From assembly GCF_003952725.1 (NCBI RefSeq), contig NZ_CP032509.1, positions 2,504,001 to 2,568,000 of the forward strand: a stretch of 64,000 bases of DNA, in the 5' to 3' direction. The notes under the pieces are model-generated. The model did not search any database. It worked only from the letters and a program-made list of their open reading frames with translations, and was not told the origin of the DNA. This DNA is from Georhizobium profundi (GTDB lineage Bacteria; Pseudomonadota; Alphaproteobacteria; Rhizobiales; Rhizobiaceae). A program made the position numbers and the translations under genes. The number at the start of each line of letters is the position of its first letter. The stretch's first letter is position 1. Below are positions 1 to 64,000 of the stretch, in pieces.

Positions 1-306
1 GCCAAATATCGCAGTCTGAAACAGAAAAGTCTCCGTCAGAAGCCGGACGTCTAGAAGCAGGCGACGATCCGCTTGGCTGATAATGGATTCGATCCGTGAC
101 CAAGGGCTGGCGCTGTCGGCTTCTGACCGCCATCCACCGCGGGCCAGCAGGATCGCTGCGGCAAGGGAAAGCACTGTAAGCGCGGTGACGAACAGAAGCA
201 TGAGGGACCGCCGAGATTGTTCCAAGTGACGGTCCAGCACCAGCAGGAAACTGAATGAGGCGACGGTTGCATAGGTTGCGTAGCAGGAGATTCCTTCGAC
301 CACCAT
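1..306 (-). CDS. Partial membrane protein running off the left edge
   Basis: This minus-strand open frame begins at an ATG at 306 and is still open at base 1, giving at least 102 residues. It has two hydrophobic stretches, roughly residues 8-22 and 35-53 (the second reads LMLLFVTALTVLSLAAAILL), followed by a soluble segment rich in Arg, Glu and Leu. That layout fits the N-terminus of a membrane-bound sensor such as a histidine kinase or cyclase, but no diagnostic domain is inside the window. The same reading frame is open without a stop from the ftsH fragment start at 858, so translation as part of a chimera is possible. I do not recognise the family. Confidence 0.4.
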   Translation of the reverse strand, partial: MVVEGISCYATYATVASFSFLLVLDRHLEQSRRSLMLLFVTALTVLSLAAAILLARGGWRSEADSASPWSRIESIISQADRRLLLDVRLLTETFLFQTAIFG

Positions 307-344
307 GCAGCTGCTGACAAGTGATGGCGGAACCCTTCGCCGCT

Positions 345-858
345 TCAGGCCATGCGCCACGAGGACGGTACCGGAGACTTGGCCTTCGATTTCCCGATGT
401 TCACCAATCCGCCCAATCCCTGGGCTTGAGCCATGCTGCGCGAAATCAGAAGCCAGATGCCGAAGAAGATCAGCGTCGGTGCCACCCAGGACGCGAGAGT
501 GGTCAACCAGTTGCTGTCGGAGCCGCCGGGCGACGTCGACACCGAGGCTTTCAAAGATCTCGGCTGCCGCCGGATCGACGCGTTGCGCCACAAAGCAATC
601 GCGGCCGTTTATCGGGCTCCTGAACTGACCCTCGATCAGCGTTTCGGTGATGGTGACATTGACAATCTTGCCTTCTTTGGCGTCCTGAACAGCTTGCGAG
701 TATGTGAGTTGCGCCACATCGCGCGAACCCAGCCAAGCCTGGAAGAGGAGGAGCAGCGCGAACGCGACGATGAAATATCCGAGGTTGAACGTCCACTTCC
801 GATCCATATCGAGACCCGCCGCTTGCCCCGCGGCGAGGCTGGCCGCGACGTTCGCCAT
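345..858 (-). pseudogene. ftsH 5' fragment, frameshifted and truncated
   Basis: From ATG 858, or the internal ATG 807 (MDRKWTFNLGYFIVAF), the frame encodes the N-terminal membrane segment and periplasmic region of an FtsH-type AAA/zinc protease. The FtsH reading continues to about residue GVDVA and then jumps to another frame near 525-535, where it resumes as DSNWLTTLASWVAPTLIFFG (second transmembrane helix) and ends with the family motif GKSKAK before diverging; the stop is at 345. The AAA module and HExxH peptidase are absent, so this is a non-functional remnant of a second ftsH-like gene. The first frame stays open beyond the shift, down to base 1. Confidence 0.75.
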
Positions 859-884
859 CAAGCAGAGGCGGGAGCGAACATGCA

Positions 885-1194
885 TTGACCCTCGTCGATC
901 GGAGACGCGATGTCATGGGCGATCCATCTCGGAACGGACCCATCCTTGCGCTTGTCGGACATCCGCATACCACGTCGACGCCCTGGCAAGAACAGCGGGA
1001 TCGGACCGTGCGCGGACGAGATGTCGGCAAGACCAGGCGGGCTCGACGTGTTGCTCCCAGTGGGCCGAGCTATCGGCAGTGCAAGAGGTCGGAGGCGGGC
1101 ATGGGTGCCGAAATGAAGCGGCCTTGGGAATGTCTGGCAGATGCGTCGAAGGGAAGTCACTCGGGCGATCCGATAAAGAGCAAGGAGCTACCCC
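885..1194. other. Gene-free stretch before the VIT1-like gene
   Basis: About 310 bases with overlapping open frames on both strands, but none has a recognisable product or a good ribosome site. It presumably holds the upstream region of the decayed minus-strand ftsH fragment and the promoter of the plus-strand VIT1-like gene. I see no clear promoter boxes. Confidence 0.4.
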
Positions 1195-1896
1195 ATGAGC
1201 CGCCTATCGCATTCGGAAATTCACATGGTGCATCGCATCGGCTGGCTGCGGGCGGCCGTTCTGGGAGCCAATGACGGCCTTGTCTCGACGGCGAGCCTGG
1301 TCGTCGGTGTCGCCGCGGCGGGGTCTGGAAAGCCGGAGGTCTTGGTCGCCGGGCTCGCCGGCCTTGTGGCGGGTGCGATGTCTATGGCGGCAGGCGAGTA
1401 TGTGTCTGTGAGTTCCCAGACCGATGCGGAGCAGGCCGATCTTGCACGAGAAACGCGCGAACTGGCGGAGATGCCCGAGGCGGAGCTCGAAGAGCTTACC
1501 CGGATCTATGTCGACCGGGGGCTCGATCGTGACTTGGCGGAAAAGGTGGCCACTCAGCTGACCGAGCGCGATGCGCTCGGAACGCATGCTCGCGACGAAC
1601 TCGGTATTTCCGAAACCGTGACAGCCCGCCCGATCCAGGCGGCCCTGGTGTCGGCCCTCACATTCGCAACGGGTGCGGTCGTTCCGCTGATTGTCGTTCT
1701 ATTGGTGCCGGCAACATCGATCGGTTTGTGGGTGGCGGTGTCGACGATCGTCGGTCTCGCGCTGCTTGGTGGTTTGGGTGCCTCCGCCGGCGGCGCAGGT
1801 GTCCTGTGGGGCGCTCTGAGGGTCACCCTTTGGGGCGCCCTCGCAATGGCTGCGACCGCCGCTGTCGGAGCCTTGTTCGGTGTCGCGGTGGGTTAG
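1195..1896 (+). CDS. VIT1/CCC1 family membrane transporter
   Basis: The 233-residue protein shows the VIT1/CCC1 layout. An N-terminal membrane hairpin carries GANDGLVSTASLVVGV (about residues 24-39) and GLVAGAMSMAAGEYVSVSSQ (about 56-75). A charged cytoplasmic helical segment follows (about 76-145), then three more hydrophobic helices to the C-terminus. Plant and yeast members move ferrous iron or manganese across membranes; bacterial members of this length are assumed to be divalent-metal exporters or detoxifiers. AAGGAG lies 7 bases before the ATG. It stands alone between an ftsH remnant and a DUF378 gene. The substrate is not determined by the sequence. Confidence 0.85.
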   Translation: MSRLSHSEIHMVHRIGWLRAAVLGANDGLVSTASLVVGVAAAGSGKPEVLVAGLAGLVAGAMSMAAGEYVSVSSQTDAEQADLARETRELAEMPEAELEELTRIYVDRGLDRDLAEKVATQLTERDALGTHARDELGISETVTARPIQAALVSALTFATGAVVPLIVVLLVPATSIGLWVAVSTIVGLALLGGLGASAGGAGVLWGALRVTLWGALAMAATAAVGALFGVAVG

Positions 1897-2175
1897 CGAG
1901 CCGAAGCTGCTAGGGTGGGAGAGATGTTGCCTCTGCGCCGCCGTCGGGTTTGCGCCGAACGATTCCATTCCCAGATTGCCCGAGAAGCCTCGCTTTTCGG
2001 TGTGTCTCTCATCTGTTTTGGATGCGCTTGATCGCTTACGAGCTGGGGCGCGGGTGCCGACCGGTCACGGCTTCATCGCCATATTTGACACGCATCAACG
2101 AAACGCGTGGACGGTCCTGCTAGTCCAACGCTGCGTCATCAGCCGATGACGTCTGTTCAGATCATGGAGTGAACC

Positions 2176-2409
2176 ATGAGAGCGTTGAATGTCTTCACCT
2201 TGCTGCTGGTCATCCTGGGTAGCTTGAACTGGGGCCTGTTCGGATTGTTGCACATCGACCTGGTGGCTGACACCTTCGGCGGAGATTCCAACCTGTCGCG
2301 CCTGGTCTATGTCTTGATCGGCCTGGCCGCCATCTGGCAGCTGATCCCGCTGTTCAACAGCTTTGCCATGGACGAGGCAGCTGCCGAACGCGGCCATTCG
2401 ATACGCTGA
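2176..2409 (+). CDS. DUF378 family small membrane protein
   Basis: A 77-residue protein with two predicted membrane helices (about residues 4-25 and 43-62). The DUF378 hallmark NWGLFG lies at the end of helix 1, and LVYVLIGLAAIWQL forms helix 2. GGAGTG precedes the ATG at a suitable distance. Members are short inner-membrane proteins of unknown function, often found near stress-response genes, as here. The family call is firm; no biochemical role can be given. Confidence 0.85.
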   Translation: MRALNVFTLLLVILGSLNWGLFGLLHIDLVADTFGGDSNLSRLVYVLIGLAAIWQLIPLFNSFAMDEAAAERGHSIR

Positions 2410-2560
2410 GGTCCAGGCTTAAGTTCAGGCGGACGTGAGCAAAAGAAACCGGCGGCGTGCTCTGCATAACGGCACACCTTAGGTTTGTGTTTGTATGAGC
2501 GGCGATGGCAGCCCAAGGTGCCATCGCCCCCGCCGACTGTTTCCACATCAGGATGACACA

Positions 2561-2797
2561 TCATCCTCGCGTTGTTGGGACTCTGTTGGCCCTTTGCCGC
2601 ATGAAATGGAATTCGAGCTGATGGTCGTCGCGCACGCCAGAGCATGACCATGCACTTTCCGCAGCCTCGCGGATTTGTTCCGGTCGAAGACGGAAATATC
2701 GTGCCAAGGCTTGATGGGACAGTCCGAGATCCGCCAGAGCGGAGATTGTCACGGCTGGGCAGGGGCCAAGCGCCGAATTCTGTGTTCGTGGGGTCAT
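2561..2797 (-). CDS. Small hypothetical protein with HTH-like helix pair
   Basis: A 78-residue minus-strand frame inside an otherwise gene-free 590-base gap. Residues about 19-40 (ISALADLGLSHQALARYFRL) have the amphipathic pattern of a helix-turn-helix, like the small regulators of unknown function common in Rhizobiales. A GAGGA motif sits 9 bases upstream of the ATG at 2797, better than the other frames here. The C-terminal half is Arg- and His-rich and not recognisable. It could be a genuine small DNA-binding protein or a chance frame. Confidence 0.45.
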   Translation of the reverse strand: MTPRTQNSALGPCPAVTISALADLGLSHQALARYFRLRPEQIREAAESAWSCSGVRDDHQLEFHFMRQRANRVPTTRG

Positions 2798-3003
2798 GCG
2801 ATGGTCCTCACATCATTGTTCGTCAAGAGGATTGGGCTTGCAGGGCCAAACCCTGAGCAAGTGAGCCATCATCGTCATTGACCTGGATCAACCAAGAGCT
2901 CGGTAGAACCGCGTATGCTTGCGCATCATCAGGCCCACTGGAAGGTTCCATGGGCGAGGGAGACGTAACCTGGGGAACCAGAACCTGACCAGGGAGTATT
3001 AAG
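2798..3003. other. Intergenic region upstream of the phasin gene
   Basis: This segment separates the small minus-strand frame from the phasin gene and so probably holds divergent promoters. I could not find an EcfG-type (GGAAC with correctly spaced GTT) or convincing sigma-70 pair. Confidence 0.3.
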
Positions 3004-3402
3004 ATGTCCAACGCATCCATTGGACTGCCCAAGCATTCCAAGACATCTGCGGCTGAATTGCCGCCTTTCATGATCGGCACCCAGAAATTCGCGGTCACGG
3101 CGATGCGGCTGCAGGCTCAGGCCTTAAAGGCCAGTGTGCGCTATCAGATCGAACTTCTGAGCTTCTTCAAGCATCGTTGCGAGAAGGATCTGAAACTGGT
3201 CGACGACCTGGTCGAAAGCGACGAGCTGACCGAGGCCTTCGACGTCATGAGCGCCTTCCTGCAAGGCGCCGCCGACGAATACGCGACCGAAGCGAGCCGC
3301 TTCGCGACGCTCGGGTCAAAGCTCGCTGCCGATACCGCAAAGCGGGTGCGCAAGGAAACCGATGGCGCAACTGAGGATTTTGCTGCCCGCACGATCAGCT
3401 AG
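3004..3402 (+). CDS. Phasin family protein
   Basis: A 132-residue, wholly helical, charged protein without membrane segments. It carries the phasin_2-like pattern: a hydrophobic-amphipathic helix pair around QALKASVRYQIELLSFFKHR, then LVESDELTEAFDVMSAFLQG and ATEASRFATLGSKLAADTAK. Phasins coat polyhydroxyalkanoate granules, and several rhizobial paralogues act instead as general stress proteins. No PHA genes are nearby, so its granule role is uncertain. The ATG follows GGGAG at about 8 bases. The decayed protease gene lies immediately downstream. Confidence 0.75.
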   Translation: MSNASIGLPKHSKTSAAELPPFMIGTQKFAVTAMRLQAQALKASVRYQIELLSFFKHRCEKDLKLVDDLVESDELTEAFDVMSAFLQGAADEYATEASRFATLGSKLAADTAKRVRKETDGATEDFAARTIS

Positions 3403-3500
3403 CCGACATGGCGAGAAGCGTCGCGCGCGCCCGGCGTCGGCCATCGCCGCGTTCAAAAGATATGCATGCCGGCCGGCGGTCCGTCCGGCCGGTGGACTAT

Positions 3501-4250
3501 CCCCAAGGGTCAGGCAATTCCGGCGGCGCGCTCGTCCATCTTCAGGGCTAACTCGTCGGGATCAACAGCGCCATCATCGGCCCCGCTGGTGGCAATGTCG
3601 GGACCGGCTTCGCCATCCCCATCGACATGGCGAAGCTAGTCATGCGCGAACTCATCGATCGGGGCGAGATCGAGCGCGGCCAGCTCGGAGTTACCATCCA
3701 GGACGTGACGCCGGACCTCGCGGAGGCTCTCGGTCTTGACCGGCCCGAGGGCGCGCTGGTCAACCAGGTGGCAGCCGGCTCTCCGGCGGAAACGGCCGGC
3801 ATACGGGCCAGCGACGTCATCGTGGGCGTCGATGGGGAGCCGGTGGGCAGGGTGGCCGATCTCAAACTTCACATGGGGCTGGCCCGGATCGGCTCGCAAC
3901 TGCAGAGCTACCTCGTCCGCAATGGTGATACAATGCAATTGACAGCCGAACTGACGAAGCCAGCCGATCAGCGACTGAGCGTTCCTGCCGACGTGCCGCT
4001 GCTGGCCGGCGTGGTGTTGGAGGCGACGGATACGGGTCCCTCCGATGCAGCAGGCGTGCGCGTTGCGGACATCGATCCTGATGGTCCCGCAGGTCGTGCC
4101 GGTCTCTCGGTCGGCGATGTCATCGTCAGCGTCGACCAGCAGCCCGTCGATGCGCCCAATGAGGTTCTGTCGATCGCGCGCTCCAGCCCGAATGCCTTGC
4201 TGCTGCAGGTCATGCGCGACAGCGGCATGATCTTCATCGCAATCGTCTGA
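3501..4250 (+). pseudogene. DegP/HtrA-type protease remnant with two PDZ domains
   Basis: Reading the frame of the 4250 stop back upstream gives the catalytic-serine motif GNSGGALVHLQG (about 3513-3548), then an in-frame TAA at 3549-3551, then LVGINSAIIGPAGGNVGTGF and two PDZ domains (about 3680-3945 and 4000-4245). The His and Asp parts of the trypsin-like domain are absent upstream, where the phasin gene lies. The longest intact frame starts at ATG 3627 (207 residues) and would make a protease-less tandem PDZ protein, but it has no Shine-Dalgarno sequence. The best reading is a 5'-deleted, nonsense-mutated degP/degQ-like gene. Confidence 0.7.
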
Positions 4251-4303
4251 GGGGCGCGGGGTCAGAAGTTCAGCTACTTGCTCAGAGATTGGAGGAAACG
4301 GTC

Positions 4304-4726
4304 ATGAACATCGAAAAAGCGATGCACAAGGGAGCGACCTGGGTGTCACCGGACACGCCGATCACCGAGATCGCTGCGATGATGAAGAAGGACGACATTG
4401 GCGCGATACCCGTGGGCGAGAACGATCGGCTCATCGGCATGATCACCGACCGGGATCTCGTGCTGCGGGCGCTGCCGAACGGGCGCGATCCCGGCAAGTT
4501 GAAGGCGCGCGACGTGATGACCAAGGGCATCGTCTACTGCAAGACGGATCAGAGCATCGAGGATGCGATCCATTTCATGGAGGACAAGAAGGTGCGGCGT
4601 TTGCCCGTGATCGACAAGGACAAGCGGCTCGTCGGCATGCTGTCCCTCAGCGATGTGTCTCACCACGCAAGCCGGGAGCTTTCGGGCGAGCTCGTGAAGG
4701 CTGTTGCCTCGCCGCACATGCACTGA
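4304..4726 (+). CDS. CBS-domain pair protein
   Basis: The 140-residue protein is made almost entirely of two CBS domains, about residues 8-60 (DTPITEIAAMMKKDDIGAIP through GMITDRDLVLRAL) and 74-125 (DQSIEDAIHFMEDKKVRRLP through GMLSLSDVSHHA). Such Bateman modules bind adenine nucleotides or S-adenosyl ligands and act as energy or stress sensors. I placed the start at ATG 4304, because GGAGG lies 8 bases upstream and the longer frame from 4289 would overlap that ribosome site. It sits before an FNR-like regulator, which suggests shared stress or oxygen-limitation control. Confidence 0.85.
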   Translation: MNIEKAMHKGATWVSPDTPITEIAAMMKKDDIGAIPVGENDRLIGMITDRDLVLRALPNGRDPGKLKARDVMTKGIVYCKTDQSIEDAIHFMEDKKVRRLPVIDKDKRLVGMLSLSDVSHHASRELSGELVKAVASPHMH

Positions 4727-4913
4727 GCTTCGGTCGCAGCTTCATGCGACGGACCGGGGCCGTCGTCCCGCCCCGGCCTGGTGCCCATGCGGATTATCGC
4801 AGCGATCGTTGTTGATCGCCGTCGATTTTGCTCAAGACCGCAGCCCTTCAAAGTTGTATGATGATCATGGCTTGGGTGGCAGATCAGACGTCGTTCTGAC
4901 GGATGAGGGCGTT

Positions 4914-5681
4914 ATGAGCAGCCACAACCCTTTCACCAATGTCACAGCTCTTCATCGTTGCACAAAGGTGAAATGCGGCTTTTGCTCCGGGCTGTCACCG
5001 GAGGCCAGGCATGAACTGTCGAAGCTGGCGCGGATCAGATCATACCGTGCGGGCCAGACCATCGTCGCCCAGGCCGAAGAGGTGCACATCATCGGGACAG
5101 TTCTCGAAGGCGTCGTCCGGGCGAACAAGACGCTGCGCGACGGTCGACACCAGATCGTCGGCCTGCTGTTGCCGTCGGATGTCTTTGGACGGCTCGACGG
5201 CGCAACATCGCGTGTCAGCCTCGAGGCTGCGAGCGATGCCAATGTATGCTCCTTCAAGAGGCAGCCTTTCGAAAGCCTCATGGACCGATTTCCAGAAATC
5301 GAGCGCCGAATGCTCCTCGCTGTCTCCGACCAGCTCGATGCTGCCCAAGATTGGATGCTGCTGCTCGCGACGCAGAGCGTCCTCGAACGCGTCGCAACGT
5401 TTCTGCTGATGTTCTGTGCGAGGGACGCGGGCGACCGGGGCGCACTCGACATCCCCGTCAGCCGCCGGGACATGGCCGCCTATCTGGGAACGACGGTCGA
5501 GTCGGTCAGCCGTGCCATGCAGGCCATGAAAAGAGCCGGCATACTCGAGGGCAGTCACTCCAGGCACATCGAGGTCACGGATTTTCGCCGCCTCGCTAGC
5601 TTGTCGCAACATGAACCTGAGCAGCTCGGGATCGCGTCAAGACTGCCGAATATCGGGCAGAACCTTCACACTAGCCGATAG
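4914..5681 (+). CDS. Crp/Fnr family regulator with FNR-like cysteine set
   Basis: A 255-residue transcription factor with a cyclic-nucleotide-binding fold (about residues 35-140) and a C-terminal winged helix-turn-helix with RRDMAAYLGTTVESVSR. In the last part, Glu, Ser and Arg match the DNA-reading residues of FNR (E-xx-SR). Cysteines 16, 21 and 24 near the N-terminus and Cys112 in the beta-roll resemble the four ligands of the oxygen-sensing [4Fe-4S] cluster of FNR/FnrN, although the N-terminal spacing differs from E. coli. The start is ATG 4914, after GAGGG; an upstream extension would run through the CBS gene's end. It may activate low-oxygen genes. Confidence 0.8.
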   Translation: MSSHNPFTNVTALHRCTKVKCGFCSGLSPEARHELSKLARIRSYRAGQTIVAQAEEVHIIGTVLEGVVRANKTLRDGRHQIVGLLLPSDVFGRLDGATSRVSLEAASDANVCSFKRQPFESLMDRFPEIERRMLLAVSDQLDAAQDWMLLLATQSVLERVATFLLMFCARDAGDRGALDIPVSRRDMAAYLGTTVESVSRAMQAMKRAGILEGSHSRHIEVTDFRRLASLSQHEPEQLGIASRLPNIGQNLHTSR

Positions 5682-6553
5682 CCCCTGCGACGCCCCGCCG
5701 GCATTGTTTCCTTGGGATCGTTCGAGTCATGAGCGAAATGAAGATGAAGACAGCTGATGGGGAAACGGAACTTCGAGTGTGGGTGAACGCCGTCTGAGCA
5801 AGAATAATTCTTCTCCTATTATCTCCCTGTGCCTCGACCGCAAACCTTGCTGCAACCCGAAGAAGATACGCCCTTGGCGCCTCGCATAATGATTTCGCTC
5901 AATGGCGGATAAACGAGGCGTTTTCGCAGGTCGATCGCCGAAACCTGCCAGTCTCCTAATCACCCTGTCGCAGTCCTTGGCGTGTGCTCAACGAGCGAGG
6001 TTCGGAAATAATATGCCGAGGCAGATTCGGGGCCGATTCCCGACCTTCCGCTATTGGGCGGCGAGGCCCGAATAGCTGCCATCATGCGCAGGCAGATCTT
6101 GATGGTCTCTTGCGATTTCACGTCGGCCGTTCAGATATTTGCGTCCGCGCCCTGAAAGCTGTCGCTGATTTGCCGTCGGACAATCGCCCTTTATGACAGG
6201 GTGCGGCGGCCAAATATCTCCGACTGAACCACTCCCAGCTTGGTGCATCCCAAAGCACTTTCGGCGGGTGCGAACCGCATAACGATCTTTCATGTCGTCA
6301 AGCACTGGCTTTTGACGGTAACTAAATCGCTGGTGGCCAATATTGTGCTTACGGCTTTCGGCGACGTCGCGGAAAGAGCTTTATAGATAAGTTTCGTGCG
6401 AAAGAATTTGGCCAGTCCGCGCGGATCCCGCCCCGAGTTCGCCGCCACACCTCAAGACTGATTTGGTTTTGCTTGAACAGTCGGCTTCTGCCGAGATCGA
6501 GACTTGAGGGGCGTCGCGTCGGGGCAGAAAAGTGCATATTGATCGCAGGCAGC
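5682..6553. other. Gene-free 870-base stretch
   Basis: No open frame here has a recognisable product, family motif or credible ribosome site, and base composition is slightly more AT-rich than in the flanking operons. It lies at the left edge of the catabolic island, where a decayed sequence or old junction would be expected, but I can identify no transposase, integrase or tRNA in it. Confidence 0.4.
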
Positions 6554-7141
6554 TTAGCCGCGGCTTTCCGGAGTACTCGCTAAGGTAAGGGATAGATCGT
6601 TCCAGACGTCTTGTCGGCGGATGCGTTCTGCCTCAACCTCGAAGCGATCGATGAAGCGGGCTCCCTCAAAAGGGCTGCCGTCGAGGCGTTCGCCGTTCAG
6701 CGTCCCGGTAACGAAGACGGTCGTGACGGTGCCGCGATAGCTCTCGTCGACGGTCTCGATCGTCTTGCGCACAAAGCGGTAGCGCGGTGCCGCAAATGTG
6801 ACGAGCTCTTCGAGCTTCGTCAACGCGGTGCCATGGCTGGGGCCTGGAAAAACCATCTTGAAATCCGGATGGAGATGGCGGCGTGCGGCTTCGAGATCGC
6901 GGTCTTCCATGAGACGAAGAAAGTGAAGGACGATGTCGCTTGCCGGGCGCAATGCTTCACCTGGCGTTCTGGGCACTCGGCCGCGCATGTAGTTCGTTGC
7001 GTCGACCTCATCGAACGCCACGGTGACTGCATCCAGCGGCGCCTTGAGCGTGGCGGCGACGGCATCCGTCAGCCGCTCGGCGAGCCTGACCCGTACCTCT
7101 TCCGAATACCCCCGTATCAGCGTCGTGCGAACAATCGGCAT
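6554..7141 (-). CDS. Tautomerase / NTF2-like (SnoaL) fusion protein
   Basis: A 195-residue two-domain protein. Residues 1-62 look like a 4-oxalocrotonate tautomerase subunit: Met is followed directly by Pro (the catalytic Pro-1 after processing), then a beta-alpha-beta unit with VRLAERLTDAVAATLKAP. Residues about 75-190 look like an NTF2/SnoaL fold (DIVLHFLRLMEDRDLEAARR, then a beta-rich tail ending IRRQDVWNDLSL). Tautomerases of this type move keto-enol double bonds in unsaturated dicarboxylates; SnoaL-like domains are cyclases or isomerases, or binding modules. It is transcribed divergently from the GntR regulator and shares its control region, so it probably belongs to the same pathway. 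Confidence 0.7.
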   Translation of the reverse strand: MPIVRTTLIRGYSEEVRVRLAERLTDAVAATLKAPLDAVTVAFDEVDATNYMRGRVPRTPGEALRPASDIVLHFLRLMEDRDLEAARRHLHPDFKMVFPGPSHGTALTKLEELVTFAAPRYRFVRKTIETVDESYRGTVTTVFVTGTLNGERLDGSPFEGARFIDRFEVEAERIRRQDVWNDLSLTLASTPESRG

Positions 7142-7180
7142 GAAAATCGGCTCCCGACGAAATTTTGATGCTTGTCATAA

Positions 7181-7198
7181 TGATATATTGTTATATCA
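7181..7198. promoter_or_regulatory. Palindromic operator candidate for the GntR regulator
   Basis: TGATATA and TATATCA form a perfect 7-bp inverted repeat separated by TTGT, in the 89-base gap between the divergent tautomerase fusion and the GntR gene. The site is AT-rich in a GC-rich setting and has the size of HutC-type operators. That position would allow one regulator to control both transcripts. The assignment is inferred from symmetry and location. Confidence 0.5.
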
Positions 7199-7230
7199 AT
7201 AGTCAACGACAGCAGCTTGGATGTTTTTCG

Positions 7231-8112
7231 GTGGTCAGTCGCACAGAGATCGATGAGGCACATGGGCGGAAGCCGGCGACAGCGTCGTCCCGCCGCTCGC
7301 GCATCGATCCGGCCTCGCGTGTGCCGCTTTACCACCAGATCCTGGTCATCCTGCGCAATCAGATCTTTTCCGGCGAACTGCAGCTTGGGGCTGTGTTGCC
7401 TGGAGAGCAGGAGCTGGCCGAGCTCTTCAATGTCTCCCGGATTACCGCCAAGCGCGCTCTCAATGAACTGGCCGATGCGGGTCTGGTCGTACGCGAGCGT
7501 GGCCGTGGGACCCGCGTATCCGATACGCCGCCACCGCCTACGCTGAAGACGTCGGTCGAGGGGTGGTTCGAGAACATATCGCTGATGGGCGTTGCGACCG
7601 ACGTCGCGGTCCTGGAATTCGACTATGTGCCTGCCAGTCCCGATGTGGCGCAGGCGCTGTCAATTCCGGCGGGAACGACCGTGCAGCGGACGGTGCGCGT
7701 GCGCTATCTCGACGGCGAGCCGATGTCGCACCTCCTGACATTCGTTCCCGAGGATATCGGGCGCTCGTTTGATCGCGACGAGATGGGAAATTTCGCGCTG
7801 CTCACGCTTCTGGAGCGCTCTGGCGTGAAGGTGGCGGATGCGCGCCAGACGGTGTCAGCTGCGCTGGCCGAGCCTGATATCGCAAGCGCGCTTTCGATCC
7901 ATGCCGGATCAGCGCTCATCGATGTCAAGCGTGTGGTGCGAGACACGCGCGCCCGGCCAGTCGAATACATCCGCGTGCTTTACCGGCCCGACAAGTATCA
8001 GTTCGAAATGAACCTGAAGCGCGTTCACAAGCGCGAAGGCATGCATTGGCAGTCGGAGACGCCGAACATGCCGCCCGAGATCGCCCCAAACAATAAAAAC
8101 AACCGGGGCTGA
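7231..8112 (+). CDS. GntR/HutC family transcriptional regulator
   Basis: A regulator of about 293 residues if it starts at GTG 7231. An N-terminal winged helix (about residues 28-95) carries SRVPLYHQILVILRNQIFSG, the recognition helix region NVSRITAKRALNELADAGLV and wing GRGT. A UTRA effector-binding domain follows (about 115-270), as in HutC. The longer frame from ATG 7165 would pass through the palindrome at 7181-7198, which argues against it, but no strong Shine-Dalgarno sequence decides between them. It is the first gene of the island operon, 33 bases before the binding-protein gene, and is probably a repressor released by the pathway substrate. Confidence 0.8.
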   Translation: MVSRTEIDEAHGRKPATASSRRSRIDPASRVPLYHQILVILRNQIFSGELQLGAVLPGEQELAELFNVSRITAKRALNELADAGLVVRERGRGTRVSDTPPPPTLKTSVEGWFENISLMGVATDVAVLEFDYVPASPDVAQALSIPAGTTVQRTVRVRYLDGEPMSHLLTFVPEDIGRSFDRDEMGNFALLTLLERSGVKVADARQTVSAALAEPDIASALSIHAGSALIDVKRVVRDTRARPVEYIRVLYRPDKYQFEMNLKRVHKREGMHWQSETPNMPPEIAPNNKNNRG

Positions 8113-8145
8113 AGAGAAGCAAACCTGCCAGAGAGGACAACAACC

Positions 8146-9387
8146 ATGACCAAGAAGACACCATTCAGCATCAAGCGCCGCACCTTCATTGCGGGATCAG
8201 GCGCAGCGGCCCTTGCCGCCGGCGTAACGGGGTTTCCGGCCGTGCTGCGCGCGCAGGCACCTGATCCGGTCCGCATCGGCCTCGTGCACCCCGTTACCGG
8301 GTTCATTGCCTTTTCGGGCACCCAATGCCGCGCTGGCGCCGAACTGGCCATCGCCGATATCAATGCGGCCGGTGGCATTCAGTCGCTCGGCGGCGCGCAG
8401 CTCGAAGCGATGCTGGCCGACAGCCAGGGCCGGCCGGAACTTGGCGCATCGGAGACCGCGCGCCTGATCGAAGGCGGCGCAGTCGGCATCGTCGCCGGCT
8501 TTTCCTCTGCCATTTCGCTGGCCACCACGCAGGAAGCCGCCAAGACAAACACGCCGCATGTGGTGGATGTCGGCGTCGCCGACGACATCGTCAATCGCGG
8601 CCTGACGAACACCTTCCGCTTCGCGCCCGGCTACGGCGCCGTGGCGCAGTCGGCCGTCGCCCGCCTGGATGAGATCAACAAGGCGGCGAACAGCCCTGCG
8701 AAGACGGCTGTCATCATCCACGAAGAATCGCTCTTCGGCACCGGTACCGCCAATCTGATGACTGAAGAACTGCCGAAGATCGGCATCGAAGTCCTGTCCG
8801 TCATCCGGCACGCGAACCCGACGCGCGACTTCACCAACATTGCGCTCCAGCTGCGTTCGCTGCAGCCCGATCTCATCATCCCGGCGAACTACTACAACGA
8901 ATACGTGCTCCTCGCGCGTACGCTTCGCCAACAGCGCATCGAGGCCAAGGGCATCTATTCGGTTCTGGGCGGCGCAGCCTCCAACGTGCAGTTCGTCCAG
9001 GAATTCCCGGAAGCTGCTGAGTTCATCATGGATTGCAACCACTGGTACGATCCGAACTCGGAAGTAGCGCTGCAGCGCCGTGCAGCTGCCGAGGCCAAGA
9101 ACCTTTTCTACACCTACGAAGTGTTCTGCGCCTACAACGCAGTCGCCTTCCTGGCGGACGCGATCGAGCGTGCTGGCTCGACTGAGAAGGAAGCGGTCAT
9201 CGAGGCGCTGAACGGTTCGACCTGGGACAATCACGGCATGCCCTATGGCCCGACGGAGATCGTTAACGGCCAGAACCAGGGCGCGCAGGCGGTGAACACG
9301 CAGGTGCAGAGCGGCAGGATCGAGGTCGTTCTGCCAGCCGAGTTCGCTTCGGCGGAAGCGGTCTTCCCAATGCCTTCGGCTGGCTAA
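8146..9387 (+). CDS. ABC importer periplasmic binding protein, LivJ/LivK type
   Basis: A 413-residue protein of the branched-chain amino acid / amide binding family (Peripla_BP_6). Residues 1-37 form an export signal with the twin-arginine-like pattern KRRTFIAGSG and a probable cleavage after RAQA. The mature part starts PVRIGLVHPVTGFIAFSGTQ, the first beta strand and ligand loop of this class, and continues through the usual two alternating lobes. It catches the solute in the periplasm for the LivHMGF-like components just downstream. Family members bind amino acids, amides, urea or aromatic acids, so the ligand cannot be read from sequence. AGAGAGGA precedes the ATG. Confidence 0.85.
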   Translation: MTKKTPFSIKRRTFIAGSGAAALAAGVTGFPAVLRAQAPDPVRIGLVHPVTGFIAFSGTQCRAGAELAIADINAAGGIQSLGGAQLEAMLADSQGRPELGASETARLIEGGAVGIVAGFSSAISLATTQEAAKTNTPHVVDVGVADDIVNRGLTNTFRFAPGYGAVAQSAVARLDEINKAANSPAKTAVIIHEESLFGTGTANLMTEELPKIGIEVLSVIRHANPTRDFTNIALQLRSLQPDLIIPANYYNEYVLLARTLRQQRIEAKGIYSVLGGAASNVQFVQEFPEAAEFIMDCNHWYDPNSEVALQRRAAAEAKNLFYTYEVFCAYNAVAFLADAIERAGSTEKEAVIEALNGSTWDNHGMPYGPTEIVNGQNQGAQAVNTQVQSGRIEVVLPAEFASAEAVFPMPSAG

Positions 9388-9469
9388 ACGCCAATTCGCC
9401 GATAGTGCGGGGCGGCAGCGCCGTCCCGCGACCATCTCCCGCTCATCCTCCACGCACTGGAAAGGTGTC

Positions 9470-10342
9470 ATGGTCGATCCGGTCATTCTCATTCCGTCGC
9501 TGATCAACGGCCTCACGACGGGCGCGCTCTACGCGCTCGTCGCGCTCGGCCTGACGCTGATCTACGGCGTTCTCCACATCATCAATTTCGCGCATGGCGC
9601 GCTTTTGATGCTGGCACTCTTCGGCGTCTTCTTCCTGAACCAGATATTCGGGATCGATCCCTACTGGGCACTCCTCATCGTGCCGCCGGCAATGTTCGTG
9701 ATCGGTTACGGCCTGCAGCGCGGCATCATCGGCAAGGCGAGCCACGGTCGTGACGAGAACATCCTTCTGGTGACGCTCGGGCTCTCGATCATCATCGAGA
9801 ACATGTCGCTCTACTTCTTCCGCTCCGACACGCGGACGGTGGACACGCCGTATTCCTTTGAGGTGGTCGAGTTCGCCGGTGCCTTCCTGCCGCTGCCGAA
9901 GGTCATCGCTTTCTTCGGTGCCCTTATCACGGCCGGCCTTCTCTGGGCCTTCATGTCCAGGACCGACCTTGGTCGAGCCATTCGTGCGCTTGCCAAGGAG
10001 CGCAAGGGCGCACGCCTCGTCGGCATCAATGTCGATCATGTCTTTGCCATGAGCTTCGGCATCGGCATCGCCTGTCTCGGCGTCGCCGCCTGCCTGCTGA
10101 TGCCGAGCTACTACGTCAACCCGCAGGTCGGTTACGGCTTCGTGCTGATCGCCTTCACGACAGTGGTGCTCGGCGGCATGGGATCCTTCGTCGGGGCCAT
10201 GATCGGTGGTCTCATCATCGGCGTCGTCGAAGCGATGGGTGGTCTCTTCCTGGGGGATAGCCTCGGCCAGTTCGGCATCTTCGCCATCTTCATCCTCATC
10301 CTTCTCTTCCGCCCCACCGGGCTTCTCGGACACAAGGCGTAA
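9470..10342 (+). CDS. ABC importer permease, LivH type
   Basis: A 290-residue polytopic inner-membrane protein with about eight hydrophobic helices. The family signature GLTLIYGVLHIINFAHGALL lies at about residues 27-46, and the coupling loop RTDLGRAIRALAKERKGARL at about 164-183 would contact the ATPases. It pairs with the LivM-like permease 6 bases downstream to form the translocation pore. The ATG follows GAAAGG. It lies in the same transcript as the binding protein, 82 bases before it. Confidence 0.88.
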   Translation: MVDPVILIPSLINGLTTGALYALVALGLTLIYGVLHIINFAHGALLMLALFGVFFLNQIFGIDPYWALLIVPPAMFVIGYGLQRGIIGKASHGRDENILLVTLGLSIIIENMSLYFFRSDTRTVDTPYSFEVVEFAGAFLPLPKVIAFFGALITAGLLWAFMSRTDLGRAIRALAKERKGARLVGINVDHVFAMSFGIGIACLGVAACLLMPSYYVNPQVGYGFVLIAFTTVVLGGMGSFVGAMIGGLIIGVVEAMGGLFLGDSLGQFGIFAIFILILLFRPTGLLGHKA

Positions 10343-10348
10343 GGCGGC

Positions 10349-11326
10349 ATGATCAATCGCAACCAACTCCTGACGCTCCTCATCGTCTTCGCTATCATCG
10401 GCACGGCGCCTTTCTGGATCGCGCGTGAATCAACGCTCAACACCGTCATCCTGATCCTCTATGTCGCGCTGCTGGGCCAAGCCTGGAACATCCTCGGTGG
10501 CTATGGCGGCCAGTTCTCCTTCGGCCATGCAGCCTTCTTCGGTACGGGCGCCTATTCCGTCGCCGTCCTGCAGCTGCAATACGGCATCAATCCCTGGATC
10601 GGGCTCTTCATCGGCGGGCTGCTCGCCATGGGCGTTGCGCTCTTCATCGGCTTTGCGAGCTTCCGTTACGGTCTACGCGGCTCCTATTTCGCGCTGGTGA
10701 CGCTCGCTTTTGCCGAGGTGCTGCGCATCCTGTCGAATTCCGTCTCGTTCACGGGGGGAGGGGTCGGCATTCTGATCCCGCTCAGCCGTGATCCGGCCAA
10801 CATGCAGTTTGCCAACAATGTCGGCTATTTCTGGCTGATCTGGGCCCTTTGCCTTGCCTGCTTCCTGACCGTGTGGTGGCTCGGACGCTCGCGCTTCGGC
10901 GCATGGCTGCAGGCCGTACGCGACAATGAAGACGCGGCACGCGCGCTCGGGGTCGATGTCTTCGCGACCAAGATGAAGGCGGCGGCCCTGTCCGGCTTCT
11001 TCTCCGGCCTCGCGGGCGTCTTCTACGCCCAGTTCTATCTCTATCTCGATCCCGCGATTGCGTATGGCTCAGCCGTGTCGATCGAATCCCTGCTGGTGCC
11101 GATCATCGGCGGCATGGGGACACTTTTCGGCCCGCTCATCGGTGCAGCCGTTACCCATCTGCTTGCGGAGACGACCCGTCACTTTGTCGGCGACGTGCCG
11201 GGGATCGCGCTCGCGATCTATGGCCTGCTGCTCATTCTCGTCGTCATGTTCCTGCCGCGCGGCCTGATCAGCATCTTCGGTCGCATCGGTGGACTGTTCG
11301 GATCGCGGAGGGCAGCCGATGCTTGA
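10349..11326 (+). CDS. ABC importer permease, LivM type
   Basis: A 325-residue inner-membrane permease with about nine hydrophobic segments. It shows the LivM signatures ALLGQAWNILGGYGGQFSFG (about residues 41-60), a Gly-rich loop SFTGGGVGILIPLSRDP and the ATPase-coupling segment GAWLQAVRDNEDAARALGV (about 181-199). It forms the membrane channel with the LivH partner. Its stop codon lies inside the first codons of the next gene (8-base overlap), so translation of permease and ATPase is probably coupled. Confidence 0.88.
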   Translation: MINRNQLLTLLIVFAIIGTAPFWIARESTLNTVILILYVALLGQAWNILGGYGGQFSFGHAAFFGTGAYSVAVLQLQYGINPWIGLFIGGLLAMGVALFIGFASFRYGLRGSYFALVTLAFAEVLRILSNSVSFTGGGVGILIPLSRDPANMQFANNVGYFWLIWALCLACFLTVWWLGRSRFGAWLQAVRDNEDAARALGVDVFATKMKAAALSGFFSGLAGVFYAQFYLYLDPAIAYGSAVSIESLLVPIIGGMGTLFGPLIGAAVTHLLAETTRHFVGDVPGIALAIYGLLLILVVMFLPRGLISIFGRIGGLFGSRRAADA

Positions 11327-12074
11327 GGTCAACGGGATCACCAAATCCTTCGGCGGGTTGAAAGCCGTCGATGGCGTGTCGCTCTCAGTCAAGCAGGGCA
11401 GCCTCGTCTCGCTCATCGGACCCAATGGCGCCGGCAAGACGACGTTCTTCGCATTGATCACCGGTTTCCATCGCCCGGACGGTGGCACGGTCCAGTTCGA
11501 TGGCAAGAACATCATGGGTGCCAAACCAAGCGATATCGCGCAGGCCGGCATGGTGCGCACATTCCAGATCGTCCAGCCTTTTGCAGGCCAGACGGTGCGT
11601 GAGAACATCGCCGTCGGCGCGCATCTGCGCCACGCGTCACGCCGGGATGCGCTGGATCGCGCTGCCGAAGTGGCTGAAAAGGTAGGGCTCGGCGACAGGC
11701 TCGATATGGATGCAGCAAGTCTCACGGTTGCTGGTCGCAAGCGGCTCGAAGTCGCTCGTGCGCTCGCAACAGATCCAAAGCTCGTTCTTTTCGACGAAGT
11801 CCTTGCCGGTCTCAATCCGAGCGAGATCCGCGACGTCATCCCCGTCATTCGGGCGGTGCGCGACAGCGGCGTGACCATCTTGCTGATCGAGCACGTCATG
11901 CAGGCCGTGATGCAGCTTTCCGAATACACCTGGGTGCTTAACCAGGGACGACTGATTGCCGAGGGACCGCCGCGCGCGGTCGCGGCGGACAAGGCCGTCA
12001 TCGAAGCCTATCTCGGCCCAGGCATGGCCGCGCGGCTCAGCGCCCAGGCAAAGAAGGAGCCGGCTCATGCCTGA
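11319..12074 (+). CDS. ABC importer ATPase, LivG type
   Basis: A 251-residue ATPase. Walker A is GPNGAGKTT (about residues 36-44) and Walker B is LVLFDEVLAGL (about 153-163). The signature region reads LTVAGRKRLEVARALA, the variant usual in the LivG branch in place of LSGGQ, and IEHVMQAV is the H-loop. The start is ATG 11319, with GGAGGG upstream, rather than the longer frame from 11289. It overlaps the LivM-like stop by 8 bases and the next ATPase by 8 bases. It energises import of the unknown solute. Confidence 0.88.
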   Translation: MLEVNGITKSFGGLKAVDGVSLSVKQGSLVSLIGPNGAGKTTFFALITGFHRPDGGTVQFDGKNIMGAKPSDIAQAGMVRTFQIVQPFAGQTVRENIAVGAHLRHASRRDALDRAAEVAEKVGLGDRLDMDAASLTVAGRKRLEVARALATDPKLVLFDEVLAGLNPSEIRDVIPVIRAVRDSGVTILLIEHVMQAVMQLSEYTWVLNQGRLIAEGPPRAVAADKAVIEAYLGPGMAARLSAQAKKEPAHA

Positions 12075-12822
12075 CGCTGCAATCGTTGAACGGCCGTTGC
12101 CAACGGCCTCGACCGAGACTGTTCTCAGCGTCAAAGGGCTTCGAGCCGGCTATGGCGCAGTAGAGGTCCTACGCGGCATCGATATCGAGATCCGCAAAGG
12201 GCAGATCGTCGCGCTGCTCGGGTCGAACGGTGTGGGCAAGACGACATTCAATGCCGTTGTGTCGGGTCTGATCAAACCCTGGTCCGGCGACGTCGTCTTC
12301 AAGGGAAGCAAACTCCCCGGCGGACGGGCGGAGGCTGCAGTGGATGCAGGGCTCAGCCTTGTGCCGGAAGGGCGCTTGATCTTCCCGAACATGACGGTCC
12401 ACGAGAACCTCGTGCTTGGCAGCTATCGCCGGGGACGCGCCAATCGTGACGCCAATATCGACAAGGTGGTCGGCGTCTTCCCGCGGCTCAAGGAGCGTTT
12501 TTCCCAAAAAGCAGGCACGCTTTCGGGTGGCGAACAACAGATGCTGGCGATCGGCCGAGGCATGATGGCGGAGCCGAGATTGCTCATCCTCGACGAACCG
12601 TCTCTTGGACTGTCTCCGCTTCTGGTCGAGGAGATGTTCAATCTCATCAAGCGCCTGAACGAAGAGGGTCTGACAATCCTGCTCGTGGAGCAGAACGTCG
12701 TTCAGTCGCTTGAAATCGCGGATCATGGATTCGTGCTCGAGAATGGCGCGATCAGCCTTTCCGGATCGGCCCAAGAACTGATGGACGATCCCGACCTCCA
12801 GCGGTCCTATCTGGGAATCTGA
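12067..12822 (+). CDS. ABC importer ATPase, LivF type
   Basis: A 251-residue ATPase with Walker A GSNGVGKTT, signature TLSGGEQQMLAIGRGMM, Walker B LLILDEPSLGLSPLL and a LVEQNV H-loop, all as in LivF. An N-terminal extension of about 17 residues (PDAAIVERPLPTASTE) precedes the first beta strand. The start ATG 12067 is internal to the end of the LivG-like gene. With LivG it makes the heterodimeric motor of the importer. The aconitase-like gene follows after 3 bases, tying the transporter to the catabolic enzymes. Confidence 0.88.
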   Translation: MPDAAIVERPLPTASTETVLSVKGLRAGYGAVEVLRGIDIEIRKGQIVALLGSNGVGKTTFNAVVSGLIKPWSGDVVFKGSKLPGGRAEAAVDAGLSLVPEGRLIFPNMTVHENLVLGSYRRGRANRDANIDKVVGVFPRLKERFSQKAGTLSGGEQQMLAIGRGMMAEPRLLILDEPSLGLSPLLVEEMFNLIKRLNEEGLTILLVEQNVVQSLEIADHGFVLENGAISLSGSAQELMDDPDLQRSYLGI

Positions 12823-12825
12823 GAG

Positions 12826-14091
12826 ATGCCTCAAAGTCTTGCACAGAAGATCATTGCGCGTGCATCCGGACGCAGCCATGTCGAAGTGGGCGATGTGGTG
12901 ACGGCTCGGGTCGATCTCGCCATGATCCACGATTCCGGCGGGCCGCGCCGGGTCGAGCCGATCCTCAAGCGTCTTGGTGTCGGCCTTTATGACAAGGACA
13001 AGGTTGTCCTCGTCTCCGACCATTACGTGCCTGGCGACACGGAAGAGGGCGCTGCAATCCTGCAACTGACCCGCCGCTGGGCAGCCGAGAAGGGCGTGAC
13101 CTTCTATGATGGCGAAGGCATTTGCCACGTCGTGCTACCTGAGAGAGGGCATCTGAAGCCTGGAATGTTCGTCGTCGGCGGTGACAGCCACTCGCCGACC
13201 GGTGGCGCCTTCGGTGCCTACATGTTCGGTATCGGCGCGACAGAGATGGCAGGTGTGCTGGCAACCGGCGAGATCTGGATCAAGGTGCCGGAGACGATCC
13301 GCATCGAGTGGTCCGGAACGCTCGGGCCGCGCTTGATGGCCAAGGACATGCTGCTTGCGATGTGTGGCCGGCTCGGCATGGATGGCGGACGCTATCAGGC
13401 CATCGAATATGCCGGCGAAACTGTCCGCGGGCTCGGCATGCAGGAGCGGATGACGCTCTCCAACATGGCCGCCGAACTGGGGGCCCAGGCGGGTCTGATT
13501 GCTCCTGATCAAACGACGATGGCGTGGCTAGCCGAGCATGGCGCGACCGATTTGCCCGATCCGGCGCACTGGCAACCGGATCTTGATGCGGTTCCGGACG
13601 AGCTTCACCGGTTCGATGCGGAGACACTCGTGCCCCAGGTTGCCGCGCCCCATTCTCCCGCCAATTCGGCCCCTGTCGATGAATACGAGCCGACGGACAT
13701 CGACGTCGCCTATATCGGCGCCTGTACCGGGGCGAAATACACCGACCTCAAGGCGGCCGCCGATATCCTTCGCGGGCGCACGCTTGCAAAGGGCGTCGAG
13801 CTTCTCGTCGCACCGTCGTCGAAGCGCGACCAGGATCGCGCCGCCGACGAGGGCATCATGAAAGTACTCGAAGATGCTGGGGCAAAGGTGCTGCCGAATG
13901 CCTGCGGTATCTGCGCGGGCTATGGCTCGGCGCGTCTCGGCGAGGACGTGACGTGCATCTCGACGACGGCGCGCAATTTCCGTGGCCGCATGGGCGCGAA
14001 GTCGTCGAAGGTCTATCTCGGTTCACCCTATACGGTTGCCGCTTCCGCTCTCGCCGGGCGGATCGTCGATCCGCGCGAGGTCGGGGCATGA
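12826..14091 (+). CDS. Aconitase-family hydratase large subunit (LeuC/DmdA-like)
   Basis: A 421-residue Fe-S hydro-lyase subunit of the isopropylmalate isomerase / homoaconitase / dimethylmaleate hydratase branch. Cys300 (GACTGAKYTDL) and Cys360/Cys363 (NACGICAGYG) are the three expected [4Fe-4S] ligands. The N-terminal half has the active-site strands VVLVSDHYVPGDT and VVGGDSHSPTGGAFGAYMFG. It would form a heterodimer with the small subunit encoded next (ATGA overlap) and add water to, or remove it from, an unsaturated dicarboxylate. A biosynthetic LeuC role is unlikely, because the neighbours are import and ring-opening genes and no leuA or leuB is present. The exact substrate is unknown. 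Confidence 0.8.
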   Translation: MPQSLAQKIIARASGRSHVEVGDVVTARVDLAMIHDSGGPRRVEPILKRLGVGLYDKDKVVLVSDHYVPGDTEEGAAILQLTRRWAAEKGVTFYDGEGICHVVLPERGHLKPGMFVVGGDSHSPTGGAFGAYMFGIGATEMAGVLATGEIWIKVPETIRIEWSGTLGPRLMAKDMLLAMCGRLGMDGGRYQAIEYAGETVRGLGMQERMTLSNMAAELGAQAGLIAPDQTTMAWLAEHGATDLPDPAHWQPDLDAVPDELHRFDAETLVPQVAAPHSPANSAPVDEYEPTDIDVAYIGACTGAKYTDLKAAADILRGRTLAKGVELLVAPSSKRDQDRAADEGIMKVLEDAGAKVLPNACGICAGYGSARLGEDVTCISTTARNFRGRMGAKSSKVYLGSPYTVAASALAGRIVDPREVGA

Positions 14092-14609
14092 CAATGGTTG
14101 TCCCCCGTCACCGTGCCTTCGTTTTCGGCAACGACATCGATACCGACGCCCTTGCCCCTGGCCAGTACATGGGCGGCGGTATCGAGGCGCTCGCCGCCCA
14201 TTGCCTCGAGGCTGTGGACCCTGACTTCGCATCATCCGTGCAGCCGGGCGACATCGTCGTCGCTGGCAAGAATTTCGGTATGGGCTCGTCCCGGGAACAA
14301 GCCGCGCAGGCACTCCGCCATCTTGGCGTTGGCGCAGTCGTCGCGCGATCCTTTGCAGGCATCTTCTATCGCAACGCGATCAATCTCGGTCTTCCCGTGT
14401 TCATCGCGACGGGAGACACCTCCATGCTCCGTCCCGGCGACGCGGTTGAAATCGATATCGATGGCGCGGCGCTTCTCACGCAAACCGGGCGGATCGCGCT
14501 CGAGCCGCTGCCCTATTTCCTCCTGGACATGATCGCCGATGGCGGCCTCGTTCCTCATCTCGAAAAGCGGTTCGCCGCAAGCGCCAGCCCGAAGGAGACT
14601 GCATTATGA
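14088..14609 (+). CDS. Aconitase-family hydratase small subunit (LeuD/DmdB-like)
   Basis: A 173-residue swivel domain with the expected FGNDIDTDALAPGQYM and GKNFGMGSSREQAAQAL motifs. The latter, around residues 60-76, is the conserved loop that contacts the substrate carboxylate. It completes the hydratase with the preceding large subunit. The start is ATG 14088, overlapping the large-subunit stop by 4 bases, and its own stop overlaps the next gene by 4 bases. A separate small subunit of this length is the norm for the LeuCD and DmdAB type, unlike one-chain aconitases. Confidence 0.82.
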   Translation: MTMVVPRHRAFVFGNDIDTDALAPGQYMGGGIEALAAHCLEAVDPDFASSVQPGDIVVAGKNFGMGSSREQAAQALRHLGVGAVVARSFAGIFYRNAINLGLPVFIATGDTSMLRPGDAVEIDIDGAALLTQTGRIALEPLPYFLLDMIADGGLVPHLEKRFAASASPKETAL

Positions 14610-15481
14610 CGCGCCTCAAAGCGCGCCTCGCAGAGCAGCGCATCGTCGTCGCTCCAGGCATCTATGATGGATTGTCTGCGCTCGTCGCCGAACAGTCCGG
14701 TGCCGAGGCGATCTATCTGTCGGGCGCTTCGCTCGCCTACACCCGTTTCGGCCGACCCGATATCGGGCTCGTTTCGGTCAGTGAGGTGGCCGATGCGGTC
14801 GGCGCCATCTGCGAGCGGGTTTCGCTGCCGCTGATCGTCGATGGCGACACAGGCTTCGGCAATGCACTGAATGTGCAGCGCACGGTGCGCATGTTCGAAC
14901 GCATGGGCGCTGCCGCAATCCAGATTGAGGACCAGACGATGCCCAAGCGGTGCGGGCATCTGAACGGCAAATCGCTGGTGTCCACCGGCGAGATGGTCGG
15001 CAAGATCAAGGCTGCGGCCGATGCACGTCAGGACGAGCATTTTGTCGTTATCGCGCGCACCGACGCGATCGGTGTCGATGGGTTCCAGGCTGGGCTCGAC
15101 CGCGGCGCGGCCTATGCGGAAGCGGGTGCCGATGTCGTGTTCGTGGAGGCGCCAAGGTCGGTCGACGAGATGGAGTCCATCGTGTCCACCCTTGGCTCAC
15201 GCGTTCCGCTGATGGCGAACATGGTCGAAGGCGGAAAGACGCCGACGCTGACAGCCAACGACCTGGAAGCAATCGGCTTTTCGCTCGTCATCTTCCCCGG
15301 CGGGCTGACCCGCGCGGTGGCACGCACGATGCGCGCCTATTTCGAGAGCTTGCTGGCGCACGGATCCAACGCGCCGTTCAAGCAGCACATGTACGATTTC
15401 GCCGGCATCAATGCCGTTGTCGGCACCGACGAGATGCTGGCTGCGGGTGCAGCCTATGACGAAAAGAGGTTCGAACCATGA
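14606..15481 (+). CDS. Isocitrate lyase / PEP mutase family carbon-carbon lyase
   Basis: A 291-residue TIM-barrel enzyme. VDGDTGFG (Asp79, Asp81) and IEDQ (Glu108, Asp109) give the Mg2+ site, and the mobile-loop motif PKRCGH with Cys116 is the catalytic acid found in isocitrate, methylisocitrate and dimethylmalate lyases but not in the hydrolase/mutase branches. It therefore probably splits a 2-hydroxy (substituted malate-like) acid into pyruvate or glyoxylate plus a carboxylic acid. It directly follows the hydratase genes, the same hydratase-then-lyase pairing known from dimethylmaleate degradation in nicotinate fermenters. The exact substrate is inferred only. Confidence 0.82.
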   Translation: MTRLKARLAEQRIVVAPGIYDGLSALVAEQSGAEAIYLSGASLAYTRFGRPDIGLVSVSEVADAVGAICERVSLPLIVDGDTGFGNALNVQRTVRMFERMGAAAIQIEDQTMPKRCGHLNGKSLVSTGEMVGKIKAAADARQDEHFVVIARTDAIGVDGFQAGLDRGAAYAEAGADVVFVEAPRSVDEMESIVSTLGSRVPLMANMVEGGKTPTLTANDLEAIGFSLVIFPGGLTRAVARTMRAYFESLLAHGSNAPFKQHMYDFAGINAVVGTDEMLAAGAAYDEKRFEP

Positions 15482-17169
15482 TCGATCCCGTTCTTCTCGC
15501 CATCCTCAAGGGACGGCTTGAACAGATCGCAGACGAGATGGATGCGACGCTGTTCCGCTCTGCGTTCAACCCCATCATCGCCGAGGCCCACGATGCTTCG
15601 CACGGCATCTATGATGCGGTCACCGGAGACACTCTGGTCCAGGGTAAGTCCGGGCTGCCGATCTTCGTCGGTGTCATGGCCTTTGCGGTCAAGGCGGTCA
15701 TCGAGAAGGCAGCAAAATCCGGTGGCCCGAAGGACGGCGACGTCTGGATCTTCAACGACCCCTATGCCGGCGGCACGCATTTGTCCGATTTCAGGTTGGT
15801 GCGTCCCTTGTTCCGCGATGGCAAGGTATTCTGCTACCTCGCCTCGGTCGGCCATTGGCACGATGTCGGCGGAAACGTGCCCGGCAACTACAATCCGGTC
15901 GCGACGGAAAGCTTCCAGGAGGGGATGCTCATCCCGCCGGTCAAGCTCTACGACAGGGGCGAACTGCGCCAGGACGTCATCGATATCCTGTCGTCGAATT
16001 CACGCCTGCCCAACTCGCTCTTCGGCGATCTCAACGGCCAGATCAACGCGCTCGCGCTCGGCGTCAAGCGCATGGAGGAGCTTCTTGCCGACTATGGCGA
16101 CGGCACAGTCGAGGCGGCGCTCGGCGAACTGAAGGCGCGCGCGGCCCAACTCATGCGGGCAGAGATCAAGGCACTTCCGCAGGGCACCGTCTCGGCTGAG
16201 GATTTTCTCGATAATGACGGCATTGTCGACGAACCACTGCGCATCGCGCTCGATCTCAAGATCGAAGGCGAGCGCATGGTGATGGATTTCTCCCGCTCGT
16301 CTCCAGCCTGCGCCGGCCCCGTCAACATCTCGCGCGCCACCACCATTGCCGCCTGCTATGTGGCGCTCAAGCACATCTTCGGCGACGTGCCCGCCAATGC
16401 GGGCGTGCTCGAGCCGGTCGAGTTCGTGATCCCCGAAGACAGCCTGCTTTCGGTGCGCGCGCCGAAGCCGGTTGGCGGTTATACCGAAACGATCCTGCGC
16501 CTGATCGACGTGGTCTTCCAGGCAATTGCGACGATTGCGCCTGAGCGGTCCAATGGCTGCGCCTATGGCACGATCAACGCATTGTCGCTCGCCGGCTATC
16601 GCGGTCCCGACAAGAAGCGCTGGGTCATGTTCTCCTTCTTCGGCGGCGGCCATGGTGGTCACCCGGAAGGTGATGGGTTGAACCACGGCAACGCGCCGAT
16701 TTCGACAGCGACGATCCCGCCGCTCGAGATCCTCGAAGCGGCCTATCCGATCATGTTCACGCAATGGGGGCTGCGCCAAGATTCCGGCGGAGCCGGCAAG
16801 AGCCGCGGCGGACTGGGCGCCGTTTACGAGCTGGAGCTGCTGGAGGAAGAGGCTGACGTTTTCCTCTTCGGTGAGCGCGGTCGCTTTGCGCCGAAAGGCG
16901 TCGTCGGCGGCGGCGATGCGGCGCTCAATCGCTTCAGCTACGAGCAGACCGATGGCGAGAAGACCCCGCCCATGGCGTCCAAGATGGTCGGCATCAAGCT
17001 GAAGCGCGGCCAGAAGGTCAGGCTCGAGACGCCGGGCGGCGGCGGTTACGGCGATCCGGCGGAGCGCGATCGGGCAGCCATCGAACGTGACGTGGCACTC
17101 GGTTTCGTCAGCGAGGAAGCGGCCGAACGCGATTACGGTTTCCAGTCGAACAAGAAGGACGCGGCCTGA
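15478..17169 (+). CDS. Hydantoinase B / oxoprolinase B-type subunit
   Basis: A 563-residue HyuB-family protein. It begins MIDPVLLAILKGRLEQIADE and has the family blocks AFNPIIAEAHDASHGIYDAV and DVWIFNDPYAGGTHLSDFRL (about residues 86-105), plus a Gly-rich C-terminal region GHGGHPEGDGLNHGNAP and ETPGGGGYGDPAERD. With HyuA it forms an ATP-dependent amidohydrolase: relatives open hydantoins, N-methylhydantoin, 5-oxoproline or caprolactam, and more distant ones carboxylate ketones. Here the B gene precedes A, the reverse of the commoner order. It overlaps the lyase gene by 4 bases. Confidence 0.85.
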   Translation: MIDPVLLAILKGRLEQIADEMDATLFRSAFNPIIAEAHDASHGIYDAVTGDTLVQGKSGLPIFVGVMAFAVKAVIEKAAKSGGPKDGDVWIFNDPYAGGTHLSDFRLVRPLFRDGKVFCYLASVGHWHDVGGNVPGNYNPVATESFQEGMLIPPVKLYDRGELRQDVIDILSSNSRLPNSLFGDLNGQINALALGVKRMEELLADYGDGTVEAALGELKARAAQLMRAEIKALPQGTVSAEDFLDNDGIVDEPLRIALDLKIEGERMVMDFSRSSPACAGPVNISRATTIAACYVALKHIFGDVPANAGVLEPVEFVIPEDSLLSVRAPKPVGGYTETILRLIDVVFQAIATIAPERSNGCAYGTINALSLAGYRGPDKKRWVMFSFFGGGHGGHPEGDGLNHGNAPISTATIPPLEILEAAYPIMFTQWGLRQDSGGAGKSRGGLGAVYELELLEEEADVFLFGERGRFAPKGVVGGGDAALNRFSYEQTDGEKTPPMASKMVGIKLKRGQKVRLETPGGGGYGDPAERDRAAIERDVALGFVSEEAAERDYGFQSNKKDAA

Positions 17170-19232
17170 TGGGTGGCATGAGTTCGAAGCGCTACGTGAT
17201 CGGCGTCGATGTCGGCGGTACCTTCACCGATATTTTCGTTTACGACCAGATTGCGCACACCGTGCAGACGACGAAGATTCCGTCGACGCGTGGCGACCAG
17301 TCGCGCGGTTTCGCCGAAGGCATCGCGCGCATCGTGCCGGACTTCTCCGAAATCGCGACCGTCGTTCACGGCACCACTGTCGGCACCAACGCGCTTCTGG
17401 AACGTAAGGGTGCGCGCACGGGCATCATCACCACGCGCGGCTTCCGCGACATCCTCGAGATGCGCCGCCGCGATCGTCCGACGACCTGGGGCTTGTGGGG
17501 CCGGTACCAGCCCGTCATCAGCCGCGAGGACCGCGTCGAGGTTTCCGAGCGCGTGCTCGCGGACGGAACCGTGCGCGAGGCGGTCAACGACGATGAAGTC
17601 CGCCAGCAGGCCGAGGCGCTGAAGGCCGCTGGCTGCGAAGCCGTCTGCGTCTTCTTCGTCAACGGCTATGCCAATGACGCCAACGAGCGCCAGGCTGTCG
17701 AGACCGTGCGCGCCGTCTGGCCCAACGGATACGTCACGGCGGCGACTGAGATCGTGCCGGAAATCCGCGAATTCGAGCGGCTCTCGACCGCTGCGCTCAA
17801 CGCCTATCTGCAGCCGGTGGTGTCGTCCTATCTCGATCGACTCGAGAAGACGCTGAAGGAGCGTGGCTTTGCCGGCGACATTCTGATCGTGCAGTCGAAT
17901 GGCGGTGTGATGGCGATCGATACCGCCAAGCGCTTCCCCGTGCGCACCGCGCTCTCCGGCCCTGCCGCCGGCGTCATGGCCGCGCAGGCGATCGCGCAGG
18001 CGGCAGGCTTTGCCAATGTGATCACCTGCGACATGGGCGGCACCTCCTTCGACGTGTCGCTTGTGGCGGCTGGCGAAAGCGCGTTGTCGGCGCAGACGTC
18101 GATCGACTTCGGGCTCGTCGTGCGCACGCCGATGATCGAAATCTCCACCATTGGTGCCGGCGGCGGGTCGATCGCCGGCATCGACAATGGCGGCATTCTG
18201 CAGGTCGGGCCGGAATCGGCGGGCTCCGATCCCGGACCGGTGTGCTACGGGCTCGGTAACGACCGCCCAACGGTGACGGATGCTAACGTCGTGCTCGGGC
18301 GCATCAATGCCGAGCGTCCGATCGGCGGCAAGCTCGCGCGCCTCGACGTCGATGCGGCGCGCCATGCGATCGCCACCCACGTCGCCGACCCGCTCGGGAT
18401 CACCGTCGAAGATGCGGCGGAGGCGATCCTGAAGATCGCGAACGCCAAGATGGCCGGTGCGATCCGATTGGTCTCGATCGAACGTGGCCATGACCCAGCC
18501 GAGTTTTCCGCCATGCCCTTCGGCGGCGGTGGTTCGCTGCACACAGGCGCGCTCATCAAAGAAGTGGGGCTCAAATCCGCGCTCGTCCCGCGCTTCCCCG
18601 GCGTCACATCCGCACTTGGATGCGTGGTCGCCGACATGCGCCATGACCGTGTGCAGACCGTGAACCGCCTGCTCGACGGCCTCGACGCAGGTGCCTTGGG
18701 CGAAGAGATGGTGCGCGTTGCCGATGAGACGGCCTTGCTTCTCGATCAGGCGGGCGTCGCTTTCGAACGCGTGGACCGGATCTACGAGCTCGACATGCTC
18801 TATCTCGGCCAGACGCATACGGTTTCGGTGCCGCTCGACATTCCCGTCGCCGGTCTGACTGGAGACGGCGTGCGAACTGCCTTCGAAGACGCGTACCGGA
18901 CAACCTTCGGACGTCTGCTCGACGGTATCCCGATGCGCGTCATGAACTACCGCGTCGCCGTCATCGGCCGCAGGCCGGCCTTCGACATGGGGGCCTTCGC
19001 GCCGGTGACGGACCGGACTGCAGAACAATGTCGCACCGGATCGAGGCGCATCTATGCCGACGGCGCCTGGCATGATGCCGTGCTTTATGACCGTCATGCG
19101 TTGCCCGTCGGCGCGCGAGTCGAAGGCCCGGCGATCCTCGAACAGGCGGACACCACGATCTTCATCGATCCGGGGCTCAAGGGCACCGTCGATGCGTTCG
19201 GCAATGTCGTCATCGACAGGATGGCGGGCTGA
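17169..19232 (+). CDS. Hydantoinase A / oxoprolinase A-type subunit
   Basis: A 687-residue HyuA-family ATPase. The actin-like phosphate loop VDVGGTFTDIFVYD lies at about residues 13-26. VHGTTVGTNALLERKGARTG is the HyuA N-terminal block, and CDMGGTSFDVSLVAAGE and STIGAGGGSIA are second nucleotide-binding and active-site regions. It phosphorylates and activates the ring carbonyl while the B subunit completes hydrolysis. The start overlaps the HyuB stop by one base (TGATG); an ATG three codons downstream (17178) is also possible. Lengths and motifs are normal, so it should be active. The substrate class (lactam, imide, hydantoin) is not decided by sequence. Confidence 0.85.
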   Translation: MGGMSSKRYVIGVDVGGTFTDIFVYDQIAHTVQTTKIPSTRGDQSRGFAEGIARIVPDFSEIATVVHGTTVGTNALLERKGARTGIITTRGFRDILEMRRRDRPTTWGLWGRYQPVISREDRVEVSERVLADGTVREAVNDDEVRQQAEALKAAGCEAVCVFFVNGYANDANERQAVETVRAVWPNGYVTAATEIVPEIREFERLSTAALNAYLQPVVSSYLDRLEKTLKERGFAGDILIVQSNGGVMAIDTAKRFPVRTALSGPAAGVMAAQAIAQAAGFANVITCDMGGTSFDVSLVAAGESALSAQTSIDFGLVVRTPMIEISTIGAGGGSIAGIDNGGILQVGPESAGSDPGPVCYGLGNDRPTVTDANVVLGRINAERPIGGKLARLDVDAARHAIATHVADPLGITVEDAAEAILKIANAKMAGAIRLVSIERGHDPAEFSAMPFGGGGSLHTGALIKEVGLKSALVPRFPGVTSALGCVVADMRHDRVQTVNRLLDGLDAGALGEEMVRVADETALLLDQAGVAFERVDRIYELDMLYLGQTHTVSVPLDIPVAGLTGDGVRTAFEDAYRTTFGRLLDGIPMRVMNYRVAVIGRRPAFDMGAFAPVTDRTAEQCRTGSRRIYADGAWHDAVLYDRHALPVGARVEGPAILEQADTTIFIDPGLKGTVDAFGNVVIDRMAG

Positions 19233-19235
19233 GCC

Positions 19236-19850
19236 ATGGCTGGAGGCTCTGTTGATTTGGCGCGAACAGCGCTTCTGATCGTCGATCTCCAGAATGACTT
19301 CGTTCATCCCGATGGCGCCTATGGGCGCGCTGGGCAGACGGCGGAGATGATCGCGGCACTGCCCGGACGTCTTCGGCCGCTGGCCGAGGCGCTTCGGGGT
19401 CGCGGCGGCTTTGTCGTCTCGACGCAGTTTACGCTCGTGCCGGGTCGCGGCGGTGAGCCCATGATCTCGCCGCACCTGAAGGAACTGCGCCCGTTCCTTG
19501 CAAAAGGGGATTTCGAGCCGGGCAGCTGGGGACATCGTCTCGTCGATACGCTCCAGCCCGCTGACTTCGTCGTTGAGAAGGTCGCCTATTCGGCGTTCTT
19601 CCAGTCGCGGATGGAGTTCGTGCTGAAGAAGGCCGGGATCGACACGCTCTTCGTCTGCGGCATCGTGACCAATGGCGGCGTGGCGTCGACGGTCCGGGAC
19701 GCGCATGTTCGCGACTTCCGCACCTTCGTTTTGTCCGACGGCTGCGGGGCCTTCTCGCAGGCGACCCATGACAACGCCATCCGCGATCTCTCGACCGTCA
19801 CCAAGGCAATCACGGTCGCAGACGCTCTGGCGATGGTGACCGGCGCATGA
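19236..19850 (+). CDS. Isochorismatase-fold hydrolase lacking the usual Cys nucleophile
   Basis: A 204-residue protein of the isochorismatase/cysteine-hydrolase superfamily. Asp17 (LIVDLQNDF) and Lys115 (VEKVAYSAF) occupy the expected catalytic positions. In the block that normally reads TN-x-C-V, however, the sequence is GIVTNGGVASTVRDA, so the nucleophilic cysteine is Gly148. True isochorismatases (EntB, PhzD) also have Gly there and cleave a vinyl ether without a covalent intermediate, whereas nicotinamidase- or maleamate-type amidases need Cys. A simple amidase role is therefore doubtful. It lies 3 bases after hyuA and overlaps the flavoprotein gene by 4 bases. Confidence 0.8.
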   Translation: MAGGSVDLARTALLIVDLQNDFVHPDGAYGRAGQTAEMIAALPGRLRPLAEALRGRGGFVVSTQFTLVPGRGGEPMISPHLKELRPFLAKGDFEPGSWGHRLVDTLQPADFVVEKVAYSAFFQSRMEFVLKKAGIDTLFVCGIVTNGGVASTVRDAHVRDFRTFVLSDGCGAFSQATHDNAIRDLSTVTKAITVADALAMVTGA

Positions 19851-21259
19851 GCGCTATCCTGCCGGCAGCCGAGCTGCGAGCGGACGCCGCGATCGATGTG
19901 GCTGTCATCGGCGCTGGCGCCTGCGGCTTGGTGGCCGCCATGCGCGCAGCCGAAGCAGGCGCGGACGTGCTGGTGCTTGAGCGCGACGCCAAGCCCAGCG
20001 GATCGACCTCCATGTCCTCGGGCTTCATCCCGGCACCGGCAACGCGCTTCCAGCGCGCCATCGGGATTGACGACGACACGCCCGATCGCTTCGCGGCCGA
20101 CATTCAGTCCAAGACGAAGAACCGAGCCGACGCCGGCCTTGTCGAGACGGTTTCAAGCGCGATCGGTCCGGCGCTGGAATGGCTGGGCGACAGCCACGGC
20201 CTCGAATGGATCGTGCTCGACGACTTCCTTTATCCCGGGCACTCTCGCCACCGCATGCATACGGTACCGGAAAAGACGGGCGCCGCGCTGCTCCAGCGGC
20301 TCGCAACGGCCGCTGACGGCGCGGGCGTCATGGTCGCAAGCGGGGCGCATGTCATCGGGCTCTTTATCGAGGGCGATCGCATTTGCGGGCTCCGCATCGC
20401 GCGAGCCGACGGTCAGGAAGAGCACCTTGCATGCAATGCTCTGGTGCTCGCATGCAATGGCTTTGGCGGCAACGCCGAGATGGTGGCGCGCCATATCCCC
20501 GAAATGCGAGGGGCTCCTTATTACGGACACACTGGCAATCAGGGCGATGCGGTGCTCTGGGGGCAGGCGTTGGGCGCAGACATTCGAGATCTCTCCGGCT
20601 ATCAGGGCCACGGCTCGCTCGCTTACCCGCATCAGATCCTGATTTCCTGGGCGCTGATGATGGAGGGCGGAGTTCAGGTCAACGCAGAGGGCCGCCGCTT
20701 CTCCAACGAGCATGGGGGCTACTCGGAGCAGGCCGTCCACGTGCGCGCACAGCCGGGCGCTATGGCCTGGAACATCTACGACCAGCGCATCCATAACTTC
20801 GCGCAATCCTTCCCGGATTATCGCGATGCGATGGAGGCCGGTGCAATCCGGCAGGCGGCAGATATTACGGGTCTGGCACGCGTGATCGGCGTCGAAGCCG
20901 GCGCACTTTCGGATACATTCGAAGCCGTAGCCGCCTTTCAAGACGGGACAGCCGATGACACCCACGGCCGAGATTTTTCGACCAAGCCGGCGCTGGAAGC
21001 CCCTTATTTTGCGGTGAAGGTCACCGGCGCGCTTTTCCATACGCAAGGCGGATTGATGGTCGATTCCTCAGCCCGCGTGCTTTCGGTTTCAGGCATGCCA
21101 TTCGCCAATCTGTTCGCCGGCGGTGGAGCCGCCTGTGGCGTATCCGGTCCCGAGGTGTCCGGTTACCTCTCCGGCAACGGCCTCTTGACCGCCGTCGCCC
21201 TCGGCTACATCGCCGGCCGCGGCGCGGCGCAGGTGGCGCTGCCGCAGTCGAGCTCGTGA
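19847..21259 (+). CDS. FAD-dependent oxidoreductase, fumarate reductase flavoprotein type
   Basis: A 470-residue flavoprotein. The FAD-binding Rossmann motif DVAVIGAGACGLVAAMRAAE (about residues 17-36) continues to an acidic strand end VLVLERD. SGSTSMSSGFIPAP is the dehydrogenase-family active-site loop, and GALFHTQGGLMVDSSARVL near the C-terminus is typical of fumarate reductase / tricarballylate / ketosteroid dehydrogenases. It probably inserts or reduces a double bond next to a carboxylate in the pathway intermediate. It is cytoplasmic, with no export signal. It is the last gene of the island operon, joined to the preceding gene by an ATGA overlap. Confidence 0.82.
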   Translation: MSAILPAAELRADAAIDVAVIGAGACGLVAAMRAAEAGADVLVLERDAKPSGSTSMSSGFIPAPATRFQRAIGIDDDTPDRFAADIQSKTKNRADAGLVETVSSAIGPALEWLGDSHGLEWIVLDDFLYPGHSRHRMHTVPEKTGAALLQRLATAADGAGVMVASGAHVIGLFIEGDRICGLRIARADGQEEHLACNALVLACNGFGGNAEMVARHIPEMRGAPYYGHTGNQGDAVLWGQALGADIRDLSGYQGHGSLAYPHQILISWALMMEGGVQVNAEGRRFSNEHGGYSEQAVHVRAQPGAMAWNIYDQRIHNFAQSFPDYRDAMEAGAIRQAADITGLARVIGVEAGALSDTFEAVAAFQDGTADDTHGRDFSTKPALEAPYFAVKVTGALFHTQGGLMVDSSARVLSVSGMPFANLFAGGGAACGVSGPEVSGYLSGNGLLTAVALGYIAGRGAAQVALPQSSS

Positions 21260-21697
21260 AATTTGGCTCCTGAAATGGGTGATCGGTGAAGGAGCAAAGC
21301 GCTCGCGTCGCTTTCCACGATCCCATGCTCGTGAGATCCGCAGAACGGCAATTCGCCTTCTGCGGCGCTCAACCCCCGATAGAAGCCTGCTCGCAACCTC
21401 TACGACCGGCCACTCATTCGTTTGGCTTCAAGCTGCTGTCAGCCTTCGGCGTGAGACGCTGAAGATGCGAAGGACAACATTGGGGTCGCAAAATCTCTCG
21501 GATTTGCAACGAACTCTTCCCATGTTGCGTCGTGGTGCATGATCGCGCCGCGCGGTCAGCCGAACTCAGATGCGGGCAGATCTGCCGAGGTTGCGTGGTT
21601 CTTTGCTTCTTCAGACGGCGATGCGTCTGCTCTTTGACAAATGAAGCCCCTTCTCGGACGTCCGGTATGGCCCCGCTTTCCGGCCGTTCGACAAGAC
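21260..21697. other. Gene-free stretch after the catabolic operon
   Basis: About 440 bases without a recognisable gene. I see no strong intrinsic terminator after the flavoprotein gene. The stretch ends where the truncated metallophosphoesterase frame stops, so it is probably the right-hand junction of the island with decayed chromosomal sequence. Confidence 0.35.
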
Positions 21698-21871
21698 TTA
21701 CTCGAACGCCCGCGTCGCGTGCGCGACGTTCTCAGCTAGCCAGCGGACGCCGGTGGCAACGCCGCGGCAGAGGTCGCCTGCGATCACGCAGACGTCGGCG
21801 TCTGGAATGGCGAGCGGCTCTAGAAGCGGAGCCACCTCCAGGTGAAGGTTTGACAGGATCCAGATCTTCAT
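21698..21871 (-). pseudogene. Metallophosphoesterase 5' fragment
   Basis: From the ATG at 21871 the minus strand encodes MKIWILSNLHLEV, then ADVCVIAGDLCRGVATGVRW, the first two blocks of a calcineurin-like phosphoesterase. The frame stops after 57 residues, well short of the roughly 250 expected, and the GNHE block is missing. The usual SDLH is SNLH, so a metal-ligand Asp has also changed. The start overlaps the ancestral stop of the preceding protease frame (ATGA), showing that the two genes once formed an operon. Confidence 0.65.
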
Positions 21872-22339
21872 GGCGAGAGCTTCCCGCGCACTTGCTCGAC
21901 GGCCTTCTTGAAACTTAGTGCCTTCAAGCGGCCGGTCGCGGAGGATCGCGCCGACCATGCAGGACACCGCCTCCCGTTGTAGATCGATGAGACCGCGCGC
22001 CTCTTCATAGGCATTATGGAGCCGCTGATGGATTCGTTCCGCCAGGTCGGGGTTCCCGGTGAGGAGCGCCGTGCGGTAAGTGGCGGGCAGATGCAGCAGC
22101 GGCATCGAGGAGCTAAGGCCAAGAACCATCTCCATCTGCATTGCCAGATCGTTTGCCTGCGCCGAATCGCTGTAGTCCGGACCTCCTGCATAGGCGGAGA
22201 CCGACCCGAGCACGACTTCCTCGGCCGCCCAGCTGGCAAGCAAGATGATGAGTTCGGCGGTCAGCCTATGCTCGGTCATCTCGTCGTCTCTGTTGGGTAT
22301 CCATGTGAGACCGCAGCCCGCCTCATCGGCGTAAATCAC
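21868..22339 (-). pseudogene. M41 peptidase (FtsH-like) C-terminal fragment
   Basis: Residues after about 20 read MTEHRLTAELIILLASWAAE and then SVSAYAGGPDYSDSAQANDL, typical of the C-terminal M41 domain of FtsH-like AAA zinc proteases downstream of the HExxH site. HExxH and the whole AAA module are missing. Near 21920-21926 the natural continuation (ALSFKKAVEQVRGKLSP, ending at 21868) lies in another frame, so a one-base shift has occurred. The longest open frame reads on into the metallophosphoesterase fragment instead. It is a degraded remnant, apparently of a different protease from the ftsH fragment at the left end. Confidence 0.7.
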
Positions 22340-22841
22340 TTCCGAACTGAGGTCATGACCTAAGCGCTGCTTTGCTCTCTATTGTGCGAAGAGTCGCAGG
22401 ATATGTCAGCTGGAGAGACCCAGACTGCAGAGTGGCGGCCAGCAAAGCTTGCGGAATATTAGCCCAGCCGAGTCACTTTAGGCGGGGTCTTATACCTGGA
22501 GCGGGGTGTAGCGACGAGCTGGCCGAAGGGTGCCATAAATACTACCATAGAGTGACCAAGAACTGTGACTTAGAGCGTGTCTGTCTTCGGGACACAAGCA
22601 AGGTTGTCACGTCTGGTCCTGCGTAGGAATTTCAAGAGGTTCAGCAAGGTTTGGCGCCCTAAGTTGGCGCCATCGACGCACGCTAACCGCTCCAGCCGGT
22701 CGATTATTTCTCCTCGTATCGCTCTAGCAGCGATCCTGTGCTGCACCGTCGGCTTGAATTGCGCGTCGGTGATCGACACATAGGGCCAGACGCCGGAGCG
22801 GACATGCGGACGGTGCGGAGAGGGGCGTGGTTGAACCGCGC
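22340..22841. other. Gene-free stretch upstream of tuf
   Basis: About 500 bases in which no frame is convincing. A minus-strand frame from GTG 22779 to 22570 (69 residues, starting MSITDAQF) has an ordinary composition but no ribosome site or recognisable family. The region separates the protease remnants from the essential tuf-secE-nusG block. Confidence 0.35.
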
Positions 22842-22870
22842 TTGAACTTCCGGAATTTTCGTCCTAATAG
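22842..22870 (+). promoter_or_regulatory. Sigma-70-type promoter of the first tuf gene
   Basis: TTGAAC (22842-22847) and TAATAG (22865-22870) are separated by exactly 17 bases and lie 46 bases before the EF-Tu start codon. This is a good housekeeping -35/-10 pair for the tuf / tRNA-Trp / secE / nusG region. Confidence 0.55.
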
Positions 22871-22915
22871 CGCTCCAGCCCATCCCAACGAAGCTGATAA
22901 ATTGAGGAAAGCCGC

Positions 22916-24091
<1,176 letters not shown>

Positions 24092-24136
24092 TTGCAACGA
24101 TGACGATGCCGAAAGCTGCCGACGGCCATCAGGTTG

Positions 24137-24162
24137 CTGGAACGCGCGCAAGCGCGTTCCAG
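24137..24162 (+). terminator. Perfect hairpin after the first tuf gene
   Basis: CTGGAACGCGC and its exact complement GCGCGTTCCAG flank a GCAA tetraloop, 45 bases after the tuf stop. The stem is strong enough to stop or pause RNA polymerase or to protect the mRNA 3' end, but there is no T-run, so intrinsic termination is uncertain. Confidence 0.45.
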
Positions 24163-24165
24163 GGC

Positions 24166-24198
24166 GGCGCCGGCATCGTCGCTGCGATCACGGAATAA
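24166..24198 (+). repeat. Partial duplicate of the tuf 3' end
   Basis: These 33 bases encode [10 protein letters not shown] followed by TAA and match the last codons of tuf (24059-24091) except for a GCC/GCT change, GAG/GAA and the stop codon. The TAA matches the second tuf copy, not the adjacent one. It is a stray tuf tail, presumably left by recombination between the tuf copies. Confidence 0.8.
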
Positions 24199-24317
24199 CG
24201 CTTCCAAACAAGCTTTGGCGGGGACAATTCGCTCCGCTGAAGCATTTTCATCTTGCCGCGTTGGTCGCTCCAAGTTAGATCAGCGGCACGGCGAAGCGCT
24301 CAAGCGAGCGATCGTTT

Positions 24318-24393
<76 letters not shown>

Positions 24394-24563
24394 TTTCTGG
24401 CTGGTCGGCCGGCGCCTCTGGCGGCCCGGCCGGTTTGCTATTTTGACGCGCCGGACGGATTTCCTCTTGTGAATTTGGGAATCGGTCTTTATGTAGAACC
24501 TCTAGATCAACGGTGCGCGGAGCCGCCTTGTCGCTTTGCGTGCCGTAATCGTATGGGCAGTTC

Positions 24564-24764
24564 ATGGCTTCGAGAACCAATCCGATCACGTTCATCCAGC
24601 AGGTCCGCGCCGAAACGGCGAAGGTTACCTGGCCAAGCCGTCGCGAGACGCTGATCTCCACGATCATGGTTCTTATCATGGTGTTTGTGGCTTCGATCTT
24701 CTTCTTTGCCGCCGATCAGGCGTTGGGATGGATCATCGGGCTTATTCTGAACATCGGCGCCTAA
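24564..24764 (+). CDS. secE: Preprotein translocase subunit SecE
   Basis: A 66-residue single-spanning SecE, the short form lacking the two extra N-terminal helices of E. coli. The conserved cytoplasmic amphipathic segment is FIQQVRAETAKVTWPSRRET, and one membrane helix covers about residues 33-60. It clamps SecY (encoded at 51869) in the Sec channel. It sits between tRNA-Trp and nusG, as expected. Confidence 0.95.
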   Translation: MASRTNPITFIQQVRAETAKVTWPSRRETLISTIMVLIMVFVASIFFFAADQALGWIIGLILNIGA

Positions 24765-24790
24765 CCGTAGCTGCCCTCGGGAGAATTTGA

Positions 24791-25321
24791 ATGTCAGCGC
24801 GCTGGTATATCGTCCACGCATACTCGAATTTCGAGAAGAAGGTCGCCGAGTCGATCGAGGAGAAGGCGCGCCAGAAAGGCCTGTCGCATCTCTTTGAGAA
24901 AATCCTCGTGCCGACCGAGAAGGTCGTCGAAGTCCGTCGCGGCCGTAAAGTGGATGCAGAGCGCAAGTTCTTTCCAGGCTACGTTCTGGTGCGGGCTGAT
25001 CTGACCGACGAAGCCTATCACCTGATCAAGAACACGCCAAAGGTCTCCGGGTTCCTTGGTTCCGATTCGAAGCCGGTGCCGATCCCAGACTCTGAAGCTG
25101 AGCGCATCCTTTCTCAGGTTCAGGATGGCGTGGAGCGGCCGAAGCCTTCGATCTCGTTCGAGATCGGCGAGCAGATCCGCGTATCGGACGGTCCGTTCGC
25201 CTCGTTCAACGGCATCGTTCAGGATGTCGACGAAGAGCGTTCGCGCCTGAAGGTGGAAGTGTCGATCTTCGGCCGCGCAACGCCGGTCGAGCTCGAATAC
25301 AGTCAGGTTGAAAAGACCTGA
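24791..25321 (+). CDS. nusG: Transcription termination/antitermination protein NusG
   Basis: A 176-residue NusG. The NGN domain begins [19 protein letters not shown] and contains [20 protein letters not shown]. The C-terminal KOW domain (about residues 122-176) contains [20 protein letters not shown]. It binds RNA polymerase and links it to Rho or the ribosome. It lies 26 bases after secE; the ATG follows GGGAG. Confidence 0.95.
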
Positions 25322-25327
25322 TTGCTG

Positions 25328-25350
25328 GATCGGTCCCTCAGGGGCCGGTC
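25328..25350 (+). promoter_or_regulatory. Hairpin between nusG and rplK
   Basis: GATCGGTCCC and GGGGCCGGTC pair over 10 positions (two G-U) around a TCA loop, just after the nusG stop. No T-run follows, so it may be a processing or attenuation hairpin of the rplKA transcript leader rather than a full terminator. Confidence 0.35.
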
Positions 25351-25475
25351 ACCAGCGTGGGAGATCTTCCGGGTGAGCCAATCCGGGGTCGGATCGCACC
25401 ACGCAAACGCAGCCGCCGGTTCGCCGGCACATTGAGGCCGGATTTCCGGTCTATAATTGGAAAAGGCAGAGAGTA

Positions 25476-25904
25476 ATGGCTAAGAAAGTTGCAGGCCAGC
25501 TCAAGTTGCAGGTATCCGCGGGGTCGGCAAATCCGTCGCCGCCGATCGGTCCTGCACTTGGTCAGCGTGGCATCAACATCATGGAATTCTGCAAGGCGTT
25601 CAATGCCGCCACGCAGGAAATGGAAAAGGGCATGCCGATCCCGGTCGTCATCACCTATTTCCAGGACAAGTCGTTCAACTTCCAGATGAAGCAGCCGCCC
25701 GTCAGCTACTTCCTCAAGAAAGAAGCCAAGCTGAAGTCCGGCTCGAAGACTCCTGGCAAGGAAGTTGCTGGCAAGATCTCGCGCGACAAGATCCGCACCA
25801 TCGCTGAAGCGAAGATGAAGGATCTGAACGCTGCCGACGTCGAAGGCGCAATGCGCATGGTCGAGGGCTCTGCCCGCTCCATGGGCCTGGAAGTGACGGA
25901 ATAA
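25476..25904 (+). CDS. rplK: 50S ribosomal protein L11
   Basis: A 142-residue L11 with the conserved Pro-rich N-terminal linker [20 protein letters not shown] (about residues 23-42) and a C-terminal rRNA-binding domain. It forms the GTPase-associated centre and is needed for RelA sensing of uncharged tRNA. It lies 4 bases before rplA, the classic L11 operon, in which L1 represses its own translation. Confidence 0.96.
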
Positions 25905-25908
25905 GATC

Positions 25909-26607
25909 ATGGCCAAGATTGCAAAGCGCGTAGAAAAGAGCCGTGAAGGCATCGATCGCAACAAGCTCTACGACCTCTCCGAGGCCGTCAGCATGATCCG
26001 CGAGCGTTCCGCCACGAAGTTCGATGAAACGATCGAAGTCGCCATGAACCTCGGCGTCGACCCGCGCCACGCCGACCAGATGGTCCGTGGCGTGGTCAAC
26101 CTGCCGAACGGCACGGGCCGTACGGTTCGCGTTGCCGTGTTCGCACGTGGTGACAAGGCTGAAGAGGCCAAGGCAGCCGGTGCCGACATCGTCGGCGCCG
26201 AAGACCTGGTCGAAGCAGTGCAGGGCGGTCAGATCGATTTCGACCGCTGCATCGCGACGCCGGACATGATGGGCCTCGTCGGCCGTCTCGGTAAGGTGCT
26301 CGGCCCGCGCGGCCTGATGCCGAACCCGCGTGTCGGTACCGTCACGCCGGACGTCACTGCTGCCGTCAAGGCTTCCAAGGGCGGCGCCGTCGAGTTCCGC
26401 GTCGAGAAGGCTGGCATCGTGCATGCCGGCGTTGGCAAGGTTTCCTTCGATGCGAAGGCGATCGAAGAGAACATCCGCGCCTTCGCCGATGCGGTCATCA
26501 AGGCAAAGCCGTCGGGTGCCAAGGGCAACTACGTCAAGCGCGTGGCGATTTCCTCGACCATGGGCCCTGGCGTCAAGATCGACCCGTCGACCCTTTCCGC
26601 CGCCTAA
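25909..26607 (+). CDS. rplA: 50S ribosomal protein L1
   Basis: A 232-residue L1 with the signature [20 protein letters not shown] (about residues 124-143) and the domain-I ends typical of the family. It builds the mobile L1 stalk near the E site and, in other bacteria, represses the rplKA mRNA. It is followed by a 359-base leader before rplJ. Confidence 0.96.
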
Positions 26608-26966
26608 GGCGCGCGCAGATTATCGCGGCCTGCCTCAAGGGGCAGGCGGCATGAACCGATTTCCGGCCTTCGGGCCGGAAGTTGCCGGGGATTTCGGTTC
26701 CCGGCATTCCTGTCCGAGATTGCAGGTGGGCAACCTTAATCCCACACGGCCTGCATGAGACGGGTAAGACCCGGATTTGGCGGCTTTGATGCCGTTTCTT
26801 GCGGTTCGAACCTCGATTGCCTTGCGCCCGCCGGTCCCGGCGACGTGTAAGGGGGCAGGATCCTCAAGCGTCGCTTGGAGATCTTTCTGACGAACGGTCC
26901 CCTTGCGGCAAAGGCAAACCGACTGTGGTTGGCGCGAATGCCAGTCCGGTCTGCTGGAGAAAGACA
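26608..26966 (+). promoter_or_regulatory. Leader region of rplJL (L10 leader candidate)
   Basis: This 359-base untranslated stretch between rplA and rplJ contains several GC-rich inverted repeats, such as CCGGCCTTCGGGCCGG near 26663. It occupies the place of the L10-leader RNA, where the L10(L12)4 complex binds and represses rplJ translation. No credible gene lies inside. A promoter for rplJL-rpoBC may also be here, but I cannot pick its boxes. Confidence 0.5.
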
Positions 26967-27485
26967 GTGGATAGAGCGGAAAAACGCGAATTCGTCACAG
27001 AGCTGAACGAAGTCTTCAAGGCTTCCGGTTCGGTTGTTGTGGCCCACTACTCCGGTCTGACGGTTGCGCAGATGAACGACCTCCGGTCGCGCATGCGCTC
27101 AGCCGGCGGAACGGTCAAGGTCGCGAAGAACCGCCTGGCCAAGATCGCTCTTCAGGGCACGGAGTCCGAAGGGATCGCAGATCTCTTCACCGGCCAGACG
27201 CTCATCGCCTACAGCGATGACCCGATTGCCGCTCCGAAAGTCGCCGTCGACTTCGCCAAGGGTAACGACAAGCTCGTTGTTCTCGGTGGTGCGATGGGCT
27301 CGACCAATCTCGATGCCGAAGGTGTGAAGTCGCTTGCGACCCTGCCATCGCTCGACGAGCTGCGTGCAAAGCTGGTTGGCATGATCCAGACCCCGGCAAC
27401 GCGTATCGCTCAGGTCGTCAACGCGCCTGCGGGTCAGCTCGCACGCGTATTCGGCGCTTATGCCAAGAAGGACGAAGCCGCATAA
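26967..27485 (+). CDS. rplJ: 50S ribosomal protein L10
   Basis: A 172-residue L10 beginning [20 protein letters not shown], with [17 protein letters not shown] and [13 protein letters not shown] in the rRNA-binding domain and the C-terminal helix that carries the L7/L12 dimers. The start is GTG 26967, with CTGGAG 9 bases upstream; the longer frame from 26799 is leader sequence. The GTG start fits its autoregulated translation. Confidence 0.94.
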
Positions 27486-27541
27486 GGCGGAACTTCGCTG
27501 TTTAACTCTTAAAGTTCGAACCGAATAAAAGGACTATAACA

Positions 27542-27916
27542 ATGGCTGATCTCTCCAAGATCGTTGAAGACCTCTCCAACCTCACCGTCCTGGAAGCTGC
27601 TGAGCTCTCCAAGATGCTCGAGGAAAAGTGGGGCGTTTCGGCTGCTGCTCCTGTTGCTGTTGCTGCTGCTGGCGGCGGTGCACCGGCTGAAGCCGCTGAA
27701 GAGAAGACTGAATTCGACGTGATCCTGGCCGAAGCCGGCGCGAACAAGATCAACGTCATCAAGGAAGTCCGTGCAATCACGGGTCTCGGCCTCAAAGAAG
27801 CCAAGGACCTCGTCGAAGCTGCACCGAAGGCCGTCAAGGAAGCAATTTCCAAGGGCGAAGCCGAGGACATCAAGAAGAAGCTCGAAGACGCAGGCGCGAA
27901 GGTCGAGCTCAAGTAA
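27542..27916 (+). CDS. rplL: 50S ribosomal protein L7/L12
   Basis: A 124-residue acidic stalk protein: N-terminal dimerisation helices ([20 protein letters not shown]), an Ala/Gly-rich hinge (about residues 37-55, [18 protein letters not shown]), and a C-terminal factor-binding domain with [20 protein letters not shown]. It recruits EF-Tu and EF-G. It sits 56 bases after rplJ, with AAAGGA before the ATG. Confidence 0.96.
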
Positions 27917-27934
27917 GATCATTCGTGGTCTGAC

Positions 27935-27970
27935 GGATCCGCGCCGTTCGGCGCGGGTCCATCTGTTTTT
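27935..27970 (+). terminator. Attenuator-like hairpin between rplL and rpoB
   Basis: An 11-bp stem GGATCCGCGCC/GGCGCGGGTCC with a GTTC loop (one wobble pair) is followed by ATCTGTTTTT. The T-run is displaced by five bases, which suggests partial rather than complete termination. This position is where other bacteria reduce rpoBC transcription relative to rplJL. Confidence 0.6.
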
Positions 27971-28125
27971 CGGAACAGATTATCCGGAGACCGGACGGTG
28001 CGGTCTTTCGATAATGGGTTCCTCGCTCTCGACTGGATGGAGAGCGCGCCCCCGACGGAGCCGACTGGCCAGCGGTATGCCGTCACATGCAGGCCCAGAT
28101 GCAAGATTTTTGACAAGGAGCGACG

Positions 28126-32268
<4,143 letters not shown>

Positions 32269-32476
32269 GCGGACAAACGGGATGCGCCGCATGCACGGTG
32301 GCGCGTCCGTTCCTCGATAGTGGGGAGCATGCACGCGCAGCGCCTTTGAGGGTCGCGGCGCGTGCATCGCGGTTTCAGCCGGTAGCTTCTACCGGCCAGG
32401 ATTTTCGAAGCGGAGAAGGGGCGACGGCCTCCACGGACCGCATATGACGGGGCAGGGCCCCGCAAAGGAGACAGGC

Positions 32477-36697
<4,221 letters not shown>

Positions 36698-36720
36698 TCG
36701 GCGCTCATATCAATGACAAA

Positions 36721-36751
36721 AGCCGCCCCGGAAGACCGGGGCGGCTTTTTT
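36721..36751 (+). terminator. Intrinsic terminator after rpoC
   Basis: AGCCGCCCCGG and CCGGGGCGGCT form a perfect 11-bp stem with an AAGA loop, followed directly by a run of T. It sits 24 bases after the rpoC stop and should end the rplJL-rpoBC transcript. Confidence 0.92.
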
Positions 36752-36797
36752 CGTTTGAGGTCCGGGTGTCGTGGACGGGTAAAGTCCCGTCCAATCC

Positions 36798-37091
36798 CTA
36801 TTTCAAAGTGACGATCGCCACTTCGCCTTCAAGCGCACCCTGATAGGCGGAGGCGTGCGGCTCTTCATCCGGGGCTTCGTGCAGCACCCCGATCTGATCG
36901 AGGTCCGCTTCCTCGTATCCTTCGTCGGCGAGCGCGTTGAGCGTCGCGCGGACCGCACTGTCGTCATCCGGGGCGCGGAGAAAAACGTGCAGCTCGGTTG
37001 GATCGCCATCCTTGTCGCGCCAGGCGCGGCCGACGATGATGAAGATCATCGGCGTCTCCGGTTCATTCTCATTGGCAGGGGTGTCGATCAT
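36798..37091 (-). CDS. Small acidic conserved hypothetical protein
   Basis: A 97-residue protein, acidic and soluble, reading IFIIVGRAWRDKDGDPTELH and LRAPDDDSAVRATLNALADE, with an alternating beta-alpha pattern. I recall similar proteins in Rhizobiales, but I know no function and can name no domain. The start is ATG 37091 (MIDTPANENEP), with AGGA 9 bases upstream; the frame can be extended to 37133. It is convergent with rpoC and divergent from the rpsL operon. Codon usage looks like the neighbours', so it is probably a real gene. Confidence 0.7.
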   Translation of the reverse strand: MIDTPANENEPETPMIFIIVGRAWRDKDGDPTELHVFLRAPDDDSAVRATLNALADEGYEEADLDQIGVLHEAPDEEPHASAYQGALEGEVAIVTLK

Positions 37092-37606
37092 CGAAGTGAT
37101 TCCTGATGCGAGTCGTTTCTGTCCGGGTGCCATCGTTCACGAAGGCAATTGACTGGCTTAATGGGACGTGGAATCGCTGCGGTCAACGCGGGCAACAGGC
37201 CTGCTGCGGACCTCTCTGCCGAGCAGCGCAACAATTCGCTCTGCCTAAGCACCGTTCCGCAAGATTGTTTCGCGCCTTCGAAGTGTCCTGCTTCAGGGGA
37301 GGCGGGCAGGGACAAATCTTAAGGCCAGGCCTTGACGGAATGGGCTTATGCCAGTATCACCCGGCCACCAAAGCCGATGTGAGGCTGGCATCTTCGGGAC
37401 GACCCGTCCTGGAATTCGCCTCAAACAAGGCTTTATACCGCAGACGACGACAATGCTGTTGGCATGAGACGGGCAACCGTTTCCTCTGCATTTGATGAGC
37501 CATCCACCGTTCAATCGGGGACGGCTCGTTTCGCGCATGTTCGGATACTGCGGCGTGAGGGCCTCGTGAAACGGGCTTTGAGATAGATTTTTCAAGGGAT
37601 GGTTGA
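37092..37606. other. Upstream region of the str operon
   Basis: About 515 bases between the small minus-strand gene and rpsL without a credible gene. It must hold the str-operon promoter and leader, and the promoter of the minus-strand gene. AGGGATGG lies just before the rpsL ATG. I could not choose -35/-10 boxes with confidence. Confidence 0.4.
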
Positions 37607-37978
37607 ATGCCTACCGTAAACCAGCTGATCCGCAAGCCGCGTCAGGCGCCCGTCAAGCGCAACAAAGTTCCGGCTCTGGAGCAGAACCCGCAGAAGCGCG
37701 GCGTTTGCACCCGCGTCTATACCACGACCCCGAAGAAGCCGAACTCGGCTCTGCGTAAGGTCGCCAAGATCCGCCTGACCAATGGCTTCGAAGTCATCGG
37801 CTACATCCCGGGCGAAGGTCACAACCTTCAGGAGCACTCCGTGGTCATGATCCGCGGCGGCCGCGTGAAGGACCTTCCGGGCGTTCGCTACCACGTCATT
37901 CGCGGCGTGCTCGATACGCAGGGCGTAAAGAACCGCAAGCAGCGCCGCTCGAAGTACGGCGCCAAGCGTCCGAAGTAA
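37607..37978 (+). CDS. rpsL: 30S ribosomal protein S12
   Basis: A 123-residue S12 starting [13 protein letters not shown], with [20 protein letters not shown] and [10 protein letters not shown]. The lysines whose change gives streptomycin resistance are wild type in both segments. It shapes the decoding centre. It is first in the rpsL-rpsG-fusA-tuf operon. Confidence 0.97.
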
Positions 37979-38046
37979 GACCATTCTGTCGCTGGCTCGA
38001 GGCAATTATCGCCCGGGTCATGTGCAATCAGTGAGAGACGAGAAAT

Positions 38047-38517
38047 ATGTCGCGACGTCACAGGGCAGAGAAGCGTGAAATCAACCCGGATCCGAAGTTC
38101 GGTGATCTGGTCATCACGAAGTTCATGAACGCCATCATGTACCACGGCAAGAAGTCTGCCGCCGAGTCGATCGTCTATGGCGCATTCGACGTGGTCGAGC
38201 AGAAGACCCGCCAGGAGCCTGTCGGTATCTTCCATCAGGCGCTCGACAATGTCGCGCCGCACGTGGAAGTCCGCTCGCGCCGCGTTGGTGGTGCAACCTA
38301 CCAGGTTCCGGTCGATGTTCGTCCCGAGCGTCGTCAGGCTCTGGCCATCCGCTGGCTGATCTCGGCTGCCCGCAACCGCAACGAAACGACCATGGTCGAG
38401 CGCCTCTCGGGCGAACTCATGGACGCAGCAAACGGTCGCGGCAGCGCAGTCAAAAAGCGCGAAGACACGCACAAGATGGCTGACGCCAACCGCGCGTTCT
38501 CGCACTATCGCTGGTAA
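38047..38517 (+). CDS. rpsG: 30S ribosomal protein S7
   Basis: A 156-residue S7 starting [20 protein letters not shown], with the conserved [20 protein letters not shown] (about residues 78-97). It nucleates the 30S head and in E. coli represses its own operon. GAGAGACGAGA precedes the ATG, 68 bases after rpsL. Confidence 0.97.
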
Positions 38518-38573
38518 CTGAAATCGGAAGTGGCGCCGCGAAAGCGGTGCCTTCGCATTGAAAGGCTGCCCAA

Positions 38574-40664
38574 ATGGCCCGCGAATACGCAATCGAAGAC
38601 TACCGCAATTTCGGCATCATGGCGCATATCGACGCCGGCAAGACGACGACGACTGAGCGCGTCCTGTACTACACGGGTCGTTCGCACAAGATCGGCGAAG
38701 TCCACGACGGTGCCGCAACCATGGACTGGATGGAGCAGGAGCAGGAACGCGGCATAACGATCACGTCTGCTGCTACGACCACCTTCTGGAAGGGCCGTGA
38801 CGGCAAGTCGCGTCGCTTCAACATCATCGACACGCCCGGCCACGTCGACTTCACGATCGAAGTCGAGCGTTCGCTGCGCGTTCTCGACGGTGCGATCGCT
38901 CTGCTCGACGCCAACGCCGGTGTAGAGCCGCAGACCGAGACTGTCTGGCGCCAGGCCGACAAGTACGAAGTCCCGCGGATGATCTTCTGCAACAAGATGG
39001 ACAAGATCGGTGCGGACTTCTACCGCTCGGTCGAGATGGTCAAGTCGCGTCTCGGCGCGATCCCGGTCGTCGTCCAGCTTCCGATCGGTGCTGAGAACGA
39101 GTTCAAGGGCGTCGTCGACCTGATCGAGATGAACGCTCTCGTATGGCGCGACGAGTCGCTCGGCGCCCAGTGGGACGTCGTCGAGATACCGGACGATCTC
39201 AAGGATCGTGCCGAAGAGTACCGCGAGAAGATGATCGAAACGGTCGTCGAAATCGACGAAGAAGCCATGGAAGCTTATCTGGAAGGCGAAATGCCGGACA
39301 ACGATAAGATCCGTCAGCTCATCCGTCGTGGCACGATCGACGTGAAGTTCTTCCCGATGTTCTGCGGCTCTGCTTTCAAGAACAAGGGCGTTCAGCCGCT
39401 GCTCGACGCCGTCGTCGACTTCCTGCCGTCCCCGATCGATATCCCGGCCATCAAGGGCATCGACGTCAAGACGGAAGAAGCCACGAAGCGCAAGGCTGCC
39501 GACGACGAGCCGGTCGCTCTGCTCGCTTTCAAGATCATGAACGACCCGTTCGTCGGCTCGCTCACGTTCTGCCGTCTCTACTCGGGCAAGCTCGAGAAGG
39601 GCACGTCGCTTCTGAACACGGTCAAGGAAAAGCGCGAGCGCATCGGCCGCATGCTGCAGATGCACTCCAACTCGCGTGAAGACGTCGACGTCGCCTATGC
39701 TGGTGATATCGTCGCTCTCGCTGGCCTGAAGGAAACGACCACCGGCGATACGCTGTGCGATCCGCTGGCCCCGGTCATCCTGGAGCGCATGGAATTCCCG
39801 GATCCGGTCATTCAGATCGCGATCGAGCCGAAGACCAAGGCCGACCAGGAAAAGATGGGCCTCGCGCTCAACCGTCTGGCCGCCGAGGATCCTTCCTTCC
39901 GCGTCAAGACCGACGAAGAATCCGGCCAGACGATCATCGCCGGCATGGGCGAGCTTCACCTCGACATCATCGTCGACCGCATGAAGCGCGAGTTCAAGGT
40001 CGAGGCCAATGTCGGCGCTCCGCAGGTCGCCTACCGTGAAACCATCACGAAGACCGCAGAAGTCGATTACACGCACAAGAAGCAGTCGGGCGGTACGGGC
40101 CAGTTCGCTCGCGTCAAGCTGGTGTTCGAACCGAATCCGGACTCCGAAGATTTCGTCTTCGAATCCAAGATCGTCGGTGGTGCTGTTCCGAAGGAATACA
40201 TCCCGGGCGTTCAGAAGGGCATTCAGAGCGTCATGTCGGCTGGTCCGCTTGCCGGCTTCCCGATGCTCTCGGTCAAGGCAACTTTGATCGACGGCGCCTT
40301 CCACGACGTCGACTCCTCGGTTCTCGCCTTCGAAATCGCAGCCCGCGGTGCATTCCGCGAAGGTGCGCAGAAGGCTGGTGCCCAGCTGCTCGAGCCGATC
40401 ATGAAGGTCGAAGTCGTGACGCCGGAAGATTACGTCGGTGACGTGATCGGCGATCTGAACTCGCGTCGTGGCCAGATTCAGGGCCAGGAACAGCGCGGCG
40501 TTGCCATCGTCATCAACGCGCATGTGCCGCTCGCCAACATGTTCAAGTACGTCGACAACCTGCGCTCCATGAGCCAGGGACGCGCACAGTACACGATGCT
40601 GTTCGATCACTATGCGCCGGTTCCTTCGAACGTCGCTCAGGAAATCCAGGCGAAGTTCGCGTAA
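38574..40664 (+). CDS. fusA: Elongation factor G
   Basis: A 696-residue translocase GTPase with G1 [19 protein letters not shown], switch [11 protein letters not shown]4 NKMD, and the C-terminal domains IV/V ending QEIQAKFA. It moves tRNAs and mRNA after peptide transfer and splits ribosomes with RRF. It lies 56 bases after rpsG and 63 before the second tuf. Length and motifs are normal. Confidence 0.97.
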
Positions 40665-40727
40665 GGCGCGGACTTCCCAAGAGACTAATTCCGTCCCGCG
40701 GGACGACAGTAGAATGGAGAGCCTCCA

Positions 40728-41903
<1,176 letters not shown>

Positions 41904-41922
41904 CAGCTGGTCTGACCCTTAT

Positions 41923-41950
41923 GGCGCGCCGGCTTCGGGCGGCGCGCCTT
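41923..41950 (+). terminator. Hairpin between tuf and rpsJ
   Basis: GGCGCGCCG and CGGCGCGCC form a perfect 9-bp stem around GCTTCGGG, followed by only TTTA. It sits 20 bases after tuf at the str/S10 junction and probably attenuates rather than ends transcription, because rpsJ begins 27 bases further on. Confidence 0.5.
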
Positions 41951-41974
41951 TACTTCAAACAAGGATGAATTCGA

Positions 41975-42283
41975 ATGAACGGCCAGAATATCCGTATCCG
42001 CCTCAAGGCGTTCGATCATCGGATTCTCGATGCCTCCACGCGTGAGATCGTTTCGACCGCCAAGCGCACGGGTGCCAATGTCCGTGGTCCCGTTCCGCTG
42101 CCGACGCGGATCGAGAAGTTCACGGTCAACCGGTCGCCGCACATCGACAAGAAGAGCCGCGAGCAATTCGAGATGCGCACGCACAAGCGTCTTCTCGACA
42201 TCGTCGATCCGACCCCCCAGACGGTCGATGCGCTGATGAAGCTCGACCTGGCTGCCGGCGTCGACGTCGAAATCAAGCTTTAA
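41975..42283 (+). CDS. rpsJ: 30S ribosomal protein S10
   Basis: A 102-residue S10 starting [20 protein letters not shown], with the conserved [20 protein letters not shown] loop. It is also NusE in transcription antitermination complexes. It is the first gene of the S10 operon, placed directly after the str operon with only a hairpin between. Confidence 0.97.
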
Positions 42284-42356
42284 GAGTCGGTCTGGACCAT
42301 CCAAGGCGCCTGAGAGCGCCGGATGAACGAACGACTCCTCTAAAAGGAATGAACCG

Positions 42357-43076
42357 ATGCGTTCAGGTGTGATTGCACAAAAGGTAGGGATGACCCGGGT
42401 CTACAACGACGCCGGCGACCACATCCCGGTAACAGTCCTCAAGCTCGACAATTGCCAGGTCGTTGCTCAGCGGACCGTCGAGAAGAACGGCTACGCAGCC
42501 GTTCAGCTCGGCGTCGGCCTCAAGAAGGTCAAGAACACGACGAAGGCACTGCGCGGCCATTTCGCCGCTGCAAATGTCGAGCCGAAGGCAAAGCTGGCCG
42601 AGTTTCGCGTCAGCGAAGACAATCTGATCGATATCGGCGCCGAGCTGACGGCCGAGCACTTCGTTGCCGGCCAGCTGGTCGACGTGACCGGTACCACGAT
42701 CGGTAAGGGCTTCGCCGGTGCAATGAAGCGCCACAACTTCGGTGGTCTGCGTGCAACTCACGGCGTTTCGGTCTCGCACCGTTCGCACGGTTCGACCGGT
42801 TCCAACCAGGATCCGGGCCGCGTCTGGAAGGGCAAGCGCATGGCTGGTCACATGGGCCAGACGCGCGTCACGACCCAGAACCTCGAAGTCGTCTCGACGG
42901 ATGTCGACCGCGGCCTGATCCTCATCAAGGGTGCCGTTCCCGGCTCCAAGGGTGCCTGGATCCTCGTTCGCGATGCCATCAAGTCGCCGATCCCGGAAGC
43001 GGCTCCGCGTCCGGCAGCACTGCGTTCGGCGTCGAATGGTGCGACCGCTGAAGCTACGAATGAGGGAGCCGAGTAA
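42357..43076 (+). CDS. rplC: 50S ribosomal protein L3
   Basis: A 239-residue L3 starting [18 protein letters not shown], with the RNA-binding block [20 protein letters not shown] and [14 protein letters not shown]. It initiates 23S assembly near the peptidyl transferase centre. The last base of its stop is the first base of rplD (TAATG). It has an Ala-rich C-terminal tail, longer than in E. coli. Confidence 0.96.
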
Positions 43077-43696
43077 TGGATCTCAACGTCACCACTCTGG
43101 ACGGCAGCTCGGCCGGCACGGTTTCGCTCTCGGACGCCGTTTTCGGCCTGGAGCCCCGCGCCGATCTCCTGCAGCGCGTCGTTCGCTGGCAGCTTGCCAA
43201 GAAGCAGGCCGGCACTCACAAGGCGCTCGGCCGTTCGGAAGTTTCCCGCACCGGCGCCAAGATGTACCGCCAGAAGGGCACCGGCCGCGCACGTCACCAC
43301 TCGGCACGCGCTCCGCAGTTCCGCGGCGGCGGCAAGGCTCACGGCCCGGTTGTTCGCAGCCACGGCCATGACCTTCCCAAGAAGGTTCGTGCGCTCGGCC
43401 TGAAGCATGCGCTGTCGGCTAAGCTTCGTTCGGAAGACCTGATCGTCATCGACGATTTCGTCGCGAAGGAAGCAAAGACGAAGGGCCTCCTGGAGTCTTT
43501 CGGCAAGCTCGGCCTGACGAACGCACTCCTGATCGGCGGCGCCGACCTGGACAGCAATTTCCGCCTTGCGGCCAAGAACATCCCGAACGTGGATATTCTG
43601 CCGGTACAGGGCATCAATGTTTACGACATCCTGCGTCGCGGCAAGCTCGTCTTGTCCAAGTCGGCTGTCGAAGCGCTTGAGGAGCGGTTCAAATGA
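43076..43696 (+). CDS. rplD: 50S ribosomal protein L4
   Basis: A 206-residue L4 with the exit-tunnel extension around [20 protein letters not shown]. In E. coli L4 represses the S10 operon, but no matching leader is recognised here. Translation is coupled to rplC (1-base overlap) and rplW (4-base overlap). Confidence 0.96.
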
Positions 43697-43986
43697 CTGA
43701 TCTTCGTCACTACGACGTGATCGTTTCACCGGCGATCACTGAAAAGGCAACGATGGCCTCGGACAACAACCAGGTCGTGTTCAATGTCGCAAAGAAGGCT
43801 ACCAAGCCGGAGATCAAGGCTGCGATCGAAGCGCTGTTCGGCGTCAAGGTCAAGGCGGTGAACACGCTGCTTCGCAAGGGCAAGGTCAAGCGGTTCCGTG
43901 GCATCAAGGGCCGCCAGAGCGACGTCAAGAAGGCAATCGTCACGCTCGCCGAGGGTCAGACCCTCGACGTATCGACGGGCCTCTGA
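43693..43986 (+). CDS. rplW: 50S ribosomal protein L23
   Basis: A 97-residue L23 with [20 protein letters not shown] at the N-terminus and the conserved [19 protein letters not shown]. It lies at the tunnel exit and docks SRP and trigger factor. It overlaps rplD by 4 bases. Confidence 0.96.
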
Positions 43987-44025
43987 GGCGCGCCTGAGCG
44001 ACCGGAACCGTAAGGAAACAAGAAA

Positions 44026-44862
44026 ATGGCATTGAAGAGTTTCAATCCGATCACGCCGAGCACGCGCCAGCTCGTCATCGTCGATCGCTCCGCCCTCTAC
44101 AAGGGCAAGCCGGTCAAGACGCTGACGGAAGGCCTTTCGCAGAAGGGCGGCCGTAACAACGCCGGTCGCATCACTGCGCGCTACCAGGGTGGTGGTCACA
44201 AGCGTTCGTACCGTATGGTCGATTTCAAGCGTCGCAAGTTCGACGTATCGGCAACGGTCGAGCGTCTCGAATACGACCCGAACCGCACGGCATTCATCGC
44301 ACTCATCAAGTACGATGACGGCGAGCTGAGCTACATCCTGGCTCCGCAGCGCCTGGCCGTCGGCGATAAGGTCGTCTCGTCGAACAAGGCTGTGGACGTG
44401 AAGCCTGGCAACGCCATGCCGCTTCAGAACATGCCGGTCGGCACCATCGTCCACAATGTGGAGATGAAGCCGGAGAAGGGTGGCCAGATCGCCCGTTCGG
44501 CAGGCACCTACGTTCAGCTCGTGGGCCGCGACCAGGGCATGGCGATCCTTCGCCTGAACTCTGGCGAGCAGCGCCTCGTGTCGGGCCTTTGCCTCGGCAC
44601 CGTCGGCGCGGTCTCGAACCCGGACCACGGCAACATCAACGATGGCAAGGCTGGTCGCACCCGCTGGCGCGGCAAGCGTCCGCATGTCCGCGGCGTCGTC
44701 ATGAACCCCGTCGACCACCCGCATGGTGGTGGTGAAGGCCGGACCTCGGGTGGTCGTCACCCGGTTTCGCCCTGGGGCAAGCCGACCAAGGGCAAGCGTA
44801 CGCGGTCGAACAAGTCGACCGACAAGTTCATCATGCGCTCGCGCCACCAGCGCAAGAAGTAA
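44026..44862 (+). CDS. rplB: 50S ribosomal protein L2
   Basis: A 278-residue L2 with [20 protein letters not shown] and the C-terminal signature [20 protein letters not shown] carrying the conserved peptidyl-transferase-centre His. It is needed for subunit association. The ATG follows AAGGAAA, 39 bases after rplW. Confidence 0.97.
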
Positions 44863-44877
44863 GAGAGGAAGTCTCAA

Positions 44878-45156
44878 TTGGCTCGTTCAGTTTGGAAAGG
44901 TCCGTTTGTTGACGGCTATCTTCTCAAGAAGGCTGAGAAGGTGCGCGAAGGCGGACGCAGCGAAGTGATCAAGATCTGGAGCCGTCGCTCCACGATCCTG
45001 CCGCAGTTCGTCGGTCTGACCTTCGGTGTCTACAATGGCGCGAAGCACATTCCGGTATCAGTTTCGGAAGACATGGTCGGACACAAGTTCGGCGAATTCG
45101 CTCCGACGCGGACCTACTACGGTCACGGCGCGGACAAGAAGGCGAAGAGGAAGTAA
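44878..45156 (+). CDS. rpsS: 30S ribosomal protein S19 (TTG start)
   Basis: A 92-residue S19 with [19 protein letters not shown] and the C-terminal [20 protein letters not shown]. The only start matching the family N-terminus (MARSVWKG) is TTG 44878, preceded by AGAGGAA. It binds the 30S head with S13. It lies 15 bases after rplB. Confidence 0.95.
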
Positions 45157-45158
45157 CA

Positions 45159-45548
45159 ATGGGCAAGGCCAAAGCCGAACGCCGGCTCAAGGATAACGAG
45201 GCGCAGGCAGTTGCGCGCACGATCCGCGTCAGTCCCCAGAAGCTCAATCTCGTTGCGGCCATGATCCGCGGCAAGAAGGTCGAGCGGGCTCTGGCCGATC
45301 TCGAGTTTTCGCGCAAGCGCATCGCTGAAACCGTCCGCAAGACGCTTCAGTCTGCCATCGCAAACGCCGAAAACAACCACGACCTCGACGTCGACCAGCT
45401 GATCGTCGCGGAAGCGCATGTCGGCAAGTCGATCACGATGAAGCGTTTCCACGCTCGTGGCCGTGGCCGCGCGAGCCGCATCGAGAAGCCGTTCTCGCAC
45501 CTGACCATCGTGGTGCGCGAAGTCGAAGAAACCGGGAAGGCTGCTTAA
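45159..45548 (+). CDS. rplV: 50S ribosomal protein L22
   Basis: A 129-residue L22 with [20 protein letters not shown] and the tunnel-loop segment [20 protein letters not shown]. That loop is the usual site of macrolide-resistance insertions and is intact here. It begins two bases after the rpsS stop. Confidence 0.96.
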
Positions 45549-45550
45549 GT

Positions 45551-46255
45551 ATGGGTCAGAAAATCAATCCGATCGGCTTTCGCCTCGGCATCAACCGTAC
45601 CTGGGACAGCCGCTGGTTCGCCGACAACGCCGAATACTCCAAGCTGCTTCACGAGGATCTGAAGATCCGCAAGTTCATCATGGATGAGCTGAAGCAGGCT
45701 GCGATTTCGAAGGTGGTGATCGAGCGTCCGCACAAGAAGTGCCGCGTCACGATCCATGCTGCGCGTCCGGGCCTCATCATCGGCAAGAAGGGCGCGGACA
45801 TCGAGAAGCTGCGCAAGCGCCTCTCGCAGATGACCAACTCGGAAACGCACCTCAACATCGTCGAAGTGCGCAAGCCTGAGACCGATGCGACGCTGGTCGC
45901 TCAGTCGATCGCTCAGCAGCTCGAGCGTCGTGTGGCATTCCGTCGCGCCATGAAGCGTGCCGTTCAGTCCGCCATGCGTCTTGGCGCCGAAGGTATCCGT
46001 ATCACGTCGGCCGGTCGTTTGGGCGGCGCGGAAATCGCGCGCACCGAATGGTACCGTGAAGGCCGCGTGCCGCTGCATACGCTGCGCGCCGATATCGACT
46101 ACGGCACGGCCGAGGCCCACACGGCTTACGGCATCTGCGGCATCAAGGTCTGGATCTTCAAGGGTGAGATCCTCGAGCATGACCCGATGGCTTCGGAGCG
46201 TCGCGCGTTGGAAGGCGATAATCAGGGTGGCCAGCGCCGCCGCGAGAACGCGTGA
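45551..46255 (+). CDS. rpsC: 30S ribosomal protein S3
   Basis: A 234-residue S3 with [20 protein letters not shown], a type-II KH domain containing [20 protein letters not shown], and the C-terminal [20 protein letters not shown]. It lines the mRNA entry channel. It starts two bases after rplV. Confidence 0.97.
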
Positions 46256-46291
46256 TCATAAGCGCGGTTCGAGAATTCGGAGAATAAGACT

Positions 46292-46705
46292 ATGTTGCAG
46301 CCAAAGCGTACGAAGTACCGCAAGCAGTTCAAGGGCCGCATCAAGGGCGTGGCCAAGGGCGGCTCTGACCTGAATTTCGGTTCTTTCGGCCTGAAGGCGC
46401 AAGAGCCGGACCGCGTCAATGCGCGTCAGATCGAAGCGGCCCGCCGCGCGATCACCCGTCACATGAAGCGTGCTGGTCGCGTCTGGATCCGGGTGTTCCC
46501 GGACGTTCCGGTCACGTCCAAGCCCACGGAAGTCCGCATGGGTAAGGGTAAGGGATCGGTCGACTACTGGGCCTGCAAGGTCAAGCCAGGCCGTATCATG
46601 TTCGAGATCGACGGCGTTTCGGAAGAAATCGCGCGTGAGGCCCTGCGCCTCGGCGCCGCCAAGCTGTCGGTCAAGACGCGCTTCGTACAGCGCATCGCCG
46701 ATTAA
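46292..46705 (+). CDS. rplP: 50S ribosomal protein L16
   Basis: A 137-residue L16 starting [19 protein letters not shown], with [20 protein letters not shown] and [20 protein letters not shown]. It contacts tRNA at the A site. It lies 36 bases after rpsC. Confidence 0.96.
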
Positions 46706-46716
46706 GGAGACGGACA

Positions 46717-46920
46717 ATGAAATCGACAGACGTCCGTGCGCTGAGCGCCGACCAGTTGAACGACGAACTTGCCAAGCTGAAGAAGGAGCAGTTCAACCTG
46801 CGCTTCCAGCGGGCTACCGGCCAGCTTGAAAAGACCTCGCGCGTTCGCGAGATCCGTCGCGACATCGCACGCATCAAGACAATTGCCCGCCAGAAGCTGG
46901 CGGCAGAAGCCAAGGCCTAA
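46717..46920 (+). CDS. rpmC: 50S ribosomal protein L29
   Basis: A 67-residue two-helix protein with [20 protein letters not shown] and [19 protein letters not shown], the L29 pattern. It lies near the tunnel exit with L23. It is 11 bases after rplP and 13 before rpsQ. Confidence 0.95.
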
Positions 46921-46933
46921 AGGACCAAGAACA

Positions 46934-47173
46934 ATGCCGAAACGCATTCTGCAGGGCACCGTCGTCAGCGACAAGAACGAGAAGACCGTCGTGGTCCTCG
47001 TGGAGCGTCGCTTCGCGCATCCCTTGCTTCAGAAGACCGTTCGCCGGTCCAAGAAGTACAAGGCGCATGACGAGAGCAATCAGTTCAAGACCGGCGACTT
47101 CGTCTCCATCCAGGAGTGCGCGCCGATCTCCAAAGACAAGCGCTGGACCGTCGTTTCCAACGCTGCGGAATAA
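46934..47173 (+). CDS. rpsQ: 30S ribosomal protein S17
   Basis: A 79-residue OB-fold S17: [20 protein letters not shown], with [20 protein letters not shown]. The start is ATG 46934 after AGGACC; the longer frame from 46826 runs through rpmC. It ends the S10 operon, followed by a 118-base gap before rplN. Confidence 0.95.
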
Positions 47174-47291
47174 TCGTCGGCTTGACGATTGCCGCAAGGC
47201 GCGTCAGAAGCGCGCCAGCACGAATAACAACAATGCCAGAAGGCGAGGGTGGCACGGCCTCCTCGCCGATTGAAGGAAAAGGCGGTCTGAC

Positions 47292-47660
47292 ATGATTCAG
47301 ATGCAAACAAACCTCGACGTCGCCGATAATTCCGGCGCTCGTCGTGTCATGTGCATCAAGGTGCTGGGCGGCTCGAAGCGGAAATATGCTTCTATCGGCG
47401 ACATCATCGTCGTCTCGGTAAAAGAAGCAATTCCGCGCGGGCGCGTCAAGAAAGGCGATGTCATGAAGGCGGTCGTGGTTCGCACGGCCAAGGATATCCG
47501 TCGTTCGGACGGTTCCGTCATCCGCTTCGACAAGAACGCAGCCGTTCTTATCGACAACAAGAAAGAGCCTATCGGCACGCGTATCTTCGGCCCTGTTCCG
47601 CGCGAGCTTCGCGCCAAGAGCCACATGAAGATCATCTCGCTGGCGCCTGAAGTGCTGTAA
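47292..47660 (+). CDS. rplN: 50S ribosomal protein L14
   Basis: A 122-residue L14 starting [20 protein letters not shown], with [19 protein letters not shown]. It forms inter-subunit bridges and is the anti-association site for RsfS. It opens the spc operon. Confidence 0.97.
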
Positions 47661-47672
47661 GGAGAGACCACG

Positions 47673-47984
47673 ATGCAAAAGATCCGTAAAGGCGACAGCG
47701 TCGTTGTGATCACCGGCAAGGACAAGGGCCGCACCGGCGAAGTCCTCCAGGTGATGCCGAAAGACGATCGCGCAATCGTGCGCGGCATCAACATGGTGAA
47801 GCGCCACCAGCGCCAGACCCAGACGCAGGAAGCAGGCATCATCACCAAGGAAGCCTCCATCCACCTGTCGAACCTGGCGCTTGCCGATCCGAAGGACGGC
47901 AAGGCGACCCGTGTTGGTTTCAAGATTGACGGCGACAAGAAGGTTCGTGTCGCCAAGCGTTCCGGAGATACGATCAATGGCTGA
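47673..47984 (+). CDS. rplX: 50S ribosomal protein L24
   Basis: A 103-residue KOW-domain protein starting [20 protein letters not shown], with [20 protein letters not shown]. It initiates 50S assembly. Its end overlaps the rplE start by 8 bases. Confidence 0.96.
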
Positions 47985-48534
47985 GGCAAAGTACGAGCCG
48001 CGGCTCAAGACCGATTACAATGAGCGCATCCGCGCCGCACTGCGCGAGCAGTTCTCCTACGCGAATGACATGATGATCCCGCGTCTGGACAAGATCGTGA
48101 TCAATATGGGCGTCGGTGAAGCGACGGGCGATTCCAAGAAGCCTTCGGTCGCTGCTGCCGATCTCGCGGCAATCGCAGGTCAGAAGCCGGTCATCACCCG
48201 CGCACGCACGTCCATTGCTGGCTTCAAGGTCCGCGAAGGCATGCCGATCGGCGCCAAGGTGACGCTGCGCGGCACCCGCATGTATGAGTTTCTGGACCGC
48301 CTCGTGACCGTGGCTCTGCCGCGCGTTCGCGACTTTCGCGGCCTGAACCCGAAGAGCTTTGACGGCCGTGGCAACTTCGCCATGGGCATCAAGGAACACA
48401 TCGTGTTCCCCGAGATCAACTACGACAAGGTCGATCAGATGTGGGGCATGGATATCATCGTTTGCACGACGGCAAAGAACGACGACGAAGCACGGGCTCT
48501 TCTCAAAGAGTTCAACTTCCCGTTCCGCCAGTAG
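47977..48534 (+). CDS. rplE: 50S ribosomal protein L5
   Basis: A 185-residue L5 with [20 protein letters not shown] and [20 protein letters not shown]. It binds 5S rRNA and contacts P-site tRNA. I used ATG 47977 ([14 protein letters not shown]), which lies inside the end of rplX, rather than the frame from 47881. Confidence 0.96.
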
Positions 48535-48568
48535 TCCGTAACGGCAAGCGTAAAGAAGGATAAGCGAA

Positions 48569-48874
48569 ATGGCGAAAGTCAGCGCAGTCGAAAAGAACAA
48601 GCGCCGGCGTCAGCTGGTGGCCCGGGACGCCAAGAAGCGCGCGGCCCTCAAGGCGATCGTGAAGAACCAGGAACTGCCGATCGAGGACCGCTTCCGTGCG
48701 ACCCTCAAGCTCGCCGAACTGCCGCGTAACGGTTCCAAGACGCGCATTCGTAACCGGTGCGAAGTGTCGGGTCGTCCGCGCGCCTTTTATCGCAAGCTCG
48801 GCATGTCGCGTATCGCGCTGCGCGAGCTCGGCAATCTCGGCAAGGTGCCGGGCATTGTGAAGTCGAGCTGGTAA
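48569..48874 (+). CDS. rpsN: 30S ribosomal protein S14
   Basis: A 101-residue S14 of the long, zinc-free (C-minus) type: the usual CxxC pairs are absent and the core reads [20 protein letters not shown]. It assembles late in the 30S head with S3 and S10. AAGGATAAG precedes the ATG. Confidence 0.96.
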
Positions 48875-48886
48875 GGAGACGAGCAC

Positions 48887-49285
48887 ATGGCCATGACAGA
48901 TCCCCTGGGCGATATGCTCACCCGTATCCGCAACGGCGCCAGCCGCAAGAAGACCAGCGTCTCGACGCCGGCTTCGAAGCTGCGCGCACGCGTGCTCGAC
49001 GTCCTTGAGTCGGAAGGCTACATCCGTGGCTATTCCGAGACCGACTTCGGCAACGGCAAGTCTGAAATCACCATCGAGCTGAAGTATCACGAGGGCGGTT
49101 CCGTCATTCGCGAAATCGCTCGTGTGTCGAAGCCCGGCCGTCGCGTCTACGTTTCGGTCAAGTCGATCCCGCAGGTCGCCAACGGCCTCGGCATCACCAT
49201 TCTTTCGACCCCGAAGGGCGTGATGGCGGACCATCAGGCACGCGAACAGAACGTCGGTGGCGAGGTCCTGTGCAGCGTCTTCTAA
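48887..49285 (+). CDS. rpsH: 30S ribosomal protein S8
   Basis: A 132-residue S8 with [20 protein letters not shown] and the C-terminal [20 protein letters not shown]. It binds helix 21 of 16S rRNA and in E. coli represses the spc operon at rplE. It lies 12 bases after rpsN. Confidence 0.96.
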
Positions 49286-49326
49286 GACGCCGCCAGGTAC
49301 CCCACACGAGAAAGACAGGTTGAACA

Positions 49327-49860
49327 ATGTCTCGTATCGGTAAGAAACCCGTTCAGGTTCCCTCGGGCGTCACTGCCTCGGTGGAAGGTCAGACGGTCAA
49401 GGCCAAGGGCCCCAAGGGCGAGCTCAGCTTCGTTGCCAACGACGAAGTGCTGGTGAAGATGGAAGATGGCGCAGTTGTCGTCACTCCGATGGACGACAGC
49501 AAGAACGCCCGTTCGAAGTGGGGCATGTCCCGCACGATGGTCGAAAACATCATGCTGGGCGTCTCCAAGGGCTACGAGCGCAAGCTCGAGATCAACGGCG
49601 TCGGATACCGCGCCACAATGCAGGGCAAAAATCTGCAGTTGGCGCTTGGCTACAGCCATGACGTCATCTATCAGACGCCCGAAGGCATCTCGATCGCCTG
49701 CCCGAAGCCGACGGAAATCATCATCAGCGGCATCGACAAGCAGCGCGTCGGTCAAGTCGCCGCGGAGATCCGTGAATTCCGCTCGCCGGAGCCCTACAAG
49801 GGCAAAGGCGTGAAGTACGCGGAAGAGCGCATCGTCCGCAAGGAAGGCAAGAAGAAGTAA
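49327..49860 (+). CDS. rplF: 50S ribosomal protein L6
   Basis: A 177-residue L6 starting [15 protein letters not shown], with the second-domain block [20 protein letters not shown]. It sits near the sarcin-ricin loop. GACAGG precedes the ATG by about 9 bases. Confidence 0.96.
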
Positions 49861-49872
49861 GGAACTGCCAAG

Positions 49873-50235
49873 ATGGCTACGAAGAAAGAAACCCTTACGC
49901 GTCGTGCCTCACGCGTCCGCCGCCAGCTGAAGAAGGTGTCCAATGGCCGTCCGCGGCTGTCGGTTCACCGTTCGTCGAAGAACATCTATGCCCAGCTGAT
50001 CGACGATACGAAGGGTCACACCCTCGCATCGGCATCGACGCTGGATACGGATCTGCGTACTTCGCTGAAGACGGGTGCGGATACGGCGGCTGCTGCCGCT
50101 GTCGGCAAGCTCCTCGCGGAGCGCGCCACCAAGGCCGGCGTCACGGAAGTCGTGTTCGACCGTGGTTCGTTCATTTACCACGGCCGGATCAAGGCCCTCG
50201 CCGAAGCTGCCCGCGAAGGCGGTCTCAGCTTCTAA
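49873..50235 (+). CDS. rplR: 50S ribosomal protein L18
   Basis: A 120-residue L18 with [35 protein letters not shown] and the C-terminal [17 protein letters not shown]. It carries 5S rRNA together with L5. It lies 12 bases after rplF. Confidence 0.96.
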
Positions 50236-50285
50236 TCTCAACTCAATCTGCCGATTGAAACCGCAAAAAAATAAGGACAAGGACA

Positions 50286-50858
50286 ATGGCAAGAGAAGCA
50301 CGCCGCGAAAACCGCGGTCGCGATGAAGAGCGCGATAGCGAATTCGTCGACAAGCTCGTCCACATCAACCGCGTCGCCAAGGTCGTCAAGGGCGGCCGTC
50401 GTTTCGGTTTCGCAGCCCTCGTCGTCGTCGGCGACCAGAAGGGCCGCGTAGGCTTCGGTCATGGCAAGGCACGTGAAGTGCCGGAAGCCATCCGCAAGGC
50501 AACCGAAAGCGCCAAGCGCGATCTCATCTTCGTACCGCTGCGTTCGGGCCGTACCCTGCACCATGACGTGCATGGCCGCCACGGCGCCGGCAAGGTTCTG
50601 CTGCGTGCGGCAAAGCCCGGTACGGGTATCATCGCCGGTGGTCCGATGCGCGCCGTTTTCGAAACGCTCGGAATGCATGACGTCGTCGCCAAGTCGACCG
50701 GTTCGTCGAACCCGTACAACATGGTTCGCGCCACCTTCGACGCGCTGAAGAAGCAGATGCACCCAAAGGACATCGCTGCACAGCGTGGCATCAAGTTCGC
50801 GACGCTTCAGGCGCGCCGCGCCGAAGCTTCGGGCAGCACGGCTGCCGTCGAGGAATAA
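50286..50858 (+). CDS. rpsE: 30S ribosomal protein S5
   Basis: A 190-residue S5 with [20 protein letters not shown] (double-stranded-RNA-binding fold, site of spectinomycin-resistance changes) and [20 protein letters not shown]. It helps decoding accuracy. An Arg/Glu-rich N-terminus and a short Ala-rich tail are usual for rhizobia. Confidence 0.96.
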
Positions 50859-50919
50859 GTTGGGTTGAGCCGTCGACGCTCAAGAGAGCGTCCGGCCATC
50901 TTTGAAGGGAGCCATCATC

Positions 50920-51120
50920 ATGGCTGAGACACAGTCGGGCAAGACGATCACGATCGAACAGATCGGCAGCCCCATCCGCCGTCCGGCAGAGCAGCGTGCA
51001 ACGCTGATCGGCCTGGGCCTGAACAAGATGCACCGCCGCCGCACGCTCGTCGACACTCCGTCGGTACGTGGCATGATCCGGACGGTCTCTCACCTCGTTC
51101 GCGTCGTCGAAGAAAACTGA
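50920..51120 (+). CDS. rpmD: 50S ribosomal protein L30
   Basis: A 66-residue L30 with [20 protein letters not shown] and [20 protein letters not shown]. The start is ATG 50920, with GAAGGGA upstream; the frame from 50902 adds six non-conserved residues. Confidence 0.95.
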
Positions 51121-51139
51121 GACGGGGAGCAGGAAGATC

Positions 51140-51628
51140 ATGAAACTGAATGAATTGCATGACGTCGATGGCGCCACCAAGCCGCGCAAGCGCGTCGGTC
51201 GCGGCATCGGCTCGGGCAGCGGCAAGACCGCTGGCCGTGGTGTCAAGGGTCAGAAATCCCGTTCGGGCGTCGCCATCAACGGCTTCGAAGGCGGCCAGAT
51301 GCCGATCTATCGTCGTCTGCCGAAGCGCGGCTTCACGAACATCTTCGCCAAAGACTTCAATGTCGTCTCGCTCGGCCGTATCCAGGCCGCAGTCGACGCC
51401 AAGAAGCTCGACGCCGGCAAGACTGTCGATGTCGAAGCTCTGAAGGCTGCAGGCATCATCCGTCGCTCCAAGGATGGCGTTCGCGTCCTGTCCGATGGCG
51501 ACCTGAATGCCAAGCTGACGCTCGAAGTTGCCGGTGCCTCCAAGTCTGCGATCGAAAAGATCGAAAAGGCTGGCGGTTCGGTCAAGCTCCTGAGCGCCGC
51601 TGCTGAAAACGACGCCGACACCAAGTGA
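51140..51628 (+). CDS. rplO: 50S ribosomal protein L15
   Basis: A 162-residue L15 with the Gly/Arg/Lys-rich N-terminus [20 protein letters not shown] and [17 protein letters not shown]. It is a late 50S assembly protein. It precedes secY by 240 bases. Confidence 0.96.
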
Positions 51629-51635
51629 TTTGATC

Positions 51636-51664
51636 GGCCGCCCGGTTCTTACAATCGGGCGGCC
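51636..51664 (+). promoter_or_regulatory. Hairpin in the rplO-secY spacer
   Basis: GGCCGCCCG pairs perfectly with CGGGCGGCC around an 11-base loop, directly after the rplO stop. There is no T-run. It may set the ratio of ribosomal-protein to secY message by attenuation or processing; the rest of the 240-base spacer holds no gene. Confidence 0.35.
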
Positions 51665-51868
51665 ATCATCCCATATGACGACCGCCACTAGCGCTCTCGC
51701 GCCATGCGGCAAATGGGACGCTCGGAGGCCTCGACGGCGCTCATTGCCGACCTTCACCTGGCATGGGTACGTCTATAAACGGGTCTTTCGATCAAGTGGA
51801 ACGGTCGTGCTTTCCGCAGCCGGCACTACGGCGCGGTTTTCAAACAAGCCGACCATGCGGAGATTTGC

Positions 51869-53209
51869 ATGGCATCTGCAGCCGAACAACTCGCCTCCAA
51901 TCTCAATTTCGCAGCCTTCGCCAAGGCCGAGGATTTGAAGAAGCGCATCTGGTTCACGCTTGGTGCGCTTCTCGTCTATCGGCTTGGGACGTTCATTCCG
52001 CTGCCGGGCCTGGATCCTGACGCTTTCGCGCAGGCCTTCCAGCAGCAGGCGGGCGGCGTGCTCGGGCTGTTCAACATGTTCGCCGGCGGTGCTGTCGAAC
52101 GCATGGCGATCTTTGCGCTCGGCATCATGCCGTATATTTCCGCCTCCATCATCATGCAGCTCATGACGTCGGTCGTGCCGTCGCTCGAGCAGCTGAAGAA
52201 GGAAGGCGAGCAGGGCCGCAAGGTCATCAATCAGTACACGCGCTACGGTACTGTGCTGCTCGGCACGCTTCAGGCCTACGGCATTGCCGTCGGGCTTGAG
52301 TCGGGGGCAGGGATCGTCGTCGATCCAGGCTGGTTCTTCCGCATTTCGACCGTCATCACGCTTGTCGGCGGCACGATGTTCCTGATGTGGCTCGGCGAGC
52401 AGATCACGGCACGCGGCATCGGCAACGGCATTTCGCTGATCATCTTCGCGGGCATCGTCGCCGCCATGCCGACGGCAATCGCCGGTACGCTGGAACTTGG
52501 CCGCACGGGCGCCCTGTCGACGGGCATCATCATCGCCGTCATCCTGATCGCCATCGCCTGCATCGCGCTCATCGTCTTTGTCGAGCGTGCTCAGCGCCGC
52601 CTTCTGATCCAGTATCCGAAGCGCCAGGTGGGCAACCGGATGTTCCAGGGCGACACGTCGCACCTGCCGCTAAAGCTGAATACGGCCGGCGTCATCCCGC
52701 CGATCTTCGCATCGTCGCTCCTGCTTCTGCCGGCGACGGTTGCGGGCTTCTCCGACACGACGACGATGCCGCCATGGGCGACGACGATCCTGGCGACGCT
52801 TGGCCATGGCCAGCCGCTCTACATGCTGCTCTACGCTGCAATGATCGCGTTCTTCGCCTTCTTCTACACGGCTGTCGTCTTCAATCCGAAGGACACGGCC
52901 GACAATCTGAAGAAGCACGGCGGCTTCATCCCGGGCATCCGTCCTGGTGAGCGCACGGCGGACTACATCGATTACGTGCTGACGCGCATCACGGTCATCG
53001 GTGCTATCTATCTTGTCGTCGTCTGTCTCTTACCCGAATTTCTAATCGCACGGACGGGCGTTCCGTTCTATCTCGGGGGTACATCGCTGCTGATCGTCGT
53101 CAATGTGACGCTCGACACGGTAGCGCAGGTTCAGGGGCATCTCATCGCGCAGCAATATGAGGGGCTCATCAAGAAGTCCAAGCTGCGGGGAGGCAAGCGC
53201 AAGAGATGA
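51869..53209 (+). CDS. secY: Preprotein translocase subunit SecY
   Basis: A 446-residue channel protein with ten hydrophobic helices. [18 protein letters not shown] follows helix 1 and leads into the plug region, and [20 protein letters not shown] is the conserved cytoplasmic loop. It forms the Sec pore with SecE. Its stop overlaps the adk start by 4 bases. Confidence 0.96.
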
Positions 53210-53856
53210 GATTAATACTTCTAGGACCGCCGGGAGCGGGCAAGGGGACACAAGCTCAACGGCTGGTCGAGAAGTACGGCATTCCCCAACTTTCAACTGG
53301 CGACATGCTGCGTGCAGCGGTCGCCGCCCAGACCGAAGTCGGCAAGCGCGCCAAAGCGGTCATGGATGCGGGCAAGCTCGTATCAGACGACATCGTGAAT
53401 GCGATCGTGTCCGACCGGATCGATCAGGACGATTGCCGCAAGGGTTTCATCCTCGACGGTTATCCGCGGACCCTGGTGCAAGCTGATGCGGTCGAGCAGA
53501 TGCTGGCGGCAAAGGGGCTGGATCTTTCGGTCGTGATCGAGATGCACGTCGACGACGAGCTTCTGGTCGACCGCATTGCCGGACGCTACACTTGCGCCAA
53601 TTGCGGCGCGGGCTATCACGACACGAACCATCAGCCAAAAAACCCGGGCGTCTGCGACAAGTGCGGCTCGACGGAGTTCAAGCGTCGACCGGACGACAAG
53701 GCCGAAACGGTTCAGACGCGCCTTCAGGCCTATTACAAGGAAACGTCGCCGCTGATCGGCTACTACCACTGCAAGGGCAAGCTGAAGTCCTTGGATGGTA
53801 TGGCACCGATGGACGACGTGACTGCCCAGATAGAAGCGATCCTCGCGAACGTCTGA
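53206..53856 (+). CDS. adk: Adenylate kinase, zinc-lid type
   Basis: A 216-residue kinase that interconverts ATP+AMP and 2 ADP. The P-loop is GPPGAGKGT (about residues 7-15), and DGYPRTLVQ is the AMP-site region. The lid carries Cys130, Cys133, Cys150 and Cys153, a structural zinc site absent from the E. coli enzyme but common in Gram-positives and many Alphaproteobacteria. It is coupled to secY by ATGA. Confidence 0.96.
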
Positions 53857-54104
53857 TCCAAACCAGACTGCTCGGCCCGGTTCTTGCAAAGAGAATCGCG
53901 CCGGGCGGTTGACGCCGGTTCCGTTTTCGACTACGGCACCGCATCCCTTCACGATTGTCGGATTCTCTCGTCCGGATGGACGAGCGTTTGGCCTTTTGAA
54001 GATGAGTTCATGATCCGCATGGGCCGGCCTCCACCGGACGCGGATAATCTTTACAGCCGGCCTGGCCGGCACCGGATCGCTCCGGGCAACATGGAGAATT
54101 GGGT

Positions 54105-54473
54105 ATGGCCCGCATTGCAGGCGTAAACATTCCGACCAACAAGCGCGTCATCATCGCGCTTCAGTACATTCACGGCATCGGCCCGAAGCTGGCTGCCGAG
54201 ATCGTGTCCAAGAACAACATTCCGGCAGAGCGCCGCGTGAACCAGCTTTCTGACGCTGAAGTTCTCGCGATCCGCGAAGCAATCGACCGCGACTACCAGG
54301 TCGAAGGTGACCTGCGCCGCGAGACCTCGATGAACATCAAGCGTCTCATGGACCTCGGCTGCTACCGCGGCCTGCGTCACCGTCGTGGCCTTCCGGTCCG
54401 CGGCCAGCGCACGCACACCAATGCCCGCACCCGCAAGGGTCCGGCAAAGGCGATTGCCGGCAAGAAGAAGTAA
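54105..54473 (+). CDS. rpsM: 30S ribosomal protein S13
   Basis: A 122-residue S13 with [20 protein letters not shown] and the C-terminal [20 protein letters not shown]. It bridges to the 50S subunit and contacts P-site tRNA. I used ATG 54105 (GGAG at 13 bases). The 248-base gap from adk holds no gene; rpmJ is not present here. Confidence 0.95.
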
Positions 54474-54597
54474 GTTTCGGGATTGGCGTCCGGGGCGGCG
54501 AGGCGGCTTGCCGTTCTGTCAGCTCCGGATCGTTACCCGTCACCAAGGTGGAGCCGCTGGTATTACGGCGGCGTAGAGATCGACTGAAAGGAAGACC

Positions 54598-54987
54598 ATG
54601 GCCAAGGAAGCCGCACGCGTCCGCCGTCGCGAACGCAAGAATATCTCGTCGGGCGTTGCTCACGTGAACTCGACGTTTAACAACACCATGATCACCATTA
54701 CCGACGCGCAGGGCAATGCCATTGCCTGGTCGTCTGCTGGTGCCAAGGGTTTCAAGGGTTCGCGCAAGTCGACGCCGTTCGCTGCCCAGATGGCTGCAGA
54801 GGATTGCGCCAAGAAGGCCCAGGAACACGGCATGCGTTCGCTGGAAGTCGAAGTCTGCGGCCCCGGTTCGGGCCGTGAGTCGGCTCTGCGCGCGCTGCAG
54901 GCTGCCGGTTTCACGATCACGTCGATCCGCGATGTGACGCCGATCCCGCACAATGGCTGCCGCCCGCGCAAGAAGCGCCGCGTCTAA
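54598..54987 (+). CDS. rpsK: 30S ribosomal protein S11
   Basis: A 129-residue S11 with [40 protein letters not shown] and the C-terminal [16 protein letters not shown]. It lies on the platform near the anti-Shine-Dalgarno end of 16S rRNA. AAAGGAAG precedes the ATG. Confidence 0.96.
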
Positions 54988-55092
54988 GCATCTCTTCTTC
55001 GATGCCGCACGATCCGGGATGGCCCGGGTCCTCTGCGGCTCTTCGTCTTGCCCGCCACGATTGGATGGTGGCGGGATGCGAAAGGAAAAACC

Positions 55093-56103
55093 ATGATCCA
55101 GAAAAACTGGCAGGAACTGATCAAGCCGAACAAGGTGGAGTTCTCCTCCTCGGGCCGCACCAAGGCGACGCTGGTTGCCGAGCCGCTCGAGCGTGGCTTC
55201 GGTCTCACCCTCGGCAACGCGCTTCGTCGCGTGCTTCTGTCGTCGCTGCGCGGCGCTGCCGTGACCGCCGTCCAGATCGACGGCGTGCTGCATGAATTCT
55301 CCTCGATCCCGGGCGTTCGCGAAGATGTCACCGACATCGTCCTGAACATCAAGGAAATCGCCATCAAGATGGATGGCGACGAGACCAAGCGTATGGTCGT
55401 GCGCAAGCAAGGCCCTGGCGTCGTGAAGGCTGGTGACATCCAGACCGTCGGCGATGTCGAAATTCTGAACCCCGAGCACGTCATCTGCACCCTCGACGAG
55501 GGCGCGGAGATCCGCATGGAGTTCACGGTCGCCAACGGCAAGGGCTATGTGCCTGCCGACCGCAACCGCGCCGAAGACGCGCCGATCGGCCTCATCCCGG
55601 TCGACAGCCTCTATTCGCCGGTCAAGAAGGTTTCGTACAAGGTCGAAAACACCCGTGAGGGCCAGGTTCTCGACTACGACAAGCTGACCATGACCATCGA
55701 AACCGACGGTTCGGTCACGGGTGAAGATGCAGTGGCTTTCGCTGCCCGCATCATCCAGGACCAGCTTGGCGTCTTTGTCAATTTCGACGAGCCGCAGAAG
55801 GAAACCGAGGAAGAAGCCGTCACCGAACTGGCCTTCAACCCGGCGCTCCTCAAGAAGGTCGACGAGCTGGAACTTTCGGTCCGTTCGGCGAACTGCCTGA
55901 AGAACGACAACATCGTCTATATCGGCGATCTCATCCAGAAGACCGAAGCGGAGATGCTCCGTACGCCGAACTTTGGCCGCAAGTCGCTGAACGAGATCAA
56001 GGAAGTGCTGGCCTCCATGGGTCTGCATCTCGGCATGGAAGTGCCCGCCTGGCCGCCGGAAAATATCGACGATCTCGCCAAGCGCTACGAAGACCAGTAT
56101 TAA
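55093..56103 (+). CDS. rpoA: RNA polymerase alpha subunit
   Basis: A 336-residue alpha subunit. The N-terminal assembly domain has [20 protein letters not shown] (about residues 32-51), and the C-terminal domain has [20 protein letters not shown], the helix region that binds UP elements and activators. The start is ATG 55093 ([12 protein letters not shown]), with AAAGGAAA upstream; the frame from 55048 is too long. Confidence 0.97.
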
Positions 56104-56156
56104 CCCCTAGACTGCGGATGAGCCGAAGTGCCATCCGCCCCTGAAGGAGAAGGCTC

Positions 56157-56582
56157 ATGCGCCATCGCAATGCAGGCCGCAAGCTCAACCGGACCGCAAG
56201 CCACCGCAAGGCGATGTTCGCCAACATGGCCGTGTCCCTGATCGTCCATGAGCAGATCGTCACGACTCTGCCCAAGGCCAAGGAAATCCGCCCGATCGTC
56301 GAGAAGCTCGTTACGCTCGGCAAGCGCGGTGACCTGCATGCGCGCCGCCAGGCGCTCTCGCAGATCAAGGACCAAGACGCAGTGCGCAAGCTGTTCGACG
56401 CGATCGCTTCGCGTTACGCAGACCGTCACGGCGGCTATCTGCGCATCATGAAGGCTGGCTTCCGCGCCGGTGACAACGCTCCGCTCGCCGTCATCGAGTT
56501 CGTGGAACGCGACGTCGACGCCAAGGGTGCAGCAGACCGCGCCCGCGTCGAAGCCGAAGAGCGGGAAGCAGAAGCCGCGTAA
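56157..56582 (+). CDS. rplQ: 50S ribosomal protein L17
   Basis: A 141-residue L17 starting [20 protein letters not shown], with the conserved [20 protein letters not shown]. An acidic Ala/Glu-rich tail extends the C-terminus. It is last in the alpha operon, followed by a terminator. Confidence 0.96.
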
Positions 56583-56613
56583 CTCACGCCGCTTCCGTTA
56601 TCCGAACTATCAG

Positions 56614-56650
56614 AAACCCCGTCCTTCACCGAAGGGCGGGGTTTCTCTTT
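56614..56650 (+). terminator. Intrinsic terminator after rplQ
   Basis: AAACCCCGTCCTTC and GAAGGGCGGGGTTT pair around ACC with one G-U, followed by CTCTTT, 31 bases after the rplQ stop. It should close the alpha operon; the nuclease gene converges from the right. Confidence 0.8.
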
Positions 56651-56685
56651 GGACCAATGAAATTCAGCCGAGTTTCAAGTGCGGA

Positions 56686-57396
56686 TCAGGCGCACCAGCC
56701 GCGCCTCGCGCCATCCCATTTGCGGGCGAGACCTTCGGCGACAAGGATATCTCCGAGCGAGCGGCCGCCGCGATGCAGCGTGCGCAGCTTGCGGCCATAG
56801 CGGTCCTCGTCGCGAAGTCCTCTCCGCAGCTCTATTGGCCCCGCATTGACGAGCTGCTGCAGGCGCCGGGCTGCTCGCTCGCCCCGTTCGCGCTCGGCCG
56901 CGCATTGCGGGCTGAAGATTTCCGGCGTGTCGATATCGGCGATGCGGATGTTCTGGCCGCCAAGCCAGATCGTGTCGCCATCGACCACGCAGTTGATGCG
57001 GGCTCCAGAGCCGCACATGGTGATTTGCACCGCGGCGGGGATCGGGGCAGGGGGACGAACGGCGTCCCTGTCGATTGCGGCGGTCGTTGCCTGCCTGTCG
57101 ACGGAAGGGACCGGCATGGGCGGCGTTGGTTTGGCCGGGGTGGCAGTTTGGGTCCCCGTCTGGGCCGGAGCGGACCTGCGTGCCGTTTCGACATGGGCGA
57201 TGACCTCGCCTGCCGGCTTCGTCACCAGCTCGGTCACGAGCTTCTCGCCGGTCTCGCTGGTCAGCAGATGGTGTCCGCCGACGACGGCAAGCGCGACGAT
57301 GCCAAGCTGCATGCTCTGACCGAGCCTGGCGAGCAACTGGCTGCCCAATGACCGCTTCGCGGCCTTGCGTCTTTTGCCAGAATTCCGCCGCGCCAT
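56686..57396 (-). CDS. Membrane-anchored thermonuclease-like (SNase fold) protein
   Basis: A 236-residue protein. A basic N-terminus (ARRNSGKRRKAAKR) precedes one hydrophobic segment (about residues 28-45), so it is probably a signal anchor. A Pro/Thr/Ala-rich linker follows (about 70-130), then a staphylococcal-nuclease-like domain with VVDGDTIWLGG and IRIADIDTPE, and YGRKLR as the later Arg block. These match the Ca-binding Asp/Thr and the catalytic Arg, Glu and Arg of the family. It would degrade nucleic acid outside the cytoplasm. I used ATG 57396 (GAGGTG upstream); the frame runs back to 57618. It converges with rplQ. Confidence 0.75.
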   Translation of the reverse strand: MARRNSGKRRKAAKRSLGSQLLARLGQSMQLGIVALAVVGGHHLLTSETGEKLVTELVTKPAGEVIAHVETARRSAPAQTGTQTATPAKPTPPMPVPSVDRQATTAAIDRDAVRPPAPIPAAVQITMCGSGARINCVVDGDTIWLGGQNIRIADIDTPEIFSPQCAAERERGERAARRLQQLVNAGPIELRRGLRDEDRYGRKLRTLHRGGRSLGDILVAEGLARKWDGARRGWCA

Positions 57397-57608
57397 GTCA
57401 CACCTCGCCAAGCAATGGAAGGATATGAGTGTCGCCCGCAGCGCTTGCCCGGGGATTAACGCCGCCATGAAAATGCATCGGCAGCCCGCAAATGCAGGGA
57501 TCTCGCTGTGGATGAGCCTGCCGGCTTCCCCGTCCATCGACCGGCCAATGGAACATCGGTCGCAGCGCCCGGTTCGGGGGCCAGCAATGGATAGGAAGGG
57601 ACGATCAG

Positions 57609-58781
57609 ATGAGAGCACTGTGCTGGCACGGCAAGGGCGACATTCGCTGCGATTCGGTGGACGATCCGACGATCGAAGACGATGGCGACATCATCATCAA
57701 GGTGACGTCCTGTGCGATCTGTGGATCGGACCTCCACCTGATGGACGGCTATATGCCGACGATGGAATCGGGCGACGTCCTCGGCCACGAGACCATGGGC
57801 GAGGTGATCGAGGTCGGCCGCTCGGTCAAGAAGTTCCAGGTGGGAGACCGGGTCGTCGTACCATTCAACATGGCCTGCGGGCAGTGCTACTTCTGCAAGA
57901 AGCAGCTGTTTTCGCTTTGCGATCGCTCCAACCGAAACGCCGAGATGGCGCGCAAGGTGATGGGCCACTCACCCTCCGGTCTCTTCGGCTATTCGCACAT
58001 GCTCGGCGGCTATGCGGGCGGCCAAGCGGAGTATCTGCGCGTGCCGTTTGCCGATGTCGGTCCGATCAAGGTGCCGGACGGGCTGCCGGACGATCAGGTG
58101 CTGTTCCTCTCCGACATCTTCCCGACCGGCTACATGGCGGCTGAAAATGCGCAGATCGAGCCGGGCGACACGGTCGCGATCTGGGGCTGCGGTCCGGTTG
58201 GCCAGTTCGCCATCCAGAGCGCCTGGATGCTCGGTGCCGGACGGGTCATCGCCATCGACACCGTGCCGGAGCGTCTGGAGATGGCGCGCTCGCACGGCAA
58301 GGCGGAGACGCTCGATTTCAAGGATGTGAATGTCTATGACGCGCTGATGGAGATGACCGGCGGGCGCGGCCCGGACAGCTGCATCGACTGCGTCGGCACC
58401 GAAGCGGATGCGGGCGCCAGCGCCGATTCCATGCTGGACAAGGCTAAGGCAGCGCTGATGCTGGGCACTGACGGGCCGCATGTGCTGCGCGAGATGATCT
58501 TCTCATGCCGCAAGGGCGGCACGCTGTCTATCCCGGGCGTCTATGTAGGGATGGTGGATCATCTTCCCTTTGGCCCGGCCATGAACAAGGCGCTGACCTT
58601 CAAGATGGGCCAGACGCACACGCACCGCTATCTCGAGCCGCTGCTGCAGAAGGTGGTGGAGGGTGAGATCGATCCGAGCTTCGTCATCACGCATCACGCA
58701 ACGCTGGAAGAAGGACCGGACATGTACAAGGCGTTCCGGGACAAAACCGACGGATGCGTGAAGGTGGTGATGCGGCCTTAA
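57609..58781 (+). CDS. Zinc-dependent alcohol dehydrogenase family protein
   Basis: A 390-residue MDR-family dehydrogenase. The catalytic zinc motif CAICGSDLH is at about residues 35-43, and GHE is at 59-61. The structural-zinc loop is [15 protein letters not shown] (about 90-104) and the NAD-binding turn is [11 protein letters not shown] (about 194-204). Length and loop resemble the glutathione-independent formaldehyde dehydrogenase branch, though the true substrate is unknown. AAGGGACGATCAG precedes the ATG. It is divergent from the nuclease and followed by a convergent SDR gene. Confidence 0.85.
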
Positions 58782-58869
58782 GGTCGCTGCACCCGTCAAT
58801 GTCGGGGCGCGCAAGCCGCAGATGGAGCCACGAGCATGGCGTCCTTCTGCGGCTTGCCGCGTTGTGAGC

Positions 58870-59781
58870 CTAGTGGGCTTGCCGTTCGGCGCCCGGCACG
58901 TATTGGCGCCAATTGTGCTGTTCCTTGAAGCCAAGCACTTTTCGGATCTTCGCGTTCGAGATGGGGGCTTCAAACCCGTCCATCGGCTGCGTAATCGGCG
59001 TGTTCGGCGCCCATTTGGCGAGGAATTCTGCACTCGGTTCATTGGCCGTGATCTCGTCGTTCACGGCGTTGAACAACTGGAAGCCCAGACCATCCTTGGC
59101 GATGCACAGATTCACGATCTGGCCGAGATCGCGGGCGTCGATGTAGCTCCAGGCATTGCGCTTGCGCGACAGCGGATCGGCGAGGAAGGCCGGGAAGCGG
59201 GCATAATCTTCCGGTTCGATCACGTTGCCGATGCGCAGCGCGTAGATGTCGGCGCCCGTGCGTTCGGCAAAAGCCCTGCCGGTCTTTTCGTTCACCAGCT
59301 TCGACAGGCCGTAGCTGTCCATCGGATCGATGTCGTAGTCCTCGTCCAGCGGAAACTGCTTGTAGTCCTTGTCGCCCTCGGCAAAGCAGACGCCGTAGGT
59401 GGTTTCGCTGGACGCGATGATGATCTTGCGAATGCCGAGTTTGGTGGCCGCTTCGATGACATTGTAGGTCGAGGTGACGTTCGCCTTGAACGTCTCGTTG
59501 TCCGGCTGGAGCAGCACCCGCGGAATGGCCGCGAAATGCACCACGGCATCGACCGGCGCCGGCCCCTTGCCGGTCTCGAAGCCTTCAAACCCGAAATGCA
59601 TCGAAAGCGCATTGAAGACCTGGCCGCTGTCCGTCAGGTCGGCCGTCAGCGTGTTGACCCCCTCGATGTCGAGCGGCTTCAGATCGACATTGAGCACCGT
59701 ATGGCGCTGCGCCTTGAGATAGGCGACCGCATGCCGCCCGGCCTTGCCGCTGCCGCCGGTGAAAACGATGCGTTTGCTCAT
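58870..59781 (-). CDS. NAD(P)-dependent epimerase/dehydratase (extended SDR)
   Basis: A 303-residue Rossmann protein. The nucleotide motif TGGSGKAGRHAV (about residues 8-19) and VDLKPL fit NAD binding, IIIASSETTYG is the Ser/Thr active-site strand, and YGLSK holds the Tyr-x3-Lys pair. RNAWSYIDARDLGQIVNLCI is a typical epimerase segment. It probably oxidises or epimerises a sugar or sugar acid; relatives include uronate dehydrogenases and UDP-glucose epimerases. No sugar operon is adjacent, so the substrate is open. It ends 89 bases from the convergent dehydrogenase gene. Confidence 0.8.
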   Translation of the reverse strand: MSKRIVFTGGSGKAGRHAVAYLKAQRHTVLNVDLKPLDIEGVNTLTADLTDSGQVFNALSMHFGFEGFETGKGPAPVDAVVHFAAIPRVLLQPDNETFKANVTSTYNVIEAATKLGIRKIIIASSETTYGVCFAEGDKDYKQFPLDEDYDIDPMDSYGLSKLVNEKTGRAFAERTGADIYALRIGNVIEPEDYARFPAFLADPLSRKRNAWSYIDARDLGQIVNLCIAKDGLGFQLFNAVNDEITANEPSAEFLAKWAPNTPITQPMDGFEAPISNAKIRKVLGFKEQHNWRQYVPGAERQAH

Positions 59782-59911
59782 GTGGGGCCTTTTGGGTGGG
59801 GTGTGGGGAATGCAACTGAACTCCGCCTATCGCCTGCTGACGTAGGGCGAGGGTGTGTCGAAGGCTGGAGCGATCGGACGAGACGTACGAAATGGGCTTC
59901 GCCCAGATACG

Positions 59912-59941
59912 CGTTAGCCCGACCTTTCGGCCGGGCTAACG
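59912..59941. terminator. Hairpin between the SDR gene and nrdJ
   Basis: CGTTAGCCCG and CGGGCTAACG form a perfect 10-bp stem, extended inward by ACC/GGC-type pairs around TTTC, 34 bases after the nrdJ stop. The minus strand lacks a T-run beyond it, so termination of nrdJ is likely but not certain. Confidence 0.5.
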
Positions 59942-59975
59942 TTTGTATCCGATCTGACTTTTTCACGGCGCCCAA

Positions 59976-62900
59976 TCAGCTGCAGCCGCTCGTTGCGCCG
60001 CAGGTGTCGCACTTCTCGCAGGTGCCGTTCCGGACCATTGTGAAGTTCTGGCATTCGGGGCAGGAGTTGCCCGTGTAGCCTTGCATCAGCGACTTGGCGC
60101 GGCGGTCGGCTTCGACCTTTTTGGCGTCCGCCTTGGCGCGGGCTGCTTCTTCGGCGGCCTTGTCGGAGAAGAGCTCGGTGGCGGCGTCGTTGTCGATGAC
60201 GCCGGCATTGAGGTCTTCCGGAGCTTCGTCGAGATCACGCTTGAAGGCAGTTGCGGCGCCGGCGCCTGAGGCCATCGTCACGGTCGAGCGGGAGGCAGCG
60301 AGCGGTGCCGGCTGCTTGGTGCCCGAGAAGGCTGTGACGTTGGAGATCGACGCCGTGGGTGCGGCGACGCGTGCCGGGGCCGGGCCCGTTGCTTCGCCTT
60401 TCGGCTCACCGGTCGGGCGCAGCGTTTCCGGCTGCACGATGGTGAGCTTGTGGCCGCGGGTGAGGCCGGACGAAATCGCCTGCGCCTTGCCTTCCTTCAC
60501 GCCCTTGCCGAGTGCGGTGTTGCCGAAATCGGACGTGTCCACATGGGCGAGGTCGTGGCGCGACAGGTAGGAGACGGCGAGTTCGCGGAACACGTAGTCG
60601 AGAATCGACGTGGCGTTCTTGATCGCGTCGTTGCCTTGCACCATGCCGGCCGGCTCGAACTTGGTGAAGGTGAAGGCCTCCACATATTCTTCCAGCGGCA
60701 CGCCATATTGCAGGCCGAGCGAGATGGCGATGGCGAAGTTGTTCATCATCGCGCGGAAGGCAGCGCCTTCCTTGTGCATGTCGATGAAGATCTCGCCCAA
60801 GCGGCCATCGTCGAATTCGCCGGTGCGCAGATACACCTTGTGGCCGCCGACGACGGCTTTCTGGGTGTAGCCCTTGCGGCGGTTCGGCAGTTTGTCGCGG
60901 TCGCGGTAGAGGCGCTCGACGACGCGCTCGACGACCTTTTCGGTGATCGTGACGGCCTGCGCGGCGGAAGGCTGGGCGATCAGGGCCTCGACGGCATCAT
61001 CGGCATCCTCGTCCGCATCGTCCTCGATCAGCGAGGCGTTGAGCGGCTGGGAGAGCTTGGAGCCGTCGCGGTAGAGCGCGTTGGCCTTCAGCGCGAGCTT
61101 CCAGGACAGCATGTAGGCGTTCTTGCAATCCTCGACGGTCGCCTCGTTCGGCATGTTGATCGTCTTGGAGATGGCACCCGAGATGAAGGGCTGGGCCGCT
61201 GCCATCATGTGGATGTGGCTTTCCACCGACAGATAGCGCTTGCCGATCTTGCCGCAGGGGTTGGCGCAATCGAAGACGGGCAGGTGCTCGTCTTTCAGGA
61301 ACGGCGCGCCTTCGAGCGTCATGGCACCGCAGACATGGATGTTCGCGGCTTCGATTTCCTTCTTGGTGTAACCGAGATGGGCGAGCAGGGAGAACTCGAA
61401 ATCGTTCATCTGTTCGCTGGTCACGCCGAGCGTTTCCGTCAGGAAATCAGCGCCAAGCGTCCACTGGTTGAAGGCGAACTTGATGTCGAAGGCGCTCTTC
61501 AGCGCAACGTTCAGCGCTTCGACCTGCTCGTCGGAGAAGCCCTTGGCCTTGAGCGAGCCGGGGTTGACGGCCGGCGCCTGGTTGAGATTGCCGTGGCCGA
61601 CCGCGTAGGCCTCGATCTCGGCGATCTGGCTTTCGGTGTAGCCGAGCGTGCGGAGCGCTTCCGGCACGGCGCGGTTGATGATCTTGAAGTATCCGCCGCC
61701 GGCAAGCTTCTTGAACTTGACCAGCGCGAAATCGGGCTCGATGCCGGTCGTGTCGCAATCCATGACGAGGCCGATCGTGCCGGTGGGCGCGATCACGGTC
61801 GCCTGGGCATTGCGGTAGCCGTTCTTCTCGCCGAGCTCGACGGCCTTGTCCCAGGCGGCGATCGCATGGGTGACGAGCGTCTGGTCCGGGCAGTCGCCAT
61901 GGATCAGCGCCACCGGATTGACCGACAGCTTTTCATAGCCGGTGCTCTCGCCACGGGCGGCACGGCGATGGTTGCGCATGACGCGCAGCATGTGCTCGCG
62001 GTTGGGCTTGTAGCCCGGGAAGGGGCCAAGCTCGCCCGCCATTTCGGCCGACGTGGCATAAGCGACGCCGGTCATGATGGCGGTCAGCGCGCCGCAGATC
62101 GCGCGGCCTTCCTTGGAGTCGTAAGGAATGCCCGAGGTCATCAGCAGGCCGCCGATATTGGCGTAGCCGAGGCCGAGTGTGCGGTACTTGTAGGAGAGCT
62201 CGGCGATCTGGCGCGAGGGGAACTGCGCCATCATGACCGAGATTTCAAGCACCATCGTCCAGAGCCGCACGGCGTGCTCATAGGCTTCGATGTCGATGTT
62301 CTTGGTCTGCGCGTCCTTGAACTGCAACAGGTTCAGCGAGGCGAGGTTGCAGGCCGTGTCGTCCAGGAACATGTATTCCGAGCACGGGTTCGATGCACGG
62401 ATCGCGCCGGCCGACACGCAGGTGTGCCAGTCGTTCATGGTCGTGTTGAAGTGCAGGCCCGGATCGGCGGATGCCCAGGCGGCTTCGCCGATCTTTTCCC
62501 ACAGATCGCGCGCCTTCAGCGTCTTCATCACGCGGCCGTCCTTGCGGGCGGTCAGGTTCCAGTCTCCGTCGCTTTCGACAGCGCGCAGGAAGTCGTCCTT
62601 GATGGAGACGGAGTTGTTGGAATTCTGGCCCGAGACGGTCAGATAGGCCTCGGAATCCCAGTCCGTGTCGTAGGTCTTGAAGTCGAGGTCGGTATAGCCC
62701 TGCTTGGCGAACTGGATGACGCGCTTGACGTAGTTTTCCGGAACGGCGTCACGCTTGGCGTCCTTGATGGCGCGCTTCAGCGCCGAGTTCAGCTTGGGGT
62801 CGAAGCACTCGCCATTGTCGGCCTCGCAGTTGAGGCAGGCCTTCATGATGGTCTTCAGGTGCTTGGCGACGATCTTGGAGCCGGTGACGAGGGCAGCGAC

Positions 62901-63809
62901 CTTCTGCTCTTCCTTCACCTTCCAGTCGATGTAGGCTTCGATGTCCGGATGATCGATGTCGACGACGACCATCTTGGCGGCGCGGCGCGTGGTGCCGCCC
63001 GACTTGATGGCGCCGGCTGCCCGGTCGCCGATCTTGAGGAAGGACATCAGGCCCGACGACTTGCCACCGCCCGACAGCTTTTCGCCTTCGCCGCGCAGGT
63101 AGGAGAAGTTGGAGCCGGTGCCCGAACCGTATTTGAAGAGGCGCGCCTCACGGACCCAGAGGTCCATGATGCCGCTTTCATTGACCAGATCGTCTTCGAC
63201 CGACTGGATGAAGCACGCATGCGGCTGCGGGTGCTCATAGGCCGACTGCGACTGGACGAGCTTCTTGGTGAAGGGATCGACATAGTAGTGGCCCTGGCCG
63301 GGGCCATCGATGCCATAGGCCCAGTGCAGGCCGGTGTTGAACCATTGCGGGGAATTCGGCGCGACGCGCTGCGTGGCGAGCATGTAGGCGAGCTCGTCCA
63401 TGAAGGCGGAGGCGTCTTCTTCCGAATTGAAATAGCCGCCCTTCCAGCCCCAGTAGGTCCAGGTGCCCGCAAGACGGGTGAAGACCTGGCGGGCATCGGT
63501 TTCGGAACCGTAGCGCTCGTCCTCGGGCAGTTCGGCGAGGGCGGTCTCGTCGGCGACCGAACGCCACAGGAACGACGGCACGTCGTTTTCCTCGACGCGC
63601 TTCAGGCGGGCAGGAACGCCGGCCTTGCGGAAATATTTCTGGGCGAGGATGTCGGCCGCAACCTGGCTGAACTGCGCCGGAACGTCGATGTCGGCGAGCC
63701 GGAAGACGACGGAGCCATCCGGATTCTTGATCTCGCTGATGGCCTTGCGGAATTCGATGGCCGCATAGGCCGATTGCCCCGCTTCAGTAAACCGCCGCTC
63801 GATGCGCAT
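59976..63809 (-). CDS. nrdJ: Adenosylcobalamin-dependent (class II) ribonucleotide reductase
   Basis: A 1277-residue enzyme that makes deoxyribonucleotides without oxygen by means of a cobalamin radical. Visible blocks are [20 protein letters not shown], the active-site stretch [32 protein letters not shown] and the NrdJ-type [20 protein letters not shown]. An Ala/Pro-rich linker of about 90 residues joins a C-terminal Cys-rich tail ([19 protein letters not shown] then CGATSGC) that would bind zinc and shuttle reducing equivalents. The start is ATG 63809 ([11 protein letters not shown]), with GAGGGAC upstream; the frame runs back to 63863. Cobalamin must be made or imported. Confidence 0.95.
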
Positions 63810-63940
63810 TGTCCCTCGTCCTTGTCGTGGTGTGCCTGCCGACGGTCTTCGTGGCGGGCGCAATTTGTCATCATCCGGCGGCGCTCTTCATGGCGCGGCC
63901 AGCCCTCGAAATCCGGTCTCGTGATGGAATCGAGTGATCC

Positions 63941-63987
63941 AGACCGTATGTTGTGTTGATGGTGGCTGGCAACACTAAATATAGTGT
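63941..63987 (-). promoter_or_regulatory. Pair of NrdR-box-like operators upstream of nrdJ
   Basis: 63972-63987 reads ACACTAAATATAGTGT, a near-perfect NrdR palindrome. A weaker site at 63941-63956 (ACACAACATACGGTCT on the minus strand, 12 of 16 consensus positions) lies 31 bp away centre to centre, about three helical turns, as in known NrdR tandem sites. NrdR is the ATP/dATP-responsive repressor of ribonucleotide reductase genes, so this is probably the nrdJ operator. Confidence 0.8.
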
Positions 63988-64000
63988 AAATCCACCGTTT

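Follow-up and report, generated by a model that had tools for sequence, protein, structure and literature searches.

Which compound is broken down by an operon that joins an importer to ring-opening, hydratase, lyase and flavoprotein genes? Such a gene set occupies positions 6554..21259 of the 64,000-nucleotide stretch of Georhizobium profundi DNA analysed here (the window). The first-pass annotation had described a gntR gene followed by twelve tightly packed plus-strand genes, with a divergent tautomerase-SnoaL gene. We found the ORFs where it had placed them, and Pfam and NCBIfam assigned each of the families it had named. The largest gap within the operon is 82 bp (between the solute-binding protein gene and livH); elsewhere, adjacent genes overlap by 1–8 bp or lie 3–33 bp apart. 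The divergent gene (6554..7141, minus strand) encodes a 4-OT family tautomerase with an N-terminal Pro (PF01361) fused to a SnoaL-like domain (PF12680). The plus-strand genes start with a GntR/UTRA regulator of the HutC type (7231..8112; PF00392, PF07702) and a LIV-type ABC importer, which consists of a Peripla_BP_6 solute-binding protein (8146..9387; PF13458), LivH-like and LivM-like BPD_transp_2 permeases (9470..10342 and 10349..11326; both PF02653) and LivG-like and LivF-like ATPases (11319..12074; PF00005, PF12399, and 12067..12822; PF00005). Three starts were corrected by reading the sequence, namely livG to about 11319, livF to 12067, where the ATG overlaps the livG stop, and leuD to 14088, where an ATGA overlap joins it to leuC. 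An AT-rich palindrome read from the sequence, TGATATATTGTTATATCA (7181..7198, no strand), is likely the operator of the GntR regulator. Because it sits between the two possible gntR starts, GTG 7231 appears more likely than TTG 7165, where the ORF opens. Among 47 gntR genes checked in relatives, about half have a similar palindrome (near AATGGTATAATGACATACCATT), ten have none and the remainder have a different-looking one.

The genes of this operon travel together, beyond what chance would give. We counted each gene in 157 distinct loci containing the isochorismatase-fold gene (deduplicated by the end of its protein, some of them cut by contig ends): hyuA was seen in 154, the lyase in 152, hyuB in 150, some type of hydratase in 138 and the flavoprotein in 125. 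In another collection, drawn by the large subunit of the hydratase and made up of the best 80 among 191 confirmed, 64 loci held the full set of leuC, leuD, lyase, hyuB, hyuA and isochorismatase-fold genes; 11 of the other 16 were cut by contig ends, and five appear to be true variants (L061, L064, L065, L068, L079). The linkage around the isochorismatase-fold gene was reproduced in separately drawn genomes, and hyuA adjoins this gene in 35 of the 36 short loci; the last locus is cut off. To establish gene content in relatives, we relied on BLAST comparison with named reference proteins, because picking the longest ORF in these GC-rich loci gave spurious ORFs, several of which matched no family; gene starts reported in the relatives are untrustworthy for that reason. 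Of 397 genomes from the window's order, 49 carry the isochorismatase-fold marker, as do 51 of 295 from one further family (one genome per genus); in a phylum sample of 398 genomes it appears at a minimum of 55% identity in 8, counting the window's genome. A family sample of five genomes around one carrier (G021) yielded no loci beyond two already seen. In some relatives, TRAP importers replace the LIV-type ABC importer. The first-pass annotation had said that its reading would fall if the importer, HyuAB, LeuCD-like and lyase genes were unlinked in all relatives; instead they are linked, which supports importer, HyuAB, hydratase and C-C lyase as a single functional unit. Its scheme of import, ring opening, hydration and cleavage is supported by linkage, but a nicotinate-type ending, from dimethylmaleate to pyruvate and propionate, is not favoured, since neighbouring genes point to glutarate.

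These neighbours are glutaryl-CoA dehydrogenase (GCDH) and SugCT-like genes. GCDH is the next gene after the operon, on the same strand and with a gap of at most 12 bp, in 6 of the 151 loci that extend at least 300 bp beyond the operon (146 extend at least 900 bp), compared with a chance expectation of about 0.08 at one such gene per 4000. GCDH was called at a minimum of 60% identity to the B. plantarii gene, which scores 735 bits against a solved GCDH; in L013 and L268, where 866 and 462 bp are visible downstream, the gene lies only partly within the fetched stretch. The six loci form three pairs of close relatives (hyuA 87–91% identical within pairs, 60–71% between them), and thus represent three independent HyuAB-type cases, in addition to two variant loci, L064 and L081, that contain GCDH inside the gene set. 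A SugCT-like gene accompanies GCDH in four of these eight loci, following it in L226 and L280 and lying inside L064 and L081. For the L081 and L064 genes, the best NCBIfam model is succinate--glutarate CoA-transferase, at 542 and 510 bits respectively, below the cut-off of 750. With GCDH adjoining or inside the gene set, and a glutarate CoA-transferase-like gene in four loci, glutarate is probably one product of the lyase. In G021 (98% complete) and G134 (78% complete), the neighbouring GCDH is the sole genomic match at E 1e-60. The window's genome has an adjacent pair of GCDH and SugCT-like genes at another site. Across the order, GCDH was present in 47 of 49 operon-positive genomes (read by eye; the exceptions, G183 at 91% and G224 at 85% completeness, gave no match) and in 246 of 348 operon-negative genomes (Fisher p 2.5e-5, ignoring relatedness). 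Two acyl-CoA dehydrogenases that directly follow the operon in L254 are only 24–25% identical to GCDH, and others near the operon in L157, L007, L022 and L031 are still more distant.

The family of the hydratase speaks for a route to such a product. The large subunit (12826..14091; PF00330) passes the subfamily cut-off of NCBIfam hacA_fam (432 bits, cut-off 386), the aconitase / homoaconitate hydratase family, and the small subunit (14088..14609; PF00694), of the LeuD/DmdB family, passes that of TIGR02087 (LEUD_arch; 177 bits, cut-off 109). Homoaconitase and homoisocitrate chemistry belong to lysine and coenzyme B synthesis. The operon resembles these systems in its closest hydratase family and in the homoisocitrate-type intermediate proposed below, whereas it would run catabolically with a lyase, and its large subunit does not reach the methanogen HacA equivalog (379 bits, cut-off 550). 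In homoaconitase, the specificity loop of the small subunit carries a basic residue. K, R or H stands there in 55 of the 73 relatives with listed loops (86 aligned), where the loop more often reads YM(K/R)x; the window has YMGG, with Gly at that place. Three alternative types fill the hydratase slot, LeuCD-like, MmgE/PrpD and a longer LeuCD, and none was seen nearby in 6 loci of a set of 113 that includes genomes present in both collections; in the same set, 42 loci have a homologue of the tautomerase at a minimum of 28% identity. The PrpB-like lyase of the PEP-mutase/isocitrate-lyase family (14606..15481; PF13714) carries the motif KRCGH, whose Cys, Gly and His are each kept in at least 95% of 90 aligned rows; K(K/R)CGH is the catalytic Cys motif of lyases of this superfamily. 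At 300 bits it falls under the equivalog cut-off of TIGR02317 prpB (354). The methylcitrate cycle (PrpD, aconitase-type hydratase, PrpB) uses the same families in the same chemical order, from an unsaturated tricarboxylate through hydration to retro-aldol cleavage, and MmgE/PrpD can occupy the hydratase slot in relatives of the operon. Unlike that cycle, the operon has no citrate synthase among its identified genes, would be fed by ring opening, has a lyase under the PrpB cut-off and is predicted to yield glutarate, one carbon longer than succinate.

Ring opening is attributed to HyuB (15478..17169; PF02538, Hydantoinase_B, 556 bits) and HyuA (17169..19232; PF01968, PF05378, PF19278; Hydantoinase_A), the metal and ATP subunits of an ATP-dependent lactamase. 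The motifs DVGGTFTD, DMGGT and GSDPGP in HyuA were recognised by eye, as was the Asp-His-Asp-His metal site of HyuB (Asp in EAHDASHG, THLSD, GHWHD). Caprolactamase CapAB of Pseudomonas jessenii is a two-subunit ATP-dependent lactam hydrolase, and the motifs DxGGTxTD, DxGGT and GxxPGP define the ATP subunit of HyuAB-type enzymes (PMC8453981). The operon's HyuAB shares the ATP and metal motifs of CapAB, whereas its gene context differs and the CapA and CapB equivalogs score 526 and 310 bits, far from their cut-off of 1000. The CapA model is nonetheless the best NCBIfam relative of HyuA; its best solved relative is a protein named N-methylhydantoinase (434 bits). The ring-opening slot is interchangeable as well, in a few loci: L081 and L061 have a pair of PuuE/cyclic-imidase-like proteins and a Cys-type isochorismatase-fold protein in place of HyuAB, which we counted for ring opening together with the intact HyuAB motifs. 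One of the two imidase-like proteins of the B. plantarii locus was scanned and reached 142 bits for PuuE (cut-off 425), so it can be called only PuuE/cyclic-imidase-like, and we did not accept this locus as proof of imide chemistry. In the HxnM/HxnN route of Aspergillus nidulans, a cyclic imide is opened by a PuuE-related imidase, followed by amide hydrolysis, with 2-hydroxyglutarate as the end product (PMC9304392). The PuuE-related pair of the two variant loci resembles that fungal system, and the window has the ATP-dependent HyuAB instead. An FAD_binding_3 monooxygenase, a relative of PnpA (210 bits) and of HspB, an enzyme acting on pyridines (186 bits), replaces HyuAB in L064 and L068 and occurs alongside it in L265. 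Vitamin B6 breakdown, raised by GMC oxidoreductase, SDR, class II aldolase and FAD monooxygenase genes in variant loci, was set aside: the SDR scores 181 bits against pyridoxal 4-dehydrogenase (cut-off 325) and has better models, and the GMC gene is choline-dehydrogenase-like, under the cut-off of that model too.

The last two enzymes depart from their families. The protein encoded at 19236..19850 (Pfam Isochorismatase) has the isochorismatase fold, with BiuH and RutB as nearest folds, and keeps Asp17 and Lys115, but Gly148 occupies the position of the catalytic Cys. This column, where RutB has Cys and E. coli EntB has Gly, is Gly in 211 of 211 aligned rows, and the catalytic Cys of the GxxTxxCV pattern is absent. 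The pattern of isochorismatase proper (Gly at the Cys position, Asp and Lys kept) was matched against E. coli EntB. An ordinary cysteine amidase is thereby ruled out, and if the isochorismatase-fold gene of the first-pass annotation is taken as one, the sequence contradicts it. NicF, the maleamate amidohydrolase of the bacterial nic pathway, differs in being a Cys hydrolase. A conserved enzyme of this fold must function without the nucleophile of its family. The FAD_binding_2 flavoprotein (19847..21259; PF00890) is flavocytochrome-c-like. In the alignment, Tyr292 (171 of 171 rows) and Tyr440 (169 of 169 rows with a residue) replace two Arg of fumarate reductase, the catalytic and substrate-binding Arg of flavocytochrome c. 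These replacements rule out a fumarate-reductase-type enzyme and argue against a plain succinate-type dehydrogenase. As both arginines are missing, the flavoprotein part of the earlier model is not favoured; the tautomerase may adjust the double bond, as that model proposed. The GCDH coupling, the Cys loss and the interchangeable hydratase and ring-opening slots are new here.

Alongside these observations, we infer the reactions and the substrate. We give about an even chance to catabolism of an N-heterocyclic carboxylic acid (lactam or imide), whose opened form bears a carboxyethyl side chain, to glutarate and a 2-oxo acid; the opened form would be a carboxyethyl-substituted maleate or succinate. 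The compound would be taken up by the LIV-type importer (or TRAP importers in some relatives) and opened by HyuAB at the expense of ATP. The Cys-less isochorismatase-fold hydrolase would then act on the opened product, probably completing nitrogen release. In an opened substituted maleamate, the compound's own neighbouring carboxylate could serve, so an enzyme nucleophile may not be needed, although this step is guesswork. The flavoprotein would introduce a double bond if the compound enters saturated, the hydratase of whichever type would form a homoisocitrate-type 2-hydroxy tricarboxylate, and the PrpB-like lyase would cleave it to glutarate and glyoxylate or pyruvate. Glutarate could be processed by the CoA-transferase and then GCDH. 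Against this pathway stand the restriction of GCDH coupling to 6 of 151 loci in three pairs of relatives, the other acyl-CoA dehydrogenases after or near the operon, the CoA-transferase scores under the curated cut-off, the Gly in the window's LeuD loop, the 6 loci lacking a nearby hydratase, the two Tyr of the flavoprotein and the monooxygenase of L064 and L068, which an imide substrate alone leaves unexplained.

Other readings share part of this evidence. Nicotinate fermentation in Eubacterium barkeri uses DmdAB and then dimethylmalate lyase, and the operon has a comparable order of LeuD/DmdB-type hydratase and PEP-mutase-family lyase. On a model following the first-pass annotation, a small alkyl-substituted maleate would end as pyruvate and propionate, which we consider unlikely. 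The fit of LeuD to the LeuD/DmdB family model, the 173-bit match of the lyase to the solved 2,3-dimethylmalate lyase and its intact KRCGH motif speak for it, but other solved lyases score higher (4iqd, labelled carboxyvinyl-carboxyphosphonate phosphorylmutase, 195 bits; methylisocitrate lyases up to 194.5 bits) and the GCDH and SugCT-like genes indicate glutarate. The operon further differs from the E. barkeri system in its HyuAB opening and in its predicted substrate and product.

Glutarate would still be formed from a pyridine-derived lactam or glutarimide, such as a reduced hydroxypyridine dicarboxylate or pyridylacetate, with HyuAB turning an enamide lactam into an enamine by ring opening; this is doubtful, about as unlikely as the nicotinate-type ending. 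The Cys-less enzyme might, at the same low probability, protonate and hydrolyse the enamine by analogy with isochorismatase and its vinyl ether. The Gly shared with EntB fits this, as do the PnpA- and HspB-related monooxygenase of three loci and the Asp/Glu-racemase-superfamily genes near the operon in some loci. Least probable to us is a hydantoin or dihydropyrimidine pathway, in which HyuAB and a ureide hydrolase would release an amino acid and the hydratase and lyase would process later products. N-methylhydantoin breakdown pairs HyuAB with an isochorismatase-fold ureide hydrolase, which we counted in its favour together with the N-methylhydantoinase name of HyuA's best solved relative and the nearest folds BiuH and RutB. 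A dihydropyrimidinase-type gene does lie near the operon, but in a small minority of loci (6 of 80); moreover, the operon's protein lacks the Cys of those folds, and the PrpB-like lyase would have no evident role.

Under the preferred route to glutarate, the candidate substrate that fits best, although unproven, is hematinic acid, 3-(2-carboxyethyl)-4-methylmaleimide. That it and its dihydro form are the actual substrates, and that the operon provides the terminal route so far missing for monopyrroles from tetrapyrroles, is a tentative and rather unlikely proposal. Both forms, products of heme, bilin and chlorophyll breakdown, would be imported and the imide opened, the Cys-less enzyme would complete the hydrolysis of the dialkylmaleamate or its anhydride, a self-assisted reaction, and the resulting methyl-homoaconitate would, after hydration, be split into pyruvate and glutarate. 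If the pathway is true, it is widespread and undescribed, with a lyase making glutarate from a homoisocitrate-type acid; many marine and soil bacteria carry its genes together. It may also be tied to how microbes finally use what is left of heme and chlorophyll as single rings, and it yields a short list of candidate substrates. In the open-access papers searched, on these genes together and on maleimide, hematinic acid, methylethylmaleimide and homoisocitrate lyase, no published pathway description was found. Literature on the chemical breakdown of heme, bilirubin and chlorophyll exists.

The fourteen genes that the first-pass annotation had placed in this island were all recovered with Pfam and NCBIfam at the same positions and in the same families. 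The spacing of the set is operon-like: gntR and the solute-binding protein gene lie 33 bp apart, the latter and livH 82 bp, and a 6 bp gap follows; the importer contains two 8 bp overlaps between genes, 3 bp precede leuC, and from leuC onward overlaps of 4, 4, 4 and 1 bp are followed by a 3 bp gap and a final 4 bp overlap. The palindrome at 7181–7198, which separates gntR from the divergent tautomerase gene, is probably the GntR operator; similar palindromes accompany about half of the gntR genes of 47 relatives, and in 10 none was found. Translation genes adjoin the island downstream, with an EF-Tu gene 1.7 kb past the operon end and then tRNA-Trp (22916–24393). Two more Hydantoinase_B matches in the same genome (G000:C1:1759899–1761434 and 3656889–3658424) fall within open reading frames of some 1245 aa, the size of a fused oxoprolinase-like protein.

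The linkage of the operon genes is real and widespread. When genomes were scanned with the large subunit of the hydratase as query, 191 relatives were confirmed; of the 80 best, 64 had all of leuC, leuD, the lyase gene, hyuB, hyuA and the isochorismatase-fold gene, and the other 16 loci were either interrupted by contig ends (11) or variants (5). Across 113 loci, a set with some duplicates between collections and with counts that vary with the visible flank, we found the lyase in 113 and hyuA and hyuB in 111 each; 88 had the flavoprotein and 42 the tautomerase, and for import 76 had the LIV importer and 8 a TRAP binding protein. Counted over 157 distinct loci, more of them on truncated contigs, the figures were 152 for the lyase, 154 for hyuA, 150 for hyuB, 125 for the flavoprotein and 138 for any hydratase. 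The clade of the isochorismatase-fold protein is sharply bounded: of the 398 genomes sampled from the phylum, 8 had matches of at least 55% identity, and the next reached at most 37%. Its gene adjoins hyuA in 35 of the 36 short loci from clade members (the remaining locus is cut off) and in 0 of 19 relatives at 31–37% identity. In the open-access literature searched, we found no description of this gene set.

The step of the isochorismatase-fold protein is chemically unusual. In the alignment of the flavoprotein to fumarate reductases of the flavocytochrome c type (159 bits), Tyr292 and Tyr440 stand for the Arg of TTRD and the Arg of NRLGGN, which have catalytic roles in those reductases. The flavoprotein may desaturate a ring or amide rather than free succinate. 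The hydratase slot of the 113 loci was occupied by LeuCD of the window's type (84), longer LeuCD (16) or MmgE/PrpD (16), some loci having two types, and in 6 of the 113 no hydratase of any type was seen near the operon.

The ring-opening slot is also exchanged. In L081 (Burkholderia plantarii plasmid p1) and L061 (a Burkholderiales genome, whose 11 kb stretch is truncated on one flank), neither hyuAB nor the isochorismatase-fold protein without the catalytic Cys was seen; their place is taken by paired PuuE/cyclic-imidase-like proteins of the polysaccharide-deacetylase family, with 1z7a and PuuE allantoinase as best solved relatives, and by a Cys-type isochorismatase-fold protein. Both variants have LeuCD and lyase homologues; the flavoprotein (51% identity) is additionally present in L081, and a PrpD-type gene and a monooxygenase like f24, our FAD_binding_3 reference, in L061. 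Imidases and PuuE are kin, according to PMC9304392. This exchange suggests, though it does not prove, that a cyclic imide or amide is the ring opened by HyuAB. Neither L064 nor L068 has hyuAB; both have nearby a FAD_binding_3 monooxygenase with PnpA and HspB among its relatives. An f24-related monooxygenase (63%) and an AMDase-like gene adjoin an intact HyuAB operon in L265, and an AMDase-like gene is also present in L159.

Other neighbourhoods vary further. Further genes adjoin the HyuAB operon in L008 (536–8354), L024 (518–8262) and L037 (3049–8329): a D-hydantoinase/dihydropyrimidinase above the NF009941 cut-off, a carbon-nitrogen hydrolase, an Asp/Glu/hydantoin-racemase-family gene, MmgE/PrpD and a second lyase (about 45% identity), with a PuuE-like pair too in L008 and L024. 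Eight loci (L036, L042, L046, L049, L050, L058, L069, L075) have a TRAP importer and a GMC oxidoreductase, some also SDR, AMDase-like (EutA-like) or carboxymuconolactone-decarboxylase-family genes, and this content suggests that the variant handles a hydroxylated relative of the substrate. On a Tistrella mobilis plasmid (L090, 4979–17599), the same importer, PrpD, lyase, tautomerase and flavoprotein occur together with two Asp/Glu-racemase-superfamily genes; that stretch contains neither hyuAB nor the isochorismatase-fold gene, and is possibly a route for an acid already opened.

The first-pass annotation had proposed import, ring opening, hydration and cleavage, citing the nicotinate-fermentation ending that yields pyruvate and a carboxylate. 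That logic stands in part; the product is revised, probably to glutarate, to which adjacent glutaryl-CoA dehydrogenase (GCDH) and CoA-transferase-like genes point. The L081 set runs on into a porin, ETF, an acyl-CoA dehydrogenase (735 bits against a solved GCDH) and a CaiB-type CoA-transferase, which among NCBIfam models matches succinate--glutarate CoA-transferase best (542 bits, short of the 750 cut-off). In L064, a dehydrogenase (69%) and transferase (62%) of the L081 type lie amid lyase, leuCD and isochorismatase-fold genes; these two loci are further, different GCDH contexts. Beyond the operon, at least 300 bp can be seen in 151 distinct HyuAB-type loci; in six of these (L013, L024, L165, L226, L268, L280) the gene that follows on the operon's strand, 12 bp away or overlapping, is GCDH, against about 0.08 expected by chance (one such gene per ~4000); the transferase also follows in L226 and L280. 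As the six form three pairs by hyuA identity (87–91% within, 60–71% between), we counted three independent cases, about 7e-5 under a crude Poisson model. The adjacent GCDH is the sole match at E 1e-60 in genomes G021 (98% complete) and G134 (78%). In the window's genome, such a dehydrogenase is paired with a transferase-like gene away from the operon, and GCDH occurs in 47 of 49 operon-positive versus 246 of 348 operon-negative genomes (397 of the order, kinship ignored). Against glutarate, the L254 operon is directly trailed by two acyl-CoA dehydrogenases just 24–25% identical to GCDH, and other acyl-CoA dehydrogenases lie near the operon in L157, L007, L022 and L031.

With glutarate as one product, the lyase substrate would be a homoisocitrate-type 2-hydroxy acid, HOOC-C(OH)(R)-CH(COOH)-CH2CH2-COOH, and the second product glyoxylate (R = H) or pyruvate (R = CH3). 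Such a substrate would fit the hydratase, a member of the homoaconitate hydratase family (NCBIfam), the small-subunit loop, which has a basic residue in 55 of 73 listed relatives and Gly in the window, and the lyase, which is near PrpB-type enzymes. The five-membered imide of the R = CH3 acid is hematinic acid, which is known to arise when heme and chlorophyll are broken down; we know of no second common natural compound built on this skeleton. The dihydro form of hematinic acid would require a dehydrogenase. No tetrapyrrole genes were among the families identified around the loci, so hematinic acid stays a candidate, and a rather unlikely one. On a Roseivivax marinus plasmid (L091, 7975–12855), the lyase (62%) has no companions but a tripartite tricarboxylate transporter and a GntR gene, and may there cleave an imported acid directly.
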